Source: Leucobacter massiliensis (GTDB taxonomy: Bacteria; Actinomycetota; Actinomycetes; Actinomycetales; Microbacteriaceae). From it: DNA of 64,000 nucleotides. The translations under genes were made by a program, and so were the position numbers. Shown piece after piece: positions 1 to 64,000 of this stretch (within the stretch, counting starts at the first letter, position 1; each line of letters opens with the position of its first letter). The notes under the pieces are model-generated. The model saw only the letters and a program-made list of their open reading frames with translations. It was not told the DNA's origin and ran no database searches. Where the stretch lies: assembly GCF_002982315.1 (NCBI RefSeq), contig NZ_MWZD01000022.1, positions 1-64,000 on the forward strand. Reading direction: 5' to 3'.

Positions 1-46
1 AAAAAAAAAAAAAAAAAAAAAAAATTTTTTTTTTTTTTTTTTTAAA
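1..46. repeat. A24/T19 homopolymer block at window edge
   Basis: Positions 1-24 are all A, 25-43 all T, followed by AAA. This self-complementary A/T block is unlike anything else in this GC-rich window. It may be a contig-end or library artefact; a natural A/T hairpin cannot be excluded. Confidence 0.6.
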
Positions 47-133
47 TGACCCGGCGAGTATGTCTGCGTTGTACTTAACTTTCTTGTCAGAGGGGTATAG
101 GAGCCAGGTCCCCACCCGAACGAAGGACCCCAG

Positions 134-1132
134 ATGACACCCGAGCCGCAGCTGACCGTCGGGCCGACCGGCCCCCTCACCGAGGAGCAGGCGCGCTGGG
201 CGAGCGACGCGATCCGCACGGCCGCCGACGCGATCGAGCACGCGATCCAGGGGAAGCGCCGCGTGATCGAGCTGGTGCTCGCCACCGCCGTCGCCGGCGG
301 GCACGTCCTGCTCGAAGACGTCCCGGGAACGGGCAAGACCGCGCTCGCCCGCGCGCTCGCGAAGGCGATGCAGGGCACCTCCTCCCGCATCCAGTTCACG
401 CCCGACCTGCTGCCGGGCGACGTCACCGGCATCACGGTGTACGACCAGAAGCAGGGCATCTTCGAGTTCCACGCCGGACCGGTCTTCGCGAACGTGGTGC
501 TCGCCGACGAGATCAACCGCGCGAGCCCCAAGACGCAGTCCGCGCTGCTCGAGGTGATGGAGGAGCGGCAGGTGACGGTCGACGGCACCACGCACGCCGT
601 CGGCGAGCCGTTCCTCGTGATCGCCACCCAGAACCCGGTCGAGCAGGCGGGCACCTACCGCCTGCCCGAGGCGCAGCTCGACCGCTTCGCCGTGAAGACC
701 TCGATCGGCTACCCCGATGACGCGGCGATGATGCGGATCCTGCAGCAGCGCTCGCGAGTGCCCGAGGTGCCGACGGTGATGAACGTCGGGACCCTCATCC
801 AGTTGCAGGCCTTCGGCCGCGGAGTCCACCTCAGCCCGCTGCTCGCCGAATACGTGTCGCGGCTCGTCGAGGCCAGCCGTCGCGCCGGCGAGGTGCGGCT
901 GGGTGCGAGCGTGCGCGGCGCCCTCGCCCTCGTGCGCATGGCCTCGGCCTGGGCGCTCGTGGCCGGCCGCCCCTACGTCACCCCCGACGATGTGCGCGAG
1001 CTCGCGATCCCCGTCCTGGCGCACCGGCTCGTGCTGGAACCCGAGGCCGAGTTCGACGGGGTCACGGCCGAGGCGGTCATCGGGCAGATCCTCGTCGACA
1101 CCCCGATTCCGCAGGAGAACGGCGCGGCGTGA
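134..1132 (+). CDS. MoxR-family AAA+ ATPase
   Basis: 332 aa, the usual MoxR length. Walker A GTGKT lies at about residues 65-69, Walker B VVLADE at 121-126, the sensor-1 segment ATQNP at 164-168 and the arginine-finger LDRF at 182-185, so the ATPase looks intact. MoxR proteins are cytoplasmic chaperone-like ATPases that usually work with DUF58/VWA-type partners on membrane or envelope complexes. The ATG follows AAGGA. The stop codon overlaps the GTG start of the DUF58 gene, the standard partner arrangement. The exact substrate is unknown. Confidence 0.93.
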   Translation: MTPEPQLTVGPTGPLTEEQARWASDAIRTAADAIEHAIQGKRRVIELVLATAVAGGHVLLEDVPGTGKTALARALAKAMQGTSSRIQFTPDLLPGDVTGITVYDQKQGIFEFHAGPVFANVVLADEINRASPKTQSALLEVMEERQVTVDGTTHAVGEPFLVIATQNPVEQAGTYRLPEAQLDRFAVKTSIGYPDDAAMMRILQQRSRVPEVPTVMNVGTLIQLQAFGRGVHLSPLLAEYVSRLVEASRRAGEVRLGASVRGALALVRMASAWALVAGRPYVTPDDVRELAIPVLAHRLVLEPEAEFDGVTAEAVIGQILVDTPIPQENGAA

Positions 1133-2574
1133 GCGGCGAAGACACGCGCAGCCGGCTGTTCCGCACGGGAACGCGCGGAACGCGCGGCACGCGCGGCACG
1201 GCGGGCAGCCGGGGGAGCCGCACCCGGGGCACCACGCGCACCAGCACCCGGCTGGGCGAGACGCGCACCGGCACCCGGCTGGGCGAGACGCGCACCGGCA
1301 CCCGGCTGGGCGAGACGCGCCGCCGTCGCGTGCAGGCCCTGCGGTGGTGGCGGCTCACCCGCCGCCGGATCGCGCGCGGCTGGCGCGGGGTGACGCAGGC
1401 GGTCACGCCGCTGGGCTGGTTCGTGCTGGCGCTGAGCCTCGGCTGCGCGGCGCTCGGCGCGAGCCTCTCGTGGGTCGAGGCCTGGTACGTGGCCGCGGTC
1501 GGAGCGCTGCTGCTCGTCACCGCCCTGCCCTTCCTTCTCGGCAACCGGGCCTACCGGGTGCAGATCGAGATCGACCGGGCGCGCGTCGTCGCCGGCGGGC
1601 AGGTGCAGCTGCGCCTGCGCGTCGAGAACGCGGGGGGACGCCCCGCACTGCCGGCCGTCGCAGAGCTCCCCGTGGGGGAGGCGCTGCGCGAGCTCACCAT
1701 CCCGGCCATCGGCGCGCACTCGGGCGCCGAACTGCCTCTCGCGATTCCGGCGCCGCACCGCGGCGTGATCCGCGTCGGGCCGCTCACGGTCGCGCGCCGC
1801 GACCCGCTCGGGCTGCTGCGCCGCGAGGTGACCTGGCCCGACCGCCACCTCGTCCACGTGCACCCCGCCACGGCGCAGCTGCCGCCGAACTCGGCCGGCC
1901 TCGTGCGCGACCTCGAGGGGACCGCGAGCCGCCGCCTCACCGACTCCGATCTCTCCTTCTACGCCGTGCGCGAGTACGCGCCGGGGGACGCGATGCGGCA
2001 CGTCCACTGGAAGTCGACGGCGAAGACGGGCACGCTCATGGTGCGGCAGTACGAGGAGTCGCAGACGGCGCGCGTCGCCGTGCTCTTCGACGCCCGGCCA
2101 GAGGAGTACCAGAACGCGGAGGAGTTCGAGCTCGCCGTCAGCGTCGCGGCCTCGGTGTCGGTGCAGGCGGTGCGGGAGGGCCGCGAGCGCTTCATCGCCT
2201 CCGCCTGGGCGCCGGGCCGCGTGCGGCCCAGCATCGACGGACTGGAGGAGCTGCCGGCCCGGGATCCCGTCCAGCTGCTCGACTCCTGGTCCGAGCTCGA
2301 AGCCGCGCCCGAGGGGTTCCCCTTCGAGGAGCTCGCCTCGGGACTCGCCCACTCCCGTCGCCCGCTGTCGATCGTCGTGATCGTGACGGGTTCGCTGCCC
2401 GGGCCCGCGCGGCTCCGGCGCGCCGCCGCCGCCTTCAGCCCGGATGTGCACGTGCTCGCCGCGCGCTGCGAGCTGTTCGCGGAACCGCGGGCGCAGCGCG
2501 CCGAGGCCCTGACGATGTTCACGGTGGGGGCACTCGGGGATCTGCCGCAGCTGATGTTCCGGAGTGCGCGGTGA
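1129..2574 (+). CDS. DUF58 domain-containing membrane protein
   Basis: 481 aa, GTG start overlapping the moxR stop. The first ~70 residues are Arg/Gly/Thr-rich and contain three copies of a nine-residue unit (TRLGETRTG type) encoded by a 27-bp DNA repeat. Two membrane segments follow at about residues 95-115 and 122-140. The DUF58 hallmark PGDAMRHVHW is at about 285-294, in the conserved C-terminal half. DUF58 proteins are encoded beside MoxR and transglutaminase-like genes and are thought to form an envelope-associated complex; their biochemical activity is not settled. The basic repetitive N-terminus would be cytoplasmic and looks lineage specific. Confidence 0.9.
   Translation: MSGEDTRSRLFRTGTRGTRGTRGTAGSRGSRTRGTTRTSTRLGETRTGTRLGETRTGTRLGETRRRRVQALRWWRLTRRRIARGWRGVTQAVTPLGWFVLALSLGCAALGASLSWVEAWYVAAVGALLLVTALPFLLGNRAYRVQIEIDRARVVAGGQVQLRLRVENAGGRPALPAVAELPVGEALRELTIPAIGAHSGAELPLAIPAPHRGVIRVGPLTVARRDPLGLLRREVTWPDRHLVHVHPATAQLPPNSAGLVRDLEGTASRRLTDSDLSFYAVREYAPGDAMRHVHWKSTAKTGTLMVRQYEESQTARVAVLFDARPEEYQNAEEFELAVSVAASVSVQAVREGRERFIASAWAPGRVRPSIDGLEELPARDPVQLLDSWSELEAAPEGFPFEELASGLAHSRRPLSIVVIVTGSLPGPARLRRAAAAFSPDVHVLAARCELFAEPRAQRAEALTMFTVGALGDLPQLMFRSAR
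1244..1320 (+). repeat. 27-bp tandem repeat inside the DUF58 gene
   Basis: Nearly three perfect copies of a 27-bp unit begin at 1244, 1271 and 1298, the last truncated at about 1320. The period is a multiple of three, so copy-number changes would keep the reading frame. A shorter CGCGGMACG-type repeat lies just upstream (about 1171-1204). Confidence 0.85.
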
Positions 2575-5054
2575 GCGGCGCGGCCGAGCCGGCGGCCTTC
2601 GGGGTCGCGGCCACGACGGGCCCCGTCGGCGTGGCGCGGCGGAGCGCCGGGCCGGTTCGGCTCCTCGCGGGCCTCCTCGCGGCAGCGCTCGCCGTGACGC
2701 TCGGCGTCGCCGCGGCCTGGCCCATCTACCAGACGCCCCGGGTGTGGGCGGTGGCGGGGGTCGCGCTCGTGCTCGGCTCCGTCGTGGCGTGGGTGCGCGA
2801 GCGCTGGCGCCTGCGGCCGCTCGTCGTCGTCGCCGTGCTGCTCGCGCTGTTCGCGCTGAGCGTGGTGCCGGTGGCGGTGCCGCAGTCGTTTCCGGCCGGC
2901 TTCGCCCGCGGGCTCCTCGACGGACTCGCCGCTGTCGCCCTCGGCTGGAAGCAGCTGCTCACCCTCAGCCTGCCCGTCGGCGGCTACCGCACCGTGCTGG
3001 TGCCGCTCTACGTGGTGATGCTCGTGGCCGTGCTGCTCATCGTGGTCCTCGCGCAGCGCCCCGGCAGGCGTGCCGCGTTCGCGGCGATCCCGATGCTCGC
3101 CCCCGTCGCCTTCGGCACGGTGTTCGGCGCCTCGCAGCTCAGCGAGCCGCTGCGCCTCGGCCCGCTCACGGTCGTGGCACCCCGCGAGCTCGGCGTCTGG
3201 CTCGCGGCCGCGGGGCTCGCGGCGGTGTGGGTCGCGTGGGTCTCCGGGGCGGATCGCCGGGCCGCGCTGCGCCTCGGCCGCGCCGGGGGCGGCCGCAGGG
3301 GAAGCCGGTGGCTGCGCGGCTTCGCGGGTGCGGCGATCCTCGCGATCTCACTGCTCGCGGGCCTCGTCATCGCCCCGGCACTGGACGCCGGTGCGCGGAC
3401 CGTGCCCCGCGACAGCGTGGACCCGGAGCTCGTGATCCTGGACCGTCCGAGCCCGCTCGCAGCGTATCGCGGCGCGAAGCGGGACGACACGCTCGACCGC
3501 CCCCTCTTCGCCGTCTCGGGGGATCGCGGCCTGCCGCCCCGACTCCGGATCGCCGTACTCGACGAGTACGACGGGGTCGACTTCCACGTGAGCGGCGCCG
3601 AGGCGGGCCGCTTCACCCGCTTCCCGAGCGGTGAGGCGCTCGCGCGGCCGAGCCGCGTCACCGTCGAGGTGGATGCGGGCTACGCGGGCATCTGGGCGCC
3701 CACGGCCCGGCTCGGTTCGCCGCCGGACTTCTCGGGACCGCGGGCGGAGGCGCTCTCCGACGGCTTCTACGTGAATCGCGAGACGGGAGCGGCGATCGCG
3801 GTGCCGCGCGGCGACGCGGACGGCGGGCTGCGGGACGGAGACGTCTACGCGGCCGAGATGGAGACGGCCGAGGCGGAGGCCGAGATCGGCGAACCGCGCA
3901 GCGCGGCGCCCCTGATCGACCTCGAGGCCGCGCCGGAACTCGCCCGGTGGATCGAACGCCAGCAGCAGGGCGACGACGCGTCGGGCCTGCTCACGCTCGT
4001 CGAGCGGCTGCGCGAGCGCGGATACCTCAGTCATTCCCTGAGCGAGGCAGATGGGGGACGCGCCTGGCTCGACCGGCTCTCGGCCGAGTACGGCACCCGC
4101 TTCGAACCGAGCGCGGGCGGGCACTCGCTCGTGCGCGTCGAGGAGCTGTTCGAGCAGCTCAACACGCAGCAGGCGGCCGCCGGGGAACGACCCAGGCCGG
4201 GGATGCTCGTGGCGGCCGTCGGCGACGACGAGCAGTTCGCGACGGCCGCGGCCCTCGTGGCGCGGGCGCTCGGCTACGACTCCCGGGTGGTGCTCGGCGT
4301 TCGCACCGATGGCGCGGGAGTGCCCGGGGTCCCCGCCTGCTCGGAGGTCTGCACCGGGGAACACTTGGCGGCCTGGGTCGAGGTGCGCGGGGATCTGGGC
4401 GCGTGGGTGCCGCTGGACGTCACCCCGCAGGTGGAGCAGCCGCCTCAGCGGCTGGAAGAGGGTGAGCAGCTGCCCGAGTTCCCGACGACCCCGGAAGAGC
4501 GCGACGCGCAGGAGGTGGATCCGCCCGCCGGGCTCGGTGAGCAGGGCGGCTCGGAGAGCGGCGACGCCGAAGACCTGGCGCTGTCCTGGCTGTGGCCGCT
4601 GCTGCGTGCGGCAGGCCTGGTCGCGGCGACGGTCGCTCTGCTGCTGATCCCCGCGCTCTTCCTGCCGCTCGCGAAGCGGCGGCGCGCACGGAGGCGGCAC
4701 GCCCTGCCGGATCCCGAGCTGCGCGCGCTCGGCGCGTGGGAGGAGATGCTGGATCGGGCCCGCGACGCCGGCGTGCGGCTTCCCGCCGGGACGACCCGTC
4801 GGGAGACGGCCGAGGTGCTGGGCACGCCGCCGGCGGTGTGGGCCGCGCACGCGGTGGATCGGGCGGTGTTCTCGCCGGACTCGATCGGCGAGGAGGACGC
4901 CGAGATGGTGTGGCGCGCGGCGCGCGAGGACGCGGCGCAGCGGCGTGCGGCGCTGGGCCGCTGGGCACGGCTGCGTGCGGCCTACTCGCTGCGGTCCTAT
5001 GGAATCGGAAGGGGCCGGCGGGAGGCGCCGCGCCCGGAGAGCGAGACGATATGA
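2571..5054 (+). CDS. TgpA-like transglutaminase-fold membrane protein, catalytic Cys absent
   Basis: 827 aa from the GTG that overlaps the DUF58 stop; the open frame extends far upstream but only as a shadow of the two preceding genes. Several N-terminal membrane segments (about residues 28-280), a long extracytoplasmic part with the transglutaminase-like core, and one C-terminal membrane helix (about 670-700) followed by a basic cytoplasmic tail match the TgpA family. In the core the canonical GxCxxF motif reads GDDEQF, so the nucleophile position is Asp553; the His (EHLAAW, His598) and Asp (PLDVTP, Asp616) are kept. The protein may be a non-catalytic envelope component. The stop overlaps the phosphatase start. 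Confidence 0.88.
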   Translation: MSGAAEPAAFGVAATTGPVGVARRSAGPVRLLAGLLAAALAVTLGVAAAWPIYQTPRVWAVAGVALVLGSVVAWVRERWRLRPLVVVAVLLALFALSVVPVAVPQSFPAGFARGLLDGLAAVALGWKQLLTLSLPVGGYRTVLVPLYVVMLVAVLLIVVLAQRPGRRAAFAAIPMLAPVAFGTVFGASQLSEPLRLGPLTVVAPRELGVWLAAAGLAAVWVAWVSGADRRAALRLGRAGGGRRGSRWLRGFAGAAILAISLLAGLVIAPALDAGARTVPRDSVDPELVILDRPSPLAAYRGAKRDDTLDRPLFAVSGDRGLPPRLRIAVLDEYDGVDFHVSGAEAGRFTRFPSGEALARPSRVTVEVDAGYAGIWAPTARLGSPPDFSGPRAEALSDGFYVNRETGAAIAVPRGDADGGLRDGDVYAAEMETAEAEAEIGEPRSAAPLIDLEAAPELARWIERQQQGDDASGLLTLVERLRERGYLSHSLSEADGGRAWLDRLSAEYGTRFEPSAGGHSLVRVEELFEQLNTQQAAAGERPRPGMLVAAVGDDEQFATAAALVARALGYDSRVVLGVRTDGAGVPGVPACSEVCTGEHLAAWVEVRGDLGAWVPLDVTPQVEQPPQRLEEGEQLPEFPTTPEERDAQEVDPPAGLGEQGGSESGDAEDLALSWLWPLLRAAGLVAATVALLLIPALFLPLAKRRRARRRHALPDPELRALGAWEEMLDRARDAGVRLPAGTTRRETAEVLGTPPAVWAAHAVDRAVFSPDSIGEEDAEMVWRAAREDAAQRRAALGRWARLRAAYSLRSYGIGRGRREAPRPESETI

Positions 5055-5899
5055 GAACGGGACACGCGGGCGAGCCGGGCCGGTACCCGGGGCCGGTCGC
5101 CGCGCCGGTGGTGGAGGCCGCCTCGCGCAGCGACGTCGGGGTGCGACGCGCCGTCAATGAGGACGCGGTGATCGCGCAGTGGCCGGTCTACCTCGTGGCC
5201 GACGGGATGGGAGGCCACGAGGCGGGTGAGCTGGCGAGCGCCGCCGCGGTGCGGGCGTTCGCGGAGCTGGCGGGGGCGTCGCGCCTCCCCACGATCGCGG
5301 AGGTGTCCTCGGCGATCGAGCGTGCGCGCGCGGCGGTCGACGACGTCGCCTATGGTACGCAGCGCGGCGCGGGATGCACGCTCACGGGAGCGGTGCTCGT
5401 CGCGCACGAGGGGCGGGCGCAGTGGTACGTGCTCAACATCGGCGACTCCCGCGTGTACCAGCACCGTGGCTCGACGCTGCAGCAGATCACGCTCGACCAC
5501 TCCCTGCAGGCGGAGCTCGCGGCCGCGGGCGATGCGGCCGCGGAGCGCACTCCCCGCAACGTCATCACCCGTGCCCTGGGCTCCGACGACGCGCGTCACG
5601 ACGCGTGGCTGCTGCCGGTGAGCGCCGGGACCCGCCTGCTGATCTGCTCGGACGGCCTCACGACCGAGCTCAGCGATGAGGAGCTCCGCGCGGTGCTCGC
5701 CGTCGGCGGACGGCCCGAAGCGGTCGCGGAGGAGCTCGTGCGGCGGGCGTGCGAGGCGGGCGGCCGCGACAATGTGACGGTGATCGTCGTCGACACGGTG
5801 TCCGGTCCGGCCGCCTGGGCGGTCCCCGCGGTACAGGGTGCCGCGGCGGCCGAGGAGACCGGTGACGAGACGCTCGAGGTGACGAGGCCGGTGCGATGA
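5051..5899 (+). CDS. PP2C-family Ser/Thr protein phosphatase
   Basis: 282 aa from the ATG overlapping the preceding stop (ATGA). All PP2C signatures are present: NEDA near residue 35, DGMGGH near 55-60, a GCTLTG strand, GDSR, SDGL and GRDN. It would be an Mn/Mg-dependent cytoplasmic phosphatase removing phosphate from Ser/Thr. Downstream lie a protein with repeated Thr-Val motifs and an FHA (phospho-Thr binding) domain, so the operon combines a phosphatase, possible phosphosites and a reader. No Ser/Thr kinase gene is in the window. The C-terminus ends in a short Thr-containing tail (VTRPVR). Confidence 0.93.
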   Translation: MRTGHAGEPGRYPGPVAAPVVEAASRSDVGVRRAVNEDAVIAQWPVYLVADGMGGHEAGELASAAAVRAFAELAGASRLPTIAEVSSAIERARAAVDDVAYGTQRGAGCTLTGAVLVAHEGRAQWYVLNIGDSRVYQHRGSTLQQITLDHSLQAELAAAGDAAAERTPRNVITRALGSDDARHDAWLLPVSAGTRLLICSDGLTTELSDEELRAVLAVGGRPEAVAEELVRRACEAGGRDNVTVIVVDTVSGPAAWAVPAVQGAAAAEETGDETLEVTRPVR

Positions 5900-6600
5900 G
5901 CGGGGAGCGGGAGCGCGAGACGGGTGGCAGCGCCGCGGAGCCGGGGGCCGGGACCCCGCAGCGCGACGGGACCCCGGCGCGCGACGACGAGGATCGCACG
6001 CGCGCGGTCGCAGCGTCCGGGGAAGCGGATCGCACGGAAGCGGACCGCACCGAACAGGATGTCACGGTGCTCCGCTCTCCGGCCCCCGCCCCGGAGGGCG
6101 AGGACACGGTCGTGCGTCCGCGCCGGCAGCTCCACCGCTCCGACGACGACGCCGAGGCGACGGTGATCCGCTCCGCCCCCGCGGCCCGTGATCGCGCAGC
6201 GCGGCGGGCGGGATGGGCGGCACCGGCCGGTCCGGCCCGGCCGGAGGCCTCGGGTGCGGCTGCCCGGGTGGCCGGGCGACCGCCAGCCGACCCCGCTCCG
6301 CCGCTCAGCGATCACGGGCAGGGCGCCGCCTCCCGCGTCGATCCCCGCCTGCGCGGCGGGCCCGCGCGGGTGTACGGACCTCGCGCCCGCTCGGTGGCGG
6401 CGAGCGGCGCCGACGAGGTGCTGCGACGGGTCGGCCCCCCGCCCTCCGCCGGTGGGCGGACGGCACGGGAGCGGCCGCCGCTGCCCGCGCTGCGACGCCG
6501 ATTCCGTCGCGAGCGCGTCGTGACGCTCACGTGCTACGCCGTGGCGCTCGCGATCTCCGCTGCCGGTCTCGTCGTCGTTGCGCGGATCGCCTTCGGCTGA
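5896..6600 (+). CDS. Hypothetical tail-anchored protein with Thr-Val-x-Arg motifs
   Basis: 234 aa, ATGA overlap with the phosphatase. I do not recognise a domain. About 200 residues are low-complexity (Ala, Arg, Pro, Gly, acidic), followed by a basic stretch and a single hydrophobic helix at about 210-232 that ends the protein: a tail-anchored topology with the disordered part in the cytoplasm. Three similar pentapeptides occur: VTVLR, DTVVR and ATVIR (bases 6061-6171). These resemble acidic-Thr-hydrophobic phosphosites. Being between a PP2C phosphatase and an FHA domain suggests a phosphorylated scaffold, but this is inference. Confidence 0.75.
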   Translation: MSGERERETGGSAAEPGAGTPQRDGTPARDDEDRTRAVAASGEADRTEADRTEQDVTVLRSPAPAPEGEDTVVRPRRQLHRSDDDAEATVIRSAPAARDRAARRAGWAAPAGPARPEASGAAARVAGRPPADPAPPLSDHGQGAASRVDPRLRGGPARVYGPRARSVAASGADEVLRRVGPPPSAGGRTARERPPLPALRRRFRRERVVTLTCYAVALAISAAGLVVVARIAFG

Positions 6601-6725
6601 GCTGGCGGCCCGCTGTCTCCACGCGAAATGGTGCACCGGCGGCGAGATTCATGGCAGAGTAATACCGGTGCGCGGGCAGGACGCGCCGCGGCGTGTCGCC
6701 GCCGAGTGAACGGAACAGAGGAACC

Positions 6726-7352
6726 ATGGACTACAGCTCGAGCGTGGACCCGACCGCGATCCTCATGGTCGCGGGCCTGTGGTCGGTGGTGGGGCTCGCG
6801 TTCTACCTGTGGTACCTGTGGGCGCTGTCGCGGCTCTTCCCGCTGCTCGGGCTGCCCTCCTGGGCCGGCTGGGTGCCCCTGTGGAACCAGTGGCAGCTCG
6901 TCCAGCGCGGCGGGCTTCCCGGCTGGCTGGTACTGCTCTTCCTGATCCCCGGTGTGGGGATCGTCGCGCTCGTCGTGACCATCATCGCGATCAACCGGCT
7001 GAACGCCGAGCACGGCAAGGGGCCCGGCTTCACGGTGCTGGGCGTCTTCATCCCGCCGCTGTGGGCGATGCTGCTCGCCGCGCACATCAGGGACGCACGC
7101 TTCGCGGGCGGATCCGGCGCCACGGGGTACGGCGTCGCCGGTGGCAGCCGCGACGCCTTCGGCGCCGTGCCGCCTGCGCCGCGGCCCGCGAACGACGGCT
7201 GGCAGGGCGTCCCGGCCGTCCCGCAGCCCGGAACCCCCGCCCCGCAGCCGATGCCGCCGGCCCCGCAGCCGCCGTTCCACCCCGGGGGGCAGCCCCCCTT
7301 CCCCTCTCCTCTACACACCTGCCGCAGGCGACGACATGCCGATGGAACGTAA
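6726..7352 (+). CDS. DUF5684-type small membrane protein (N-terminal part of an interrupted gene?)
   Basis: 208 aa from the ATG after an ACAGAGGA ribosome site. The first ~130 residues hold three or four hydrophobic helices with a WAGWVPLWNQW segment, typical of DUF5684 membrane proteins. A Gly/Pro/Gln-rich linker follows. The last ~15 residues (ending CRRRRHADGT) do not look natural: the +1 frame over the same bases reads LYTPAAGDDMPMERK, and after the TAA the original frame continues openly into the FHA domain at 7416. Either the gene was split by two compensating indels, or the two parts are separate short proteins. Confidence 0.75.
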   Translation: MDYSSSVDPTAILMVAGLWSVVGLAFYLWYLWALSRLFPLLGLPSWAGWVPLWNQWQLVQRGGLPGWLVLLFLIPGVGIVALVVTIIAINRLNAEHGKGPGFTVLGVFIPPLWAMLLAAHIRDARFAGGSGATGYGVAGGSRDAFGAVPPAPRPANDGWQGVPAVPQPGTPAPQPMPPAPQPPFHPGGQPPFPSPLHTCRRRRHADGT

Positions 7353-7415
7353 GAGGCGGGCGGGGCCCCCGCCCCGGCGCCGCTCGCCGCCGCAGACGAC
7401 GCCGAGGACCGCACC

Positions 7416-7754
7416 GTGGTGGTGCCGCGTCGCGGCACGTGGGGGCTGGAGCTGCCCGACGGCGAGGTACTCGAGCTCCTGGGCGACGACGTGGTCCTCG
7501 GCAGGAAGCCCGAACCGCAGGAGGGGGCGACGACGTTGCAGATCGTGGACCCGACGCGCACGATGTCGAAGACGCACGCGCGCCTGCGTCGCCGGGGTGA
7601 GGACTGGACGATCGAGGATCTGCGCTCCACCAACGGGGTCGCGCTCGTCGACGAGGGCGGCGAGACGATCCCGCTCGAAGCGGGACGCGAGTACGAGGCG
7701 GTCGAGCAGCTCATCATCGGCACCCTCCCGGTGCGCCTGCGCCGCATCTCCTGA
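7416..7754 (+). CDS. FHA domain protein (C-terminal part of an interrupted gene?)
   Basis: About 112 aa if started at the GTG, but the frame is open back to the TAA at 7350-7352 and no ribosome site is visible here. The FHA motifs are present: VLGRKPE, SKTHARL and RSTNG. FHA domains bind phosphothreonine peptides, which suits the PP2C gene and the TVxR protein upstream. It is in the same frame as the DUF5684 gene, separated by one TAA, so a single ~343-codon DUF5684-FHA protein is the likely ancestral form. Confidence 0.8.
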   Translation: MVVPRRGTWGLELPDGEVLELLGDDVVLGRKPEPQEGATTLQIVDPTRTMSKTHARLRRRGEDWTIEDLRSTNGVALVDEGGETIPLEAGREYEAVEQLIIGTLPVRLRRIS

Positions 7755-7832
7755 TCCGCGACCGCCCGGCGCCGGGTCGGCAGGTGCCCGGGCGGCGTTC
7801 CTGTGGGCTTCGGCAGAGTGCACTGAGCGTCG

Positions 7833-7861
7833 GCTGACCCCCAGGGGTGCGAGGGTAGAGT
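7833..7861 (+). promoter_or_regulatory. Putative promoter of the endonuclease/phosphatase-family gene
   Basis: CTGACC at 7833-7838 and TAGAGT at 7856-7861 are separated by 17 bp, a sigma70-like layout, about 40 bp before the start codon. Confidence 0.5.
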
Positions 7862-7902
7862 GGTGCCGTCGGCAGCCCGGCGGAACCCGAGGAGGATGTT
7901 CG

Positions 7903-8700
7903 ATGAAGGTCGTCAGCTACAATCTGCGCAAGAACCGTGCGGTCACCGAGATCGGCGCCCTCGCCGAGGATCACGGGGCCGACGTGCTCTGCCTGCAGGA
8001 GGCTGAGGCCGTCGCGCTTCCCGCGCGGCTCGGGCACATGGCGCTCGTCCACGCGACCGCGCGCAACCGGCTGGGTCTCGCCATGTACGTGCGCGAGGAG
8101 CGTTTCCGCACCCGGACCGCCAGCACCTTCCAGCTCAAGAAGTCGCTGCACGACCGCCTGCTCGCCCCCGCGCACGAGCGCCTGCTCGGTGCCCGCCTGC
8201 ACGACCTCGAGACCGAGCGCGACTTCGTGGTCGCTTCCTTCCACGCGGCCCCGCTGACGGCCCTCAACTCCCTGCGGCGGCACCAGATCCACGCCGCGCT
8301 CGGCGAGCTGCGCCTGCTCGGGCCGGGGCTTCCGGCGCTCATGGTGGGGGACTACAACTACCCCGTGTTCAAGGGGCGCCTCGACACCGAGATGCGGGAT
8401 CACGGCTACGAGCTGAGCCTCAGCGACAAGCGCACCTACACCCGCTACAAGATGTTCCGCGGGCACTTCGACTTCGCGACCTCGGTCGGGCTGGACATCG
8501 GCGGCGTGCAGACCCTGGGGCGTGGCCTGTCGGATCACCTGCCGATCCTGGTCTCCGCCTCGCTGCGCCCGGAAGCGCTCGAAGTGGCCCCGGCGAGCGG
8601 GGTCCCGGTCCTGGCGGGCGAAGCGCCCGGCGTCCCGCTCGGGGTGAACGCCGCCGCCGAGGGCGTGTCCGGCCCCGGTCGTGCGATCGTCGCGGCATGA
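7903..8700 (+). CDS. Endonuclease/exonuclease/phosphatase (EEP) family protein
   Basis: 265 aa starting at the ATG behind a strong GAGGAGG site; the longer upstream frame is a shadow. Metal-site motifs of the EEP fold are present: NLRKN near the N-terminus, CLQEAE (Gln-Glu), GDYNYP (variant of GDFN) and SDHLPI near the C-terminus. No signal peptide is visible, so it is probably cytoplasmic. The substrate (nucleic acid, phospholipid or sugar phosphate) cannot be told from sequence. The last ~45 residues are an Ala/Gly/Pro-rich tail outside the fold. Confidence 0.85.
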   Translation: MKVVSYNLRKNRAVTEIGALAEDHGADVLCLQEAEAVALPARLGHMALVHATARNRLGLAMYVREERFRTRTASTFQLKKSLHDRLLAPAHERLLGARLHDLETERDFVVASFHAAPLTALNSLRRHQIHAALGELRLLGPGLPALMVGDYNYPVFKGRLDTEMRDHGYELSLSDKRTYTRYKMFRGHFDFATSVGLDIGGVQTLGRGLSDHLPILVSASLRPEALEVAPASGVPVLAGEAPGVPLGVNAAAEGVSGPGRAIVAA

Positions 8701-8707
8701 TGGTTGC

Positions 8708-9607
8708 GTGTCGATCTTCGCGGGCCTGAGCGCCTTCCCTCTGACGCCCCTCGTGGATGATCAGCTCGATGAGCGTGCGTTCTCCGCGTTGGTGAAGCGC
8801 CTGGCCGACGCCGGTGTGGACTCTGTCACTGCGCTCGGCTCGACGGGGTCGTATGCGTATCTGTCACGGAGCGAGCGTGCCCGTGTCGCGCAACGGGCTG
8901 TGCAGGCGGCCGGAGACGTTCCGGTGTTCGTGGGCGTCGGGGCATTGCGCACCAGTCACGTACTCCACCACGCCGACGATGCACAGGCTGCTGGAGCGCA
9001 GGGCCTGCTCCTTGCGCCGGTCAGCTACCAGACGCTGACGCGTGACGAGGTGTATGGGCTGTTCGAAACCGTCGTGCAGCGAAGCGATGTGCCGGTGATC
9101 GTCTACGACAATCCGGCGACGACGCGCTTCACCTTCGACGACGAGCTCTACGCGGCGATCGCGCGGCTGGACGGGGTCGCGTCGATCAAGATCCCTGGCG
9201 TACCGCTGGACGAGACTGCGGCACGGCAGAGAGTGGCCGAACTTCGCGGGCTGCTCCCGAGGCATGTGACCATCGGGGTGTCCGGCGATCCATACGCTGC
9301 GGCGGGCCTCAACGCCGGCTGCGACGCCTGGTACTCCGTCGTCGGCGGCACGCTCCCGGCGGCCGCGCTCGGCTTGGCGCGCGCGGCTCTCGAGGGTGAC
9401 GCGCCGGAAGCCCTGCGCCGTTCCGAGGAGCTGCAGCCCGTGTGGGACTGTTTCGCTGAGCACGGCAGTCTTCGTGTGGTCGCGGCGATCGCCGAGCACC
9501 TTGGCCTGGTCGCCCAGCCCAGTCTGCCGCTCCCGATCCTCGGCTTGGACCGTGCGCAGCGAGCACGGCTCGAGGCCGCGATCTCCCGCCTGAAGCTGAC
9601 TGAATGA
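8708..9607 (+). CDS. Dihydrodipicolinate synthase family (DapA-like) aldolase
   Basis: 299 aa from the GTG at 8708, giving an N-terminus typical of the family (SIFAGLSAFPLTPL). It is a TIM-barrel class I aldolase/lyase: the GSTGS pyruvate-binding loop, the Tyr in VIVYDNPATT and the Schiff-base Lys in SIKIPG are all seen. It could be 4-hydroxy-tetrahydrodipicolinate synthase or a relative acting on other 2-oxo acids; there is no lysine-pathway neighbour, so the paralogue reading is more likely. Codon use has more A/T-ending codons than its neighbours, which hints at separate acquisition. Confidence 0.85.
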   Translation: MSIFAGLSAFPLTPLVDDQLDERAFSALVKRLADAGVDSVTALGSTGSYAYLSRSERARVAQRAVQAAGDVPVFVGVGALRTSHVLHHADDAQAAGAQGLLLAPVSYQTLTRDEVYGLFETVVQRSDVPVIVYDNPATTRFTFDDELYAAIARLDGVASIKIPGVPLDETAARQRVAELRGLLPRHVTIGVSGDPYAAAGLNAGCDAWYSVVGGTLPAAALGLARAALEGDAPEALRRSEELQPVWDCFAEHGSLRVVAAIAEHLGLVAQPSLPLPILGLDRAQRARLEAAISRLKLTE

Positions 9608-9678
9608 CCCCGAGCGTCGCGGCGATGACGGCGTCGCGTGAGACGGGCCGGCGTCCCGGCTCACCGCCGGATCGGCTG

Positions 9679-10323
9679 TCAGACACGTTCTCTGCCGCGC
9701 TCGCTTGAGTCGGCGGCGCCGCCCGGCAGCCCGCCCCCGTGGCCGCGGGCGCATCGCGTGGCCGGCCCGTCGACCAGAGGCGGTGCCTCGCTCGAGGCGT
9801 TGAAGCGGTGGAGGCCCTCCCGCAGCTGCTCGAGCTCTTCCACGCTCCAGTTCGCGAAGCGCTCGTGATAGGAGTGCGCCCAGCGCTCGCGGATGCGTCC
9901 GAGCACCTCTTCCGCCGTCGCGCTGACGGTCAGCAGGATCACGCGCCGGTCCTCCGGTGCGGGTTCCGTGTCCACGAGTCCGAGTTCGCGGAGCTTGGCG
10001 ATGTGCCGGCTCACCATCGCCTTGTCCATGCCGAGCACCTGGCTGAGACCGGTGGCGGTGACGGGTCCGCGCCGGAGCACCGTCTGCAGCACCATGAGGC
10101 TTCCCCCGCGCAGCTCGGGGTGGACTTCCTCTGCGTAGCGCACCCAGCGGACGCGCGCCGCGGCGAAGGTCTGGGAGAACTCGGAGATGATCTCGGCGAT
10201 GGGTGCCTCGCGGGAGCGGTCGCCCGCGGACGGTGCCGCAACGTCCTCACCGGGTCCGGCGCCGGGGGGTGCGGCGGCCGGCGGTACTGCGCCCGGCCGC
10301 GCGACGGTGTCGTGATCCTGCAT
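9679..10323 (-). CDS. MarR-family transcriptional regulator
   Basis: 214 aa. An Ala/Pro-rich N-terminal extension of ~50 residues precedes a MarR winged helix-turn-helix: GGSLMVLQTVLRRG, TATGLSQVLGMDKAMVSRHIAKL as recognition region, and the DRRVI wing. The gene starts 10 bp after the MFS transporter stop, in the same direction, so both are cotranscribed from the promoter near 12150-12178. That promoter carries two similar palindromes which this protein probably binds, giving autoregulated control of export, relieved by an unknown ligand. The C-terminal ~30 residues are Gly/Arg-rich and poorly conserved. Confidence 0.92.
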   Translation of the reverse strand: MQDHDTVARPGAVPPAAAPPGAGPGEDVAAPSAGDRSREAPIAEIISEFSQTFAAARVRWVRYAEEVHPELRGGSLMVLQTVLRRGPVTATGLSQVLGMDKAMVSRHIAKLRELGLVDTEPAPEDRRVILLTVSATAEEVLGRIRERWAHSYHERFANWSVEELEQLREGLHRFNASSEAPPLVDGPATRCARGHGGGLPGGAADSSERGRERV

Positions 10324-10333
10324 GACTTCGAAG

Positions 10334-12007
10334 CTACCGTGTCGCGGCGGCGCCGTGCTCCGCGCTCGAGGCCTCCCGGGCCAGCTCCGCGCGCTGCTGC
10401 GAGGCGCTCTTCGTGCCGAGCGGGATGTTCGGGATCAGCATGATCGCGATGATGGCGACGAGCGCGACGGGGGAGGCCACGAGGAAGACGTTGCCGATGC
10501 CATGCCCGTATGCGGATTCGACGACCTCCCGGATCGGCGCGGTCAGCTCCGCGATCTTGGGGATCGCGCCGCCCTTCAGTGCCTCGGCCCCGGCGAGTGC
10601 CGCGGGGTCGCTCTTGGCGAGCGCGCTGAGCCCGTCGCTGATGTAGTTCACGATCTGGTGCGAGAGCACGGCGCCCATGGCGGACATGCCGGCCGTGCCG
10701 CCGATCGTGCGGAAGAAGGTGACCGAGGAGCTTGCGACGCCGATCTGATGCGGCGAGACGGTGTTCTGTACGACGAGCACGAGGTTCTGCATGCACATGC
10801 CGACGCCGGCGCCGAGCACGAACATGGAGACGCCCACGTACCAGAGGCTCGTGTCGTAGCGCAGCTGGCCCATCATCACGAGGCCGGCGAGCAGGATGAA
10901 GGATCCCGCGACCATGTAGCGCTTCCACTTGCCGAAGCGGGAGATGAGCTGCCCGACGAGGGTTGACGTGAGCAGCAGGCCCGCCATCATCGGGATCGTG
11001 AGCAGGCCCGACTCGGTGGGCGTCTTGCCCCGCGCCAGCTGCATGTACTGGCCGAGGAAGACGGAGGTGCCGAACATGGCGAGGCCCACCGCGATGCTCG
11101 CGATCACCGCCATCGTGAACGTCCGGTTGGCGAAGAGGTGCATCGGCAGCAGCGGCTCCTCGACGCGCAGCTCCACGAACACGGCGATCGCGAGCAGCAC
11201 GGCGCCGCCCCCGGCCATGAGCAGCGTCTGCCACGACCACCAGTCGAACTGGGTGCCGCCGAGCGTCACCCAGATCAGCAGGCTCGCGAAGCCCGTGGAG
11301 ATGAGCGCCGCGCCCAGGTAGTCGATCTTCACCTTGCGCTTCTCGGTGACGAGGTGCAGGGTCTGCTGCAGCACGACGATCGCGATGAGCGCGATGGGGG
11401 CGGCGACGTAGAAGTTCCAGCGCCAGCCGATCGAGTCGGTGATGGCGCCGCCGAGCAGCGGCCCGCCGACCGTCGACACGGCCATGATGGCGCCCATGAT
11501 GCCCATGTACTTGCCGCGTTCGCGGGGGCTGATGATCTCGGCGAGCACGATCTGCCCGAGCGCGCCGAGGCCGCCGGCGCCGATGCCCTGCAGCACGCGG
11601 AAGGCGATGAGCATGCCGGGATCCTGCGCCATGCCGGCGAGGGCGGAGCCGAGGGTGAAGACGATGAGCGAGAGCTGGAGCAGCACCTTCTTGCTGGTGA
11701 GGTCCGCCAGCTTGCCCCAGATGGGGGTGGAGATCGCGCTCGCGAGCATGGTGGCCGTGATCACCCAGGTGAAGGCAGCCTGGTCGCCTCGGAGATCCGC
11801 GATGATGATCGGCATCGAGGTGCCGACCACGGTCATGGACAGCATCGAGACGGCCATGCTCAGGAACAGCCCGGTGAGGGCGAGGCGCTTCGCGCGTCCC
11901 GTGAGGATGCCGTCGCCGGGGGCGCGCGCTGCGCTCGGCCGGCGGTCGGCGGGCGGGGTGTTCGGAGCCGAGGTGTCGTCTGCGGTGCCGGCTGCGGTCT
12001 GTGCCAT
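10334..12007 (-). CDS. MFS drug/metabolite exporter, DHA2 (14-TM) type
   Basis: 557 aa using the ATG preceded by GAAGGA; the frame is open further upstream but that would run through the promoter. The length, about 14 hydrophobic helices, the loop GRLAD-equivalent GKLADLTSKK and the segment VGGPLLGGAITD (motif C of antiporters) fit the EmrB/QacA DHA2 family: proton-driven efflux of drugs or toxic metabolites from the membrane. It is followed by its marR regulator. The N-terminal ~40 residues are disordered. Confidence 0.93.
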   Translation of the reverse strand: MAQTAAGTADDTSAPNTPPADRRPSAARAPGDGILTGRAKRLALTGLFLSMAVSMLSMTVVGTSMPIIIADLRGDQAAFTWVITATMLASAISTPIWGKLADLTSKKVLLQLSLIVFTLGSALAGMAQDPGMLIAFRVLQGIGAGGLGALGQIVLAEIISPRERGKYMGIMGAIMAVSTVGGPLLGGAITDSIGWRWNFYVAAPIALIAIVVLQQTLHLVTEKRKVKIDYLGAALISTGFASLLIWVTLGGTQFDWWSWQTLLMAGGGAVLLAIAVFVELRVEEPLLPMHLFANRTFTMAVIASIAVGLAMFGTSVFLGQYMQLARGKTPTESGLLTIPMMAGLLLTSTLVGQLISRFGKWKRYMVAGSFILLAGLVMMGQLRYDTSLWYVGVSMFVLGAGVGMCMQNLVLVVQNTVSPHQIGVASSSVTFFRTIGGTAGMSAMGAVLSHQIVNYISDGLSALAKSDPAALAGAEALKGGAIPKIAELTAPIREVVESAYGHGIGNVFLVASPVALVAIIAIMLIPNIPLGTKSASQQRAELAREASSAEHGAAATR

Positions 12008-12135
12008 GCGCGTGCGGGATCCTTCTGTCGTTCGGGCGGTGGTGCGGTCGCCGTGCCGGCGTCGCTGAGGGTGACGTGGAGTGAGGATGCTCGAACGGGA
12101 CCCGGGGCAATGCCGGAGCCGCGGCGACGCGACTG

Positions 12136-12151
12136 GTTGATAGATGACAAC
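12136..12151. promoter_or_regulatory. Putative MarR operator 2
   Basis: 16-bp imperfect palindrome GTTGATAGATGACAAC with GTTG/CAAC ends, overlapping the downstream edge of the -10 box. Its centre lies 28 bp from that of operator 1. Confidence 0.6.
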
Positions 12152-12178
12152 TATATGCAGTTCGTTGACGCATGTCAA
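12150..12178 (-). promoter_or_regulatory. Consensus promoter of the MFS-marR operon
   Basis: On the minus strand TTGACA (12178-12173) is followed after exactly 17 bp by TATAGT (12155-12150), the most canonical sigma70-like promoter noticed in the window. The transcript would have a leader of about 135 nt before the exporter start at 12007. Confidence 0.75.
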
Positions 12179-12179
12179 C
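12164..12179. promoter_or_regulatory. Putative MarR operator 1
   Basis: 16-bp palindrome GTTGACGCATGTCAAC with perfect 6-bp arms and 4-bp spacer, covering the -35 box. It resembles operator 2; binding would block RNA polymerase. Confidence 0.65.
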
Positions 12180-12256
12180 TATCGGCGGAAGTCTCCGGTT
12201 CCCGGAAGCGGCCGTCGGAAGCGGGGTCCGGCGCGCGGTAGGGCAGAATGGAGTTC

Positions 12257-13405
12257 ATGGGTCTTGAGAGCGGCAGCATTCGGATCGGCGTGATCGGCGG
12301 CGGGCAGCTCGCCCGCATGATGGTGCCGCCCGCGATCCACCTCGGCCTGCGCATCAGCGTCCTCGCCGAGGCCGAGGAGTCCAGCGCCGAGCGCGCCGCC
12401 GACGCGATCGGCGACTACCGCGACCCCGAGACCGTCCATGCCTTCGCCGAGACCGTGGACGTCGTCACCTTCGACCACGAGCACGTGCCCGGCGAGATCC
12501 TTCGCGAGCTCGAACGTCGCGGCGTCGCCGTGCACCCGAGGCCCGAGGCGCTGCAGTACGCGCAGGACAAGATCCTCATGCGCGAGAAGCTGAGCGGGCT
12601 CGGGATCCCCGTCCCCGCCTGGGCCGCGGTCGCCGACGAGGGCGCTCTGCAGGCCTTCATCGACGAGCACGGCGGGCGCGCCGTGGTCAAGACCGCGCGG
12701 GGCGGCTACGACGGCAAGGGCGTGCGCGTCGTCGCGGACGCCGGCGAGGCACGCGACTGGTTCACCGCCCTCGCCGAGGACGGCCGAGGCGGGCATCTCC
12801 TCGTCGAGGAGCTCGTCGACTTCACCCGGGAGCTGTCGCAGCTGGTGGCGCGCCGCCCGAGCGGAGAGACGCGCACCTGGCCGGTGGTGGAGACGATTCA
12901 GCGTGACGGCGTCTGCGCCGAGGTGCTCGCCCCGGCGCCCGTGCAGAACCCGGCCACGCTCGACGAGGCCGCGCGCATCGGCGCCCGCGTCGCGGAGGGA
13001 CTGGACGTGACCGGCGTGCTCGCCGTCGAGATGTTCGAGACCCGTGACGGACGCGTCCTCGTGAACGAGCTCGCCATGCGCCCGCACAATTCGGGTCACT
13101 TCTCGATCGAGGGCTCGGTCACCAGTCAGTTCGAGCAGCACCTGCGGGCCGTGGCGGATCTGCCGCTCGGCGACACCTCGATGACGGCGCCTGCCGCCGT
13201 GATGGTGAACGTGCTCGGCGGTCCGGCCGAGGGACCCATGCCGGTGCGCTACGCCCGGGTGCTGGCGGAGCACCCGCGCGCGAAGGTGCACAGCTACGGC
13301 AAGCAGCCGCGCCCAGGCCGCAAGGTGGGCCACGTGACCGTCACCGGCGACGAGCTCGATGCGGCGCTGGCCGAGGCGCGCGCCGCCGCCGCCGCCTTCG
13401 CCTGA
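12257..13405 (+). CDS. purK: N5-carboxyaminoimidazole ribonucleotide synthase
   Basis: 382 aa from the second ATG, which has GGAG six bases upstream; an ATG at 12248 is in frame. An ATP-grasp enzyme of de novo purine synthesis: it carboxylates AIR with bicarbonate and ATP to N5-CAIR. Visible motifs include GGGQLARMM at the N-terminus (nucleotide-binding start), ARGGYDGKGV in the ATP-grasp loop and NELAMRPHNSGH near the metal site. purE follows 58 bp downstream on the same strand. The locus is divergent from the MFS-marR operon, so its 5' region lies close to the MarR operators. Confidence 0.96.
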   Translation: MGLESGSIRIGVIGGGQLARMMVPPAIHLGLRISVLAEAEESSAERAADAIGDYRDPETVHAFAETVDVVTFDHEHVPGEILRELERRGVAVHPRPEALQYAQDKILMREKLSGLGIPVPAWAAVADEGALQAFIDEHGGRAVVKTARGGYDGKGVRVVADAGEARDWFTALAEDGRGGHLLVEELVDFTRELSQLVARRPSGETRTWPVVETIQRDGVCAEVLAPAPVQNPATLDEAARIGARVAEGLDVTGVLAVEMFETRDGRVLVNELAMRPHNSGHFSIEGSVTSQFEQHLRAVADLPLGDTSMTAPAAVMVNVLGGPAEGPMPVRYARVLAEHPRAKVHSYGKQPRPGRKVGHVTVTGDELDAALAEARAAAAAFA

Positions 13406-13451
13406 GCGTCGCCAGGCATCGGGGCGCCGGCCCCGGCAGGGCTCGCGCCGC

Positions 13452-13457
13452 TAGCAT
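13452..13457 (+). promoter_or_regulatory. -10 box (TAGCAT) of purE, leaderless type
   Basis: TAGCAT ends 6 nt before the purE ATG, so transcription would begin at or next to the A of the start codon. No clear -35 is seen. One of seven such sites in the window. Confidence 0.6.
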
Positions 13458-13463
13458 GGGAGC

Positions 13464-13976
13464 ATGACAGAGACTGCCTCCCCGCTCGTCGGGGTCATCA
13501 TGGGATCCGACTCCGACTTCGCCGTGATGGGTGACGCGGTGCAGGCCCTGCGCGAGCTCGGGATCCCCCACGAGGTGGAGGTGGTGAGCGCCCACCGCAC
13601 GCCCGATCGGATGGTGGACTACGCACGCGAGGCGGCAGGCAGGGGCCTGCGCGTCATCATCGCGGGAGCCGGTGGCGCCGCGCATCTGCCCGGCATGGTG
13701 GCCTCCATGACCACGCTCCCGGTCGTCGGCGTGCCGGTTCCGCTCGCGCGTCTCGACGGCCTCGACTCGCTGCTGTCGATCGTGCAGATGCCCGCGGGGA
13801 TCCCCGTCGCGACGGTGTCGATCGGCGGCGCGAAGAACGCCGGCCTGCTCGCGGCGCGGATCCTCGGCGCTGCCGATCCCGAGGTCGCCGGGCGGCTCGA
13901 CGCCTACGCGCGCCAGCTCACCGACATGGTCGCCGAGAAGAACGCCGCACTGCAGGCGAGGCTCGCGGCCGACTGA
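13464..13976 (+). CDS. purE: 5-(carboxyamino)imidazole ribonucleotide mutase
   Basis: 170 aa, the length of class I PurE. It converts N5-CAIR, the PurK product, to CAIR. Motifs: IMGSDSDF near the N-terminus, SAHRTPDRM with the catalytic His, and [18 protein letters not shown] -10 box sits directly before the ATG, so purE may also be transcribed on its own from a leaderless promoter in addition to read-through from purK. Confidence 0.96.
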
Positions 13977-14037
13977 GCGCCGGGCGGCTCGCCGGCACGA
14001 GTCACCGGGACTGAGTCGCCGGTCTCGCGCGCCGCGC

Positions 14038-15162
14038 CTAGAGGTTCGCGTGGGTCTCCCACAGCTGCCACGCGGCCCCGTTCCAGCTGAAGCCGCGACT
14101 GCGATCGCAGGCGAGCACGGAGAGCTGCGTCAGCGCTCCGTCCTCGCGCAGCAGGCGCGAGTACTCCGCGACGAAGGCCTCGCGGCTGTCCGCGGCGACC
14201 CCGGCATCGAGCGCGAGCTCCGCGGTCGCGGGGTGCCCGCCGTGCAGTACCGGCACCGCGGAACGGAGCGCGCCCAGCGTGAGGTAGCCGGTGCCCGCGT
14301 AGTCCTGGGGCTGGGCGAGCAGTGCCGCGCCCGAGATCACCGCGCCGACGTCCGCCAGCTCGCGGGGCCGGGCGACGATCACGCGAGCGCGCAGATCTTC
14401 GGGAATCTCGGGGCCGCTGCGCTCGGCTGCGTCGCGGTCGCGGTCGCGGTGCGGGACGCTCGGATCGAAGCCGTCGAGCAGCACGAGCGGAGCCGCGCCG
14501 GGGTCGGCCCGCAGAGCGTCGAACAGCCACTCGAGCCGGCCGTGCTCGCCGCTGATCGCCGTGCTCAGCGCGTATCGCTCGGGAAGGCCGAGCTCGGCGC
14601 GGCGCTCTGGGGCATCCGGTCCTGGCACGAACTCGGCGGGGGGAGCGAGCGGGATCACCTGCACGGGCAGGTGATCGCCGTAGTGCTGCTGCAGTGCCCG
14701 GGCGGTGGCGTGCGTGGGGGCGAGGATCGCGTCGGCGAGCTTCACCGCCCGGCGGGTGTAGGCCCGGAAGAGCCGAGCCTGCTGTCCGCCGAGGACGGCC
14801 GGGCTCTCCCAGGCGATGGCGTGCGGGATCGTCACCGAGGACTGCGAGCCGTCGTCGTCGCCGCGAGAGCGCAGCGGCATCATGGGCGTGAGCGCGTGCA
14901 CGAACTCGCCGTCGAGCGGGCGGGCCGTCGTGCCGCTCTGCCAGACGAGGGGGAGCAGGCTCGCGCGCATCGGGAGGCGCTCGATCCGCACGAGCGGCGA
15001 CTCGAACTCGGGCGCTGCGCTGCCGCGACCGACGAGGAACCGTGCCGCGCACCCGCGCGGCGCGGTCGCGGCGACCGCCCGGGCCAGATCGCGGGCCGCT
15101 GCGCGCTGGATCTCCGACTCCCAGTCCGGAAACGGTTCAGCGATCAGGGTGAGCGTCGCCAT
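14038..15162 (-). CDS. GT-B glycosyltransferase (family 1/4-like)
   Basis: 374 aa, convergent with purE and divergent from galE. It looks like a GT-B enzyme: an N-terminal sugar-acceptor half with HALTPMMPLRSR and SVTIPHAIAWESP, then a Rossmann-like second half with VQVIPLAPP, where a donor-binding domain usually begins, and a C-terminal helix. Similarity is to actinobacterial mannosyl/glucosyltransferases of wall glycans, but the classic EX7E motif is weak, so donor and acceptor are unknown. Start ATG has AAAGGGGA upstream; TACAAT (minus strand, 15236-15231) is a possible -10. Confidence 0.75.
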   Translation of the reverse strand: MATLTLIAEPFPDWESEIQRAAARDLARAVAATAPRGCAARFLVGRGSAAPEFESPLVRIERLPMRASLLPLVWQSGTTARPLDGEFVHALTPMMPLRSRGDDDGSQSSVTIPHAIAWESPAVLGGQQARLFRAYTRRAVKLADAILAPTHATARALQQHYGDHLPVQVIPLAPPAEFVPGPDAPERRAELGLPERYALSTAISGEHGRLEWLFDALRADPGAAPLVLLDGFDPSVPHRDRDRDAAERSGPEIPEDLRARVIVARPRELADVGAVISGAALLAQPQDYAGTGYLTLGALRSAVPVLHGGHPATAELALDAGVAADSREAFVAEYSRLLREDGALTQLSVLACDRSRGFSWNGAAWQLWETHANL

Positions 15163-15360
15163 ACGATCGATCCCCTTTCCCGCAGTGTCGAACCGAATCC
15201 CAGCGCCGGCGAGCCGGCGTTCCCGCGTTCATTGTATGGACACGGGAGGGCCGAAGCCTGAGTGCCGCTCCGGGAGCCCCGCCCGCGCGCCTCCCCGTGA
15301 TGCAACTGTGACCTTTTGCGCGCCTCCGGCTCGTCGTCGTCTCCCCACAAGAACGGCAAG

Positions 15361-15366
15361 TACCCT
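15361..15366 (+). promoter_or_regulatory. -10 box (TACCCT) of galE, leaderless type
   Basis: TACCCT is followed by 7 nt and the galE ATG, placing the transcript start at the start codon. No clear -35. Confidence 0.55.
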
Positions 15367-15373
15367 AGTCCGC

Positions 15374-16387
15374 ATGCGTGTTTTGCTGACAGGCGGCGCC
15401 GGCTACATCGGCTCGCACACCGCACTGGTGCTCCTCGAACGCGGCCACGAGGTGATCGTGCTCGACGACTACTCCAACAGCAGCCCCGAGGCGGTGCGGC
15501 GCGTCGAGGAGCTGAGCGGTGCTCGCATCCCCGTCGTCGAGGCCGATCTCGCCGACCGCGCGGCCGCGGGCGCCGCGCTCGCCGACGTCGGCTTCGACGC
15601 CGTCATCCACTTCGCCGGCCTCAAGGCCGTGGGGGAGTCGGTGGCGCAGCCCACCCGCTACTATCGCGTCAACCTCGACTCCACGCTGGTGCTGCTCGAC
15701 CTCATGCGCGAGCGGGGGGTGGACCGCCTGGTCTTCAGCTCCTCGGCCACCGTCTACGGCGATCCCGTGTACACGCCCATCGACGAGGAGCACCGCGTGG
15801 GCGTCGGCGTGACCAACCCCTACGGCTGGTCCAAGTTCATGAACGAGCAGATCATCCGTGACGCGCAGCGCGCCCGGCCCGAGCTGGGCGCCGTGCTGCT
15901 GCGCTACTTCAACCCGGTCGGCGCGCACCCCTCCGGGCGCATCGGCGAGGATCCTGCCGGGATCCCGAACAACCTGATGCCCTTCATCGCGCAGGTCGCC
16001 GTGGGCAAGCGCGAGCGGCTAAGCGTCTTCGGCGACGGCTACCCCACGGTGGATGGCACCGGCGTGCGCGACTACATCCACGTGATGGACCTCGCCGAGG
16101 GCCACGTTGCGGCGCTGGAGCGCCTCGCGCCCGGGGTGGAGAGCTACAACCTGGGCTCGGGCACCGGCTCGAGCGTGCTCGAAGTCGTGCGCGCCTTCGA
16201 GGCGGCCTCCGGCCGCGAGATCCCCTACACGGTGGCACCGCCCCGCGACGGCGATGTGGCGACCGTCACCGCCGATCCCGCGCGCGCCAATGAGCGCCTG
16301 GGATGGCGCACCACGCGCACGCTCGCCGAGGCCTGCCGCGACGCGTGGAACTGGCAGTCCGCGAACCCGGACGGGTACGGCGCATGA
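15374..16387 (+). CDS. galE: UDP-glucose 4-epimerase
   Basis: 337 aa; the frame is open upstream but the ATG at 15374 gives the exact SDR start MRVLLTGGAGYIGSH. It interconverts UDP-glucose and UDP-galactose with bound NAD. Seen: GGAGYIGSH dinucleotide loop, SSSATVYG with the active-site Ser, YGWSK with the Tyr/Lys pair, and RYFNPVGAH typical of GalE. UDP-galactose can be turned to UDP-galactofuranose by the Glf encoded near 62.4 kb, so this gene probably supplies wall polymer synthesis. It overlaps the LCP gene (ATGA). Confidence 0.95.
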   Translation: MRVLLTGGAGYIGSHTALVLLERGHEVIVLDDYSNSSPEAVRRVEELSGARIPVVEADLADRAAAGAALADVGFDAVIHFAGLKAVGESVAQPTRYYRVNLDSTLVLLDLMRERGVDRLVFSSSATVYGDPVYTPIDEEHRVGVGVTNPYGWSKFMNEQIIRDAQRARPELGAVLLRYFNPVGAHPSGRIGEDPAGIPNNLMPFIAQVAVGKRERLSVFGDGYPTVDGTGVRDYIHVMDLAEGHVAALERLAPGVESYNLGSGTGSSVLEVVRAFEAASGREIPYTVAPPRDGDVATVTADPARANERLGWRTTRTLAEACRDAWNWQSANPDGYGA

Positions 16388-17817
16388 CGCTGGAGCTCGA
16401 GCGGCCCATCCGCCATCCGGACACGGAATCGGGCCCGCTCATGAGCAAGCGAGCCCGCTGGCTCGTCGTGCTCGGCTTCGTGCTGCCCGGCAGCGCGCAG
16501 CTGCTCGCCGGGAACCGCCGGCTCGGGCGGCTCGGGCTCGCCGCGACGATCGTGCTGCTCATCGGCGGCGTGGCCGCGCTGCTCGGGCTGCTGCTCGCGC
16601 GGGTGGCGACGCTCTCCTTCTTCACGAACGACCTGGTGCTGCTCGCCCTGCAGATCCTGCTCATCGCCTACGCCGTGCTCTGGCTGGTGCTCGGCTTCGA
16701 CACGCTCCGGCTCACCCGGCTGGTGCGGGTGCAGCGCGGATGGCGGGTGCCCGTGGCAGTGCTCTCGGTGCTGCTGACGGTGGTGCCCGCCGCGACCGCC
16801 GGCTGGGCGGCGAGCACGGTCGGCGCGGGCCGCAGCCTGCTCGGCGACCTCTTCCAGGGAGCCCCGGCGGTCGCGCCGGTCGACGGCCGCTACAACATCC
16901 TCCTGCTCGGCACCGACGCCGGCGCCGACCGTGAGGGTCTCCGACCGGACAGCATCTCGCTGGTGAGCGTCGACGCCGAAACGGGCCAGTCGGTCATCAT
17001 CGGCCTGCCGCGTGAACTCAAGGAGGCGCCGTTCCCCGCCGATTCCCCGCTCGCGGAGGTCTACCCCGAGGGGTACTGCGACGAGGTCAACAACTACGAG
17101 GTGGTCGACGGCGGCGGCTACTACTGCTTCACGATGGGCAACCTCAACTCGCTCGTCACCGAGCTGGAGGACTCCGGCTCGCCCTCATACGAGGGGATGT
17201 ACGCCGACGCCGTGTCGCGCGGCTCCTCGCCCGGGATCGAGGCCACGAAGGACGCCGTGACCGGGATCACGGGTCTCGAAGTGCAGTTCTACGTGCTCGT
17301 CAACATGGACTCCTTCACGAACCTCATCGACGCACTCGGCGGCGTCACGGTCACCGTGACCGAGCCCCTGCCGGTCGGCGGCCAGATCGACGAGGCGACG
17401 GGCGAGCTCGTCGGCGTGGACTGGTGGATCGAGCCGGGTGAGCATCACCTCGACGGCTACGCCGCGCAGTGGTTCGCCCGTTCGCGCTACGGATCCGCGA
17501 ACGGCGACTACGATCGCATGGCGCGGCAGCGGGAGCTGCAGGCCGCGATCCTGGCCCAGATGAACCCGGCGAACGTGCTCACGAAGTTCCAGGACGTCGC
17601 CTCCGCGGGCGGTCAGCTCGTCGACACCGACATCCCGCAGTCGATGCTGGGGCGCTTCGTCGACCTCGCCGACAAGGCTCGCGGCTTCGATCCGGTGAAC
17701 GTGGAGCTCGTCCCGCCCGCGGTCGACCCGGACAACCCCGACTACGCGACGATCCGCCAGCTCGTGGCGGACGGGGTGGCCGCGGCCTCGCCCCCGCGGG
17801 CGGAGGACGCCGGCTAG
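16384..17817 (+). CDS. LytR-CpsA-Psr (LCP) family protein, wall glycopolymer ligase
   Basis: 477 aa from the ATG overlapping the galE stop; MSKRAR at 16441 is an alternative start. About four hydrophobic helices occupy residues ~30-150, then the LCP domain starts at ~169 with NILLLGTDAG, followed by RPDSISLVSV and GLPREL, the phosphate/lipid-binding Arg and Asp positions of the family. LCP enzymes move undecaprenyl-phosphate-linked glycopolymers (teichoic acids, arabinogalactan) to peptidoglycan on the outer face of the membrane. This fits the polymer genes further downstream. No LytR_C domain was seen at the C-terminus. Confidence 0.92.
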   Translation: MTLELERPIRHPDTESGPLMSKRARWLVVLGFVLPGSAQLLAGNRRLGRLGLAATIVLLIGGVAALLGLLLARVATLSFFTNDLVLLALQILLIAYAVLWLVLGFDTLRLTRLVRVQRGWRVPVAVLSVLLTVVPAATAGWAASTVGAGRSLLGDLFQGAPAVAPVDGRYNILLLGTDAGADREGLRPDSISLVSVDAETGQSVIIGLPRELKEAPFPADSPLAEVYPEGYCDEVNNYEVVDGGGYYCFTMGNLNSLVTELEDSGSPSYEGMYADAVSRGSSPGIEATKDAVTGITGLEVQFYVLVNMDSFTNLIDALGGVTVTVTEPLPVGGQIDEATGELVGVDWWIEPGEHHLDGYAAQWFARSRYGSANGDYDRMARQRELQAAILAQMNPANVLTKFQDVASAGGQLVDTDIPQSMLGRFVDLADKARGFDPVNVELVPPAVDPDNPDYATIRQLVADGVAAASPPRAEDAG

Positions 17818-17921
17818 CCGGCTCGCCGCGGGAAGCGGGGCGCGGTGAGCGGGGCGCGGGGCGGGGTGAGCCTCGCCGCCCAGGCGGGCGACATGTCCGG
17901 AGGGTAAACTCTTCGCCCATC

Positions 17922-19745
17922 ATGGGTGAAGAGATCCGCGCCGGAGAGCGGCCGGCGCGTCCCGAGGGTCCGGAGCGCGTCGGCTGGTTCCGGCGTGCCG
18001 CCCGGCCGGGCGCTGCCGATCGCCTCGCCGGGTCCGGATCCGCGTCCGGGCTCGGCACCGACACCGGTACCAGCTCCGGCACCGGCACCGGGCCCGCCCG
18101 CTCGCGGCTCCTGTGGGGCGGGGCGATCGTGCTGTTCTGGGTGCTGGTGCTCGCGGGCGCCGTGCTCGCCAGCGTCGGCGCCTGGGTGCGGCGCACCTTC
18201 GGCGTCATCTCCATGGATCAGCTGCTCAGCAACCTGGCCGGCGCGGGCGGAGAGGGCGCGGGCGGCGATCGGATCGTGGCGAGCGGCATCGTCTCCGGTG
18301 TGCTGGTGCCGGCGATGGTGGTGCTCGCGGTCGCGCTGCTGTGCGAGTTCGGGCGCCGCGATCTCCGCAGGCGCGAACTGCTGCGCGGGCGGGGGAGGAC
18401 CGCGCTGCGCGGGATCGCCGCGGTGCTCACCGTCGCGGTGCCGGTGAGCGGGGCGATGGCGCTCGGCTCCACGATCGGGGTGCGCGAGTACGTGCAGGCG
18501 GTGGTGCGCGAGACCACCACGGGCCTGGGCCTCGCGAACTACTACGTCGACCCGAAGCCCGAGCTGGGGATCCGGCTGGGCGGTGGCGGCGGCCGCACGA
18601 GCGCCGAGCTGGGCGCCGGCGGGGACGGCGCCGAACCCCGGAACCTCGTGCTCATCTATCTCGAATCGGTCGAGGACGCTTTCGCCGACGACACGCGCTT
18701 CGCGCGCAACATGCTGGCGCCCGTGCAGGAGTCGACCGCGGGCTGGGGGTCGATCCCGAAGCTGCGGCAGTACGAGGGCGGTGGCTGGACCATGTCGGGC
18801 ATCGTGGCCACGCAGTGCGGGATCCCGCTGCGCACCGCGGACGCGCTGAGCGGCAACACCGAGCTGAACCGGATCGGGGAACAGGGCAAGGAGGTCGAGC
18901 GGTACCTTCCCGGCGCCACCTGCCTGGGGGACGTGCTGGCCGGCGAGGGCTATCGCAACGTCTTCATGGGCGGCGCCGACGCGCGATTCGCCGGCAAGGG
19001 AGCGTTCCTCCGCACGCACGGCTACGAGGAGGTGCACGACCTCAGCGACTGGCGCGAACTGGGCGAGACGGAGCTGCGCGAGGACTGGGGGCTGTCGGAC
19101 CGCCGCCTGATGGACCGCGCCAAGGAGGAGGTGACCCGCCTCCACCAGGCGGGTGAGCCCTTCAACCTGACGATGCTGACCCTCGACACGCACGAGGCAC
19201 CGTGGCTCTACGACTACTGCAGCTACGACCCCGAGTCGGAGGAGGCGCTGAGCGGGATCACCGACTGCTCCATGCGCGAGGTCGCGGGCTTCGTCGACTA
19301 CCTGGACGACCAGGGGTACCTCGACGACACGACGGTCGTGCTGATGGGCGACCACCTGAAGATGATCAGCGAGGACGCCAGCTTCTGGGACGAGCTGCGC
19401 GACGACGAGGACCGGAGCATCTTCAACCGCGTGTGGAGCCCCGACGGCGTGAGCTTCGCCCGCGACGAGATCGACCAGTTCAGCATGTATCCGACCCTGC
19501 TCGAACTGAGCGGGGTCGAGCTGCGGGATCATCGGGCGGGCATCGGGGTCTCGGCGCTGGTGCCGGAGCGCGAGGTGCCCGAGGGGACGATCCTCGAGCT
19601 GAGCGAGCAGGAGTACCTCGACCTCGTGCGATCCCGCTCCGTCGACTTCTATCGCGAGCTCTGGAGCGACGCGGGCGCCGGATCGGCGGCGGCCGCCTCC
19701 GCGAGCACCGCGTCGGGCGGGACACTAGACTTGCCCAGAAGATGA
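17922..19745 (+). CDS. LTA synthase-like sulfatase-fold membrane protein
   Basis: 607 aa from the ATG just after a TAAACT box (17905-17910). A disordered, Gly/Thr-rich N-terminus is followed by three membrane helices (to about residue 210) and an extracellular alkaline-phosphatase/sulfatase fold: LIYLESVED as first metal site, GGWTMSG with the probable Thr nucleophile, LTLDTHEAPW, and VLMGDHLKM with the distal Asp-His metal ligands. Related enzymes transfer glycerol phosphate or phosphoethanolamine to glycans or lipids. It lies between the LCP ligase and glycosyltransferases, so a role in modifying wall polymer is likely. Confidence 0.85.
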   Translation: MGEEIRAGERPARPEGPERVGWFRRAARPGAADRLAGSGSASGLGTDTGTSSGTGTGPARSRLLWGGAIVLFWVLVLAGAVLASVGAWVRRTFGVISMDQLLSNLAGAGGEGAGGDRIVASGIVSGVLVPAMVVLAVALLCEFGRRDLRRRELLRGRGRTALRGIAAVLTVAVPVSGAMALGSTIGVREYVQAVVRETTTGLGLANYYVDPKPELGIRLGGGGGRTSAELGAGGDGAEPRNLVLIYLESVEDAFADDTRFARNMLAPVQESTAGWGSIPKLRQYEGGGWTMSGIVATQCGIPLRTADALSGNTELNRIGEQGKEVERYLPGATCLGDVLAGEGYRNVFMGGADARFAGKGAFLRTHGYEEVHDLSDWRELGETELREDWGLSDRRLMDRAKEEVTRLHQAGEPFNLTMLTLDTHEAPWLYDYCSYDPESEEALSGITDCSMREVAGFVDYLDDQGYLDDTTVVLMGDHLKMISEDASFWDELRDDEDRSIFNRVWSPDGVSFARDEIDQFSMYPTLLELSGVELRDHRAGIGVSALVPEREVPEGTILELSEQEYLDLVRSRSVDFYRELWSDAGAGSAAAASASTASGGTLDLPRR

Positions 19746-19764
19746 GCCGAGGGAGAGGGTGCGC

Positions 19765-20745
19765 ATGCGCGTGACCGCCGTGCTGGTGGCCTACAACCGG
19801 CGGGAGCTGCTGCGCGAGGCGCTGGGGGCGCTCGCCGCCCAGACACGCCCCGTCGACCGCCTGGTGGTGGTCGACAACGCCTCCGACGACGGCTCGGGCG
19901 AGCTCGCCGCGGAGATGCTCGAGCGCTGGGGCGAGCGCGCCCGCCTGCTCCGCCTCACCCGCAACACGGGCGGCGCCGGGGGCTTCGCGGCGGGGATCGC
20001 CGCGGCCGTCGCCGAGGACGACACCGACTGGGTGTGGGTGATGGACGACGACACGGTGCCGCACCCCGAGGCGCTCGCCGAGGCGCTCGCCGCGCACGAG
20101 CGCTATCGCGGCACGGGGCAGGACGATCTGGCCGTGATGGGCTCGCGGGTCGTGTGGACCGACGGATCGGACCACCCCATGAACACGCCGAAGCCGAAGA
20201 TCCGCGCTTCCGCGGAGGAGCGAGCCAGGGCGGCGGAGGCCGGGGGCATGGAGATCCGCACGATCTCCTTCGTGTCGGCGTTCCTGCGCGCGGCGCGGGT
20301 GCGGGAGCTGGGCCTGCCGATCGCCGACTACTTCCTCTGGAACGACGACTTCGAGTACTCGGCGCGGCTGCTGCGCGGCGCCCGCGGGCTCTCCGTTCCC
20401 GGATCCGTGGTGACGCACAAGACGGCGGCGCGCGGTTCGAGCGACCAGGATCCCGGTCCGCGCTTCTACTACGAGGTGCGCAACAAGCTGTGGGTGTTCC
20501 GCCACAGCCGCGGGCTGCTGCCGTGGGAGAAGCTGCTCTACTCGGGGGCGACTGTCAGGCGCTGGCTGCGCACCTTCCGCGCCTCCGCCGATCGCGCCCA
20601 GCTGCGCGACTGCCTGCGCCGCGGCTGGCGCGACGGGATCCTGCGCGGCCCGCGTCCGACGCGGGCGGTGCTGCGCGACACGGGGGTCCCGGTGGACGTG
20701 ATGGTGGAGATCGACCGGCTGTCGAAGCTCGGCGAGCGGCGCTGA
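19765..20745 (+). CDS. GT2 glycosyltransferase, GlfT1/rhamnosyltransferase-like
   Basis: 326 aa; the ATG at 19765 is preferred because GGGAGAGG lies just upstream (a GTG at 19759 is in frame). GT-A fold: VAYNR, VVVDNASDDGS, then RNTGGAGGFA and VWVMDDDT with the metal-binding Asp triplet. The GGAGGF loop and the FYYEVRNK segment are typical of the actinobacterial branch containing galactofuranosyl- and rhamnosyltransferases (GlfT1, WbbL-like). UDP-Galf and dTDP-Rha pathways are both encoded in this window, so either donor is possible. Confidence 0.87.
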   Translation: MRVTAVLVAYNRRELLREALGALAAQTRPVDRLVVVDNASDDGSGELAAEMLERWGERARLLRLTRNTGGAGGFAAGIAAAVAEDDTDWVWVMDDDTVPHPEALAEALAAHERYRGTGQDDLAVMGSRVVWTDGSDHPMNTPKPKIRASAEERARAAEAGGMEIRTISFVSAFLRAARVRELGLPIADYFLWNDDFEYSARLLRGARGLSVPGSVVTHKTAARGSSDQDPGPRFYYEVRNKLWVFRHSRGLLPWEKLLYSGATVRRWLRTFRASADRAQLRDCLRRGWRDGILRGPRPTRAVLRDTGVPVDVMVEIDRLSKLGERR

Positions 20746-20785
20746 ACGGGGCTGAGTCCCGCTGAGGGCGCTGAACGGGGCTGAG
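20741..20785 (+). repeat. 16-bp direct repeat with GCTGAG units
   Basis: GCTGAACGGGGCTGAG occurs at 20741-20756 and 20770-20785 (period 29), with an extra GCTGAG in between; the first copy includes the stop codon of the GT2 gene. Confidence 0.7.
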
Positions 20786-20800
20786 GGCCGCCCGGCCGAG

Positions 20801-20806
20801 TAGGGT
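20801..20806 (+). promoter_or_regulatory. -10 box (TAGGGT) of the second GT2 gene, leaderless type
   Basis: TAGGGT is followed by 8 nt and the ATG at 20815. No -35 motif is apparent. Confidence 0.5.
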
Positions 20807-20814
20807 GGGGGATC

Positions 20815-21708
20815 ATGGACCGACCGGATCCCGCGCATCCCCTCGCCGCATCGACCGCCCCGTTCTCCCTGCTGCTGCCGGTGTATGCGGGCGATGATCC
20901 CGGCTTCCTGCGGCTCGCCTTCGAGAGCTCGGTGCAGGAACAGGCGTTGCGGCCATCCGAGGCCGTGATCGTGCAGGACGGGCCCGTGCCGGAGGCGCTG
21001 GTCGCCGAGCTGGAGCGGCTCGAAGCCGAGAGCCCCATCCCGGTCAGGATGGTCCGGCTGCCCGAGAACCTGGGCCTCACCGCCGCGCTGAATCGCGGCC
21101 TCGAAGCGTGCTCCCAGCCCGTCGTTGCGCGGATGGACGCCGACGACGTGTCCCGCCCGGAGCGTTTCGCGCGGCAGTGGGCGCTGATCGAAGCGGGGTA
21201 CGAGCTCGTGGGAACCGGCATGGCCGAATTCGACTCCGACCCGTCGCGCCCGAGCGGGTTGCGGGTGCCTCCGGTGGGCGCGGAACGCATCCGGGAGCAC
21301 GCGCGCACCCACAACCCCTTCAACCACCCCACCATGATGTACCGGGTGGCCGCGCTCGACCGCGTCGGCCGCTATGAGCCCTTCGGCCGGATGGAGGACT
21401 ACTGGCTGGGCGTGCGCCTCATCGACTCGGGTGCACGGGTGGAGAATCTCGCGGAGCCGCTCGTCGCCTATCGCGTCGGCGCGGGCGCCTTCGCCCGCCG
21501 CGGCGGGTGGGCGGAGGCGCGCACCGAGTGGCGGCTGCAGCGTGAGCTGCTGCGCATGGGCTTCGTGAACCGCGGTCAGTACCTGCGCAACGTCGTGATG
21601 AAGGGCGCATACCGGCTGCTCCCGGCCGGGCTGAAGCGGGTCCTCTTCCGGCGCCTGATCGGCGGCGGCCTCCCCGGCGACCGGAGCCCGCGGTCCGAGC
21701 GCGGCTGA
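20815..21708 (+). CDS. GT2 family glycosyltransferase
   Basis: 297 aa. GT-A fold with LLPVYAGDDP at the N-terminus, VIVQDGPVP, LPENLGLTAALNRGL and the metal site RMDADDVSRPERF. This branch resembles single-domain polysaccharide glycosyltransferases that add a sugar to a lipid-linked intermediate in the cytoplasm. The C-terminal ~60 residues are basic and may touch the membrane. It has its own leaderless-type promoter and is the last enzyme before the secreted SLH protein. Donor unknown. Confidence 0.87.
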   Translation: MDRPDPAHPLAASTAPFSLLLPVYAGDDPGFLRLAFESSVQEQALRPSEAVIVQDGPVPEALVAELERLEAESPIPVRMVRLPENLGLTAALNRGLEACSQPVVARMDADDVSRPERFARQWALIEAGYELVGTGMAEFDSDPSRPSGLRVPPVGAERIREHARTHNPFNHPTMMYRVAALDRVGRYEPFGRMEDYWLGVRLIDSGARVENLAEPLVAYRVGAGAFARRGGWAEARTEWRLQRELLRMGFVNRGQYLRNVVMKGAYRLLPAGLKRVLFRRLIGGGLPGDRSPRSERG

Positions 21709-21773
21709 GGCCCGCTGTCTGAATCGTGATCTCGGTGCTACCCTGAGTCGGCACGGCCCGGGGGGAGAACACG

Positions 21774-24700
21774 ATGCAGAGGCGGCGCGGATCAGTGCGC
21801 GCGTGGACGATGATCCTCGCGGTGGCGCTCCTCGTGTCGCTGCCCACGAGCCTTCCCGGAGCGCCCGCGATCGCCGTCGAGCAGCCAGGCGGGACCGGGG
21901 ACGGGTCCGGTTCCGGAGGGCCTGCGCCCGCCGATGAGACGGTCACCCCTCCGGAGGGGGCCGATCCCTCCGCGCCGGAGCCCGCGCCCGAAGAGGGGAC
22001 CCCGTCTCCCGCGCCGGACGGGGAGCAGCCCGGAGCGGAGCCCCGCGACCCGGCAGACCCCGGCGCGCCCGGTGACGCGGACGCGCCGCGCGGCCCCGAC
22101 GGCGGTCTCGCCTCCGACTCGCCGGGACCCGCGACCGCCCGCCCCTGGGACGGATCCGGCCTCGAGGCGCTTCCCTACGCTGCGGGTCGCGGCGCGCGGA
22201 TCGGCGACGACTATCCGGCGCGCTATCGATCGCTTCCGTTCCCGTATCCCGCGGGGCAGTACATCTGGGACGAGTGGAACTTCGCCTACCGCCAGTGCAC
22301 CTCCTTCGTCTCGTGGCGCTTGAACAGCGCCAACGGTGTGCCGTTCTCGAACCAGTACGGGGGAGTGACCCGCTGGGGCGATGCGGGCCAGTGGGCGGCG
22401 ACCGCCCGCGGTCTCGGGATCACGGTCGACACCCGGCCCGAGGTGGGTGCCGTGGCCTGGAGCGGACCCAACTACCGCGGGGCGTCCGAGTTCGGCCACG
22501 TCGCCTGGGTCGCGGAGGTCCGCGACGACGGGAATATCGTGATCGAGGAGTACAACAACGGCTGGCTGGGTGCCTACGGTTACCGGCTGGTGCATCCGAG
22601 CGCCTTCCAGGGCTACATCCACGTGAAGGACCTGACCCGGCCGTTCTCGAAGATCGGCTCGGCGACGGTGTCGGGCGCCCCGATGGTCGGCGGCACCCTC
22701 ACCGCGCAGAGTTCCGGCTGGTCGCCCGAGCCGGGCGGGCTCCGCTACCGCTGGATGCGCGACGGCGCCACGATCTCCGGCGCCACGGGCAAGAGCTACC
22801 AGCCGGTCATGGCCGATCTGGGGGCCCGGATCTCCGTGGAGGTCACGGCTGAGCGTCCCGGCTATCGCGCCGCCTCCGTGAGCTCGGGTGCCTCCGCGCG
22901 GGTGACGATGACGGACGCGGACGGCGACGGGCTCGAGGACACCCAGTCGATCCTCCCGTGGAACTCCGACGTCAACGGCGACGGGCTCCCGGACGCCGTC
23001 GGCATGGGCGACGGCGGCGTGTACGTCGCGCTCAACTCCGCGAAGGGCCTGGGCGCCCAGCGGCTCTGGCTCGCGGATTTCGGCTCCGCCGCGGGCTGGA
23101 CCGTGCGCGGCCACCCCCGCACGCTCGTCGACGTCAACGGCGACGGGCGCGCCGACGTGGTGGGGTTCGGGGACACCGGGGTGTACGTCGCGACGAGCAC
23201 GGGATCCGGATTCGGGAAGGCGTCCCGCTGGGTGGCCGGCTTCGGGGCGGCCGGCACCTGGTCGGTCGAGCACCACCCGCGCACCCTTGCGGACGTGACC
23301 GGCGACGGGCTGCCGGACGTCGTGGGCTTCGCCTCCGACGGCGTGCTCGTCGCCGAGGGAACGGGGAAGGGGTTCGGGACGCCCCGGTTGTGGAGCAGTG
23401 ACTTCGGCGCGGCGAAGGGGTGGCGCGTGGACCGCCACCCCCGTCTGCTGGTGGACATGAACAACGACGGCCGCGACGACATCGTCGGTTTCTCGGAGGC
23501 GGGCGTCTCGGTCGCGCTGAGCACCGGTACGGGCTTCGCCCCCGCCAAGCTGTGGGCGGCCGATTTCGGATACGGCACGGGCTGGCGGGTGCAGAGCCAC
23601 GTGCGGGCGATCGCGGATGTCGACGGCGACGGGCGCCCGGACGTCGTGGGATTCGGGAGCGGCGGTGTATACGTGGCACGGAATACGGGCTCGGGGCTCC
23701 GCGCCACGAGCCTGTGGCGCGCCGAGTTCGGCACGGCCACCGGGTGGCGGGTCGGGCAGCATCCGAGGGTGCTCGCCGACGTCAACGGGGACGGACGCGC
23801 CGATGTGGTCGGCTTCGGCGCCGCGGGCACGGCGGTCGCGCTGAGCACCGGCACCTCGTTCGCGGCGCCGAGCGACTGGACGAAGGAGTTCTCCGGGGCG
23901 CAGTGGGGTGCTCACCGGCAGCCGCGTGTCGTCACCGACGCGAACGGTGACGGACGGGCGGACATCGTCGGCTTCTCCGACGCCGGGATACGCATCGCCC
24001 TGAGCTCGGGCCGTTCCTTCGCCGCATCGCAGCTCGCCCTCCCGCAGATGGGACGCAACGCGGGCTGGCAGGTCGGATCGCACCCGCGCGCGCTCGCGAT
24101 TCGCAGCCTCGGTGCGCGTCCCACCCCGACGGTCGCGGGGGAGGCCAGGCTGGGGCAGTCGCTGCGGGCGGATGCGGGACGCTGGGGCCCTTCGCCGGTC
24201 GCGCTCAGCTACCAGTGGCGGCGCGATGGCCAGGCCATCGCCGGGGCGACCGGAGCGAGCTACCGGCTCGTCGCCTCGGACGTCGGTGCCTCGATCTCGG
24301 TGCGCGTCACCGGGAGGAAGCTCGGACACGCGGCGTCGGCGCGCGACTCCGCGGCGCAGCCCGTGCAGCCCGGCCGTCTCAGCTCCGCCGAGCCGACGGT
24401 GAGCGGCGTGGCGAAGCCCGGTGCCCGGCTCGAGGCGAGCGCCGGCAGCTGGGGCCCGGCGCCGGTGACGCTCGCGTACCAGTGGCACCGCAACGGATCC
24501 GCCATCCCGGGCGCGACGTCGCGCAGCTACACGCTCAGCTCCGAGGACGTCGGCCGCCGGATCACCGTGACCGTGACCGGCAGCAAGGCCGCCCATGAGA
24601 CGACGAGCCGTGCCTCCCGGACCGTCAAGGTGCTGGGCGTGCCGGAGCTGCCGGCGAGCTCCCCCTTCGCCGACGTGACGCCCCGCCACAAGTTCTACCG

Positions 24701-25232
24701 GGAGATCGCGTGGATGTACGGGTCCGGGATGTCGACGGGGATCCGCCAGCCGAGCGGCGCCCCCCGCTACGGCCCGGGCGATCCCGTCTCCCGCGAGGCC
24801 ATGGCGGCGTTCCTGTTCCGCCTCGCCGCGCCGAAGGATGGCCCCGCGCCGGCGAGCTCCCCGTTCGTCGACGTCTCGACGCGCCACAAGTTCTTCCGGG
24901 AGATCGCGTGGATGTCGTCGTCCGGGCTCTCGAACGGCAACGCGTCACCCGCCGGCCGGGCGTACGCCCCGGGCAGCGCCGTGTCCCGTGAGGCGATGGC
25001 CGCGTTCCTGTACCGTCTCGAACGGCCGGAGGGGTATCGCCCGCCTGCGGTGTCCCCCTTCGCGGACGTGCCCACCTCGCACAAGTTCTACCGTGAGATC
25101 GCCTGGATGCACGATTCCGGGCTCTCGACGGGCATCCGGCAGCCCAGCGGGCTGCCGCGCTACGGCCCGAAGGACGCCGTGTCCCGCGAGGCGATGGCGG
25201 CGTTCCTGTACCGGCTGGAGGTCTCGGGCTAG
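21774..25232 (+). CDS. Secreted CHAP / seven-repeat FG-GAP propeller / Ig-like / SLH-repeat protein
   Basis: 1152 aa, ATG behind GGGGGGAGAA; TACCCT at 21739-21744 is a possible -10. Signal peptide ~1-37, then an acidic Pro-rich linker to ~140. A CHAP amidase-like domain follows (~150-285) with Cys175 (QCTSFVSW) and His242 (FGHVAWV), likely cleaving peptidoglycan peptides. Next come one Ig-like domain, seven FG-GAP/VCBS repeats (DVNGDGxxDVVGF, ~398-778, about 53 residues each), two more Ig-like domains with YQW, and three C-terminal SLH-like repeats (~963-1152; HKFYREIAWM, SREAMAAFL). It is probably a wall-anchored surface hydrolase or adhesin. Confidence 0.9.
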   Translation: MQRRRGSVRAWTMILAVALLVSLPTSLPGAPAIAVEQPGGTGDGSGSGGPAPADETVTPPEGADPSAPEPAPEEGTPSPAPDGEQPGAEPRDPADPGAPGDADAPRGPDGGLASDSPGPATARPWDGSGLEALPYAAGRGARIGDDYPARYRSLPFPYPAGQYIWDEWNFAYRQCTSFVSWRLNSANGVPFSNQYGGVTRWGDAGQWAATARGLGITVDTRPEVGAVAWSGPNYRGASEFGHVAWVAEVRDDGNIVIEEYNNGWLGAYGYRLVHPSAFQGYIHVKDLTRPFSKIGSATVSGAPMVGGTLTAQSSGWSPEPGGLRYRWMRDGATISGATGKSYQPVMADLGARISVEVTAERPGYRAASVSSGASARVTMTDADGDGLEDTQSILPWNSDVNGDGLPDAVGMGDGGVYVALNSAKGLGAQRLWLADFGSAAGWTVRGHPRTLVDVNGDGRADVVGFGDTGVYVATSTGSGFGKASRWVAGFGAAGTWSVEHHPRTLADVTGDGLPDVVGFASDGVLVAEGTGKGFGTPRLWSSDFGAAKGWRVDRHPRLLVDMNNDGRDDIVGFSEAGVSVALSTGTGFAPAKLWAADFGYGTGWRVQSHVRAIADVDGDGRPDVVGFGSGGVYVARNTGSGLRATSLWRAEFGTATGWRVGQHPRVLADVNGDGRADVVGFGAAGTAVALSTGTSFAAPSDWTKEFSGAQWGAHRQPRVVTDANGDGRADIVGFSDAGIRIALSSGRSFAASQLALPQMGRNAGWQVGSHPRALAIRSLGARPTPTVAGEARLGQSLRADAGRWGPSPVALSYQWRRDGQAIAGATGASYRLVASDVGASISVRVTGRKLGHAASARDSAAQPVQPGRLSSAEPTVSGVAKPGARLEASAGSWGPAPVTLAYQWHRNGSAIPGATSRSYTLSSEDVGRRITVTVTGSKAAHETTSRASRTVKVLGVPELPASSPFADVTPRHKFYREIAWMYGSGMSTGIRQPSGAPRYGPGDPVSREAMAAFLFRLAAPKDGPAPASSPFVDVSTRHKFFREIAWMSSSGLSNGNASPAGRAYAPGSAVSREAMAAFLYRLERPEGYRPPAVSPFADVPTSHKFYREIAWMHDSGLSTGIRQPSGLPRYGPKDAVSREAMAAFLYRLEVSG

Positions 25233-25392
25233 TCGCGGTGGCGGATGCGCCGAGACGGGGGCGGATGCGCCGGGGTCGTTCTCGCCTTAAGCTGTACGGC
25301 ATTGCACATGGCGGGGAGGACTCCGCGAGGAGGCGGAGCAGCGCAGACGCGAACGGCTCCGCTCCCTCCGGGAGGCAGCGAGGGTGGAGAGC

Positions 25393-27147
25393 ATGGCAGC
25401 ACGGACCGGCAGACTGACGACGGCCATTCTGACCTTGGGGATCATCGGGGCGCTCCTGGTGCCTGCGACGGTCGCCCACGCACAGGAGGATCCGCGCGTG
25501 AGCCAGGAGGCGAATGCCGACGCCGACGCGGGAGCCGGGGGAGCGGAGACCGGGGCGGACGGCGCGGGAGAGGAACCCGCCGAGACGCCCGCCCCTGCCC
25601 CCTCGCCGGAGCCGCAGCCCGAGGATCCGAGCCCGGCACCGTCCCCCGAGTCCCCGGCTCCCGCGGATCCCGAGGGGGATGCCGGCGACGAGCCGGAGCG
25701 CACGCCCTTCGACGACGTCCGCGCCCTGGGCGCGGAGGTCGACCGTCCCGGTGACGACGAGGCGCCGCTGAAGCCGCTCGAAGGGGTCGCGCTCTCGGAG
25801 CTCGCGGCGCAGTCGCTGGCCGGGGGCTTCCAGGCGGGCAACATCATCTCCGACGCGAACTTCTACAACGGCTCGGCGATGACGAGCGCGCAGGTGCAGA
25901 GCTTCCTGAACCAGCAGGTGCCGCGGTGCACCATCGGCGATCCGGGACGTATCGCGGGCGGACCGGCGATCGTGAACGGCCGGAATGTCGGAACCGTCGA
26001 CAGCAACTGCCTCAAGGACAAGCGCTTCAGCAGCCCGAACCGGACCGCCGACCAGTACTGCGGCGCCTACTCGGGAGGGTCCGGCGACAGCGCGGCCACG
26101 GTGATCGTGAAGGTGTCCCGGGCCTGCGGCATCAGTCCGCGCGTGCTGCTCGTGATGCTGCAGAAGGAGCAGAGCCTCGTCACGGACACCTGGCCCACGA
26201 CCCGCCAGTTCGACTTCGCGATGGGTGCCTACTGCCCCGACACCGGCCCCGGCGGCTCCGCGAACTGCGACGCCCAGCGCAAGGGCTTCGCGAACCAGGT
26301 GTACTACGCCGCCTGGCTCATGAAGTACTACCAGGCGCACAACGGATTGAACTACAACCCGGGCCGGAACAACACCATCCAGTGGCACCCCAACACGGCT
26401 TGCGGCACCTCGCAGGTCTACATCTCCAACATGGCCACCGCGAGTCTCTACACCTACACCCCGTACCGGCCCAACCAGGCCGCTCTGAACGCGGGGTTCG
26501 GCACCGGCGACGGCTGCTCCAGCTACGGGAACCGCAACTTCTTCCTGTACTACCAGATGTGGTTCGGCTCCCCGACCACGACCTTCCCCGATGTGCCGGA
26601 GTCCCATAAGTTCTACAAGGAAATCGAGTGGATGTACCAGAAGGGGTATACGACGGGGTGGAAGTCCTCGGACGGACGCGTGCTCTACCGGCCTGGATCG
26701 AATGTGACGCGCGAGGCGATGGCAGCCTTCCTGTACCGGCTCAAAGGCGCAAACGCCCCCGCGCCGAGCAGCTCGCCCTTCGCCGATGTGAAGCCGGGTG
26801 ACCCGTTCTACAAGGAGATCGCCTGGATGCACCAGCAAGGGCTCGCGACCGGCTACGCCCAGGGGGACGGGAAGAAGCCTCGGTATGCGCCGAAGGAGCC
26901 GGTGTCGCGTGAGGCGATGGCTGCTTTCATCTTCCGCTTCAAACAGCCGAGCTTCGCCGCGCCGAGCAGTTCGCCCTTCTCAGATGTGCGCAAGAGCGAT
27001 AAGTTCTACCGGGAGATCGCATGGATGCATGCTGCGGGGCTGTCCACTGGCTTTGATCAGGGAGCGGGAAACAAGCCCAGATATGCCCCACGTGAATCCA
27101 TGTCGCGTGAGGCGATGGCGGCTTTCATCTATCGCCTCGCGAAGTAG
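25393..27147 (+). CDS. Secreted protein with lysozyme-like head and three SLH-like repeats
   Basis: 584 aa from the ATG with GGTGGAG upstream. Signal peptide ~1-33 (ends AHAQ), an acidic Pro-rich linker to ~145, then a Cys-containing domain (~156-395) found in actinobacterial proteins often labelled haemagglutinin; the helix LLVMLQKEQSLV places Glu259 as in lysozyme/transglycosylase folds, though activity is a guess. Residues ~398-584 are three SLH-like repeats closely matching those of the preceding protein. TAAGCT (25288-25293) is a possible -10 with a ~95-nt leader. Confidence 0.87.
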   Translation: MAARTGRLTTAILTLGIIGALLVPATVAHAQEDPRVSQEANADADAGAGGAETGADGAGEEPAETPAPAPSPEPQPEDPSPAPSPESPAPADPEGDAGDEPERTPFDDVRALGAEVDRPGDDEAPLKPLEGVALSELAAQSLAGGFQAGNIISDANFYNGSAMTSAQVQSFLNQQVPRCTIGDPGRIAGGPAIVNGRNVGTVDSNCLKDKRFSSPNRTADQYCGAYSGGSGDSAATVIVKVSRACGISPRVLLVMLQKEQSLVTDTWPTTRQFDFAMGAYCPDTGPGGSANCDAQRKGFANQVYYAAWLMKYYQAHNGLNYNPGRNNTIQWHPNTACGTSQVYISNMATASLYTYTPYRPNQAALNAGFGTGDGCSSYGNRNFFLYYQMWFGSPTTTFPDVPESHKFYKEIEWMYQKGYTTGWKSSDGRVLYRPGSNVTREAMAAFLYRLKGANAPAPSSSPFADVKPGDPFYKEIAWMHQQGLATGYAQGDGKKPRYAPKEPVSREAMAAFIFRFKQPSFAAPSSSPFSDVRKSDKFYREIAWMHAAGLSTGFDQGAGNKPRYAPRESMSREAMAAFIYRLAK

Positions 27148-27181
27148 CGGGGGAATGCCGGGAAGCTGCGCCGCGCTTGCC

Positions 27182-27457
27182 TTACTCCGGTCTCGGAGTC
27201 TGCAGGGGCGTTGCCGCTGACCGGCTCAGCCGCTCTTCGACCAGGATGCGCAGCTCGGCCACCCGCCGGCTGTCGGCACGAATCTCGGAGAGCTCGGCTT
27301 CGAGCTCGTCGAGCCGGCTCTTGAGCGTTTCGTTGCCCTGCAGCAGTTCTTCGAGCTGACCGGCTCGGAGGCGTCGCTTGAGACGCCTGGAGCGCAGGCT
27401 CAGTCGCGCGTCGTGCAGCAGTGTTCTCAACCTATGCAAGCGTGCTGCTCCTTTCAT
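27182..27457 (-). CDS. Small basic coiled-coil protein (DUF6752-like)
   Basis: 91 aa. The N-terminal ~40 residues are strongly basic (Arg/Leu rich, RSRRLKRRLR), followed by a heptad-type coiled coil at about 35-75 (LEELLQGNETLKSRLDELEA). Such small proteins are seen beside glycosyltransferase genes in actinomycetes and I recall them as DUF6752; that name is from memory. It begins within the last 26 bp of the LicD/methyltransferase gene, so the two are translationally coupled. It could be a partner or membrane tether of the enzyme. Confidence 0.7.
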   Translation of the reverse strand: MKGAARLHRLRTLLHDARLSLRSRRLKRRLRAGQLEELLQGNETLKSRLDELEAELSEIRADSRRVAELRILVEERLSRSAATPLQTPRPE

Positions 27458-28976
27458 CGTCGGTTCGCGAGTCGTCGAGCACCAGTGCAGAGACGTGGAC
27501 TGGCCGGCGCACCCCGTCCCGATCGACGTGGTGCGCCATCTGCAGCGTCGTCGCAGAGAGGCCGAGGGGACTCAGCTCGCGTAGCAGTGTGGTTTCGTCG
27601 AGGTGCCACGTCCGCGGGTCTTCGAACCGGTAATCGCCGAGTTCTGCGTAGTCGCTGACGAGCACCTGGGCGCCGCCGCGGAGTGCGAGGCGCAGCAGTT
27701 CATATGCGGTGCGACGCGTCGGCCCGTCGAGGGTGGCAAGCACGTGGTTCGCGGAGACGACACACCCGGATGCCCCGCCGACCACGTCGAAGGCCGAGAG
27801 GAGATAGCTTGCGGTATCCGTGTAGTTCGCGAGGTTGATGTGTTCGACGCCGGCGTTCACCGGTGCGGCACTGTTGTGCGGCTTGACGGCGTAGTCGGAA
27901 GCGAAGCACGCGAGTCCGGCATCCCGGTAGAAGACGGCGTCTGCGCCCAATCCGGCGCCGAGGTCGATCACCGCGCGCGTGCCTTCGGCGGCAACGATGA
28001 CGTGATCCCTGATCAGAGTCGTCTCCTGACCGGAACCGGTACCCTGCAGAGTGCTCTCCCAGAACTCCCGCCGCATGTCGAACGAAGAGAACCACCCGTC
28101 GAACCGTCGCCGGGTCGGCAGCGGCGTGTCGAAACGAAAAGCCGGGTCGGGAGTGCGCCATCCGGGGCCGTAGCACGCCACCAGCCAGGCGTCGGGGTTT
28201 CGCGGGGCGGGAACGTCCACGCCGTGGAGCGTCAAGCGGGACACCGGCACGATCTTCTTGTCGAGCCCGCGGGCGCGGACGTGGATGGGTTCGTGGAAGT
28301 AGCCGTTCTTGTAGAAGGCGGTGAAGATATCGACGTAGTACTCCTCCCCGGAAGGGTCTCCGAAGAAGACTTGCAGATGCGACCAGCTGTGACGGAGCAG
28401 CGTGTAACCGCGCGCACGCAGGCGCTGTTCGATCGCATGAGCCTCCGTCACGAGATCGGAGGGGTGCTCGTGGGCGCTCAGATAAGCGACATCGGCGTCG
28501 TCGTCGTGAGTGAGAAGCCGTCCGTCGCGGCGCGCCCCCAGGAGGGTGCCCCCGACCACGAAAGCAGGAAGGCCCATGCTCTCGAGCTCACGGATGAGCT
28601 CCGCCGCTGAACGCACCACCTGCTCGCGGATTCCCGGGTCGCGAAATCCTGTGAACGAGGGACGCAGCACACCCCACTTGCTGACCACGAGAGGGCGACC
28701 TTCGCGGTCGGTGAAATCCGGCCGTGAGTCGCTGGACCCCCTGTCCCAGACCACGCGTCCTTTCCACAACCGATCGCCATTCTCAGACTCGATCTGGCAC
28801 TCGGAACTCCCGGTCAGCCGCTCGCGGACTCCGTAGGGCCAGGTAACCGTTCTCGTGCCGTCCCGCCCCTCCAGTGCGAGGGTCCACAACCGGTGATCGT
28901 CAACCACCACCTGGACAGTACGGCCCGCATGGCGCCGGTCGAAGTGCACGCCGTCGCGTGTAACGCGCACGCCCAC
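27432..28976 (-). CDS. LicD-type nucleotidyl/phosphotransferase fused to a SAM methyltransferase
   Basis: 514 aa, GTG start behind GGAGGGAG. Residues 1-105 form a beta-rich region without a recognised family. A LicD domain spans ~138-270: GGTLLGARRDG then LTHDDDADV, the nucleotidyltransferase-type metal site, and YVDIF. LicD proteins attach phosphocholine or other phospho-groups to teichoic acids or glycans. The C-terminal ~336-510 is a class I methyltransferase with VIDLGAGLGAD as SAM loop. The fusion suggests transfer and methylation of a substituent on the polymer. It is divergent from the broken acyltransferase. Confidence 0.83.
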   Translation of the reverse strand: MGVRVTRDGVHFDRRHAGRTVQVVVDDHRLWTLALEGRDGTRTVTWPYGVRERLTGSSECQIESENGDRLWKGRVVWDRGSSDSRPDFTDREGRPLVVSKWGVLRPSFTGFRDPGIREQVVRSAAELIRELESMGLPAFVVGGTLLGARRDGRLLTHDDDADVAYLSAHEHPSDLVTEAHAIEQRLRARGYTLLRHSWSHLQVFFGDPSGEEYYVDIFTAFYKNGYFHEPIHVRARGLDKKIVPVSRLTLHGVDVPAPRNPDAWLVACYGPGWRTPDPAFRFDTPLPTRRRFDGWFSSFDMRREFWESTLQGTGSGQETTLIRDHVIVAAEGTRAVIDLGAGLGADAVFYRDAGLACFASDYAVKPHNSAAPVNAGVEHINLANYTDTASYLLSAFDVVGGASGCVVSANHVLATLDGPTRRTAYELLRLALRGGAQVLVSDYAELGDYRFEDPRTWHLDETTLLRELSPLGLSATTLQMAHHVDRDGVRRPVHVSALVLDDSRTDDERSSTLA

Positions 28977-29093
28977 GGGCTCCCTCCTCTCGAGCGGTCC
29001 CAGCCTCTTCTGTCAAGTCAACTCTAGATGAACGATGCGACGTTCCCGTTCCGAAAGAGAGGCAACGCCGCCGGGCTGGCCTCCAGAGCACCA

Positions 29094-29099
29094 TAGACT
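29094..29099 (+). promoter_or_regulatory. -10 box (TAGACT) of the acyltransferase pseudogene, leaderless type
   Basis: TAGACT is followed by 6 nt and the GTG at 29106. The promoter thus appears intact although the gene is broken. Confidence 0.5.
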
Positions 29100-29105
29100 G
29101 TCGGG

Positions 29106-30225
29106 GTGACGAGCATCCCCCTTGCCGCCGTCGCCGCGCGCCCTCGCTTCCTGATCCTCGATCTGTTCCGGCTGATGGCCGCGGTCGCGGTGCTCTTCTA
29201 TCACTACACGGCGCGGATAGCGCCGACCTGGGGCGAGCCTCCCTCGGAGATTTTCCAGTTCCTCTCTGGCTTCACCGTCTACGGGATGCTCGGCGTCCAC
29301 CTGTTCTTCATCATCAGCGGCTTCGTCATTTTCCTCTCCGCCGAGGGGCGTACCGTGTGACAGTTCGTCGCCGCGCGCGTCTCTCGCCTCTATCCCGCCT
29401 ACTGGGTTGCCGTCATCCTCACCGCCGGACTTATCGCTCTGTCACCGCAGCTCGGGCGCGAGCTCACTCTTCCGCAGGTGCTCGTGAATCTGACGATGGT
29501 GCAGACGGCCTTCGGCGTCGCCCACGTGGACGGTGCTTACTGGACGCTGTGGATCGAGCTTCTGTTCTACATCCTGATCGCCATGCTGATGAGCATCGGC
29601 CTCACGGAACGACGGGTCTATGCGTTTGTCGTGCTGTGGCCGATCGTCGGGGCACTCGCACAGCACACCGGCTTCCCGTTCCTCGCCGACGTGCTCGCGA
29701 GTGATTACGCTCCGTTTCTTCGCCGGCGGAATGGTGCTGTACCTCATTCACTCGCGGGGCCACAGTCTCCTGCGATGGCTTCTGGTGCTGTTCAACGTCT
29801 TCCTCGCGGTAGAGCGCGCCGTCTCGAACGAGGTGCTGGGCTCGATTCGTGAGAGCACCGGAATCGAGACCTCAGCGCTGGTCGGAACGGTGCTGATCGT
29901 CCTGCTCTTCGCCCTCGTGGCGCTGGTGACCGTCACACCGCTCAAGCACGCGGGGTGGGCTTGGTTGACGTATGCCGGTTCGCTGACCTTCCCGCTCTAT
30001 CTCATGCACGAGTACTGGGGCTGGTGGGCCATCGGCCTCGTCGATCCCGTCGCCGGGAAGTGGCTCGCGCTGCTCGCAGCTTTTGGGATCAGTTTCGCCT
30101 GTGCTGTGGCGATCGAACGATGGGTGGAGCGGCCTCTCCGACCGCGGATTCGGAGATCTCTGCAGTGGTCGCTCGACGACCGCGGACTTCGGAGTGGCCG
30201 TCCTTCTGGCGTGGCCTCGCAGTGA
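29106..30225 (+). pseudogene. Acyltransferase family 3 (OafA-like), disrupted by a stop and a frameshift
   Basis: Conceptual product ~372 aa, a polytopic O-acetyl/acyltransferase-3 protein that would acylate surface glycans (N-terminal FRLMAAVAVLFYHY with the catalytic His). It is broken twice. A TGA at 29358-29360 stands where homologues usually have a residue in a GxxxWxFxxxR-type segment; the frame continues as QFVAARVSRLYPAYW. Then an extra T in GTTTCTTC at about 29715-29717 shifts the frame, after which the +1 frame reads FFAGGMVLYLIHSRG through the remaining helices to 30225. Lesions may be real or sequencing errors. Confidence 0.85.
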
Positions 30226-30233
30226 TGGTGGTC

Positions 30234-30239
30234 TAGAAT
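30234..30239 (+). promoter_or_regulatory. Putative -10 box (TAGAAT) upstream of the CDP-ribitol gene
   Basis: TAGAAT lies 74 bp before the start codon, giving a leader of about 68 nt; no clear -35. Confidence 0.4.
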
Positions 30240-30313
30240 CTGTGAGGAACTCGGCGGCGGGCAGGCAATTCCGTGTGCCCGCGCGCGAATCGAAGATGCA
30301 AGGACAGGTGCAG

Positions 30314-31675
30314 ATGACCTCGGATAAGACGATCATGGTCCTGCTGGCGGGCGGCGTCGGCGCCCGAGTCGGGATGGGAATCCCGAAGCAGCTGCTGAAG
30401 ATCGCCGGGAAGCCGATCATCGAGCACACCCTTGAGGCGTGTGAGGCCAGCCCGCTGATCGACGAGATCCTCATCATGATGAATCCCGGAACGATCGCCG
30501 AGCTCGACTACCTCAAGGACAGGCCCGGTTCGAAGCTGAGTCGTATCCTTCCCGGCGGCGCGACCCGCAATGAGACCACGCGTCTCGCGCTCGCGGAGAT
30601 CGAGGGCAATCCGAAGGTGCTCTTCCACGACGCGGTGCGGCCCTTCGTCGACGCCCGGATCATCGCAGACTGCGTCGACGCGCTCGACGAGTACGATGCC
30701 GTCGACACCGCGACCCCCTCCGCCGACACGATCATCCAGGTCGACGACTCCGACTGCATCACGGGGATCCCGCGTCGTTCGTTGCTGCGCCGCGGACAGA
30801 CGCCGCAGGGCTTCCGCGCAGAGGTGCTTCGCAGGGCCTACGAGATCGCGTCCGGCGATCCCGATTTCTCGGCCACGGACGATTGTGGCGTCGTGTTCAG
30901 CTACCTTCCGGAGGTGCCGATCAAGGTGGTCGCCGGTAGCGGCGCGAACATGAAGGTAACCGAGCAGATCGATCTGCACATCGCCGACAAGATCTTCCAG
31001 TTGCAGTCCGCCTCCGCGGATCAGCTCGACCACGAGCTGGGTGCGCTCGAGGGCAGCGTAGTCATCGTCTTCGGCGCAAGCTACGGGATCGGCGAGAGCA
31101 TTGTGACGCTGGCCCGGGCGGCTGGTGCCCGGGTTCACGCTTTCAGCCGCTCTGAGACGGGAACCGACGTGACCGATCAAGTGGCCGTTCAGGCAGCGCT
31201 GGAGCGCGTGCTCCGGCGTGAGAAGCGCATCGACCACGTCATCGTCACGGCGGGCGTGCTCCGCATCTCCGACCTGGTCGAAGCGCCGGACGAGGACATC
31301 AGGAAGACGGTCGACACCAATCTGATCGCCCCCGCGCTCATCGCCCAGATGAGTTTCGATGCGCTCTCTCAGAGCAAGGGTTCGCTGACCTTCTTCACCT
31401 CGAGTTCCTACACCCGGGGACGCGCCGGCTACAGCATGTACTCTGCGACGAAGGCGGGTGTGGTCAACCTGACCCAGGCGCTGGCGGAAGAGTGGGCGTC
31501 GGCGGGCGTGCGGGTCAACGCGATCAACCCCCAGCGCACGGCGACCCCGATGCGCACGCAGGCGTTCGGAGAGGAGCCGGAGGGCTCGTTGCTCACCGCG
31601 GAGGAGGTCGCCGAGGCCACCCTTCGCACGATCTGCTCTCCTGCAACCGGGCAGACGATCAACGTCCGCCTGTAG
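30314..31675 (+). CDS. Bifunctional polyol-5-phosphate cytidylyltransferase / SDR reductase (CDP-ribitol synthesis type)
   Basis: 453 aa from the ATG with AGGACAGG upstream (ATG 30296 also in frame). The N-terminal half is an IspD/TarI-type cytidylyltransferase: LLAGGVGARVG, PKQLLKIAGKPI, and the HDAVRPF loop. The C-terminal half is an SDR reductase: VFGASYGIGES dinucleotide loop and YSMYSATKAG with Tyr/Lys. The same fusion in capsule loci makes CDP-ribitol from ribulose 5-phosphate, CTP and NADPH. Two polyol-phosphate polymerase-like genes follow immediately, supporting this role; CDP-glycerol or another CDP-polyol is not excluded. Confidence 0.9.
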   Translation: MTSDKTIMVLLAGGVGARVGMGIPKQLLKIAGKPIIEHTLEACEASPLIDEILIMMNPGTIAELDYLKDRPGSKLSRILPGGATRNETTRLALAEIEGNPKVLFHDAVRPFVDARIIADCVDALDEYDAVDTATPSADTIIQVDDSDCITGIPRRSLLRRGQTPQGFRAEVLRRAYEIASGDPDFSATDDCGVVFSYLPEVPIKVVAGSGANMKVTEQIDLHIADKIFQLQSASADQLDHELGALEGSVVIVFGASYGIGESIVTLARAAGARVHAFSRSETGTDVTDQVAVQAALERVLRREKRIDHVIVTAGVLRISDLVEAPDEDIRKTVDTNLIAPALIAQMSFDALSQSKGSLTFFTSSSYTRGRAGYSMYSATKAGVVNLTQALAEEWASAGVRVNAINPQRTATPMRTQAFGEEPEGSLLTAEEVAEATLRTICSPATGQTINVRL

Positions 31676-31698
31676 CGGCGACCGGGAGGACCTGCTCC

Positions 31699-34600
31699 GT
31701 GCGCTTGAAGACCAAGATCATCGATCGGATCGCCAGCCCCGAGTTGCTGCCCGCCCGCGAAGCCGTTCGCGCCGCCTCCGGCGTCGCGTTCGGCGTCTTC
31801 ACACGGGCGCGGAGGGGTCTGTCGCGGGGCCTCATCCCCGGGCTCCTCAGCGTTGTCGTACCGGTCTATAACGTGGAACGGCACCTCGCCCAGTGCCTGA
31901 ACTCGCTGCTGCGGCAGAATTACCGGCGCCTTGAGATCGTCGTCGTCGACGACGGCTCGCCCGACGGCAGCTATGAGGTGGCGCGCGGGATCGCGCGACG
32001 GGACCCGCGGGTGCGTATCGTGCGTCAGGCGAACGGGGGTCTGAGTGCCGCGCGCAACACCGGTGTACGGCACGCCAGGGGCGAGTACCTCGCCTTCCTC
32101 GACAGCGACGACTTCGTCGACCGTCACCCGTATGCCGAGGCGATCGCCTCGCTGCGCCGCTCGGGTTCCGACTTCGCGGTCCTCCCGTACCGGCGCGAGA
32201 AGAACGGCGATTTCCCGCCGGCCGCACCGTGGATCCGCGAGGCGCACCGGCAGGACCGCACGGCGACCACCCTGGCCGAGTTTCCGGACATCATGGTCAA
32301 CGCGGTCGCGTGGAGCAAGGTGTACCGGCGTGCTTTCTGGGACGAGCACGGCTTCGTCTTCCCGGTCGGCATGCTCTACGAGGACCAGGCCGTATCCATG
32401 GCGGCCTTCGCTGCTGCCGGGGCATTCGACGTGATGTCGCACATCGGCATCAATTGGCGGATGCGCAGCGACCAGTCGTCCATCACGCAGCAGGTGACCA
32501 CGCCCCGCAACATCGAGCACCACCGGATCGCCGTCCGGGACTCGCTCGACCGCCTCCGGGAGTACGGTGCTGATGCCGCTGCCCGGCAACGTGCGCTCCA
32601 GATATTCAACAACAACATGGGTGAGTTCCTGCCGAACATCCGGCAGATGACCGGGGAGGCCCGGGAACAGTTGAGACGCTTTCTCGAACTGCTCAGTGGT
32701 GAGATGGCCGGGTCGATGTGGGACGAGGTCGAGTCCCGCATGAAGGTGCTGACCGCTCTCTGCGTGCAGCAGGAGTGGGATCTGGCCCTGCGCTTCCTGG
32801 CCGAGGGCGGATGGAACCGCGACCACTTCGGTGGCGAGGTTGCGGGCTCGCGCATCCGCGCAGAACTGCCGCTCGCCGGCGAGCTCAGCGCCGTGGTCCC
32901 CGAGCACGCGTTCTGGTTCTCATCGGGCGAGACCGCACTCAGCTGCGTCTGGCGGCGGATCCGCCGTAGCGCGCAGGCGTGGGAGATCGACCTGTTCGCT
33001 CACGTGAATCACATGCGGATGGACGTCGAAGAATACGAACTTGATGCTGCGCTCGTCGAGCCGGGGGGCACCGAGGTGCCGATCGCCGTCGAGCGCCGTC
33101 GGAGCCATCTTGACGCGCTCGGACACACCCGCAGGTACGCCGATATGTCCGTTGCCGCGTTGACGGTGATCGTTCCCGCCGGATTGCTGGCAACCCCGGG
33201 TGAGTATCGGCTGCGACTCGGCATCTCCGCGGGCGAACTCCGTCGCAGTGGCATCGCGAAGCTCGACGCGCACAGCGAGTTCGCACTGCCGGAGGACGCG
33301 GAGGACGGGGCGTGCAGCGTCGCCTGCGAGGGGATTGTGGACGACGAGGCCCGGATCTCGGTCCGGTCGATCGACGTCCGAGTGGAGGAGGCCTCATTCA
33401 GCGGTCGAGCGATCGAGCTGTCGTTCGTGTCGGGCCTCTCGCCCGAACGGGTGCGGCTGGTGCGCGCCGACGACCGCTTCTCGGTCTCGCGCGCCGAGGC
33501 CAGGGTGATTCCGGGTTCCGGTCCAAGGGCCTCCGCGAGGCTCGAGCTGCCTCCGCTTCCTGCCGGCGAGCGCGGACCCGTCGAGTACGAGCTGGAGTTC
33601 GCGGCAGGCGACGGAGCCCGGCTGCACGCCGCCCTCGACGCTCCGCGAACTGAGGCCCCGGACGGCAGCATCGTCCTCGCCACGCGGCTGCACACGACGC
33701 CCGCCGAGCAGCTCGCACTCCGCAGGCAGCTGATCGCCAAGAAGGGCATCGCCGCGCGTCCGCATCCGCGGTCCGGACGTCTGCTCGTAGCGGATGTCGC
33801 CGACGCCGTCCTGATCACGGACGTCGAGTTCGCGGAGCGGGAGATACGGATCACCGCGCGCGATGAGGGTGGAGATCCACTCGATCGGCTGCAGGCTCGC
33901 GCGGGATCGACGGACTACGACGCGACCGTCACCCGCACCGAAGAAGCCGGCGGTGCCGTGCTGCAGCTGCGCATCTCTCTCATGCAGCCGCGCTGGGGAC
34001 TCGGGCCCCTGGGCCTCGCCTCGGGCCTCTACCGTCTCAGGGGGTGGCGCCGATCCGGACGCGCGTGCCGCTTCTACCTCTCCGAGGCCGTGGTGCGGAA
34101 GCTGGGAGAGATCGTCGCGCTCGAGTCAGGCCGATTCAGCCTGGAACGCTCCCCGCGTAACCTGCTCCGTTTCCGCGTCGCTCCGGCCCTGCGGGACGAC
34201 GAGATCGGCCTGGGTGACCGTCTCCGCCTGCGCGATCGTGCGGCTGCGCTCGCTCCGGCCGGCCCGCGGCGATCGATTCTGTTCCGAAACCTCTACGGCG
34301 AAGCGGCGAACGACTCGGCACTGGCGGTACACCGCGAACTCCAGCGCCGCGGCGCCGACGTCGAGCTCGTCTGGGCGGCCAAGGATGCTTCGGTGCCCGT
34401 GCCGGAGGGCGCGCGCGTCGTCATCGAGGAGAGCGAGGAGTTCTACCGAGCCTTCGCGACCGCCGACGTCGTGATGGTCAACGTCCACCAGCCCATCTGG
34501 TATCGCAAGTCCGAGGGACAGCTGCTGATCCAGACATTCCACGGCTACCCCTTCAAACTGGCGGGTCGTCGCTGGTGGGAGCGGCGCGGCGTCGGGGCAG

Positions 34601-35373
34601 AGCACGTCGAGAGCTACTTCCGCCGCGCGGAGGAGTGGGACTATCTCGTTTCACCGGCGCGGTACGCGACGCCGCTCCTCGCGGAGTTCTTCCGCGACGA
34701 CCGCCAGATCGAGAGCCGGGTGCTCGAAATCGGCTACCCCAGGAACGACGTGCTCCAGAGCGCTGAAGCCGGGGCCTTGCGCGCGGATACCCGGGCGCGG
34801 CTCGGGATCCCAGACGGCGCGAAGGCGATCCTGTACGCGCCGACGTTCCGCGACTATCTCTCCGCGGACGACATGACCGCCGAGCTCGTCGACCACCTCG
34901 ACTTCGATGCCTTCCTGCGCGAGCTGGGGCCCGGGTACGTGCTGCTCCTGCGCGGCCACCCCTTCAACGCCCGCGTGGGAACGAGCGCCTCGTCCGCGAT
35001 CGTCAACGTCACGGACTATCCGGACATCAATCACCTGATCCTGGCGTCGGACATGGCGATCCTCGACTACTCCTCGCTTCGATTCGACTATGCGCTGACC
35101 GCCAAGCCCATGTTCTTCCTGGTGCCCGACATGGAACGGTACTTCGAGGCACGCGAGAGCTTCATCCCGTATGCCGAGACGTCTCCGGGTCCGAAACTGC
35201 GCTCGCAGGCCGAGCTGATCGGCGGCATCCGCCGGGCGGAATCGATCCGCGCTGAGCACGAACCCGAGCGTCGCGAGTTCATCGCGCGCTATATGGAACT
35301 CGACGACGGGCACGCAGCCGCGCGTCTCGTCGACGTCATCCTCGATGAACTGAAGGAAAGGGGGCAGGCGTGA
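31699..35373 (+). CDS. Giant bifunctional GT2 glycosyltransferase / CDP-polyol phosphotransferase, copy 1
   Basis: 1224 aa, GTG start 8 nt after GGGAGGA; the longer open frame overlaps the preceding gene and is not used. A GT-A domain occupies ~48-270 (VVPVYNVERHL, VVDDGSPDGS, FLDSDDF). A ~500-residue middle part is mixed beta with no recognised family. The C-terminus (~857-1224) is a TagF/TarL-type transferase: QTFHGYPFK (His948), YAPTFRDYLS, RGHPFNAR (His1087) and LDYSSLRFDYAL. It should polymerise glycosylated polyol phosphate on a lipid carrier at the membrane. Its stop overlaps the start of copy 2. Confidence 0.9.
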   Translation: MRLKTKIIDRIASPELLPAREAVRAASGVAFGVFTRARRGLSRGLIPGLLSVVVPVYNVERHLAQCLNSLLRQNYRRLEIVVVDDGSPDGSYEVARGIARRDPRVRIVRQANGGLSAARNTGVRHARGEYLAFLDSDDFVDRHPYAEAIASLRRSGSDFAVLPYRREKNGDFPPAAPWIREAHRQDRTATTLAEFPDIMVNAVAWSKVYRRAFWDEHGFVFPVGMLYEDQAVSMAAFAAAGAFDVMSHIGINWRMRSDQSSITQQVTTPRNIEHHRIAVRDSLDRLREYGADAAARQRALQIFNNNMGEFLPNIRQMTGEAREQLRRFLELLSGEMAGSMWDEVESRMKVLTALCVQQEWDLALRFLAEGGWNRDHFGGEVAGSRIRAELPLAGELSAVVPEHAFWFSSGETALSCVWRRIRRSAQAWEIDLFAHVNHMRMDVEEYELDAALVEPGGTEVPIAVERRRSHLDALGHTRRYADMSVAALTVIVPAGLLATPGEYRLRLGISAGELRRSGIAKLDAHSEFALPEDAEDGACSVACEGIVDDEARISVRSIDVRVEEASFSGRAIELSFVSGLSPERVRLVRADDRFSVSRAEARVIPGSGPRASARLELPPLPAGERGPVEYELEFAAGDGARLHAALDAPRTEAPDGSIVLATRLHTTPAEQLALRRQLIAKKGIAARPHPRSGRLLVADVADAVLITDVEFAEREIRITARDEGGDPLDRLQARAGSTDYDATVTRTEEAGGAVLQLRISLMQPRWGLGPLGLASGLYRLRGWRRSGRACRFYLSEAVVRKLGEIVALESGRFSLERSPRNLLRFRVAPALRDDEIGLGDRLRLRDRAAALAPAGPRRSILFRNLYGEAANDSALAVHRELQRRGADVELVWAAKDASVPVPEGARVVIEESEEFYRAFATADVVMVNVHQPIWYRKSEGQLLIQTFHGYPFKLAGRRWWERRGVGAEHVESYFRRAEEWDYLVSPARYATPLLAEFFRDDRQIESRVLEIGYPRNDVLQSAEAGALRADTRARLGIPDGAKAILYAPTFRDYLSADDMTAELVDHLDFDAFLRELGPGYVLLLRGHPFNARVGTSASSAIVNVTDYPDINHLILASDMAILDYSSLRFDYALTAKPMFFLVPDMERYFEARESFIPYAETSPGPKLRSQAELIGGIRRAESIRAEHEPERREFIARYMELDDGHAAARLVDVILDELKERGQA

Positions 35374-38300
35374 GCCGTGCGCTCGAGAAGACGTCCGCGA
35401 ATCCTGCGCTCACCGCGCGCATGAAGACCGAGCTGCGACGGGCGGTGCGGCGGGTCCGTCACGCGGCGGCGCGCCCGTATCGGGCGGGCATGCTGAGCAT
35501 CGTCGTGCCCGTCTACAACGTCGAGGCCTACCTTGAGCAGTGCCTGCGCTCACTCATGCACCAGCGCTATCACAATGTGCAGATCATCGTGGTCGACGAC
35601 GGATCGCCTGATGGGAGTCTGGCGATCGCGCGCCGCCTGGCGCGCGAGGACGCGCGCATCGAGATCGTCCGGCAGCCGAACGGGGGCCTGAGCGCCGCAC
35701 GGAACACCGGGGTGCGGCACGCGAGGGGCGAGTTCCTGACCTTCATCGACAGCGACGACTTCATCGAGCCCGACGCCTATGCCCGGGCCGTGGCGTCGCT
35801 GCAGAGCAGCGGGTCGGATTTCGCCGTGATGTCCTACCGGCGCGAGAAGAACGGCAGGTTCTTCCCGGCGGGGAGGTGGATCCGGGATGCGCACCGGCGC
35901 GAGCTGATCGGCACGACGCTGGAGGAGCATCCGGAGATCATGGTGAACACCATAGCCACGAGCAAGGTCTACCGCCGGCAGTTCTGGGACGCGCAGCGAT
36001 TCTCCTTTCCCGAGGGTTACCTCTATGAGGACCAGATCATGACGATGGAGGCCTACGCGGCGGCGCGCGCGATTGATTTCCTGGAGACTGTGGGCCTGAA
36101 CTGGCGCGTGCGGACCGACAACTCCTCCATCACGCAGAACGCGGTGTCGGCCAGGAACCTTCGAGACTTCGAGTTCGCGATCAAGCGTGCGGTCGGCGTG
36201 CTCGAAGAGCGTGGCGCGCATGTCGCGCGAGACCGCCGGGTCCTGCAGATTCTCAGCAACAACTACGGTGATCTCCTCCCGTATCTGCGGGCGATTGACA
36301 GCGAGGGCTGGCCCCACTTCATCGAGCTGACGCGCTTCCTATGGGATCGTCTCACCGACGACACCAGGGCCGAACTCGAGGCACGTCGGAAGATCCTGCT
36401 CGCGCTGTGCCTCGCCGGGGAGAAGGAGCTCGCACTCGAGTTCCTGGCAGCAGGCGGCTGGAACCGGGACCACTTCGGAGGGCTGCCGCTCGGGGATCGC
36501 ATCGTCGGCGAGTTCCCGCTTTCCGATCGGCTGCGCGAGGTGCTCCCCGCCGACGTCTTCGAGTTCGGTCTGCCCGAAACGGGGCTGCACGCGACGCTTC
36601 GCCGTGTCGGTGCGGGCGACGCCGGTGTGATCCGGCTGGACTTCTTTGCGCATATCAACCACCTGCGGATGGACGAGGCGGAGTTCACCACGCGTGCGTG
36701 GCTGCTCGGGGAGGACGGACTCCGGACCGAGCTCGCGACGAGCCGCCGCCGCGACGACGCTGATGCGGTGGGGCATACGCGCCGCTACGCCGATATGTCC
36801 TTCGGCGCGGCGAGCGCCGAGATTCCGTATGCGCTGCTCGGCCGCGATGCGGTCTTCACCATCGAGGTGGAGATCGAATCGGGCGAACTGACGCGCCGGG
36901 GAGAGCTGACGGCGGATGCGCAGTCGGTACTCGCGCTGCCGCTCGACATCGGGGACGGAGAGCGTTTTGCGGCATTCGCGGCGGAGGCTGACCACGCCCC
37001 CGTCCGGCTGCACGCCTTCGCCCCGCAGCCGCGGGTCGAAGCGGCCCGGGTCGAGCAGGGGCGATTCGTGCTCACGCTCTCCCACCCCTCGGATCTCGAC
37101 GAGGTGACGATCGGCGAGGGAGCAGGATCGGCCGCGGCCTCGCTGACCCGCGCGGAGCCGGGCCGGTACGAGGCGTCCTTCGCGCTGGAGTCAGTGCGGG
37201 AGGCGAGTCGGCGACACGGCGAGGCGCGCCTGCGCGCGCGGTCCGGGCAGATCGAGTCGTACCCGCTGCTCGACCGGCCGATCCTCGCCGGAGAGCTGTA
37301 TGCGACGCCGCTCTTCCCTCGGCGTGGCGACGCGCCGGGGATCTGCGCCGTCGTCGACCTGTCCGGTGCGGTCCTCGTCGAGGAGCTGGAGATCGCCAAC
37401 GACCGGGCGGTCGTCACCGGCCGGGCCTTCGGGCCGCTGTCCTCGGAGCTGGTGGCGGATGGCCCAGGCGGCGCCGTTCCCGCGGAGACCCGCCGAGACG
37501 GTGATGGGATCGTCATCACCGTGCCTCTCGTGCAGGGCCGGTGGGGGCTGCCGCCTGCGGGGATCAAACCGGGCCGCTATACCTTCCGCGCCGAAGAGCC
37601 CTCTGAATCGACGCGCCTCTACCTCGGTCACGGGGTGGTCTCCCGTTTCCCGCTGCGGCGGACGGGCGGGCGATTCCAGCTCACCGCGATGCGCAACGGA
37701 CGCGGGGATTTCGTGATGAGCGTCGCCCCGCCGATCCCCGCTGATCAGCAGGGCTACGGCAATCGCTGGCGCTGGCGTGACTGGTCGCACCGGCTCTCCC
37801 CGGACGGGCGGCGCCGGGCCGTGCTGTTCCGCAACCTCTACGGCGAGCACGCAAACGACTCCGCGCTCGCGGTCCACGAGGAGCTTCGCCGCCGCGGCAG
37901 CGAGCTGGAACTCCTCTGGGCGGTCAAGGACGCCTCGATCCGGCTTCCCGAGGGAGCCGTCCCCGTCCTCGAGGAGACGAAAGCGTACGCGGAGGCGTTC
38001 GCCACCGCGGACTACGTGATGGTCAATGTCCACCAGCCCGACTGGTACAGCAAACGGCCGGGGCAGGTGCTCGTCGAGACCTTCCACGGCTACCCGTTCA
38101 AGCTTGCGGGACGGCCGTGGTGGAAGAAACTGGGCTTCGGGCCCGAGCGGATCGAGTCCTTCATGCGGAGAGCCGAGGAGTGGGACTACCTCGTCTCTCC
38201 CGCTCCCTACGCAACCGGGTTCTTGCGAGAGTTCTGGCGCCCCGACACGCCCTTGCCCGGCGAGATCCTCGAGATCGGATACCCGAGGAACGACGCGCTG

Positions 38301-38912
38301 CTGAACACGGACAGCGTCGCCCTGCGGGAGGACACCCGCAGCCGGCTCGGTATCGCACCGGGAACGCGCGCGGTGCTCTACGCGCCGACGTTCCGCGACT
38401 ATCTCTCGGCCGACGACACGACGGCGAAGCTCGTGGAGCTGTTCGACGCCGAGCAGCTGTCGGCAGCGCTCGGACCCGGATACGCGGTGCTGCTGCGCGG
38501 CCACCCCTTCAATGCTCGCGCGGGCGGCCGCCGGGGACCCGGCGGGGTGATCGACGTGACCGACTACCCCGACATCAATCACCTGATCCTCGCGTCCGAT
38601 ATCGGCGTGCTGGATTACTCATCGCTGCGCTTCGACTACGCTCTGACCGGTAAGCCCACGCTCTTCTTCGTGCCTGACGAAGAGCGCTACTTCGCGGGCA
38701 GGGAAGGCTTCCTGCCGTACGGCGAGACGGTGTTCGGGCCGCGGATCGAGTCGGCGAGCGAGCTGCTCGATGCGATCCGGGATGCGGATGCCCTGCGGGC
38801 GAAATTCGAGCCGCAGCGACAGGAATTCGTCGCCCGCTTTCTGCCCCTCGAGGACGGTAAGGCCACGCAGCGCCTCGTCGACGCGGTGTTCGCGCCGCGC
38901 GGGGACGCGTGA
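35370..38912 (+). CDS. Giant bifunctional GT2 glycosyltransferase / CDP-polyol phosphotransferase, copy 2
   Basis: 1180 aa, GTG overlapping the copy 1 stop. Same order as copy 1: GT-A domain from ~43 (VVPVYNVEAYL, DDGSPDGS, FIDSDDF), beta-rich middle, and C-terminal phosphotransferase with ETFHGYPFK (His906), RGHPFNAR (His1045) and LDYSSLRFDYAL. Whole-length similarity to copy 1 shows an old tandem duplication; the termini and middle differ most. One copy may prime or alternate with the other, so that sugar and polyol phosphate units are laid down in a fixed order. Confidence 0.9.
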   Translation: MSRALEKTSANPALTARMKTELRRAVRRVRHAAARPYRAGMLSIVVPVYNVEAYLEQCLRSLMHQRYHNVQIIVVDDGSPDGSLAIARRLAREDARIEIVRQPNGGLSAARNTGVRHARGEFLTFIDSDDFIEPDAYARAVASLQSSGSDFAVMSYRREKNGRFFPAGRWIRDAHRRELIGTTLEEHPEIMVNTIATSKVYRRQFWDAQRFSFPEGYLYEDQIMTMEAYAAARAIDFLETVGLNWRVRTDNSSITQNAVSARNLRDFEFAIKRAVGVLEERGAHVARDRRVLQILSNNYGDLLPYLRAIDSEGWPHFIELTRFLWDRLTDDTRAELEARRKILLALCLAGEKELALEFLAAGGWNRDHFGGLPLGDRIVGEFPLSDRLREVLPADVFEFGLPETGLHATLRRVGAGDAGVIRLDFFAHINHLRMDEAEFTTRAWLLGEDGLRTELATSRRRDDADAVGHTRRYADMSFGAASAEIPYALLGRDAVFTIEVEIESGELTRRGELTADAQSVLALPLDIGDGERFAAFAAEADHAPVRLHAFAPQPRVEAARVEQGRFVLTLSHPSDLDEVTIGEGAGSAAASLTRAEPGRYEASFALESVREASRRHGEARLRARSGQIESYPLLDRPILAGELYATPLFPRRGDAPGICAVVDLSGAVLVEELEIANDRAVVTGRAFGPLSSELVADGPGGAVPAETRRDGDGIVITVPLVQGRWGLPPAGIKPGRYTFRAEEPSESTRLYLGHGVVSRFPLRRTGGRFQLTAMRNGRGDFVMSVAPPIPADQQGYGNRWRWRDWSHRLSPDGRRRAVLFRNLYGEHANDSALAVHEELRRRGSELELLWAVKDASIRLPEGAVPVLEETKAYAEAFATADYVMVNVHQPDWYSKRPGQVLVETFHGYPFKLAGRPWWKKLGFGPERIESFMRRAEEWDYLVSPAPYATGFLREFWRPDTPLPGEILEIGYPRNDALLNTDSVALREDTRSRLGIAPGTRAVLYAPTFRDYLSADDTTAKLVELFDAEQLSAALGPGYAVLLRGHPFNARAGGRRGPGGVIDVTDYPDINHLILASDIGVLDYSSLRFDYALTGKPTLFFVPDEERYFAGREGFLPYGETVFGPRIESASELLDAIRDADALRAKFEPQRQEFVARFLPLEDGKATQRLVDAVFAPRGDA

Positions 38913-38979
38913 CCGGCATGCGGGGCCGGTGCGCGGGGAGCGGCCGTCACGGCTTGCAGCGAGAGACACGGAGGCCGTT

Positions 38980-40539
38980 GTGAAGATCGTAGTGCTCGGA
39001 GACGTCAGCGGAGCCGGACAGTACCACCTCGGCGACGAAGCCATGACCGAGGTGGCCATCGAGCAACTTCGTCGTCGCGGCGCGGAAGTCACCTTGATCG
39101 CCGGGGAGGTTGACATCTCGGGACCTTTCTACGACGTCACTGCCGTCCCGCGATTCGGCTTCTGGCGTCCTGAGAGCAGGCGCGGGAAGCAGGACCTTCT
39201 CGATCGCATTCTCGCCGAGGTCCGGAACGGATCGCCGTCGACCGCGGAGCTGGCTGCTACGGTTGGGGCGGTGCGCGAAGCGCGGGCCGTGGTGATCGCG
39301 GGCGGCGGCAATCTGAACTCGCGAAATACGCCGAATCACATCTTCGACCGGCTCGCGCTGAAGCGAATCGCTGAGCATTTTGAAGTTCCGCTCTACGTGA
39401 GCAGCCAGACCGTCGGGCCGGAACTGGCATGGGCAGACCGCGTGATGATCGCCGAAATCATGAGCTACGCCCGTGTGGTCGGTGCGCGGGAGTCCTACAC
39501 CGCCGAGCTCATCGCGGAGATCACCGGAGGCCGTGCGCGCGTGGTGAGAACCCTCGACGATGCGGTGCTGCTCGAGCCCTCCGAGGACGCGATGGAGCTC
39601 TCGGCGCGCCTCGGGCTCCCGGATCGCTACGCGGTCGGCAGCTTCACCTATCACGCCTGGTCGACGGGGCTGCCGCGCTATCAGCTGTACCGCGAGATCG
39701 CGCGGGCGCTCGATGAGGTCTGCGAGCGGCGGGACCTTGACATCGTGCTGCTGCCGCACATGGGCGTGCTCGGCGAGAGTGAGCAGCGTGGCGATCGCAA
39801 CGACGTCTACTGCCACGACGCCATCGTCGCCGCCTCACGGAGCGGCCGCATCCGCTCCCTGCCGATGATTTCGGCGCGAGAAGTGCTGGCGGTGACTGCG
39901 GACGCGGAGTTCTCGATCTCAACCCGCTACCACCCGCTCGTTTTCGGCGCGGCGCTGGGCGTTCCCGCCATCGGTCTCGTGACCAGCTTCTACTCCTCCG
40001 TGCGCATGCGCGGCGCGCTCGACAACTTCGGGCTTTCGGCCTTCGCGATTCCGTTCGAGTCGTGGCGTTCGGTCTTCGCAGCCCGCGTGCTCGACGCGCT
40101 GAGCCGTGACGCGCCGGTGCTCCGGCGACACGCGACTCGCGTCTCGGAGTTCGTGCGCGAGTATCAGTCGTCGTGGTGGGACGGTGTCGTGGCGGACATC
40201 TCGGGCCACGGCGAGCTCATGACCAGCGACGCCGTGTTCAGCGGGGGCTACTCCTGGGCCGCGAGCGAAGCGGACGCCGATCTCCTGCTCACGCACAGGC
40301 TTGCGCACGACGCCACGAACATCGATCGGCTGAACGTCGATTTCTCCGTGGAGCAACTTCGTGAGCAGCTTGTGGAATCCGAGAAGCGGATTGACGAGCT
40401 CGAGCGAGAACTGCACGCATTGCGGGATGAGACGCAGCGCGAGGCGGCTCAGCTGCGCCACCGCACCCGGCCACCGGGAGCTGCGCTGCGCGACCGCATC
40501 AACGCATGGCGTCGGTCCAGGCTCGGATCCGGCAAGTAG
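38980..40539 (+). CDS. Polysaccharide pyruvyl transferase family protein (CsaB/WcaK-like)
   Basis: 519 aa from the GTG with GGAGG 5 nt upstream. The N-terminal VVLGDVSGAGQYHLGDEAM matches the start of the family, VIAGGGNLNS is the first Rossmann loop, and STRYHPLVFGAALGVPAIGL is the conserved C-terminal RxH motif. These enzymes transfer pyruvate from PEP onto a sugar as a ketal. A coiled coil lies at ~450-500. The gene sits between the polymerases and the exporter, so the polymer is probably pyruvylated; in other Gram-positives that modification (CsaB) is the ligand of SLH domains. Confidence 0.88.
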   Translation: MKIVVLGDVSGAGQYHLGDEAMTEVAIEQLRRRGAEVTLIAGEVDISGPFYDVTAVPRFGFWRPESRRGKQDLLDRILAEVRNGSPSTAELAATVGAVREARAVVIAGGGNLNSRNTPNHIFDRLALKRIAEHFEVPLYVSSQTVGPELAWADRVMIAEIMSYARVVGARESYTAELIAEITGGRARVVRTLDDAVLLEPSEDAMELSARLGLPDRYAVGSFTYHAWSTGLPRYQLYREIARALDEVCERRDLDIVLLPHMGVLGESEQRGDRNDVYCHDAIVAASRSGRIRSLPMISAREVLAVTADAEFSISTRYHPLVFGAALGVPAIGLVTSFYSSVRMRGALDNFGLSAFAIPFESWRSVFAARVLDALSRDAPVLRRHATRVSEFVREYQSSWWDGVVADISGHGELMTSDAVFSGGYSWAASEADADLLLTHRLAHDATNIDRLNVDFSVEQLREQLVESEKRIDELERELHALRDETQREAAQLRHRTRPPGAALRDRINAWRRSRLGSGK

Positions 40540-40608
40540 CACACCGTCGGCTCCGGAGGAGTGCCACCCGGGACGGACTCGCTTGCGCAGCCCACAGACT
40601 CCGAAAGG

Positions 40609-40614
40609 TACACT
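40609..40614 (+). promoter_or_regulatory. -10 box (TACACT) of the exporter genes, leaderless type
   Basis: TACACT is followed by 8 nt and the GTG at 40623. TTGCGC at 40583-40588 is a weak, widely spaced -35 candidate. Confidence 0.5.
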
Positions 40615-40622
40615 GGCAAATT

Positions 40623-41489
40623 GTGATTCAGGCATCTGTGCGGAACGACCCGGAGTTCGATACTCCGGGCGCGACGAGGGGTCTCCTCGACGTCGTGAGA
40701 CACCGCTATCTGCTCTCCCTGCTGCTGAAGAAGGGCATCAGGACCCGCTATTACGGCTCGACGCTCGGGTGGATCTGGTCCTACGTCCGGCCCGCCGCCC
40801 AGTTCCTCATGTACTACCTCGTGATCGGGGTGATCATGGGGGCCAACCGCGGAATCGACTATTTCCCGATCTATCTGTTCTCGGGGATCGTCGCGGTGAA
40901 TCTCTTCAGTGAAGCGCTGCGCAATACCACCTCGGCCATTACCGACAATGGCTCGCTGATCAAGAAGATCTATCTTCCGCGCGAGCTGTTCCCGGTCGCC
41001 GCGTTGGGTGTCGCGCTCGTACACTTCCTGCCGCAGGCCGTCCTGCTGCTTCTCGTCGCATTGCTGAACGGGTGGACCATCGGTTGGCTGGCACTCGCAG
41101 GCTTCGCGGGGGGCGTGCTGCTGATCCTCGGTTTCGCGCTCGGGCTGGGCCTCTTCTTCGGGGCGATCAACGTCGCATACCGAGACGCGAAGAACGTGGT
41201 CGACCTCATCCTCATGTTCGCCACCTGGGCTTCGCCCGTGCTCTACTCGTGGCAGATGGTTCACGACCGGGCGCCGTCCTGGCTGTATCACCTCTATATG
41301 GCGAACCCGATGACGACAGCGGTGGAGCTCTTCCACGACGCGTTCTGGCTGCCTCTGGCCCCCGATACGCCGCGGCCTCCCGATCTGCTCATGAACGTGG
41401 GGATCGGCGCAGGGCTCGTCCTGGTCACTCTCCTCATCGGTCAGCTCGTGTTCCGCCGCCGGGAGGTGACTTTTGCCCAGTATCTCTGA
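40623..41489 (+). CDS. ABC-2 type polysaccharide/teichoic acid exporter permease (TagG-like)
   Basis: 288 aa from the GTG downstream of TACACT; upstream frame is not used. It has the TagG/Wzm pattern: basic N-terminus (LLKKGIRTRYYGSTLGWIWSYVRPA, shown in part here as its amphipathic lead-in), then six hydrophobic helices, with the IYLPRELFP coupling segment and NVAYRDAKNV loop. It would carry lipid-linked wall polymer across the membrane together with the ATPase that overlaps its 3' end. Position after the polymerases and pyruvyl transferase suggests that the finished, pyruvylated polymer is the cargo. Confidence 0.91.
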   Translation: MIQASVRNDPEFDTPGATRGLLDVVRHRYLLSLLLKKGIRTRYYGSTLGWIWSYVRPAAQFLMYYLVIGVIMGANRGIDYFPIYLFSGIVAVNLFSEALRNTTSAITDNGSLIKKIYLPRELFPVAALGVALVHFLPQAVLLLLVALLNGWTIGWLALAGFAGGVLLILGFALGLGLFFGAINVAYRDAKNVVDLILMFATWASPVLYSWQMVHDRAPSWLYHLYMANPMTTAVELFHDAFWLPLAPDTPRPPDLLMNVGIGAGLVLVTLLIGQLVFRRREVTFAQYL

Positions 41490-42597
41490 GCCACGGCCGG
41501 ATGAAACGGCCAAGCCCGCCATCGTGCTCCATGATGTGCGCAAGACGTTCAAGATCAAGCACACCCAGTCGTTCAAGGAGACTTTCATCGCTGCGCTCAA
41601 GCGCAAGTCGCTCTCGACCGACTTCAACGCGGTCGACGGCGTGAGCCTTGAGGTGCCTCAGGGACAGTCGGTCGCGCTGATGGGCCGGAACGGCTCCGGC
41701 AAGTCCACGACACTGAAGATGCTGTCGGGTGTGCTGCGCCCCGATGCCGGTTGGATCCGCACCCGGGGGAGAATCGCCGGGCTCCTGGAGGTCGGGGCGG
41801 GTTTCCATCCTGATCTCACCGGGCGCGAGAATGTGTACCTCAACGCGGCGATCCTGGGCATGTCGAGGGAGGAGGTCGACGAGCGCTTCGATGACATCCT
41901 CGCCTTCTCAGAGATCGGTGAGTTCATCGACACCGAGGTCAAGCGCTACTCCTCGGGCATGTACTCCCGCCTGGGCTTCTCCGTCGCGGTGCACACTGAG
42001 CTCGACGTGCTTCTCGTCGACGAGATCCTGTCGGTCGGTGACGCGCAATTCCGTGAGAAGTGCAATTTGCGCATGCTGGAGCTGCGGGAGCAGGGCAAGA
42101 CGATCTTCGTGGTGAGCCATGCGGCGGGACAGGTGAAGCAGCTCTGCGAGCGCGGTGTCGTGCTGCAGAACGGCAGGATCGCCTTCGACGGGCCCATCGA
42201 TGAGGCGATCGAGTTCATGAAGCCGAACTACGGCGCTCCCGCAGGGGGCTGGCCGATCGTCGACGCCATCCGGAAGGTGTACGACCGGAGCCCCAGCCGC
42301 TACGGCAGGGCGGTGCAGGAGCGGGTGAGGATCGAAGAGAACGGCGGAGGCTACCAGCAGGAGTTCGAGAGCGGTCTCATCACCTTCTCGGAGGCGCTGG
42401 GCGAGGGTTTCGGCGTCGCCAAGGGCTCCTTCACCACTGAGTACCTCGCCAGGGGAGGGGCAGCCGGGCCGTGGGGTTTCATCGCCGGGGAGGTCACCGG
42501 CACCGTGAAGGGCGGGGACCGGGCGCTGCGGTTCCAGCACGGCACCGCAGGCTACGATCCTGTCGTCGGGGTCCACTTCACCGAGCGGTCCGCCTGA
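41473..42597 (+). CDS. Polysaccharide/teichoic acid exporter ATPase (TagH-like) with LGFP-like tail
   Basis: 374 aa, TTG start inside the permease gene with GGGAGG ahead. Walker A GRNGSGKS at ~72-79, the Q-loop region LLEVGAGFHPDLTG typical of TagH/Wzt, signature YSSGM near 158, Walker B LLVDE and the H-loop VVSHA are intact. After ~270 a ~100-residue tail follows with GGGYQQEFESG and ARGGAAGPWGF, resembling LGFP repeats, which elsewhere are found in secreted wall-binding proteins. In Wzt proteins the C-terminal domain selects polymers, so this tail may read the cargo. Confidence 0.88.
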   Translation: MPSISEPRPDETAKPAIVLHDVRKTFKIKHTQSFKETFIAALKRKSLSTDFNAVDGVSLEVPQGQSVALMGRNGSGKSTTLKMLSGVLRPDAGWIRTRGRIAGLLEVGAGFHPDLTGRENVYLNAAILGMSREEVDERFDDILAFSEIGEFIDTEVKRYSSGMYSRLGFSVAVHTELDVLLVDEILSVGDAQFREKCNLRMLELREQGKTIFVVSHAAGQVKQLCERGVVLQNGRIAFDGPIDEAIEFMKPNYGAPAGGWPIVDAIRKVYDRSPSRYGRAVQERVRIEENGGGYQQEFESGLITFSEALGEGFGVAKGSFTTEYLARGGAAGPWGFIAGEVTGTVKGGDRALRFQHGTAGYDPVVGVHFTERSA

Positions 42598-42608
42598 GAG
42601 AACAGGCG

Positions 42609-42640
42609 GGCCCGGGCCGCGCTGCCAGCGCGCCCGGGCC
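42609..42640. terminator. Strong bidirectional terminator hairpin
   Basis: GGCCCGGGC and GCCCGGGCC form a 9-bp stem; inside, GCGCT/AGCGC extends it around a GCC loop with one bulged C. It lies between the convergent exporter ATPase and SLH/EEP genes. No U-tract, as is common in high-GC actinobacteria. Confidence 0.8.
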
Positions 42641-42654
42641 TGTGCCGAAGGGGC

Positions 42655-44979
42655 CTAGAGCAGGATCTCCGCACGCAACATGACGTGATCCGAAGGCGCG
42701 GCTCCCTGCACCGTACCGCTGTTGTCGATGTTCAGCATGGTCTCCCACACCGGAACCCGAGACACGCCTTTGACGAGGATGTAGTCGAGATTGTTGCCGA
42801 CGTTCGTCACCTGTCGGAACGAGTCGTTCCAGCATTTCGCGATGTTCGACGAGCCGCTCGAGGCGAGGGCGTACTGCTTCGCGAAGCCGTTGAAGCTGTT
42901 GCAGTTCGCCCGGCCGACGTAGGCGGTACGCAGGCCCGTGTCCTGGCGTGTGTACGACGCCGGGCGTGTGCCCATCACGTTCTTGTACCCGTTGTTCGTG
43001 AAAGACCCGACGATCCGCGTGTAGTCGTTGCCGCCGCTCGTCCAGTGGTTGGTGTTGAAGTCGCCCGTGAGGACCACCGGCAGCTTCGCGGTGTTCAGCT
43101 CGTCGATCAGTGTGCGGGCCGCCTTCGCGTGGGCCTCCCGCTTGGCCGTGTCGCTCGGGTGCAGGTGGAGCGTCGCGAAGAAGAATCGCTTGCCCGTGGC
43201 CTTCTGCTCGAACACCGCGTAGGCCAGGTAGCGCTCCATCTCCTTGTCGAACGCCCAGCCGCTCGGGTTCTCCCCGCCGAGGATCCGGCTGCCCTGCGAC
43301 ACCATGGTCACGGTGTCGGGGTTGTAGGCGATGCGGACGTCGAGCGAGGCGCCGTTGTTCACGTACTGGCAGCGCTTCGTGCCGCCGGAGGAGGGGTCGG
43401 CTGGGTTCCAGGCGTTCGCGCAGTTCCAGGGGTACTCGTTCGTCAGCTTGTAGCTCGTGCCGCCCGCGCTCTTGAAGCCGCGCACCACGTCGCCGTAGAA
43501 GCGGGTGTTGACACCGACCGGGTGCCCGGTTCCCGGGTCGCCGCTCGCGGTGACGGGGTTGAAGCTCGCCTCCTGCAGTGCGATCACGTCGGGGTGCCGC
43601 GAGTTCACGCGTTCCCACACCGCCTGACGGCGCTCCTTCCACAGGACCCACGGGCTGGTCGCCGGCTTCGAAGCGGCGACGTTGAAGGTGGCGACGCTCA
43701 CCGGCGCCAGGGCCGTCGTGTGCGCGGTGAGTTTCGCCGCCGTCCCGATCGCCTTCCCCGAACCGTTAAGCGCCGTCAGCGTGACGAAGTAGTCGAGATC
43801 GGGGCGGAGCCCCGAGACGAGCTGGGCCGTGCCGGTGGTCTCGACGGTGCTTGCAAGCTCCCCGCCACGAGCACGCGACCAGGCGAGGCGATACTTCGCA
43901 GCGCCGCTCACCGCGGGCCAGGCGAGGGTGAGCGAGGAGGTCGTGCGAGAACTGACGCTGAGCGCGCCCGGGCTGGGAGCCGTCGCGGCGGAGGCCTTGC
44001 CGCCGTAGTACTTCCGTTCGAAGCGGGAGAGGAACGCGGCCATCGCCTGCCGCTCGACGGAGGCGTTCGGCTTGAAGGTGCCGTCCTTGTAGCCGGTGGT
44101 GACGCCCGTGCTGGCGAGCCACTCGACTTCGCGGTAGAACTGGTGGCTGCGCGGCACATCCGTGAAACTGGGGGTCGCCGGCGCGGTGAACGCGGGCTTG
44201 CCCGCCGCGCGGTAGAGGAACGCGGCCATGGCCTGCCGCTCGACGGCGCCGCCCGGGCTGAAGCGCCCGTCCGCATAGCCGGTCGTGATGCCGTTGGCAC
44301 TCAACCAGATGATCTCCGAGAAGAACTTGTGTCCGGTGCCCACGTCCGTGAACGGCGAGAAGGTCTGCGGCGGAAGCGGGACGCCGGTGTCGAAGCGCTC
44401 GAGAAACGCGGCCATGGCCTCCCGCGTGACCGCGCTCTTCGGGCGGAACGTTCCGTCCGCGTAGCCGGTGGTGACCCGCGTTCCCGCGAGCCAGGCGATC
44501 TCAGCCGCGAACTGGTGGTTCGCGGGCACATCGGCGAAGGGCCCGGCGCCGCTCGCGGCGGCCTGCAGGGATTGCGCGGCGGTGTCCTCGCCGAGGGGCT
44601 CGGCGCCTTCGGGGGCTTCAGAGTCGGATTCCTCGGGCGCTTCGGGTGCGGATTCCCCGGGCTCCGCGGGCACGGACTCCTCGGGAAGGGGAGCCTCGGG
44701 ATCGCTGCTCGGCGCGGGCGCGCCGGGGTCCGCCCCGTCAGGCTCTGAGCCCTCCGCCGAAGGCTGCTCGCCGTCTCCTCCGGGATCGTCCGCGCCGGGG
44801 CTCTCGGGAGCGTCGGCCGGCGGCTCGCCGGGCTCGCTGAGCGGCCAGTGCTCGGGCTCCTCGACTGCTGAGGCGGGGAGGGCCCCGCCGAGCAGCAGCG
44901 CGGCAACGATCGGTACGAGCGCCAGGGCGCGCAGCGGACGGCGCGCCGAACGGTTGTCGGGGGGAAGGACGCTGGGCAC
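42655..44979 (-). CDS. Secreted SLH-repeat / Fn3 / endonuclease-exonuclease-phosphatase protein
   Basis: 774 aa, GTG start behind GAGGAG. Signal peptide ~1-38 (ends PASAVEE), a very acidic Pro/Glu linker to ~145, three SLH-like repeats (~145-323: ITTGYADG, ERQAMAAFL), one fibronectin III domain (~333-420), then an EEP domain (~427-774) with LQEASFN, TGDFNTNH and SDHVML. Unlike the other two SLH proteins here the repeats are at the N-terminal side. It is likely a wall-bound extracellular nuclease or phosphodiesterase; no sortase motif is seen. Confidence 0.9.
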   Translation of the reverse strand: MPSVLPPDNRSARRPLRALALVPIVAALLLGGALPASAVEEPEHWPLSEPGEPPADAPESPGADDPGGDGEQPSAEGSEPDGADPGAPAPSSDPEAPLPEESVPAEPGESAPEAPEESDSEAPEGAEPLGEDTAAQSLQAAASGAGPFADVPANHQFAAEIAWLAGTRVTTGYADGTFRPKSAVTREAMAAFLERFDTGVPLPPQTFSPFTDVGTGHKFFSEIIWLSANGITTGYADGRFSPGGAVERQAMAAFLYRAAGKPAFTAPATPSFTDVPRSHQFYREVEWLASTGVTTGYKDGTFKPNASVERQAMAAFLSRFERKYYGGKASAATAPSPGALSVSSRTTSSLTLAWPAVSGAAKYRLAWSRARGGELASTVETTGTAQLVSGLRPDLDYFVTLTALNGSGKAIGTAAKLTAHTTALAPVSVATFNVAASKPATSPWVLWKERRQAVWERVNSRHPDVIALQEASFNPVTASGDPGTGHPVGVNTRFYGDVVRGFKSAGGTSYKLTNEYPWNCANAWNPADPSSGGTKRCQYVNNGASLDVRIAYNPDTVTMVSQGSRILGGENPSGWAFDKEMERYLAYAVFEQKATGKRFFFATLHLHPSDTAKREAHAKAARTLIDELNTAKLPVVLTGDFNTNHWTSGGNDYTRIVGSFTNNGYKNVMGTRPASYTRQDTGLRTAYVGRANCNSFNGFAKQYALASSGSSNIAKCWNDSFRQVTNVGNNLDYILVKGVSRVPVWETMLNIDNSGTVQGAAPSDHVMLRAEILL

Positions 44980-45010
44980 AGGATCTCCTCATCGAGGCTG
45001 CATGGATTGC

Positions 45011-45026
45011 GACGCGCATTCGCGTC
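45011..45026. other. Perfect small hairpin upstream of the SLH/EEP gene
   Basis: GACGCG-CATT-CGCGTC, a 6-bp stem with a 4-nt loop, lies after the stop of the DUF2304 gene and in the leader of the SLH/EEP gene. TAGCAT (minus strand, 45044-45039) just upstream is a possible -10 for the latter. It may act as terminator, attenuator or operator. Confidence 0.45.
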
Positions 45027-45057
45027 GGGGTGGAGGCTATGCTATCGCTATCCTCCG

Positions 45058-45498
45058 CTACAGGCGATCCTTCCCGCCGTCCTGGCGCGAGGGTCGACTC
45101 GTCCCGCTCTGGGCCGGACCGGCGTCCAGCGCCGGGCCCGCGCCCTGCAAACGCTCGTCCTCCGGCCAGAGCGGCCGCTGGAGGGCGATGGTGCGGGCGA
45201 GTTCCGTGATCCGGGCGTCCTGCGTGCTGCGCTTGCGGGCGGAGGTGAGCGCGTTGCCGATGAACGCGATGAGCAGCGCGTAGAGCAGCAGGTCGGCGCC
45301 CCGGCCCACGCCCACGCTGACGGCGAGGTCGTTGACGATCGCCGGGAAGAGCACGGCGACGATCGCGGCGACGAGGAAGACGAGCAGCGCGATGGTGCGG
45401 ATCGCCTGGGCGCGGGCCGAGCCGCCCGAACGCATCAGCGCCGCCGCGAAGAGGACGAAGGCGATCACGAGGATCGACTTGATGATGATCTGGTCCAT
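45058..45498 (-). CDS. DUF2304 membrane protein
   Basis: 146 aa from the ATG preceded by GGAGGCGGG; the longer frame overlaps the upstream gene. Three hydrophobic helices fill residues ~3-85, followed by a short coiled coil and an acidic/basic tail without fold. DUF2304 proteins are regularly encoded next to polyprenyl-phosphate GT2 enzymes, as here and again at 56363, and are thought to assist them at the membrane. The stop codon of the GT2 gene lies 8 bp upstream. Confidence 0.85.
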   Translation of the reverse strand: MDQIIIKSILVIAFVLFAAALMRSGGSARAQAIRTIALLVFLVAAIVAVLFPAIVNDLAVSVGVGRGADLLLYALLIAFIGNALTSARKRSTQDARITELARTIALQRPLWPEDERLQGAGPALDAGPAQSGTSRPSRQDGGKDRL

Positions 45499-45506
45499 CC
45501 CGCCTC

Positions 45507-46190
45507 CTACTTCACGAACAGTTCGCTGAGGATGTTCACCGAGTTCCACAGCGACTGGCCCTTCGCGCGGGAGTAGTCGGTGTAGATGATGTGCACCGGC
45601 TCCTCCGCGTATCGCAGTCGCTGCTTGCCGATCTGGGCGACGATCTCGCTCGCGTGCGCCATGCGGTTCTGGCGGATCCGGATCCGGCTCGCGGCGTCTC
45701 GGTTCAGGGCGCGCAGCCCGTTGTGGGCATCGGTGAGCTTGACGCCGGTGCTCAGGCGCTCGAAGGCGACCGCGAGGCGCAGCACGATTCGCTTCAGAGT
45801 GCCCGCCTGGGTGCGGCCGTCGAGGAAGCGCGAGCCGATCACGATGTCGAGGGGCTCTTCGCGGAGGCGCTGCACCATGTGCTCGGCGTCCTCGGTGCGG
45901 TGCTGGCCGTCGGAGTCGAAGGTGACGAAGTACTCGGCCCCGGGCTGCGCGAGCGCGAAGTCGAGGCCCGTCTGCAGGGCCGCGCCCTGCCCCAGGTTGA
46001 TGGGGTGGCGCACCACGACCGCGCCTCCGGCGAGCGCTTCCGCCACGGAGCCGTCGCTGCTGCCGTCGTCGACGCAGACGATGTTCGGAAAGACCTCGCG
46101 TGCTGCGGACACGACCTCGCGCACCACCTGCCCCTCGTTGTAGAGCGGCACGACGAGCCAGGTGTCCGCGTTGCGCGGTGCATCAGACAT
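45507..46190 (-). CDS. GT2 glycosyltransferase, polyprenyl-phosphate sugar synthase-like
   Basis: 227 aa from the ATG at 46190; the frame is open far upstream as a shadow of another gene. GT-A domain: VVPLYNEGQVV, VCVDDGSSDGS, HPINLGQGAALQTG and FDSDGQH as metal site, typical of dolichol-phosphate mannose synthase relatives. It would load a sugar from a nucleotide donor onto undecaprenyl phosphate in the cytoplasm. The DUF2304 gene follows. A second pair of the same type, in opposite order of orientation, is at 55605-56794. Confidence 0.88.
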   Translation of the reverse strand: MSDAPRNADTWLVVPLYNEGQVVREVVSAAREVFPNIVCVDDGSSDGSVAEALAGGAVVVRHPINLGQGAALQTGLDFALAQPGAEYFVTFDSDGQHRTEDAEHMVQRLREEPLDIVIGSRFLDGRTQAGTLKRIVLRLAVAFERLSTGVKLTDAHNGLRALNRDAASRIRIRQNRMAHASEIVAQIGKQRLRYAEEPVHIIYTDYSRAKGQSLWNSVNILSELFVK

Positions 46191-46300
46191 GCGTGAGCCC
46201 TTCGGACTGGGAGGGTGGGGTCGGAACGGCGGATCGCCGCACTCCAGTGTAGTTGCCGCCCGCGTCGCCGAGAACCCTGGGCCGTGGCCGCGGCGGGAGG

Positions 46301-47440
46301 CTAGCGCGAGCCCGCGGGGGGCTCCGGTGTCGCCGCGGACGGCAGGGCCGCGCACTCCCGTTCGAACTGGACGGCGCGGGCCGCCCAGGACCAGGCGTCG
46401 ATGAAGCCTCGCGGAGCCGGATCGCCCGGCGCGCCGAGCAGGCGCAGGGTGGCTGCGGCCAGCTCGGCGGGATCTCGCCCGCTCGTGATCACCACGTTCG
46501 CGCCCTCCGCGCGCAAGGTCTCGGCCCCCGGCACCGGATAGGTGACGACCCTGCCGCTCTCGGCGATCGCTTCGAGCAGCGTCGTCTGAAAGCCCTCGGA
46601 GAGGGTGGTCGGGTTGATCAGCGTCGCACCCCGCAGCGCTCGCCGCACCTCGGACTGGGGCACCCGGCCGCGCACGGCGACCGCACCGCCCAGTCCCAGT
46701 GCGGCGAGGCGCTCGCGCAGCCGGGGCATGTCGGCGCCGTCGCCGAGCACCTCGCCCGTCGTGTCGCGGCCCGCGGCCCGGCATGCCGCCACCACCTCGA
46801 GGAAGGCCTCCCAGCCCTTTCCTGGCACCAGGCGGCCCACGAAGACGAGATGCCCGGGCCGGTCCGTGATCTGCTCGTCGGGGTCCTCTGCCGCGCGCAC
46901 CTCGATCGCGTTCGGGAAGACCGTCGCCTCCACCCCCGCGAGCCGCCTCACGAACTCCGTGACCTCGCGCGACACCCCGAGCACCCGGTCCGCTCCGCGC
47001 AGCACGGCCCGCCCCAGTGTGACGTCGACGGCCCGGCTGGCGAGGCCGATGATCCGCGAGTCGCTCGCCACGTGGTCGCTGCCGTGCTCGGTGTGGATCA
47101 CCGGGATCCCGGCGCGCCTGGCCGCCCGCCAGCCCACGAAGCTCATCGGGAAGAACCGCGTGTGCACCGACACCGCCTCGACGCCGCGCTCCCGCAGCAG
47201 CCGCGTGAGGCGCCGGCGGGTGCCCGGGCCGGGGAACCCCAGGATGTTCGCGATGCGGAAGTGCTCCGGCAGCGTCAGCACCTCGACCCGGTCGTCGCGC
47301 GACCATCCCGGCGTCTCGCCGAGCGTCACCACGAGCACCCGGTGCCCGCGCAGCGCCAGTTCTGCGGCGAGCGAGCGCACGTGCAGCTCGACCCCGCCCG
47401 TGCGCGGCGGGTAGTTGTTCACGACGAATGCGATGCGCAC
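46301..47440 (-). CDS. GT4 family glycosyltransferase
   Basis: 379 aa from the GTG behind GGAGGGAG; a longer frame runs into the divergent neighbour. GT-B fold with FVVNNYPPRTGGVELHV at the N-terminus (one short segment of it), HTEHGSDH in the acceptor half, VFVGRLVPGKGWE starting the donor half, and ESG/EGFQTTLLEAIA as EX7E-like motif. It transfers a hexose from a nucleotide donor, probably to a lipid-linked wall glycan. Divergent from the GT at 47624, with 183 bp between. Confidence 0.88.
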   Translation of the reverse strand: MRIAFVVNNYPPRTGGVELHVRSLAAELALRGHRVLVVTLGETPGWSRDDRVEVLTLPEHFRIANILGFPGPGTRRRLTRLLRERGVEAVSVHTRFFPMSFVGWRAARRAGIPVIHTEHGSDHVASDSRIIGLASRAVDVTLGRAVLRGADRVLGVSREVTEFVRRLAGVEATVFPNAIEVRAAEDPDEQITDRPGHLVFVGRLVPGKGWEAFLEVVAACRAAGRDTTGEVLGDGADMPRLRERLAALGLGGAVAVRGRVPQSEVRRALRGATLINPTTLSEGFQTTLLEAIAESGRVVTYPVPGAETLRAEGANVVITSGRDPAELAAATLRLLGAPGDPAPRGFIDAWSWAARAVQFERECAALPSAATPEPPAGSR

Positions 47441-47547
47441 CTCGGCTCCCTCCGCCGTGGTCCTTCCCGGCCTTTCGATAGTAGTGTCCCGGCTCGCCGC
47501 CCCCTCCCGGCGCACGCACCCTGCGCGCGATCCCGGCGACGAAGCTC

Positions 47548-47553
47548 TAGGGT
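47548..47553 (+). promoter_or_regulatory. Putative -10 box (TAGGGT) of the GT/flippase operon
   Basis: TAGGGT lies 70 bp before the TTG start at 47624; the ribosome site GGAGGAGG is present in the leader. Confidence 0.4.
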
Positions 47554-47623
47554 GTGTGAGAGAGAACATCGCGGGCCGCACGGTTCCCGGCCGACTGGTC
47601 GGCAGGGCGGCGGAGGAGGATCC

Positions 47624-48733
47624 TTGCGCATTCTGTACGTCTGCACCGACGCCGACATCGGCGGCGCCGAACGGCTGCTCGCGATGCTCGGCCGGCACCG
47701 CGACCCGCGCGACCGCACCCGCCTGGTCGTGCTCATGGGCCGGGGGACGCTCAGCGAGGAGCTCGACGCGGCCTTCGACGAGCTCGCCTATCTCGACACG
47801 CCGCCGAGCTCCCGCGACCTCCCGGGCATGGTCCGCGCGCTGAACGCGCAGATCCGCGACTTCGCGCCCGACATCGTCTCCTCCCACCTCTTCCACGCCG
47901 ATCTCGTGACCGCGCTGGCCCGCACCTCCGCTCCGCGCACCACGACCGTGCACACGCACGGCTTCGGCCCCGCGGATCACCCGCTCACCCGGCTCATCGC
48001 GCGCGCCGTCGGCCTGCTCTCCTGGCGTTTCGCCGCGGTGATCCCGTCGAGCGACAGCCCCGAGATGGCCCGATTCATCCGCTCCCTGCGCATGCGGAAG
48101 GTGGTCGCTCCGATCCTGAACGGCGCGGAGATCCCGGAGCGGCCCAGCTTCGACCCGGCGTCGCGCACCTTCGTCTCCATCGCCCGCAACCACCCCGTGA
48201 AAGGCCACGACGTGCTCTTCGGTGCCTTCGCGGACGTCGCCGAGCGGATTCCCGGCTGGCGCCTGCGCGCCTACGGGCCGGGGGTCGAACCCGGGGACGA
48301 GCGGATGCGGCAGCTCCTGCGCGAGACCGGGGCCGTGGAGCTCGCAGCGGAGGGGCGGATCGCGCTCGCCGGGCCCACCGCGCACCCCGAGCAGGCGCTC
48401 GCCGCAGCCTCGGCCCTGGTGATCTCGAGCCGCTACGGCGAAACCTCGCCGCTCGTGGGCGCCGAGGCCGCGGGGAGCGGGGTGCCCGTCATCACGAGCG
48501 ACATCGGCAACTGCCGGCAGTTCGCCGACGACCCTCGCTTCGCGGTTCCGGCGGGGGACCGAGCAGCCCTCGCCGAGGCGCTGCTCGGCTACGCGCGCCT
48601 CTCCGACGAGGAGCGGGGCGCGCTGAGCGCCGCCGCCCGGCGCCGCGCCGAGGAGCGGTACAGCCCGCAGCGGGTGGCCAACGACTACCGGGCCGTGTTC
48701 GCCACGCTGGTCGAGGGGTCGCGGAAGCGGTGA
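47624..48733 (+). CDS. GT4 family glycosyltransferase
   Basis: 369 aa with a TTG start directly after GGAGGAGGA. GT-B fold: VCTDADIGGAERLL at the N-terminus, HLFHADLVTALA, then SIARNHPVKGHDVL opening the donor domain and SSRYGETSPLVGAEA as the EX7E-type motif. Such enzymes extend capsule or wall glycans. Its stop overlaps the GTG start of a flippase, so glycan assembly and translocation are coupled in one transcript (47624-53249), followed by two DUF2142 genes. Confidence 0.88.
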   Translation: MRILYVCTDADIGGAERLLAMLGRHRDPRDRTRLVVLMGRGTLSEELDAAFDELAYLDTPPSSRDLPGMVRALNAQIRDFAPDIVSSHLFHADLVTALARTSAPRTTTVHTHGFGPADHPLTRLIARAVGLLSWRFAAVIPSSDSPEMARFIRSLRMRKVVAPILNGAEIPERPSFDPASRTFVSIARNHPVKGHDVLFGAFADVAERIPGWRLRAYGPGVEPGDERMRQLLRETGAVELAAEGRIALAGPTAHPEQALAAASALVISSRYGETSPLVGAEAAGSGVPVITSDIGNCRQFADDPRFAVPAGDRAALAEALLGYARLSDEERGALSAAARRRAEERYSPQRVANDYRAVFATLVEGSRKR

Positions 48734-49974
48734 ACGGCGGGGGAGTGCTCTCGCGCGCGGTTCTCTCGACCGTGGGCATGGGCGTGCAGGGCGTCGCCCG
48801 CTTCGCCTACACGATCGTGATCGGACGGCTCGCGGGGCCCGAGAGCCTGGGCGAGGTCAGCGCCCTGCTCTCGCTCGCGGTGTACGCCTCGCTGTTCTGG
48901 CCGGCCGCCGCCGGGGTCGCGGCCTCGCGTTTCCTGCCCGACCCGCTGCTGGCGGGCCCCGCGATGCGCGTGCTCAAGCGCAGTTTCGCCGTCTCGGTGG
49001 CGCTGCTCGCGATCGCCTCCGCGCTCGCCGCGGTGCTGCTCGGCAGCGGGGCGGCAGAGGTGCTGGGCGCGGTGGCACTGGTCGTCGGCTATTCGGGGTA
49101 TGTGTTCGCGCGCGGTGCGCTGCTGGGTGAGGACCGGGTGGGCCGCGCCGCCGTCGTCGACACGCTCACCTCCCTCGTCGCGATCACGGCGCTCGTGCTG
49201 GTGCTCATCTCCGGATGGGACTGGGCGCTGCTCCTGCCGCTCGCCGCGGGCTACGCGCTGTTCGCGCTTGCCGGGTGGCCGCGCGCCGGGAGCTCGGCCG
49301 GCCCGGCGGAGCGTCGGGAGGTGCTCGGCTTCACGCGGGACTCGGCCATCGCGCTGCTGGCGACGGGCGGCCTGCTTCCCGCAACGATGGTGTTCGTGCG
49401 AGCCTTCGAGTCGCCGCAGCTCGCGGGCCTCTTCGCGGCGGGCCTGTCGCTCGCGACGCCCGCCAATCTCGTCGCCCAGTCCGTCAACCAGGTGCTCGTC
49501 CCGCACTTCGCGCGCATGCTCGGCGGGCCGGCGGAGGCGATCCGGCGTTCGCACCGGCGGGTGTTCGTCGTCACCCTGCTCGGATTCGCGGCCGTGTTCG
49601 GCGCGCTCATCGCGCTCGCGCCCTGGATCCTCACCCTCTTCTACGGCGACCGCTACCGCGACGGCACCCTCAGCATGCAGCTCATGCTGCTCGCGGTGGC
49701 CGCCATGTCGGTCATGTCGGCACCCGCGGCCTACCTCACGGCCGTGGGCAGGCAGGGCCTGTACGCGAGGATCTGGCTCCTCGCAACGATCGCCGGCACC
49801 GCCGTGATGCTCGCGGCATCGCCGGCGTGGGGGCAGTGGGGCGCCCTCGCCGGGTTCCTGCTCGGCGCGGTGGGCGGATCGACGGCGGTGGTCGTCTGCG
49901 GGCTGCGGCTCGCCCCGCGTCCCGCCGCCGCCCCAGAGACGGGCGGAACCGGAGCAGCGGCGGAAAGCGCCTAG
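48730..49974 (+). CDS. Polysaccharide flippase (Wzx/MviN-like, MOP superfamily)
   Basis: 414 aa, GTG overlapping the previous stop. About 12 hydrophobic helices with the N-terminal pattern ARFAYTIVIGRLAGPESLG typical of oligosaccharide flippases. It should move undecaprenyl-linked oligosaccharides to the outer face of the membrane. A second, less similar flippase is encoded on the other strand at 53336-54571. C-terminal ~20 residues are Ala/Gly rich and unfolded. Confidence 0.85.
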   Translation: MNGGGVLSRAVLSTVGMGVQGVARFAYTIVIGRLAGPESLGEVSALLSLAVYASLFWPAAAGVAASRFLPDPLLAGPAMRVLKRSFAVSVALLAIASALAAVLLGSGAAEVLGAVALVVGYSGYVFARGALLGEDRVGRAAVVDTLTSLVAITALVLVLISGWDWALLLPLAAGYALFALAGWPRAGSSAGPAERREVLGFTRDSAIALLATGGLLPATMVFVRAFESPQLAGLFAAGLSLATPANLVAQSVNQVLVPHFARMLGGPAEAIRRSHRRVFVVTLLGFAAVFGALIALAPWILTLFYGDRYRDGTLSMQLMLLAVAAMSVMSAPAAYLTAVGRQGLYARIWLLATIAGTAVMLAASPAWGQWGALAGFLLGAVGGSTAVVVCGLRLAPRPAAAPETGGTGAAAESA

Positions 49975-49977
49975 AAT
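49972..49977 (+). promoter_or_regulatory. Putative -10 box (TAGAAT) of the DUF2142 pair
   Basis: TAGAAT overlaps the flippase stop region and would give a leader of ~120 nt before 50107. Confidence 0.35.
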
Positions 49978-50106
49978 CGACTGCGGGCGCGAAGCTTGCG
50001 GGGTCCCTTCACGCGTGGATTCCGGGCAGCGGGTGGCAACTCCCGCGCGAGCCGAGCGCACATCCCGACCGCATCTCCCGCACCGACACCCGGAGCCGCC
50101 CGCAGC

Positions 50107-51648
50107 ATGACCTCGCCCAAGCGCATCCTCGCCGTCCTCGGCATCGTGCTCGCAGCGCTCGTCGCCTTCGGGGCGTGGGCGCTCTCCTCGCCCGTCGGCG
50201 CGACCCCCGACGAAGACTTCCACCTCGCCAGCATCTGGTGCGGCAGCGGCGAGCGGGAGGGGCTGTGCGGTGCGGGTTCGGTGCCGGAGAACCGGGCCAT
50301 CCCCGACAAGATCGCCGAGTCGATCTGCTACGCCCACGAGGGGGACCGGAGCGCCGCGTGCCAGGGGGAGGGTTTCCTCGACAGCGGCTTCGGCCTCGAG
50401 GACTCCCGTCGCGTGAACTCGAACGGGCAATACCCCACCGGCTACTACTTCTGGACCTCCTTCCTCGCGAGTGACAACCTCGCGGTGTCGACGCTCGTGA
50501 TGCGCTTCGCGCACGCGCTGCTGTTCACGGTGCTCGCCGTCGCCACCTGGCTGCTGCTGCCGCGTGCGAACCGGGTTGCGCTGCTCGGCGCCGTCGCCAT
50601 CACCTTCGTGCCGCTGGGCATGTTCCTCATCCCCTCCGTCAATCCGAGCGGCTGGTCGATCGCCTCGGGGGCGCTGCTGCTGCCCGCGCTCCTCGGATAT
50701 CTCACCACCACGGGGCGGCGCAGCTGGGCGCTCGGCGGGCTCGCGATCGTCGCCGCGCTGCTCGGCCTCGGGGCCAGGGGCGACAGCGCCGCCTACGCGG
50801 TGGTGGCCGTGCTCGCCGCACTCGTACTCGCATTCCGCCCCACGATCGAGTTCCTGCTGCGGGCGATCCTGCCCCTCGCGATCATCCTCGCCTCGGCGTT
50901 CACCTTCCTCACCGCCGGGCAGACGGGGCTCGCGCTCGACGGCATGACGCAGAACGGCTTCGAGTTCCTGAGCCCGCGCATCCTGCTCTTCGAGAATGTG
51001 CTCGACCTCCCCGAGCTCTACGCCGGGGTGTTCGGCCAGAACTTCGATTCGAGCGACTACACGGGGCTGGGCTGGCTCGACACCCCGCTGCCCGCCGCCG
51101 TCTGGGCTCCGACCACCTTCGTCTTCGCGGCGGTGATCCTCACCGCGATCGCGCGCTTCGACTGGCGCCGCGCCGTCGCGCTCCTCGGGGTGGGCCTCGC
51201 GGCCGCGGCCATCCCGCTCTACATCCACTTCCAGAGCCACGTGCCCATCGGCTTCCAGGTGCAGCCGCGATACGTGATGCCGCTGCTCATCGTCTTCGCC
51301 GCCGTGGCGCTCTCGCCCAGTCCCGACGGTCACGTGCGGCTACTGCGGCTGCCCCGGCTCACCCGCGTGCAGTGGTGGATCGTGGCCGGGCTGCTGAGCC
51401 TCGCGAACTCGGTCGCGCTCTTCAGCAATATGCGCCGCTACGTCTCGCCCGGCAACTTCAACCTGAACGACGGCGACTGGTGGTGGCGCTCGGCGCCCCC
51501 GCCGATGCTCGTGTGGCTGATCGGCTCGCTCGCCTTCGCGGCGCTCACGGTCGTGCTGGTGGGCCTGCTGCGACGCAACGGTGAGACCGAACGTGCGGCG
51601 GAGTCCGTGACGGTGCCGCAGTCCGTGCGATCGGGGGCCGTGGCATGA
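50107..51648 (+). CDS. DUF2142 polytopic membrane protein, copy 1
   Basis: 513 aa from the ATG with CGGAG upstream; a start at 49996 would fall in the predicted leader. About 12 hydrophobic helices. The first extracytoplasmic loop has DEDFHLASIWCGSG, with Cys-containing repeats (LCGAGS, ICYAHE, ACQGE), typical of DUF2142. The Asp-Glu pair after the first helix and the overall topology resemble GT-C glycosyltransferases, which use polyprenyl-phosphate sugars on the outer face. The function is not established. Overlaps copy 2 by ATGA. Confidence 0.85.
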   Translation: MTSPKRILAVLGIVLAALVAFGAWALSSPVGATPDEDFHLASIWCGSGEREGLCGAGSVPENRAIPDKIAESICYAHEGDRSAACQGEGFLDSGFGLEDSRRVNSNGQYPTGYYFWTSFLASDNLAVSTLVMRFAHALLFTVLAVATWLLLPRANRVALLGAVAITFVPLGMFLIPSVNPSGWSIASGALLLPALLGYLTTTGRRSWALGGLAIVAALLGLGARGDSAAYAVVAVLAALVLAFRPTIEFLLRAILPLAIILASAFTFLTAGQTGLALDGMTQNGFEFLSPRILLFENVLDLPELYAGVFGQNFDSSDYTGLGWLDTPLPAAVWAPTTFVFAAVILTAIARFDWRRAVALLGVGLAAAAIPLYIHFQSHVPIGFQVQPRYVMPLLIVFAAVALSPSPDGHVRLLRLPRLTRVQWWIVAGLLSLANSVALFSNMRRYVSPGNFNLNDGDWWWRSAPPPMLVWLIGSLAFAALTVVLVGLLRRNGETERAAESVTVPQSVRSGAVA

Positions 51649-53249
51649 GCGCGGGGAATGCCCCGATGGGCGGGGGCGAGGACGTGAAGGAGACCGTGGT
51701 GCGGGACACGGCCAGGGCCGCGGCGGAGCCCGGTGTGTCCGGGCGGCGCACCGCGCTGTTCGCGGTGCTCGCCGGCCTGCTGCTGATGCTCACCTTCGGC
51801 GCCTGGGCGCTCTCCTCCCCGGTCGGCGCGAGCCCCGATGAGGACTTCCACATCGCGAGCATCTGGTGCGGCAGCGGGGAGCGAGAGGGCCTGTGCGGCG
51901 CGGGATCGAGCGCCGACACCCGCATGGTCCCCGACACGATCGAACGCGCCATCTGCTACGCGCATGAGCCGAGCCGCAGCGCCGCCTGCCAGGGCGGCGA
52001 CTTCCTCGACGGGCGCTTCGGCCTGACCGAGAGCGACCGGGTGAACGGTGACGGTCTCTACCCCTCGGGCTACTACTTCTGGACCTCGCTGCTCGCGAGC
52101 GACAATCTGGTGCTGTCGGTGCTCGCGATGCGCTTCGCGCAGGCACTGCTGTTCTCGGTGCTGGCGGTGGGGCTGTGGCTGCTGCTGCCGCGCGCGAACC
52201 GGCTCGCCTACGCGGGCGGGATCGTGGCCACCTTCGTACCCTTCGGGCTCTTCCTGATTCCCTCGATCAACCCGAGCGGCTGGGCGATCGCCTCGGCAGC
52301 GCTGCTGCTGCCCGCGCTGCTCGGCTTCTTCGCGTCCGAGGGCCGCCGGGCCTGGGCACTCGGTGGCTACGCGGCGCTCGCTGCGCTGCTCGGGCTCGGT
52401 GCCCGGGGCGACAGCGCCGCCTACACGGTGATCGCGGTGCTCGCTGCGCTGGCACTGAGCTGGGAGCACTCGCGGCGCTTCTGGCTGCGCGCGATCATCC
52501 CGTTCGGCGTGATCGTGGCGGCGGCGGTCGCGTTCCTCAGTGCGAACCAGACCGGCTCCGCGCTCGGCGGCGGCATGGCGATCGACGGAGCCGCCGAGGT
52601 GCCCAAGCGCGCGCTGCTCGTGGGCAACCTCTTCGACCTGCCGGAGCTGTTCTTCGGCGTGCTCGGCCAGAACTTCGACGACAGCCCCTACACCGGTCTC
52701 GGCTGGCTCGACACCCCGCTGCCGGCGCTCGTCTGGCTGCCCACCACCTTCGTCTTCTCGGCCGTGCTGTTCACCGCGCTCGCCCATTTCGACTGGCGCA
52801 AGACGGTCGCGGTGCTCGGCGTGGCTTCCGCCACGGTGGCGATCCCGCTGCTGCTGCTCGTGCAGAACGGGGTGCGCGTGGGCTGGCAGGTGCAGCCACG
52901 CTACATCATGCCGCTCATCATCATGCTCGTGATCGTGGCGCTCGCCCCGAGCCGCGGACCGGGCGGGGAGTGGCGGCGCCCGGGATTCAGCCCGGCGCAG
53001 TGCTGGACGGCGGCGGCCCTGCTGACGGTCGCGAACTCGGTGGCGCTCTATACGAATCTGCGCCGCTACGTCGCCCCTGCGGAGCCCCGCCTGGGCGCGT
53101 CGGTCGACTGGTGGTGGCGGTCCGCGCCGCCGCCCGAGTTCGTCTGGTTCGCGGGCTCCGTGGCCTTCGCAGCCCTGGCCGTGCTGCTCGTGCTGCTCGC
53201 GCACCCGGGGCTGCGGCTCCGCCGGACCGGCACGCACCACCTGAGCTGA
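51645..53249 (+). CDS. DUF2142 polytopic membrane protein, copy 2
   Basis: 534 aa, ATGA overlap with copy 1. It parallels copy 1 along its whole length (SSPVGASPDEDF, IWCGSGEREGLCGAGS, YYFWTSLLASDNL, GLGWLDTPLPA), so the two are tandem duplicates; its N-terminus is ~30 residues longer. If the family are GT-C enzymes, the pair could add two sugars in sequence outside the membrane using the polyprenyl donors made by the GT2/DUF2304 cassettes nearby. This last step is inference. Confidence 0.85.
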   Translation: MSAGNAPMGGGEDVKETVVRDTARAAAEPGVSGRRTALFAVLAGLLLMLTFGAWALSSPVGASPDEDFHIASIWCGSGEREGLCGAGSSADTRMVPDTIERAICYAHEPSRSAACQGGDFLDGRFGLTESDRVNGDGLYPSGYYFWTSLLASDNLVLSVLAMRFAQALLFSVLAVGLWLLLPRANRLAYAGGIVATFVPFGLFLIPSINPSGWAIASAALLLPALLGFFASEGRRAWALGGYAALAALLGLGARGDSAAYTVIAVLAALALSWEHSRRFWLRAIIPFGVIVAAAVAFLSANQTGSALGGGMAIDGAAEVPKRALLVGNLFDLPELFFGVLGQNFDDSPYTGLGWLDTPLPALVWLPTTFVFSAVLFTALAHFDWRKTVAVLGVASATVAIPLLLLVQNGVRVGWQVQPRYIMPLIIMLVIVALAPSRGPGGEWRRPGFSPAQCWTAAALLTVANSVALYTNLRRYVAPAEPRLGASVDWWWRSAPPPEFVWFAGSVAFAALAVLLVLLAHPGLRLRRTGTHHLS

Positions 53250-53296
53250 GCGGATCCACGCCGCCGGCCGTGCGGGCCCGGCGGGAACGTGCGGAT

Positions 53297-53322
53297 CCGG
53301 CGGAGGAGACGTGTTCCGCCGG
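53297..53322. terminator. Hairpin between convergent genes
   Basis: CCGGCGGA and TCCGCCGG form an 8-bp perfect stem around a 10-nt loop; a second 7-bp hairpin (53261-53284) is adjacent. They separate the DUF2142 gene from the converging flippase gene. Confidence 0.55.
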
Positions 53323-53335
53323 GCGGACGCCGCGG

Positions 53336-54571
53336 TCAACGATCGCGGGTGACGGCGAGGTGCACGACCGCACCGAGCAGCGGGCCCGCGAGCAGCGCGA
53401 TCACCACGCGTGCCTCGAGTGGGAGCGGCAGCAGGGCGAGCAGCGCGAGCGCGAGGACCGCGGCGGCCAGCCAGCCCGCCGCGAACGCGGTGTGGCGTTC
53501 GCGGGCGAGCGCTGCGGCGCCGGTCGCGGTGAGTACGCCCAGCGCGCCGGCAGCGGCGACGAGCCCCGCGAGCGTCGCCGAGGACAGCACGAAGCCCTCA
53601 CCGAAGAAGCGGGCGAGCAGCGGCCCGCCCCACAGCCACACGAATGCGGCGACGAGGCCGGTGAGCGCGGCGACGATGCCGAGCACCGCGGCGAGCAGCC
53701 TGCCGCGCCCCTCGCGCACCGCGCTGAGCCGGGCGATGAGCATGCTCTGCAGTGCGGTGAGGGGGACCAGGATCGGAGCCCGGGTGAGCGTGACGGCGAG
53801 GATCACTGCCCCGAGCGTCGCCGCGTCCGTGCGCCCGAACAGCGAGAGGAACACCGGGAAGCCGTTGATCAGGATCGCGGTGGCGACGGAGGCGGCGAGC
53901 GTGCGCGCCGTGTTGGCGGCGAGCCTGCCCGGGGTTCCGGCCACGATGGCGCGGGCGCGGATCACCCGGCGGTTGCCGAGCACGACGATCGCGAGCGATA
54001 CGGGGAAGGGGATCGCCACCGCCCAGGCGAGCGCGGTGCCGTCGAGCCCGAGGGCGAGCGCGAGCGCGACGAGGGCGAGGCGGAGCGCCCCGTCGATCAC
54101 GGCGAGCAGCGAGAACGGCCCCCAGCGCCCGGAACCGGCGAGGATCCCGTTCGTGGCGGCGACGAGCGCGTAGCTCGCGACCGCGAGGGCGAGCGGGAAG
54201 CCCCAGCCGCCGGCGCCGGGTCCGAACAGGGCTTCGCTCCAGACGGGGCTGCTGGCGCCGACCGCCACGAGCAGGGTCGCGGCGACCACGAGCGCGAAGG
54301 CGAGCACGGAGGTGAGCGGCCCGCGCGCGGGGTCGTCCTCGTCGGTGGCGGGAGCGGCCGCGACGGCGCGAGTCGACTCCTGCTGCACGCCGAAGAGCAC
54401 GGCGACGACCATGAACAGCGCCGCCCAGTAGACCGAGAACTGCGCGTAGCCGGCGGGGCCCAGCGCGGGGGCGACGATCAGCAGCACGATGAAGCTGCTT
54501 GCGGCCGACACCACGGTGCCGGCGAGCACGAGGATCAGTCCCGAGCGCGTGCGCGCGGCGGAGTCGGTCAC
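53336..54571 (-). CDS. Polysaccharide flippase-like MOP superfamily protein
   Basis: 411 aa, GTG start. About 12 hydrophobic helices with FSVYWAALFMVVAVLFGVQQE near the start, the pattern of actinobacterial polysaccharide transporters. It is divergent from the GT2 gene at 54696. With the flippase at 48730 it forms a second, separate exporter, suggesting more than one lipid-linked glycan is made here. No fused domain. Confidence 0.82.
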   Translation of the reverse strand: MTDSAARTRSGLILVLAGTVVSAASSFIVLLIVAPALGPAGYAQFSVYWAALFMVVAVLFGVQQESTRAVAAAPATDEDDPARGPLTSVLAFALVVAATLLVAVGASSPVWSEALFGPGAGGWGFPLALAVASYALVAATNGILAGSGRWGPFSLLAVIDGALRLALVALALALGLDGTALAWAVAIPFPVSLAIVVLGNRRVIRARAIVAGTPGRLAANTARTLAASVATAILINGFPVFLSLFGRTDAATLGAVILAVTLTRAPILVPLTALQSMLIARLSAVREGRGRLLAAVLGIVAALTGLVAAFVWLWGGPLLARFFGEGFVLSSATLAGLVAAAGALGVLTATGAAALARERHTAFAAGWLAAAVLALALLALLPLPLEARVVIALLAGPLLGAVVHLAVTRDR

Positions 54572-54637
54572 GTCGGGGTCCCCCTGCTTCGATCACGGCC
54601 GCGAGCGGAGTGCGGCGCCTCTGCGGTCGCGCCGGGA

Positions 54638-54643
54638 TAGGAT
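54638..54643 (+). promoter_or_regulatory. Putative -10 box (TAGGAT) of the GT2 gene at 54696
   Basis: TAGGAT lies in the divergent region 53 bp before the GTG start; no clear -35. Confidence 0.35.
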
Positions 54644-54695
54644 TGGAGTTCGCGCGACCAGGCATCATTATCTCAGGGGACGGAGCGGCAGCGGC

Positions 54696-55583
54696 GTGAC
54701 CATCGACATCCTCATGCCCTACTATGGCGACCCCGGGCAGCTGCAGGAGGCCGTGAAGAGCGTGCTCGCGCAGCGCGATCCCGACTGGCGACTCGTGGTG
54801 CTCGATGATTGCTACCCGCACTGGGAAGCCGAGCCGTGGGTGACGGGCATCGACGATCCGCGGGTCGTCTTCGAGCGCAACCCCCGGAACCTGGGGGTGA
54901 GCGGCTCCTTCGACCGCTCCATCGACCTTGCCGCGGCCGACTACCTCGTGATCATGGGCTGCGACGACCGCATGCTGCCCGACTACATCGGCACGGTGCG
55001 GCGGGCGATCGAGCGTTTCGACCGGCCCGAGTTCGTCCAGCCCGGCGTGCGGATCATCGACGAGCACGGGGCCGCGAGCCATCCGCTCGTGGACCGCGTG
55101 AAGGGCTGGGTGCGCCCGCGCGTGCCTGCCGGCGGCGCGCTGCTCGGCGGCGAGCCGGTGATGACCACCCTGCTGCGGGGCGACTGGTCCTACTTCCCGT
55201 CGATCTGCTGGCGCCGCGACGTGCTCGCGAAGCACCGCTTCTCGCCCGAGTACGAGATCACCCTCGACCTGGTGCTGAAGACGGACATCCTGCTGGAGGG
55301 CGGGCGCCTCGCACTGCTGCCCGAGGTCGTGTTCGAGTATCGCCGGCACGCGGCCAGTGCCTCCTCGTACACGGCGAAGGACGGCAGCCGCTTCGACGAG
55401 GAGCGCGCCTTCTACCGCTCGGCGGAGCCGCGCCTGCGCGCGAAGGGCTGGCCCCGCGCCGCACGGGCGGCGCGCATCCGGCTCACCTCCCGGCTCAACG
55501 CGCTGTCGAAGCTGCCCGGGGCGCTGCTGTCGCGCGACGGCTCGGCGATCCGCACCCTCGCCCGCTACGCCTTCGCGCGGTGA
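54696..55583 (+). CDS. GT2 family glycosyltransferase
   Basis: 295 aa from the GTG behind a GGGGACGGAG region; the upstream open frame lies in the divergent gap. GT-A fold: ILMPYYGDPGQLQ, VVLDDCYPHWEAEP, RNPRNLGVSGSFDRSI and IMGCDDRMLPDY in the metal-site position, where the usual DxD is replaced by CDD. Family members work in capsule and O-antigen-like loci. It precedes the second GT2/DUF2304 cassette by 21 bp. Confidence 0.87.
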   Translation: MTIDILMPYYGDPGQLQEAVKSVLAQRDPDWRLVVLDDCYPHWEAEPWVTGIDDPRVVFERNPRNLGVSGSFDRSIDLAAADYLVIMGCDDRMLPDYIGTVRRAIERFDRPEFVQPGVRIIDEHGAASHPLVDRVKGWVRPRVPAGGALLGGEPVMTTLLRGDWSYFPSICWRRDVLAKHRFSPEYEITLDLVLKTDILLEGGRLALLPEVVFEYRRHAASASSYTAKDGSRFDEERAFYRSAEPRLRAKGWPRAARAARIRLTSRLNALSKLPGALLSRDGSAIRTLARYAFAR

Positions 55584-55591
55584 GAGCCGGA

Positions 55592-55597
55592 TAGACT
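55592..55597 (+). promoter_or_regulatory. -10 box (TAGACT) of the GT2/DUF2304 cassette, leaderless type
   Basis: TAGACT is followed by 7 nt and the ATG at 55605, so the cassette can be transcribed separately from the GT2 gene upstream. Confidence 0.55.
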
Positions 55598-55604
55598 GAG
55601 CGCC

Positions 55605-56366
55605 ATGGGATTCCCGCTCGATCGCGTGCTCGTCGTGATGCCCGCGTACAACGAGGAGGAGGTCATCGGCAGCGTCGTGCGCGAGGTGCGCGGCGCGCTG
55701 CCGGGAGCCTCGGTGCTCGTCGTGAACGACGGCTCGGTCGATCGCACGACGGAGCGGGCGCGTGCGGCGGGAGCGCGTGTGCTGGAGCTCCCCTTCAACC
55801 TGGGCGTGGGGGGCGCGATGCGCCTCGGCTTCCGTTACGCGCTCGACCACGGATTCCCGGTCGCGGTGCAGCTCGATTCCGACGGTCAGCACAACCCGGC
55901 CGACGTCCCCGCGCTGGTCGCCCTGCTCGACGCCGGTGATGGCGAAGGGGCCGACGTCGCCGTCGGGGCGCGTTTCGCCGGGAGCGGCAGCTACGAGGTG
56001 CGCGGCCCTCGCAAGTGGGCGATGCGCTTCCTCTCCGGCGTGCTCAGCGCCGCGATCGGCACGCGGCTCAGCGACACCACCTCGGGCTTCAAGGCGCACG
56101 GCCCCCGTGCGATCCGGCAGTTCGCGCGCGACTACCCGGCCGAGTACCTGGGCGACACGATCGAGGCGCTGGTGATCGGCCACCGTGCGGGCCTGCGCTT
56201 CGCCCAGCTGGGGGTCACGATGCGGGAGCGCGCGGGTGGCACGCCCTCGCACAACCCGCTCAAGTCCGCCGTCTACCTCGCTCGCGCCTTCTTCGCGCTG
56301 ACGATCGCCTTCCTGCGCCCGAGGGAGCGGCCGAACCGCGAGCCGGAGATGGGGGTCACCGCATGA
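55605..56366 (+). CDS. GT2 glycosyltransferase, polyprenyl-phosphate sugar synthase-like
   Basis: 253 aa. GT-A domain: VVMPAYNEEEVIGSVV, VVNDGSVDRT, PFNLGVGGAMRLGF, QLDSDGQHNPADV and a C-terminal segment SDTTSGFKAHG, as in dolichol-phosphate mannose synthase relatives. It would make an undecaprenyl-phosphate sugar for use outside the membrane, for example by GT-C enzymes. The DUF2304 partner overlaps its stop (ATGA). A paralogous pair is at 45058-46190. Confidence 0.9.
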   Translation: MGFPLDRVLVVMPAYNEEEVIGSVVREVRGALPGASVLVVNDGSVDRTTERARAAGARVLELPFNLGVGGAMRLGFRYALDHGFPVAVQLDSDGQHNPADVPALVALLDAGDGEGADVAVGARFAGSGSYEVRGPRKWAMRFLSGVLSAAIGTRLSDTTSGFKAHGPRAIRQFARDYPAEYLGDTIEALVIGHRAGLRFAQLGVTMRERAGGTPSHNPLKSAVYLARAFFALTIAFLRPRERPNREPEMGVTA

Positions 56367-56794
56367 GCGCCGCAAGCTATGTCCTCGGCATCGTCTCGGC
56401 GTTGCTGGTGCTCGTGGTCGTCATCGAGCTGCTGCGTCGCGGGCGCCTGCGCGAGCGGCACACCCTGTGGTGGCTGCTCGCGGGCACGCTGGGCTTGATC
56501 GTCGCGGTCTTCCCGAGGGTGCTGGAGGGCGCCGCGAGCGCGCTCGGCATCGAGGTGCCGCTCAATCTCGTGTTCTTCGTGAGCATCCTGGTGCTCTTCC
56601 TGGTGCTCGTGCAGCAGTCGGGGGAGCTCACGCGGCTGGAGGAGCGCACCCGCACCCTCGCCGAGCACACGGCAGCACTCGAGGACCGCATTCGCGAGCT
56701 CGAGCAGGGCCCCCGCGGTGCCGGGGCCCGGGGTAGCAGCCCGGCAGGCGGCCTCTCGGGCACGGCCGAGCCCGGGGCCGACGAACTGCCATAG
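56363..56794 (+). CDS. DUF2304 membrane protein
   Basis: 143 aa from the ATG overlapping the GT2 stop; the longer frame is a shadow. Three hydrophobic helices (~5-95), then a coiled coil (ELTRLEERTRTLAEHTAAL) and a Gly/Pro/Ser-rich tail. Same organisation as the protein at 45058, with its GT2 partner. The 94 bp after it, up to the converging rml gene, contain no convincing terminator. Confidence 0.87.
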   Translation: MSAASYVLGIVSALLVLVVVIELLRRGRLRERHTLWWLLAGTLGLIVAVFPRVLEGAASALGIEVPLNLVFFVSILVLFLVLVQQSGELTRLEERTRTLAEHTAALEDRIRELEQGPRGAGARGSSPAGGLSGTAEPGADELP

Positions 56795-56888
56795 GAGCAG
56801 CCTCAGACGGTTCCCCCTGGACGCCGCCGACGGCCCCGGCACTGCGACCGCGTGCGGATCGGGGAGACTGCGTCCCTGAGCGACCGGG

Positions 56889-58289
56889 CTACGTGAGGCT
56901 CGCCAGGTACTCGGCGAGCGACTCGCGCGCGTCGCGCGGGGCGAAGCCGCTCGCCACGATGCGGTCGAGCGAGAGCGTGCTGCGCAGCGGGCGCGGCGCG
57001 GCCTGCTTGCCCGCGAAGTACTCGGCGGTGCTGACGCCCGTCACCCGCTCCGGGTCGTGGCCGGTGCCCGCGAACACGGCCCGCGCCACCTCGGCCCACG
57101 ACATCTCGGGCCCCGCGCCGGTGAGGTGGTAGACGCCGTAGGCGGGGCGCGCGGCGAGCAGGTGGCGGATCCCGGCCGCGATGTCCGCCGTGAAGCTCAG
57201 CCGTCCCCGCTGGTCGTCCACCACCCGCGGATCGACGCCGCGCGCCGCGAGCGAGGCCATGGTGCGCACGAAGTTGCCGCCGTCGCCGATCACCCAGCTG
57301 GTGCGCACCACGTAGTGCTGGGGCACGGTGGCGGCGAGGGCGTCGCCCGCGGCCTTCGTCTGCCCGTAGACGCCGAGCGGCGCGACCGGGTCGTCTTCGG
57401 CGTAGGGCCGGTCCGATGCGCCGTCGAAGACGTAGTCGCTCGACACGTGGACGAGGGTGAGCCGGTGCCGTGTCGCGATCCGTGCGAGGCGCCCCACCCC
57501 CGTCGCGTTCGCCGCCCAGCACTCTGCTCGCCCCTCGGGCGTCTCGGCCTCGTCGACGCGGGTGTAGGCCGCCGCGTTGATCACGGTGTCGTAGTCGCTC
57601 CACCGCACCGCCTCGAGGGTCTCGGGCCGGGTGAGGTCGATCCGAGAGCGGTCCGCCAGATCCGCCTCCGGGAACTCCGCCGCGAGCGCCCGCCCGAGCT
57701 GGCCGTTCGCGCCGAGCACGAGGGTGCGGCGCGGCCGCATCGGCACGACGTCGGGCAGGAACGGGTGCGCCAGGTCCTTCTCCGAGCGCTCGGCCTCGTC
57801 GAGCGGGATCGGCCACGGGATGGCGGCCGTCGGATCGGCGAGGTTGAGGAAGGTGTACTCGCTCTGCGCCTCGGCGCTCCAGTGGTCGTTCACGAGGTAG
57901 ACGTAGGCGGTGTCGTCCTCGAGGGTCTGGTAGGAGTTGCCGACCCCGCGCGGGACGAAGATCGCGGTCGAGGGGTCGAGCTCGGCCGTGAAGACCGTGC
58001 CGAAGCTGGGCCCCTCGCGCAGATCCACCCAGGCGCCGAAGATCCGGCCGCTCGCCACCGACACGTACTTGTCCCACGGCTCCGCGTGGATGCCGCGCGT
58101 CGCGCCCCGCGCATCGTTGAAGGAGACGTTGTTCTGCACGGGTCCGAAGTCGGGCAGCCCGAGCGCGAGCATCTTCTCCCGCTGCCAGTTCTCCTTGAAC
58201 CAGCCGCGGTTGTCGCCGTGTACGGGGAGGTCGAGCAGCAGCAGGCCCGGGATCGTGGTCTCGCGCAGGGCGAGCGGCTTGGCGGCCAC
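56889..58289 (-). CDS. rmlCD: Fused dTDP-4-dehydrorhamnose 3,5-epimerase / dTDP-4-dehydrorhamnose reductase
   Basis: 466 aa from the GTG 2 nt after the rmlB stop. The N-terminal ~1-190 is an RmlC cupin (GIHAEPWDKY with the catalytic His; IFVPRGVGNSY where the usual GFxHGF motif would be). The C-terminal ~200-466 is an RmlD reductase: VLGANGQLGRAL, SSDYVFDG and YGQTK with Tyr/Lys. Together they perform the last two steps to dTDP-L-rhamnose. The fusion is known in actinobacteria. Rhamnose is a probable component of the wall glycans built by the neighbouring transferases. Confidence 0.92.
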   Translation of the reverse strand: MAAKPLALRETTIPGLLLLDLPVHGDNRGWFKENWQREKMLALGLPDFGPVQNNVSFNDARGATRGIHAEPWDKYVSVASGRIFGAWVDLREGPSFGTVFTAELDPSTAIFVPRGVGNSYQTLEDDTAYVYLVNDHWSAEAQSEYTFLNLADPTAAIPWPIPLDEAERSEKDLAHPFLPDVVPMRPRRTLVLGANGQLGRALAAEFPEADLADRSRIDLTRPETLEAVRWSDYDTVINAAAYTRVDEAETPEGRAECWAANATGVGRLARIATRHRLTLVHVSSDYVFDGASDRPYAEDDPVAPLGVYGQTKAAGDALAATVPQHYVVRTSWVIGDGGNFVRTMASLAARGVDPRVVDDQRGRLSFTADIAAGIRHLLAARPAYGVYHLTGAGPEMSWAEVARAVFAGTGHDPERVTGVSTAEYFAGKQAAPRPLRSTLSLDRIVASGFAPRDARESLAEYLASLT

Positions 58290-58291
58290 CC

Positions 58292-60291
<2,000 letters not shown>

Positions 60292-60300
60292 CAGCCCTTC

Positions 60301-60344
60301 CCTTCCCCGCCCGTCCTGCCCCGGCCGCCCTGCCCCGGGGAAGG
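60301..60344. terminator. Possible bidirectional terminator
   Basis: CCTTCCCCG (60301-60309) pairs perfectly with CGGGGAAGG (60336-60344) around a 26-nt loop, between the convergent rmlA and membrane protein genes. Confidence 0.5.
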
Positions 60345-60373
60345 ATTGGGGGGTCGCTCCGGCCCCGGCGTGA

Positions 60374-62281
60374 TCAGTCGCAGGCGGTGAGGCGGAAGAG
60401 GCGGGCGTCGCCCTGCTGGTCCACCAACTCGAAGGCGCCCGAGTCCTCGAGGTTGTCGATCCCGGCGTAGTCGTGGTCGCCGCCGTGCACCTCGCGGTCG
60501 CCGAAGTCGAGCACGAAGCGCACGCCGAGCCGGTCCGCGGCGTCGCACACTGCGGGATCGCTCTTCGCGTCGTCGAGGTGCTCCATGACGAGGCTCCGGT
60601 CCTTCCCCACCTCGTTCATGAGAATGTGCGGCAGCACCACGCGGCGCTCGGCGAAGGCGAAGGCGAGGGAGGTGCCGGTCCACGGATTCCCGGCGATCAC
60701 CTCGTCCTCGCCCACCTCCTGCGGCAGGCGCTCCAGCAGCTTCAGTTCGTCGGTGGAGAGGAGCGCCGAGTCGGCCTTCGCCGTGTAGCCGTCGCGCATG
60801 CCGCGCAGCAGTTCCGGGTATCCCGCCGTGGAGAGCGCCACGGCGGAGACCACGAGCAGCACCACGGCCTCGGGCACCCAGGCGCGCGGCGCCCGGCGCG
60901 AGACGAGGTCCACGAGCCAGCGGACCGCGAGCACCGCCAGCGGGACCACCACGATCGGGTAGAGCGCCGCCAGCCGGGGCGCGTCCCCGTACCACACCCA
61001 CGTCGGCAGGCGGAGCCAGTAGTTCGACAGGCCCGCTGTCACGAAGAACAGGACCGCGGCCACCAGCCACATGCCCACCGCCGCGGCCCCCACCCGGTCG
61101 CGGCGGCGCACCGCGAGCACGATCCCGAGCACCATGAGCGCAGCCGTGAGCAGCGGCATGCCGTACCCCCACAGCGACAGCGACACGGTCTGCCAGGCCG
61201 CCTCCGCCGGGGACATGCGCGCCCCCCACCAGTCGCCCTGCCGCAGCCCGATGAGCATCGCCAGGCCGATCGCGAAGAACACCGCGTATCCGGCCGCGCG
61301 CCACAGCCGCCGCCGCGTCCCGATCCCGCGCCAGCCCGCGCACAGCGCCACGGTCGCAACCGGCACGGTCACCGCGAGCACCGCGAGCATCGCACCCGGA
61401 TGCGCGATCGAGATCGCGAAGGCGACGCCCGCGAGCAGCACGATCAGCGGCGCGATCGTGCTCACCCGCCGTTCGCGCGAGGTGCCCAGCAGGTTGAGCA
61501 CCACCGCGAGCGTCGCCGGCGCCAGCGCCATGCCGAAGAAGAAGGGGTAGAGCACGCCGTAGTGCAGCAGATTGACCGGCACCGCGGGGAAGGCGGCCGC
61601 GAGCACGCCCGTCGCGAGCGTCGCCGTGCGCGAGGATCCCGCGACCTGCCGCGACAGCAGCAGCATGCCGAGCGGCCAGACGATAGCGACGACCGCGAGA
61701 TTGAAGGCGTTGATCGCGAGCGGGATGCTGCCGCCGCTGAGCTGCTGCGTGAGCTGCACGAGTGCGTGCCAGCCGTTCGGGTAGAACTCGCCGCCACCGT
61801 CGGGTGAGGTGAGCCGGGCGATCTCGAAGGGCGAGGCGTTGCCGGTGTCGCCGATGAGCGCGATCGCATTGAGGTGGAAGACGTTGTCGAAGGTCTGCGA
61901 GAAGTTCGACGGCGCGCCGATGCCCGAGACGGTGATCCCGAGCAGCATCACGGCGCAGAACGCCCACGCCACCACCGTCGGCCAGCGACGCCCGCTCTCG
62001 GCCTCGGGCGCCGCGAAGCGCGCGCGCAGCACGAATCGGAAGAGCAGCACCACGAGCGCGCCGAAGACCGCGGCGAAGAGCAGCGCCCAGAGCGGAGTCC
62101 ACGAGAGCCCGAGCAGCGGCAGCACTACCGAGCCCGCGCACAGCAGCGTCACCGACACGGCGGGCGCGAGCGCCCACAGCCAGAGGCGGCGCAGGCCGAT
62201 GCACCAGCCGGTCAGAAGGCCCGGCACGAGGAGGAGCGCGGCGGCCGCGAGCGCGGCGAGGACGGCGGTGAGCCAGGTCAT
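60374..62281 (-). CDS. DUF6541-like polytopic membrane protein
   Basis: 635 aa from the ATG at 62281 (AGAAGG 12 nt upstream; MLMYAG at 62341 is an in-frame alternative). About 14 hydrophobic helices up to ~480, then an extracytoplasmic domain with GNPWTGTSLAFAFAERR and a final Cys-Asp. I recall this family as DUF6541 in actinobacterial wall-polysaccharide loci. FSQTFDNVFHLNAIA with an acidic residue after the first helices, and a soluble C-terminal part, suggest a GT-C glycosyltransferase, but the function is not proven. Confidence 0.8.
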   Translation of the reverse strand: MTWLTAVLAALAAAALLLVPGLLTGWCIGLRRLWLWALAPAVSVTLLCAGSVVLPLLGLSWTPLWALLFAAVFGALVVLLFRFVLRARFAAPEAESGRRWPTVVAWAFCAVMLLGITVSGIGAPSNFSQTFDNVFHLNAIALIGDTGNASPFEIARLTSPDGGGEFYPNGWHALVQLTQQLSGGSIPLAINAFNLAVVAIVWPLGMLLLSRQVAGSSRTATLATGVLAAAFPAVPVNLLHYGVLYPFFFGMALAPATLAVVLNLLGTSRERRVSTIAPLIVLLAGVAFAISIAHPGAMLAVLAVTVPVATVALCAGWRGIGTRRRLWRAAGYAVFFAIGLAMLIGLRQGDWWGARMSPAEAAWQTVSLSLWGYGMPLLTAALMVLGIVLAVRRRDRVGAAAVGMWLVAAVLFFVTAGLSNYWLRLPTWVWYGDAPRLAALYPIVVVPLAVLAVRWLVDLVSRRAPRAWVPEAVVLLVVSAVALSTAGYPELLRGMRDGYTAKADSALLSTDELKLLERLPQEVGEDEVIAGNPWTGTSLAFAFAERRVVLPHILMNEVGKDRSLVMEHLDDAKSDPAVCDAADRLGVRFVLDFGDREVHGGDHDYAGIDNLEDSGAFELVDQQGDARLFRLTACD

Positions 62282-62384
62282 GGGGGCGATGGCCTTCTTC
62301 CGTGATGCGTACGAGGTTTCGAGTGTACCGGCGTACATGAGCATTGAGGTTGCGACCCGGAGGATGCTGCGATTCCGGCGGTGA

Positions 62385-63578
<1,194 letters not shown>

Positions 63579-63632
63579 GTCGCGGCGTCGCCACACCGGG
63601 CCGAGCGGACGCCGGGTCGGCTCGTCGGCACG

Positions 63633-63664
63633 GGCGCCGGAACGGAATCTTGGTCGCCGGCGCC
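63633..63664. terminator. Possible terminator after glf
   Basis: GGCGCCGG and CCGGCGCC can form an 8-bp stem with a 16-nt loop. TAGGAT (63674) and TAGGGT follow as possible -10 boxes of the next gene. Confidence 0.4.
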
Positions 63665-63734
63665 GGGGCACCCTAGGATGAACGCAGTGCGCGCATAGGG
63701 TGCGCTGTGGTGCCGGTGAGGAGACCCGACGACC

Positions 63735-64000
63735 ATGACCAAGCATTCGATCGTGAGGTCCGCATCGGCAGCGCTGATGGTGCTGCTCCTGTCGGTGAGC
63801 GCCTCGCCCGCCGGGGCGCTGGAGTCACCCGTGGCCCCGGACCCGGGCACCGTGGCGGAAGAGGGGGGCGCCGCCGAGCAGCAGGCGCCGGAGACCGACG
63901 GAGAGCCCGGCGCGGGCGACCCCGCGGCGGAACCCGAGGCTCCCGGCGGCGAGACGCCCGCCCCATCCGAAACGCCGGCTCCCGAGCCCGAGGGAGATCC
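63735..64000 (+). CDS. Secreted acidic-linker protein, N-terminal part (cut by window end)
   Basis: 88 codons visible from the ATG after GTGAGGAGA. A signal peptide (basic MTKHSIVRSA, hydrophobic core, ending ASPAGALES) is followed by an acidic Pro/Glu/Gly/Ala-rich linker running off the window. This layout is the same as in the SLH-repeat proteins at 21774, 25393 and 42655, so another surface protein with SLH-like repeats may follow outside the window. The domain part is not visible. Confidence 0.8.
   Translation, partial: MTKHSIVRSASAALMVLLLSVSASPAGALESPVAPDPGTVAEEGGAAEQQAPETDGEPGAGDPAAEPEAPGGETPAPSETPAPEPEGD

Follow-up and report, generated by a model that had tools for sequence, protein, structure and literature searches.

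A pyruvylated teichoic acid is, in our judgment, a fairly probable dock for the SLH proteins of Leucobacter massiliensis, with pyruvate as the necessary element and the backbone of the polymer exchangeable. The window, i.e., the whole stretch of 64,000 nucleotides that was analyzed, is part of contig 15 of a 3.14-Mb genome. It contained an island encoding a CDP-polyol enzyme, two TagF-like polymerases, a PF04230 pyruvyltransferase, and a TagGH exporter, bordered by three secreted SLH triplet proteins. In many relatives, SLH genes stood beside pyruvyltransferase genes whatever the backbone genes were, which suggested that pyruvate probably holds the proteins on the cell.

Gene content of the island and the predicted polymer

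Pfam and NCBIfam matches confirmed the gene content proposed by the sequence-only reading, in which SLH triplet proteins lay around genes for a CDP-polyol enzyme, polymerases, a pyruvyl transferase, and TagGH (Table 1). The gene of SLH_B was also recovered; its start had been placed at 25393, and its longest ORF starts at 25384. The N-termini of all three SLH proteins were signal-peptide-like when read from the sequence. Outside the window, four further SLH genes scored over the cut-off (contig C15 near 66 kb and near 131 kb, C9, and C6), giving at least seven in the genome with the three of the window included. Between 26 and 44 kb the GC content was 0.64–0.70, compared with mostly 0.70–0.76 elsewhere (three other 2-kb segments had 0.68–0.70), and this low value fits an exchanged cassette.

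Table 1. Features of the SLH and polymer island, with positions in the window
Feature	Position	Strand	Evidence
SLH_A: secreted protein with CHAP (peptidoglycan hydrolase type) and FG-GAP, C-terminal SLH triplet	21774..25232	+	Pfam SLH E 2.4e-10; N-terminus signal-peptide-like from sequence
SLH_B: secreted protein with C-terminal SLH triplet, other part without Pfam match	25384..27147	+	Pfam SLH 1.6e-20
LicD-family protein, C-terminal half methyltransferase-like (by eye only)	27432..28976	-	Pfam LicD 2e-5
Fusion of IspD-fold cytidylyltransferase and short-chain dehydrogenase (SDR), predicted CDP-polyol enzyme	30164..31675	+	Pfam IspD 8e-45
GT2 + TagF-like polyol-phosphate polymerase 1	31699..35373	+	Pfam Glyphos_transf 7e-76; TagF 3l7i 2e-63, TarL 8va1 1e-21
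GT2 + TagF-like polyol-phosphate polymerase 2	35370..38912	+	Pfam Glyphos_transf 1e-76
Polysaccharide pyruvyltransferase (PS_pyruv_trans, PF04230), YHxGDEA motif	38980..40539	+	Pfam 7.8e-30
TagG-like ABC-2 permease, start probably downstream of 40506	40506..41489	+	Pfam 8e-16
TagH-like ABC ATPase, C-terminal LGFP-like extension	41473..42597	+	PRK13545 3e-54 and LGFP 7e-4, each below the cut-off
SLH_C: secreted SLH triplet with fn3 and Exo_endo_phos (endonuclease/exonuclease/phosphatase)	42655..44979	-	Pfam SLH 9.2e-34

The protein encoded at 30164–31675 joins an IspD fold to a short-chain dehydrogenase, an arrangement that we take to be that of CDP-ribitol synthases such as Bcs1. The closest solved chains to its cytidylyltransferase half were ribitol-5-phosphate cytidylyltransferases (4jis, 5e-32; 6xhp, 6e-30), with IspD 2xwl almost as close to this first half (9e-30), and in NCBIfam the ispD model (161.5 bits) scored above the ribitol subfamily (151.3 bits), both below their cut-offs. 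These matches pointed to a CDP-polyol enzyme, the product probably being CDP-ribitol. Each polymerase combines a GT2 with a TagF domain, which suggested a polymer of polyol phosphate and sugar. The window proteins scored below the TagH and TarF/TarL equivalog cut-offs; the pair by which we recognized a wall teichoic acid locus, a TagF-type polymerase with a TagGH exporter, was present. No ManNAc gene was found among the cassette proteins scanned and TagF genes were present, so that the island did not have the make-up of a classical pyruvylated SCWP locus.

The pyruvyltransferase gene directly follows the two polymerase genes. Its product was the sole PF04230 match of the genome (105.2 bits, cut-off 25.3) and scored 54.6 bits with the CsaB model TIGR03609, the equivalog cut-off of which is 213.1. 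The earlier description of this enzyme as CsaB/WcaK-like thus holds at the level of the broad family PF04230, but not for the CsaB equivalog. A search for a solved chain related by sequence to the pyruvyltransferase profile found none. The best eight named relatives of the window enzyme were all from Leucobacter, and Brevibacterium iodinum ATCC 49514 has a homologue that is 36% identical. Leifsonia sp. Leaf264, Microbacterium sp. MPKO10, and a Microbacterium MAG each encoded a CDP-polyol enzyme together with a pyruvyltransferase; Leaf264 and MPKO10 additionally had a full-length homologue of TagF1 and a LicD-like gene. Homologues of the window LicD protein recurred beside TagF and pyruvyltransferase genes at three loci (L245, L254, and L261). 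In MPKO10, the CDP-polyol, TagF, LicD-like, and pyruvyltransferase genes lay together and the genome had no SLH match. The enzyme occurs without SLH in many genomes. Further roles of the polymer would lead one to expect this asymmetry, which is no proof of docking.

Fold and residues of the SLH modules

Pfam SLH (PF00395) matched all three window proteins over its gathering score, and each contained three repeats of 70–95 bits with an actinobacterial repeat model, the seeds of which include most of the window repeats that it scores. One of the three triplets, that of SLH_C (44002–44541), was modeled with AF2 (pLDDT 93.7, pTM 0.86). The model had the three-repeat pseudo-trimer fold, with a TM of 0.86 to the Sap SLH structure 3pyw in Foldseek, and its 15 Foldseek matches at E ≤ 1e-3 were all Sap or SpaA SLH trimers.

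In SpaA, the pyruvate contacts are Arg43 and Gly29, with Trp13 forming a stack with ManNAc (PMC6081394). In the SLH_C triplet aligned to Sap, the positions of Trp13 were occupied by Q, K, and Q. Arg43 and Gly29 were kept in all 21 repeats examined from the L. massiliensis genome. Among repeats gathered with models, which very divergent copies may escape, Arg43 was present in 139 of 142 repeats from Microbacteriaceae and 102 of 102 from other families of the order (29 loci), and Gly29 in 128/142 and 98/102, respectively. Trp13 was found in none of the 142 Microbacteriaceae repeats (five with a gap there) and in 2 of the other 102; a tryptophan seven residues after position 13 was found in 139/142 and 98/102. 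From these alignments, actinobacterial SLH domains appear to have retained the pyruvate grip, the sugar-stacking residue being gone or moved. A relation between intact Gly29 and Arg43 and a linked enzyme was also considered: in the family, both residues were intact in 114 of 117 repeats with a linked enzyme versus 14 of 25 others (sums added by hand from rows), a post hoc grouping of related genomes. The contrast was absent in the order sample (90/93 with PF04230, 8/9 without), and it was not relied upon.

In G233, G040, and G070, which belong to two genera, a TagH-type ATPase had SLH repeats at its end, immediately behind the nucleotide-binding domain. Two of these fusions were read by eye and had no apparent membrane segment (Pfam SLH 2.6e-10 and 8.5e-9); in both, repeat 1 kept Gly29 and Arg43 and repeat 2 seemed not to. 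As a general rule the fusion was rejected, being found in only 3 of the 80 SLH genomes searched (of 89), as judged by how far the match ran past the ATPase; eight other TagH matches running past it had no SLH repeats. In O-antigen exporters, Wzt has carbohydrate-binding domains at the C-terminus of the export ATPase, and by analogy a module binding the finished polymer would make sense on TagH. A search of the open-licence literature for SLH with TagH or LGFP returned nothing relevant.

Distribution, linkage, and exchange of the genes

Matches with Pfam SLH and with the actinobacterial repeat model agreed in placing SLH in 18 of 398 Microbacteriaceae genomes, in 7 of 85 genera. PF04230 was found in 15 of these 18 genomes versus 196 of the 380 without SLH (Fisher p 0.007). 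In the order set, 74 of 337 genomes had SLH, and PF04230 was present in 63 of the 74 versus 152 of 263 without SLH (p 6e-6); both tests treat as independent genomes that are related. G233 had at first counted as an SLH cluster without PF04230, and was dropped as a counter-example because a 1169-aa glycosyltransferase beside its SLH cluster has a C-terminal domain that matched a pyruvyltransferase model built without it (43.5 bits, E 4e-12). With hhalign this domain reached 96% probability, Pfam being silent there even at E 10, and it appears, though not with certainty, to be a divergent pyruvyltransferase. It would make G233 the sixteenth SLH genome of the family with the enzyme. With a sensitive profile that included the G233 domain, no pyruvyltransferase was found in G240 and ten further SLH genomes of the order (11 of the 74), one of the ten (G435) being 73% complete, and G096 of the family set had a weak partial match (3e-4). 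The sequence-only reading had named SLH proteins widespread in relatives lacking the enzyme as evidence that would count against it; the outcome mostly favored the reading, the exceptions being G240, the ten order genomes, and G096 with its weak partial match. In the SLH loci examined from three of the ten enzyme-less genomes, Gly29 and Arg43 were kept in 8 of 9 repeats, and since these residues are mostly kept there, SLH may bind something else in such genomes.

Because PF04230 is a broad family, gene position was more telling than presence. In the order outside the family, SLH and PF04230 genes lay within 10 kb of each other in 15 of 35 genomes (0.62 expected; unreached in 200,000 simulations) and within 2 kb in 9 of 35 (0.14 expected), the 35 being those with both SLH and PF04230 places among the matches listed and the null being uniform random placement. 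The linked genomes fell in families f4, f6, f10, f12, and f14. Within the Microbacteriaceae, a pyruvyltransferase lay within about 10 kb of SLH in 9 of the 18 SLH genomes, from five genera (G000, G208, G253, G376, G395, G040, G331, G358, and, by its divergent domain, G233). The SLH and enzyme ORFs abutted or were at most about 0.2 kb apart in seven f12 genomes and in G040. The proposed association of SLH with the pyruvyltransferase was supported, indirectly, by this linkage, which was far above chance in several families, and by the retention of the pyruvate-contacting residues.

Seen from the enzyme, SLH was present in the flank (up to 10 kb) of 26 of 80 named relatives and absent from that of 54. 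The SLH-flanked enzymes came from Leucobacter, Aeromicrobium, Arthrobacter, Pseudarthrobacter, Paenarthrobacter, Rothia, Demequina, and an uncultured Micrococcaceae bacterium. In Aeromicrobium, presumably a member of another order, a homologue of SLH_C, a pyruvyltransferase, a LicD-like gene, and TagF occurred at a single locus. As a separate observation, locus L250 breaks off within a secreted protein that has the part of SLH_A outside the SLH repeats. A quick enzyme tree was built from 102 of 127 rows, the other 25 being left out for want of their surroundings, and it had several long branches. On this tree, the SLH-linked state required 16 changes, with starred branches forcing at least 11 of them; when labels were shuffled, the mean was 33. 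SLH linkage was clustered on the tree, with many gains or losses. The enzymes near SLH in G208, G233, and G331 had scores too low for inclusion in the tree, which indicated that not all enzymes near SLH are of the YHxGDEA kind.

TagF (PF04464) was used as a control in the first 19 of the 35 genomes by handle. It was present in 7, a number that leaves the control little room, and lay within 10 kb of a listed SLH gene in 1; a pyruvyltransferase lay near SLH in 10 of the 19. The TagF-type polymerase match was absent from the other 12, all of which have SLH and PF04230.

Two other Leucobacter genomes, G253 and G376, kept the frame GT2 - SLH_A - SLH_B - polymer genes - TagH, with TagH on the other strand there. 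Identity to the window proteins was 59–62% for SLH_A and 56–61% for SLH_B, and each genome had two copies of the enzyme with 47–51% identity to that of the window. The stretch in G376, where ten proteins were scanned and one was without a match, encoded a UDP-GlcNAc 2-epimerase, a UDP-sugar dehydrogenase, glycosyltransferases, two pyruvyltransferases (a GT2 fusion in one case), and a fusion of a single TagF-type domain with a GT4-type domain. Searching the G253 and G376 stretches yielded nothing closely homologous to the window CDP-polyol enzyme. The Leucobacter enzymes of the tree formed one clade with a support of 100 and one Marihabitans sequence inside; those of G208, of the same genus, were divergent and fell outside the tree. 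G358 and G395, of two other genera, shared the order pyruvyltransferase - glycosyltransferase - SLH, beside which a large protein had no match in G358 and a weak glycosyltransferase match in G395. The earlier proposal of a new anchor polymer, in which the polyol-phosphate backbone is the special dock, was not supported in that form by these comparisons, as the backbone genes differ in G253 and G376 and 12 of the 19 order genomes lack TagF. It is better worded as a constant pyruvate enzyme with a backbone that, from the genes, appears interchangeable.

Proposed anchoring and comparison with known systems

In the mechanism that we propose, the island would make a polyol phosphate or glycosyl-polyol phosphate wall teichoic acid, probably with ribitol. 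In the cytoplasm, the PF04230 enzyme would add pyruvate to this polymer, either at the polyol or at a chain sugar, and TagGH would export the pyruvylated product to the wall. The exposed pyruvate ketals would then serve as docks for the SLH triplets of the secreted hydrolase, the nuclease-like protein, and others, with Arg43 and Gly29 of the SLH groove holding the carboxylate of the ketal as they do in SpaA and Sap. In actinobacterial grooves, the ManNAc-stacking Trp13 would have been lost and a tryptophan placed two helical turns later. The SLH proteins would require pyruvate, and the backbone beneath it could be swapped.

The linkage could also arise from neighborhood only, if polysaccharide islands are where SLH and enzyme genes alike tend to settle, with peptidoglycan or a polymer produced elsewhere as the ligand of SLH. 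Enzyme relatives without nearby SLH (54/80), SLH genomes without the enzyme, and the abundance of other envelope genes in the window agree with such settling. However, TagF is likewise an island gene, and of the 19 genomes only 1 (among the 7 having TagF) had it near SLH, compared with 10 for the enzyme; abutting or closely spaced SLH and enzyme ORFs in the f12 genomes and G040 and the conservation of the pyruvate-contacting residues also speak against neighborhood only, which we consider unlikely. It seems rather improbable, too, that the ligand is a separate pyruvylated polysaccharide, the actual target of the enzyme, with teichoic acid genes lying between the SLH genes by coincidence. The position of the window enzyme gene right behind both polymerases and the grouping of a CDP-polyol gene, TagF, and a homologous enzyme in Leifsonia and MPKO10 argue against such a polysaccharide, whereas the 12 of 19 order genomes that have SLH and the enzyme and no TagF match, and the UDP-GlcNAc 2-epimerase and UDP-sugar dehydrogenase in the corresponding place of G376, are in its favor. 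A classical S-layer, with the SLH proteins as its subunits in the manner of Bacillus and Paenibacillus, is very improbable: SLH triplets with an adjoining pyruvyltransferase recall Paenibacillus alvei (PMC6801904), but two of the window proteins carry other Pfam domains, of the CHAP/FG-GAP and nuclease types, and the genome has at least seven different SLH genes.

The docking of SLH proteins on pyruvylated teichoic acid, if true, would provide an explanation for actinobacterial pyruvate ketals and for the ligand of actinobacterial SLH domains, and would uncouple protein display from polymer type; the TagH-SLH fusions would be an unusual handle on how an exporter recognizes a finished polymer. 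A bolder version is possible, although we hold it with more doubt than confidence: actinobacterial SLH domains may be a ligand class of their own, recognizing the pyruvate ketal on any backbone, teichoic acid or polysaccharide, with the aromatic contact moved from Trp13 to the later tryptophan. Backbones could then be exchanged in a serotype-like manner while the surface proteins are retained, and TagH-SLH would check pyruvylation in the cytoplasm before export in some genera.

No report on the ligand of actinobacterial SLH domains was found in the open-licence literature, nor anything on point for Microbacteriaceae or Leucobacter. Two reviews already cover the presence of SLH domains in some Actinobacteria and of a CsaB orthologue in several SLH-bearing bacteria (PMC5817068, PMC6801904), and known SLH ligands, as described in PMC6801904 and PMC7831098, are without repetitive alditol phosphates. 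PMC6801904 further lists a 1,5-poly(ribitol phosphate) with 2,4-pyruvate in Nocardiopsis metallicus and a pyruvylated poly(mannitol phosphate) in Brevibacterium iodinum VKM Ac-2106, and treats pyruvate ketals on actinobacterial wall polymers, including teichoic acids, mainly as a chemotaxonomic marker of which the function is not known. The predicted polymer of the window resembles those of Nocardiopsis and B. iodinum in combining polyol phosphate with pyruvate, which was recorded chemically there and is predicted from genes here. For B. iodinum, the polymer is from VKM Ac-2106 and the homologue from ATCC 49514, which may be different strains, and unlike in the window, no SLH gene was found in the Brevibacterium loci examined.

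The window ABC-2 permease adjoins a TagH-type ATPase as in TagGH/TarGH export. Unlike in those exporters, the C-terminus of the ATPase is LGFP-like in the window and consists of SLH repeats in three relatives; the latter resemble Wzt, by analogy only, in placing a ligand-reading module at the C-terminus of an export ATPase, the module being SLH, unlike that of Wzt. With the CsaB-SCWP anchoring of Bacillus and P. alvei, the window shares the SLH trimer fold, Arg43 and Gly29, a PF04230 enzyme, and SLH genes next to the enzyme gene. It differs from that system in having no Trp13, an enzyme far below the CsaB cut-off, and CDP-polyol and TagF teichoic acid genes. As judged from these features, the window appears to encode a variant of the known pyruvate-SLH anchoring, set in Actinobacteria, with a teichoic acid-type polymer here, a changed sugar contact, and interchangeable backbones.

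Pyruvyltransferases encoded beside SLH genes

At a locus of Aeromicrobium piscarium, a homologue of the window's secreted SLH-triplet protein SLH_C (51% over 635 aa) is encoded approximately 0.35 kb from a pyruvyltransferase gene, and the same locus also encodes LicD-like and TagF genes. At four further loci with SLH genes nearby, pyruvyltransferase and GT2 domains were fused in a single protein, and both domain orders occurred. In comparison genome G233, a glycosyltransferase gene adjoined by an SLH gene cluster encoded a PF04230-like C-terminal domain, which was not detected by Pfam.

Variation in SLH repeats

In two Microbacteriaceae genera, the C-terminus of the TagH-type export ATPase consists of SLH repeats. 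The SLH triplets of comparison genomes G240 and G345 (loci L057, L070, L055, and L073) lacked Gly29, a position contacting pyruvate in SpaA, in two of three repeats, and their binding may perhaps have been lost or changed.

Other features of the window

Within the Pro/Glu-rich coding part of SLH_B, ARAGORN placed a tRNA-Arg that was probably a false call. A membrane protein judged by eye to be acyltransferase-like was split across several reading frames, and its gene looks broken. The UDP-galactopyranose mutase (PF03275, 1e-83) makes a second polymer, containing galactofuranose, likely. The GT2 and SLH genes are preceded by one for a sulfatase-family protein (PF00884, 5e-16), which resembles proteins of the lipoteichoic acid synthase type.

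Positions of the features in the window and at other loci
Feature	Locus	Coordinates	Strand
SLH_C homologue	L261	7793-9649	
Pyruvyltransferase gene	L261	10001-11434	
Pyruvyltransferase-GT2 fusion	L202	8098-10455	
Pyruvyltransferase-GT2 fusion	L204	8118-11012	
Pyruvyltransferase-GT2 fusion	L207	8504-12070	
Pyruvyltransferase-GT2 fusion	L078	13232-16366	
Glycosyltransferase, PF04230-like domain	L086 (G233)	215-3724	
TagH with terminal SLH repeats	L052	1195-2385	-
TagH with terminal SLH repeats	L086 (G233)	10543-11775	-
TagH with terminal SLH repeats	L064 (positions on G070:C1)	332709-333869	
tRNA-Arg call	window	25554-25644	-
Acyltransferase-like	window	29106-30225	
UDP-galactopyranose mutase	window	62427-63578	
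Sulfatase-family protein	window	17469-19745
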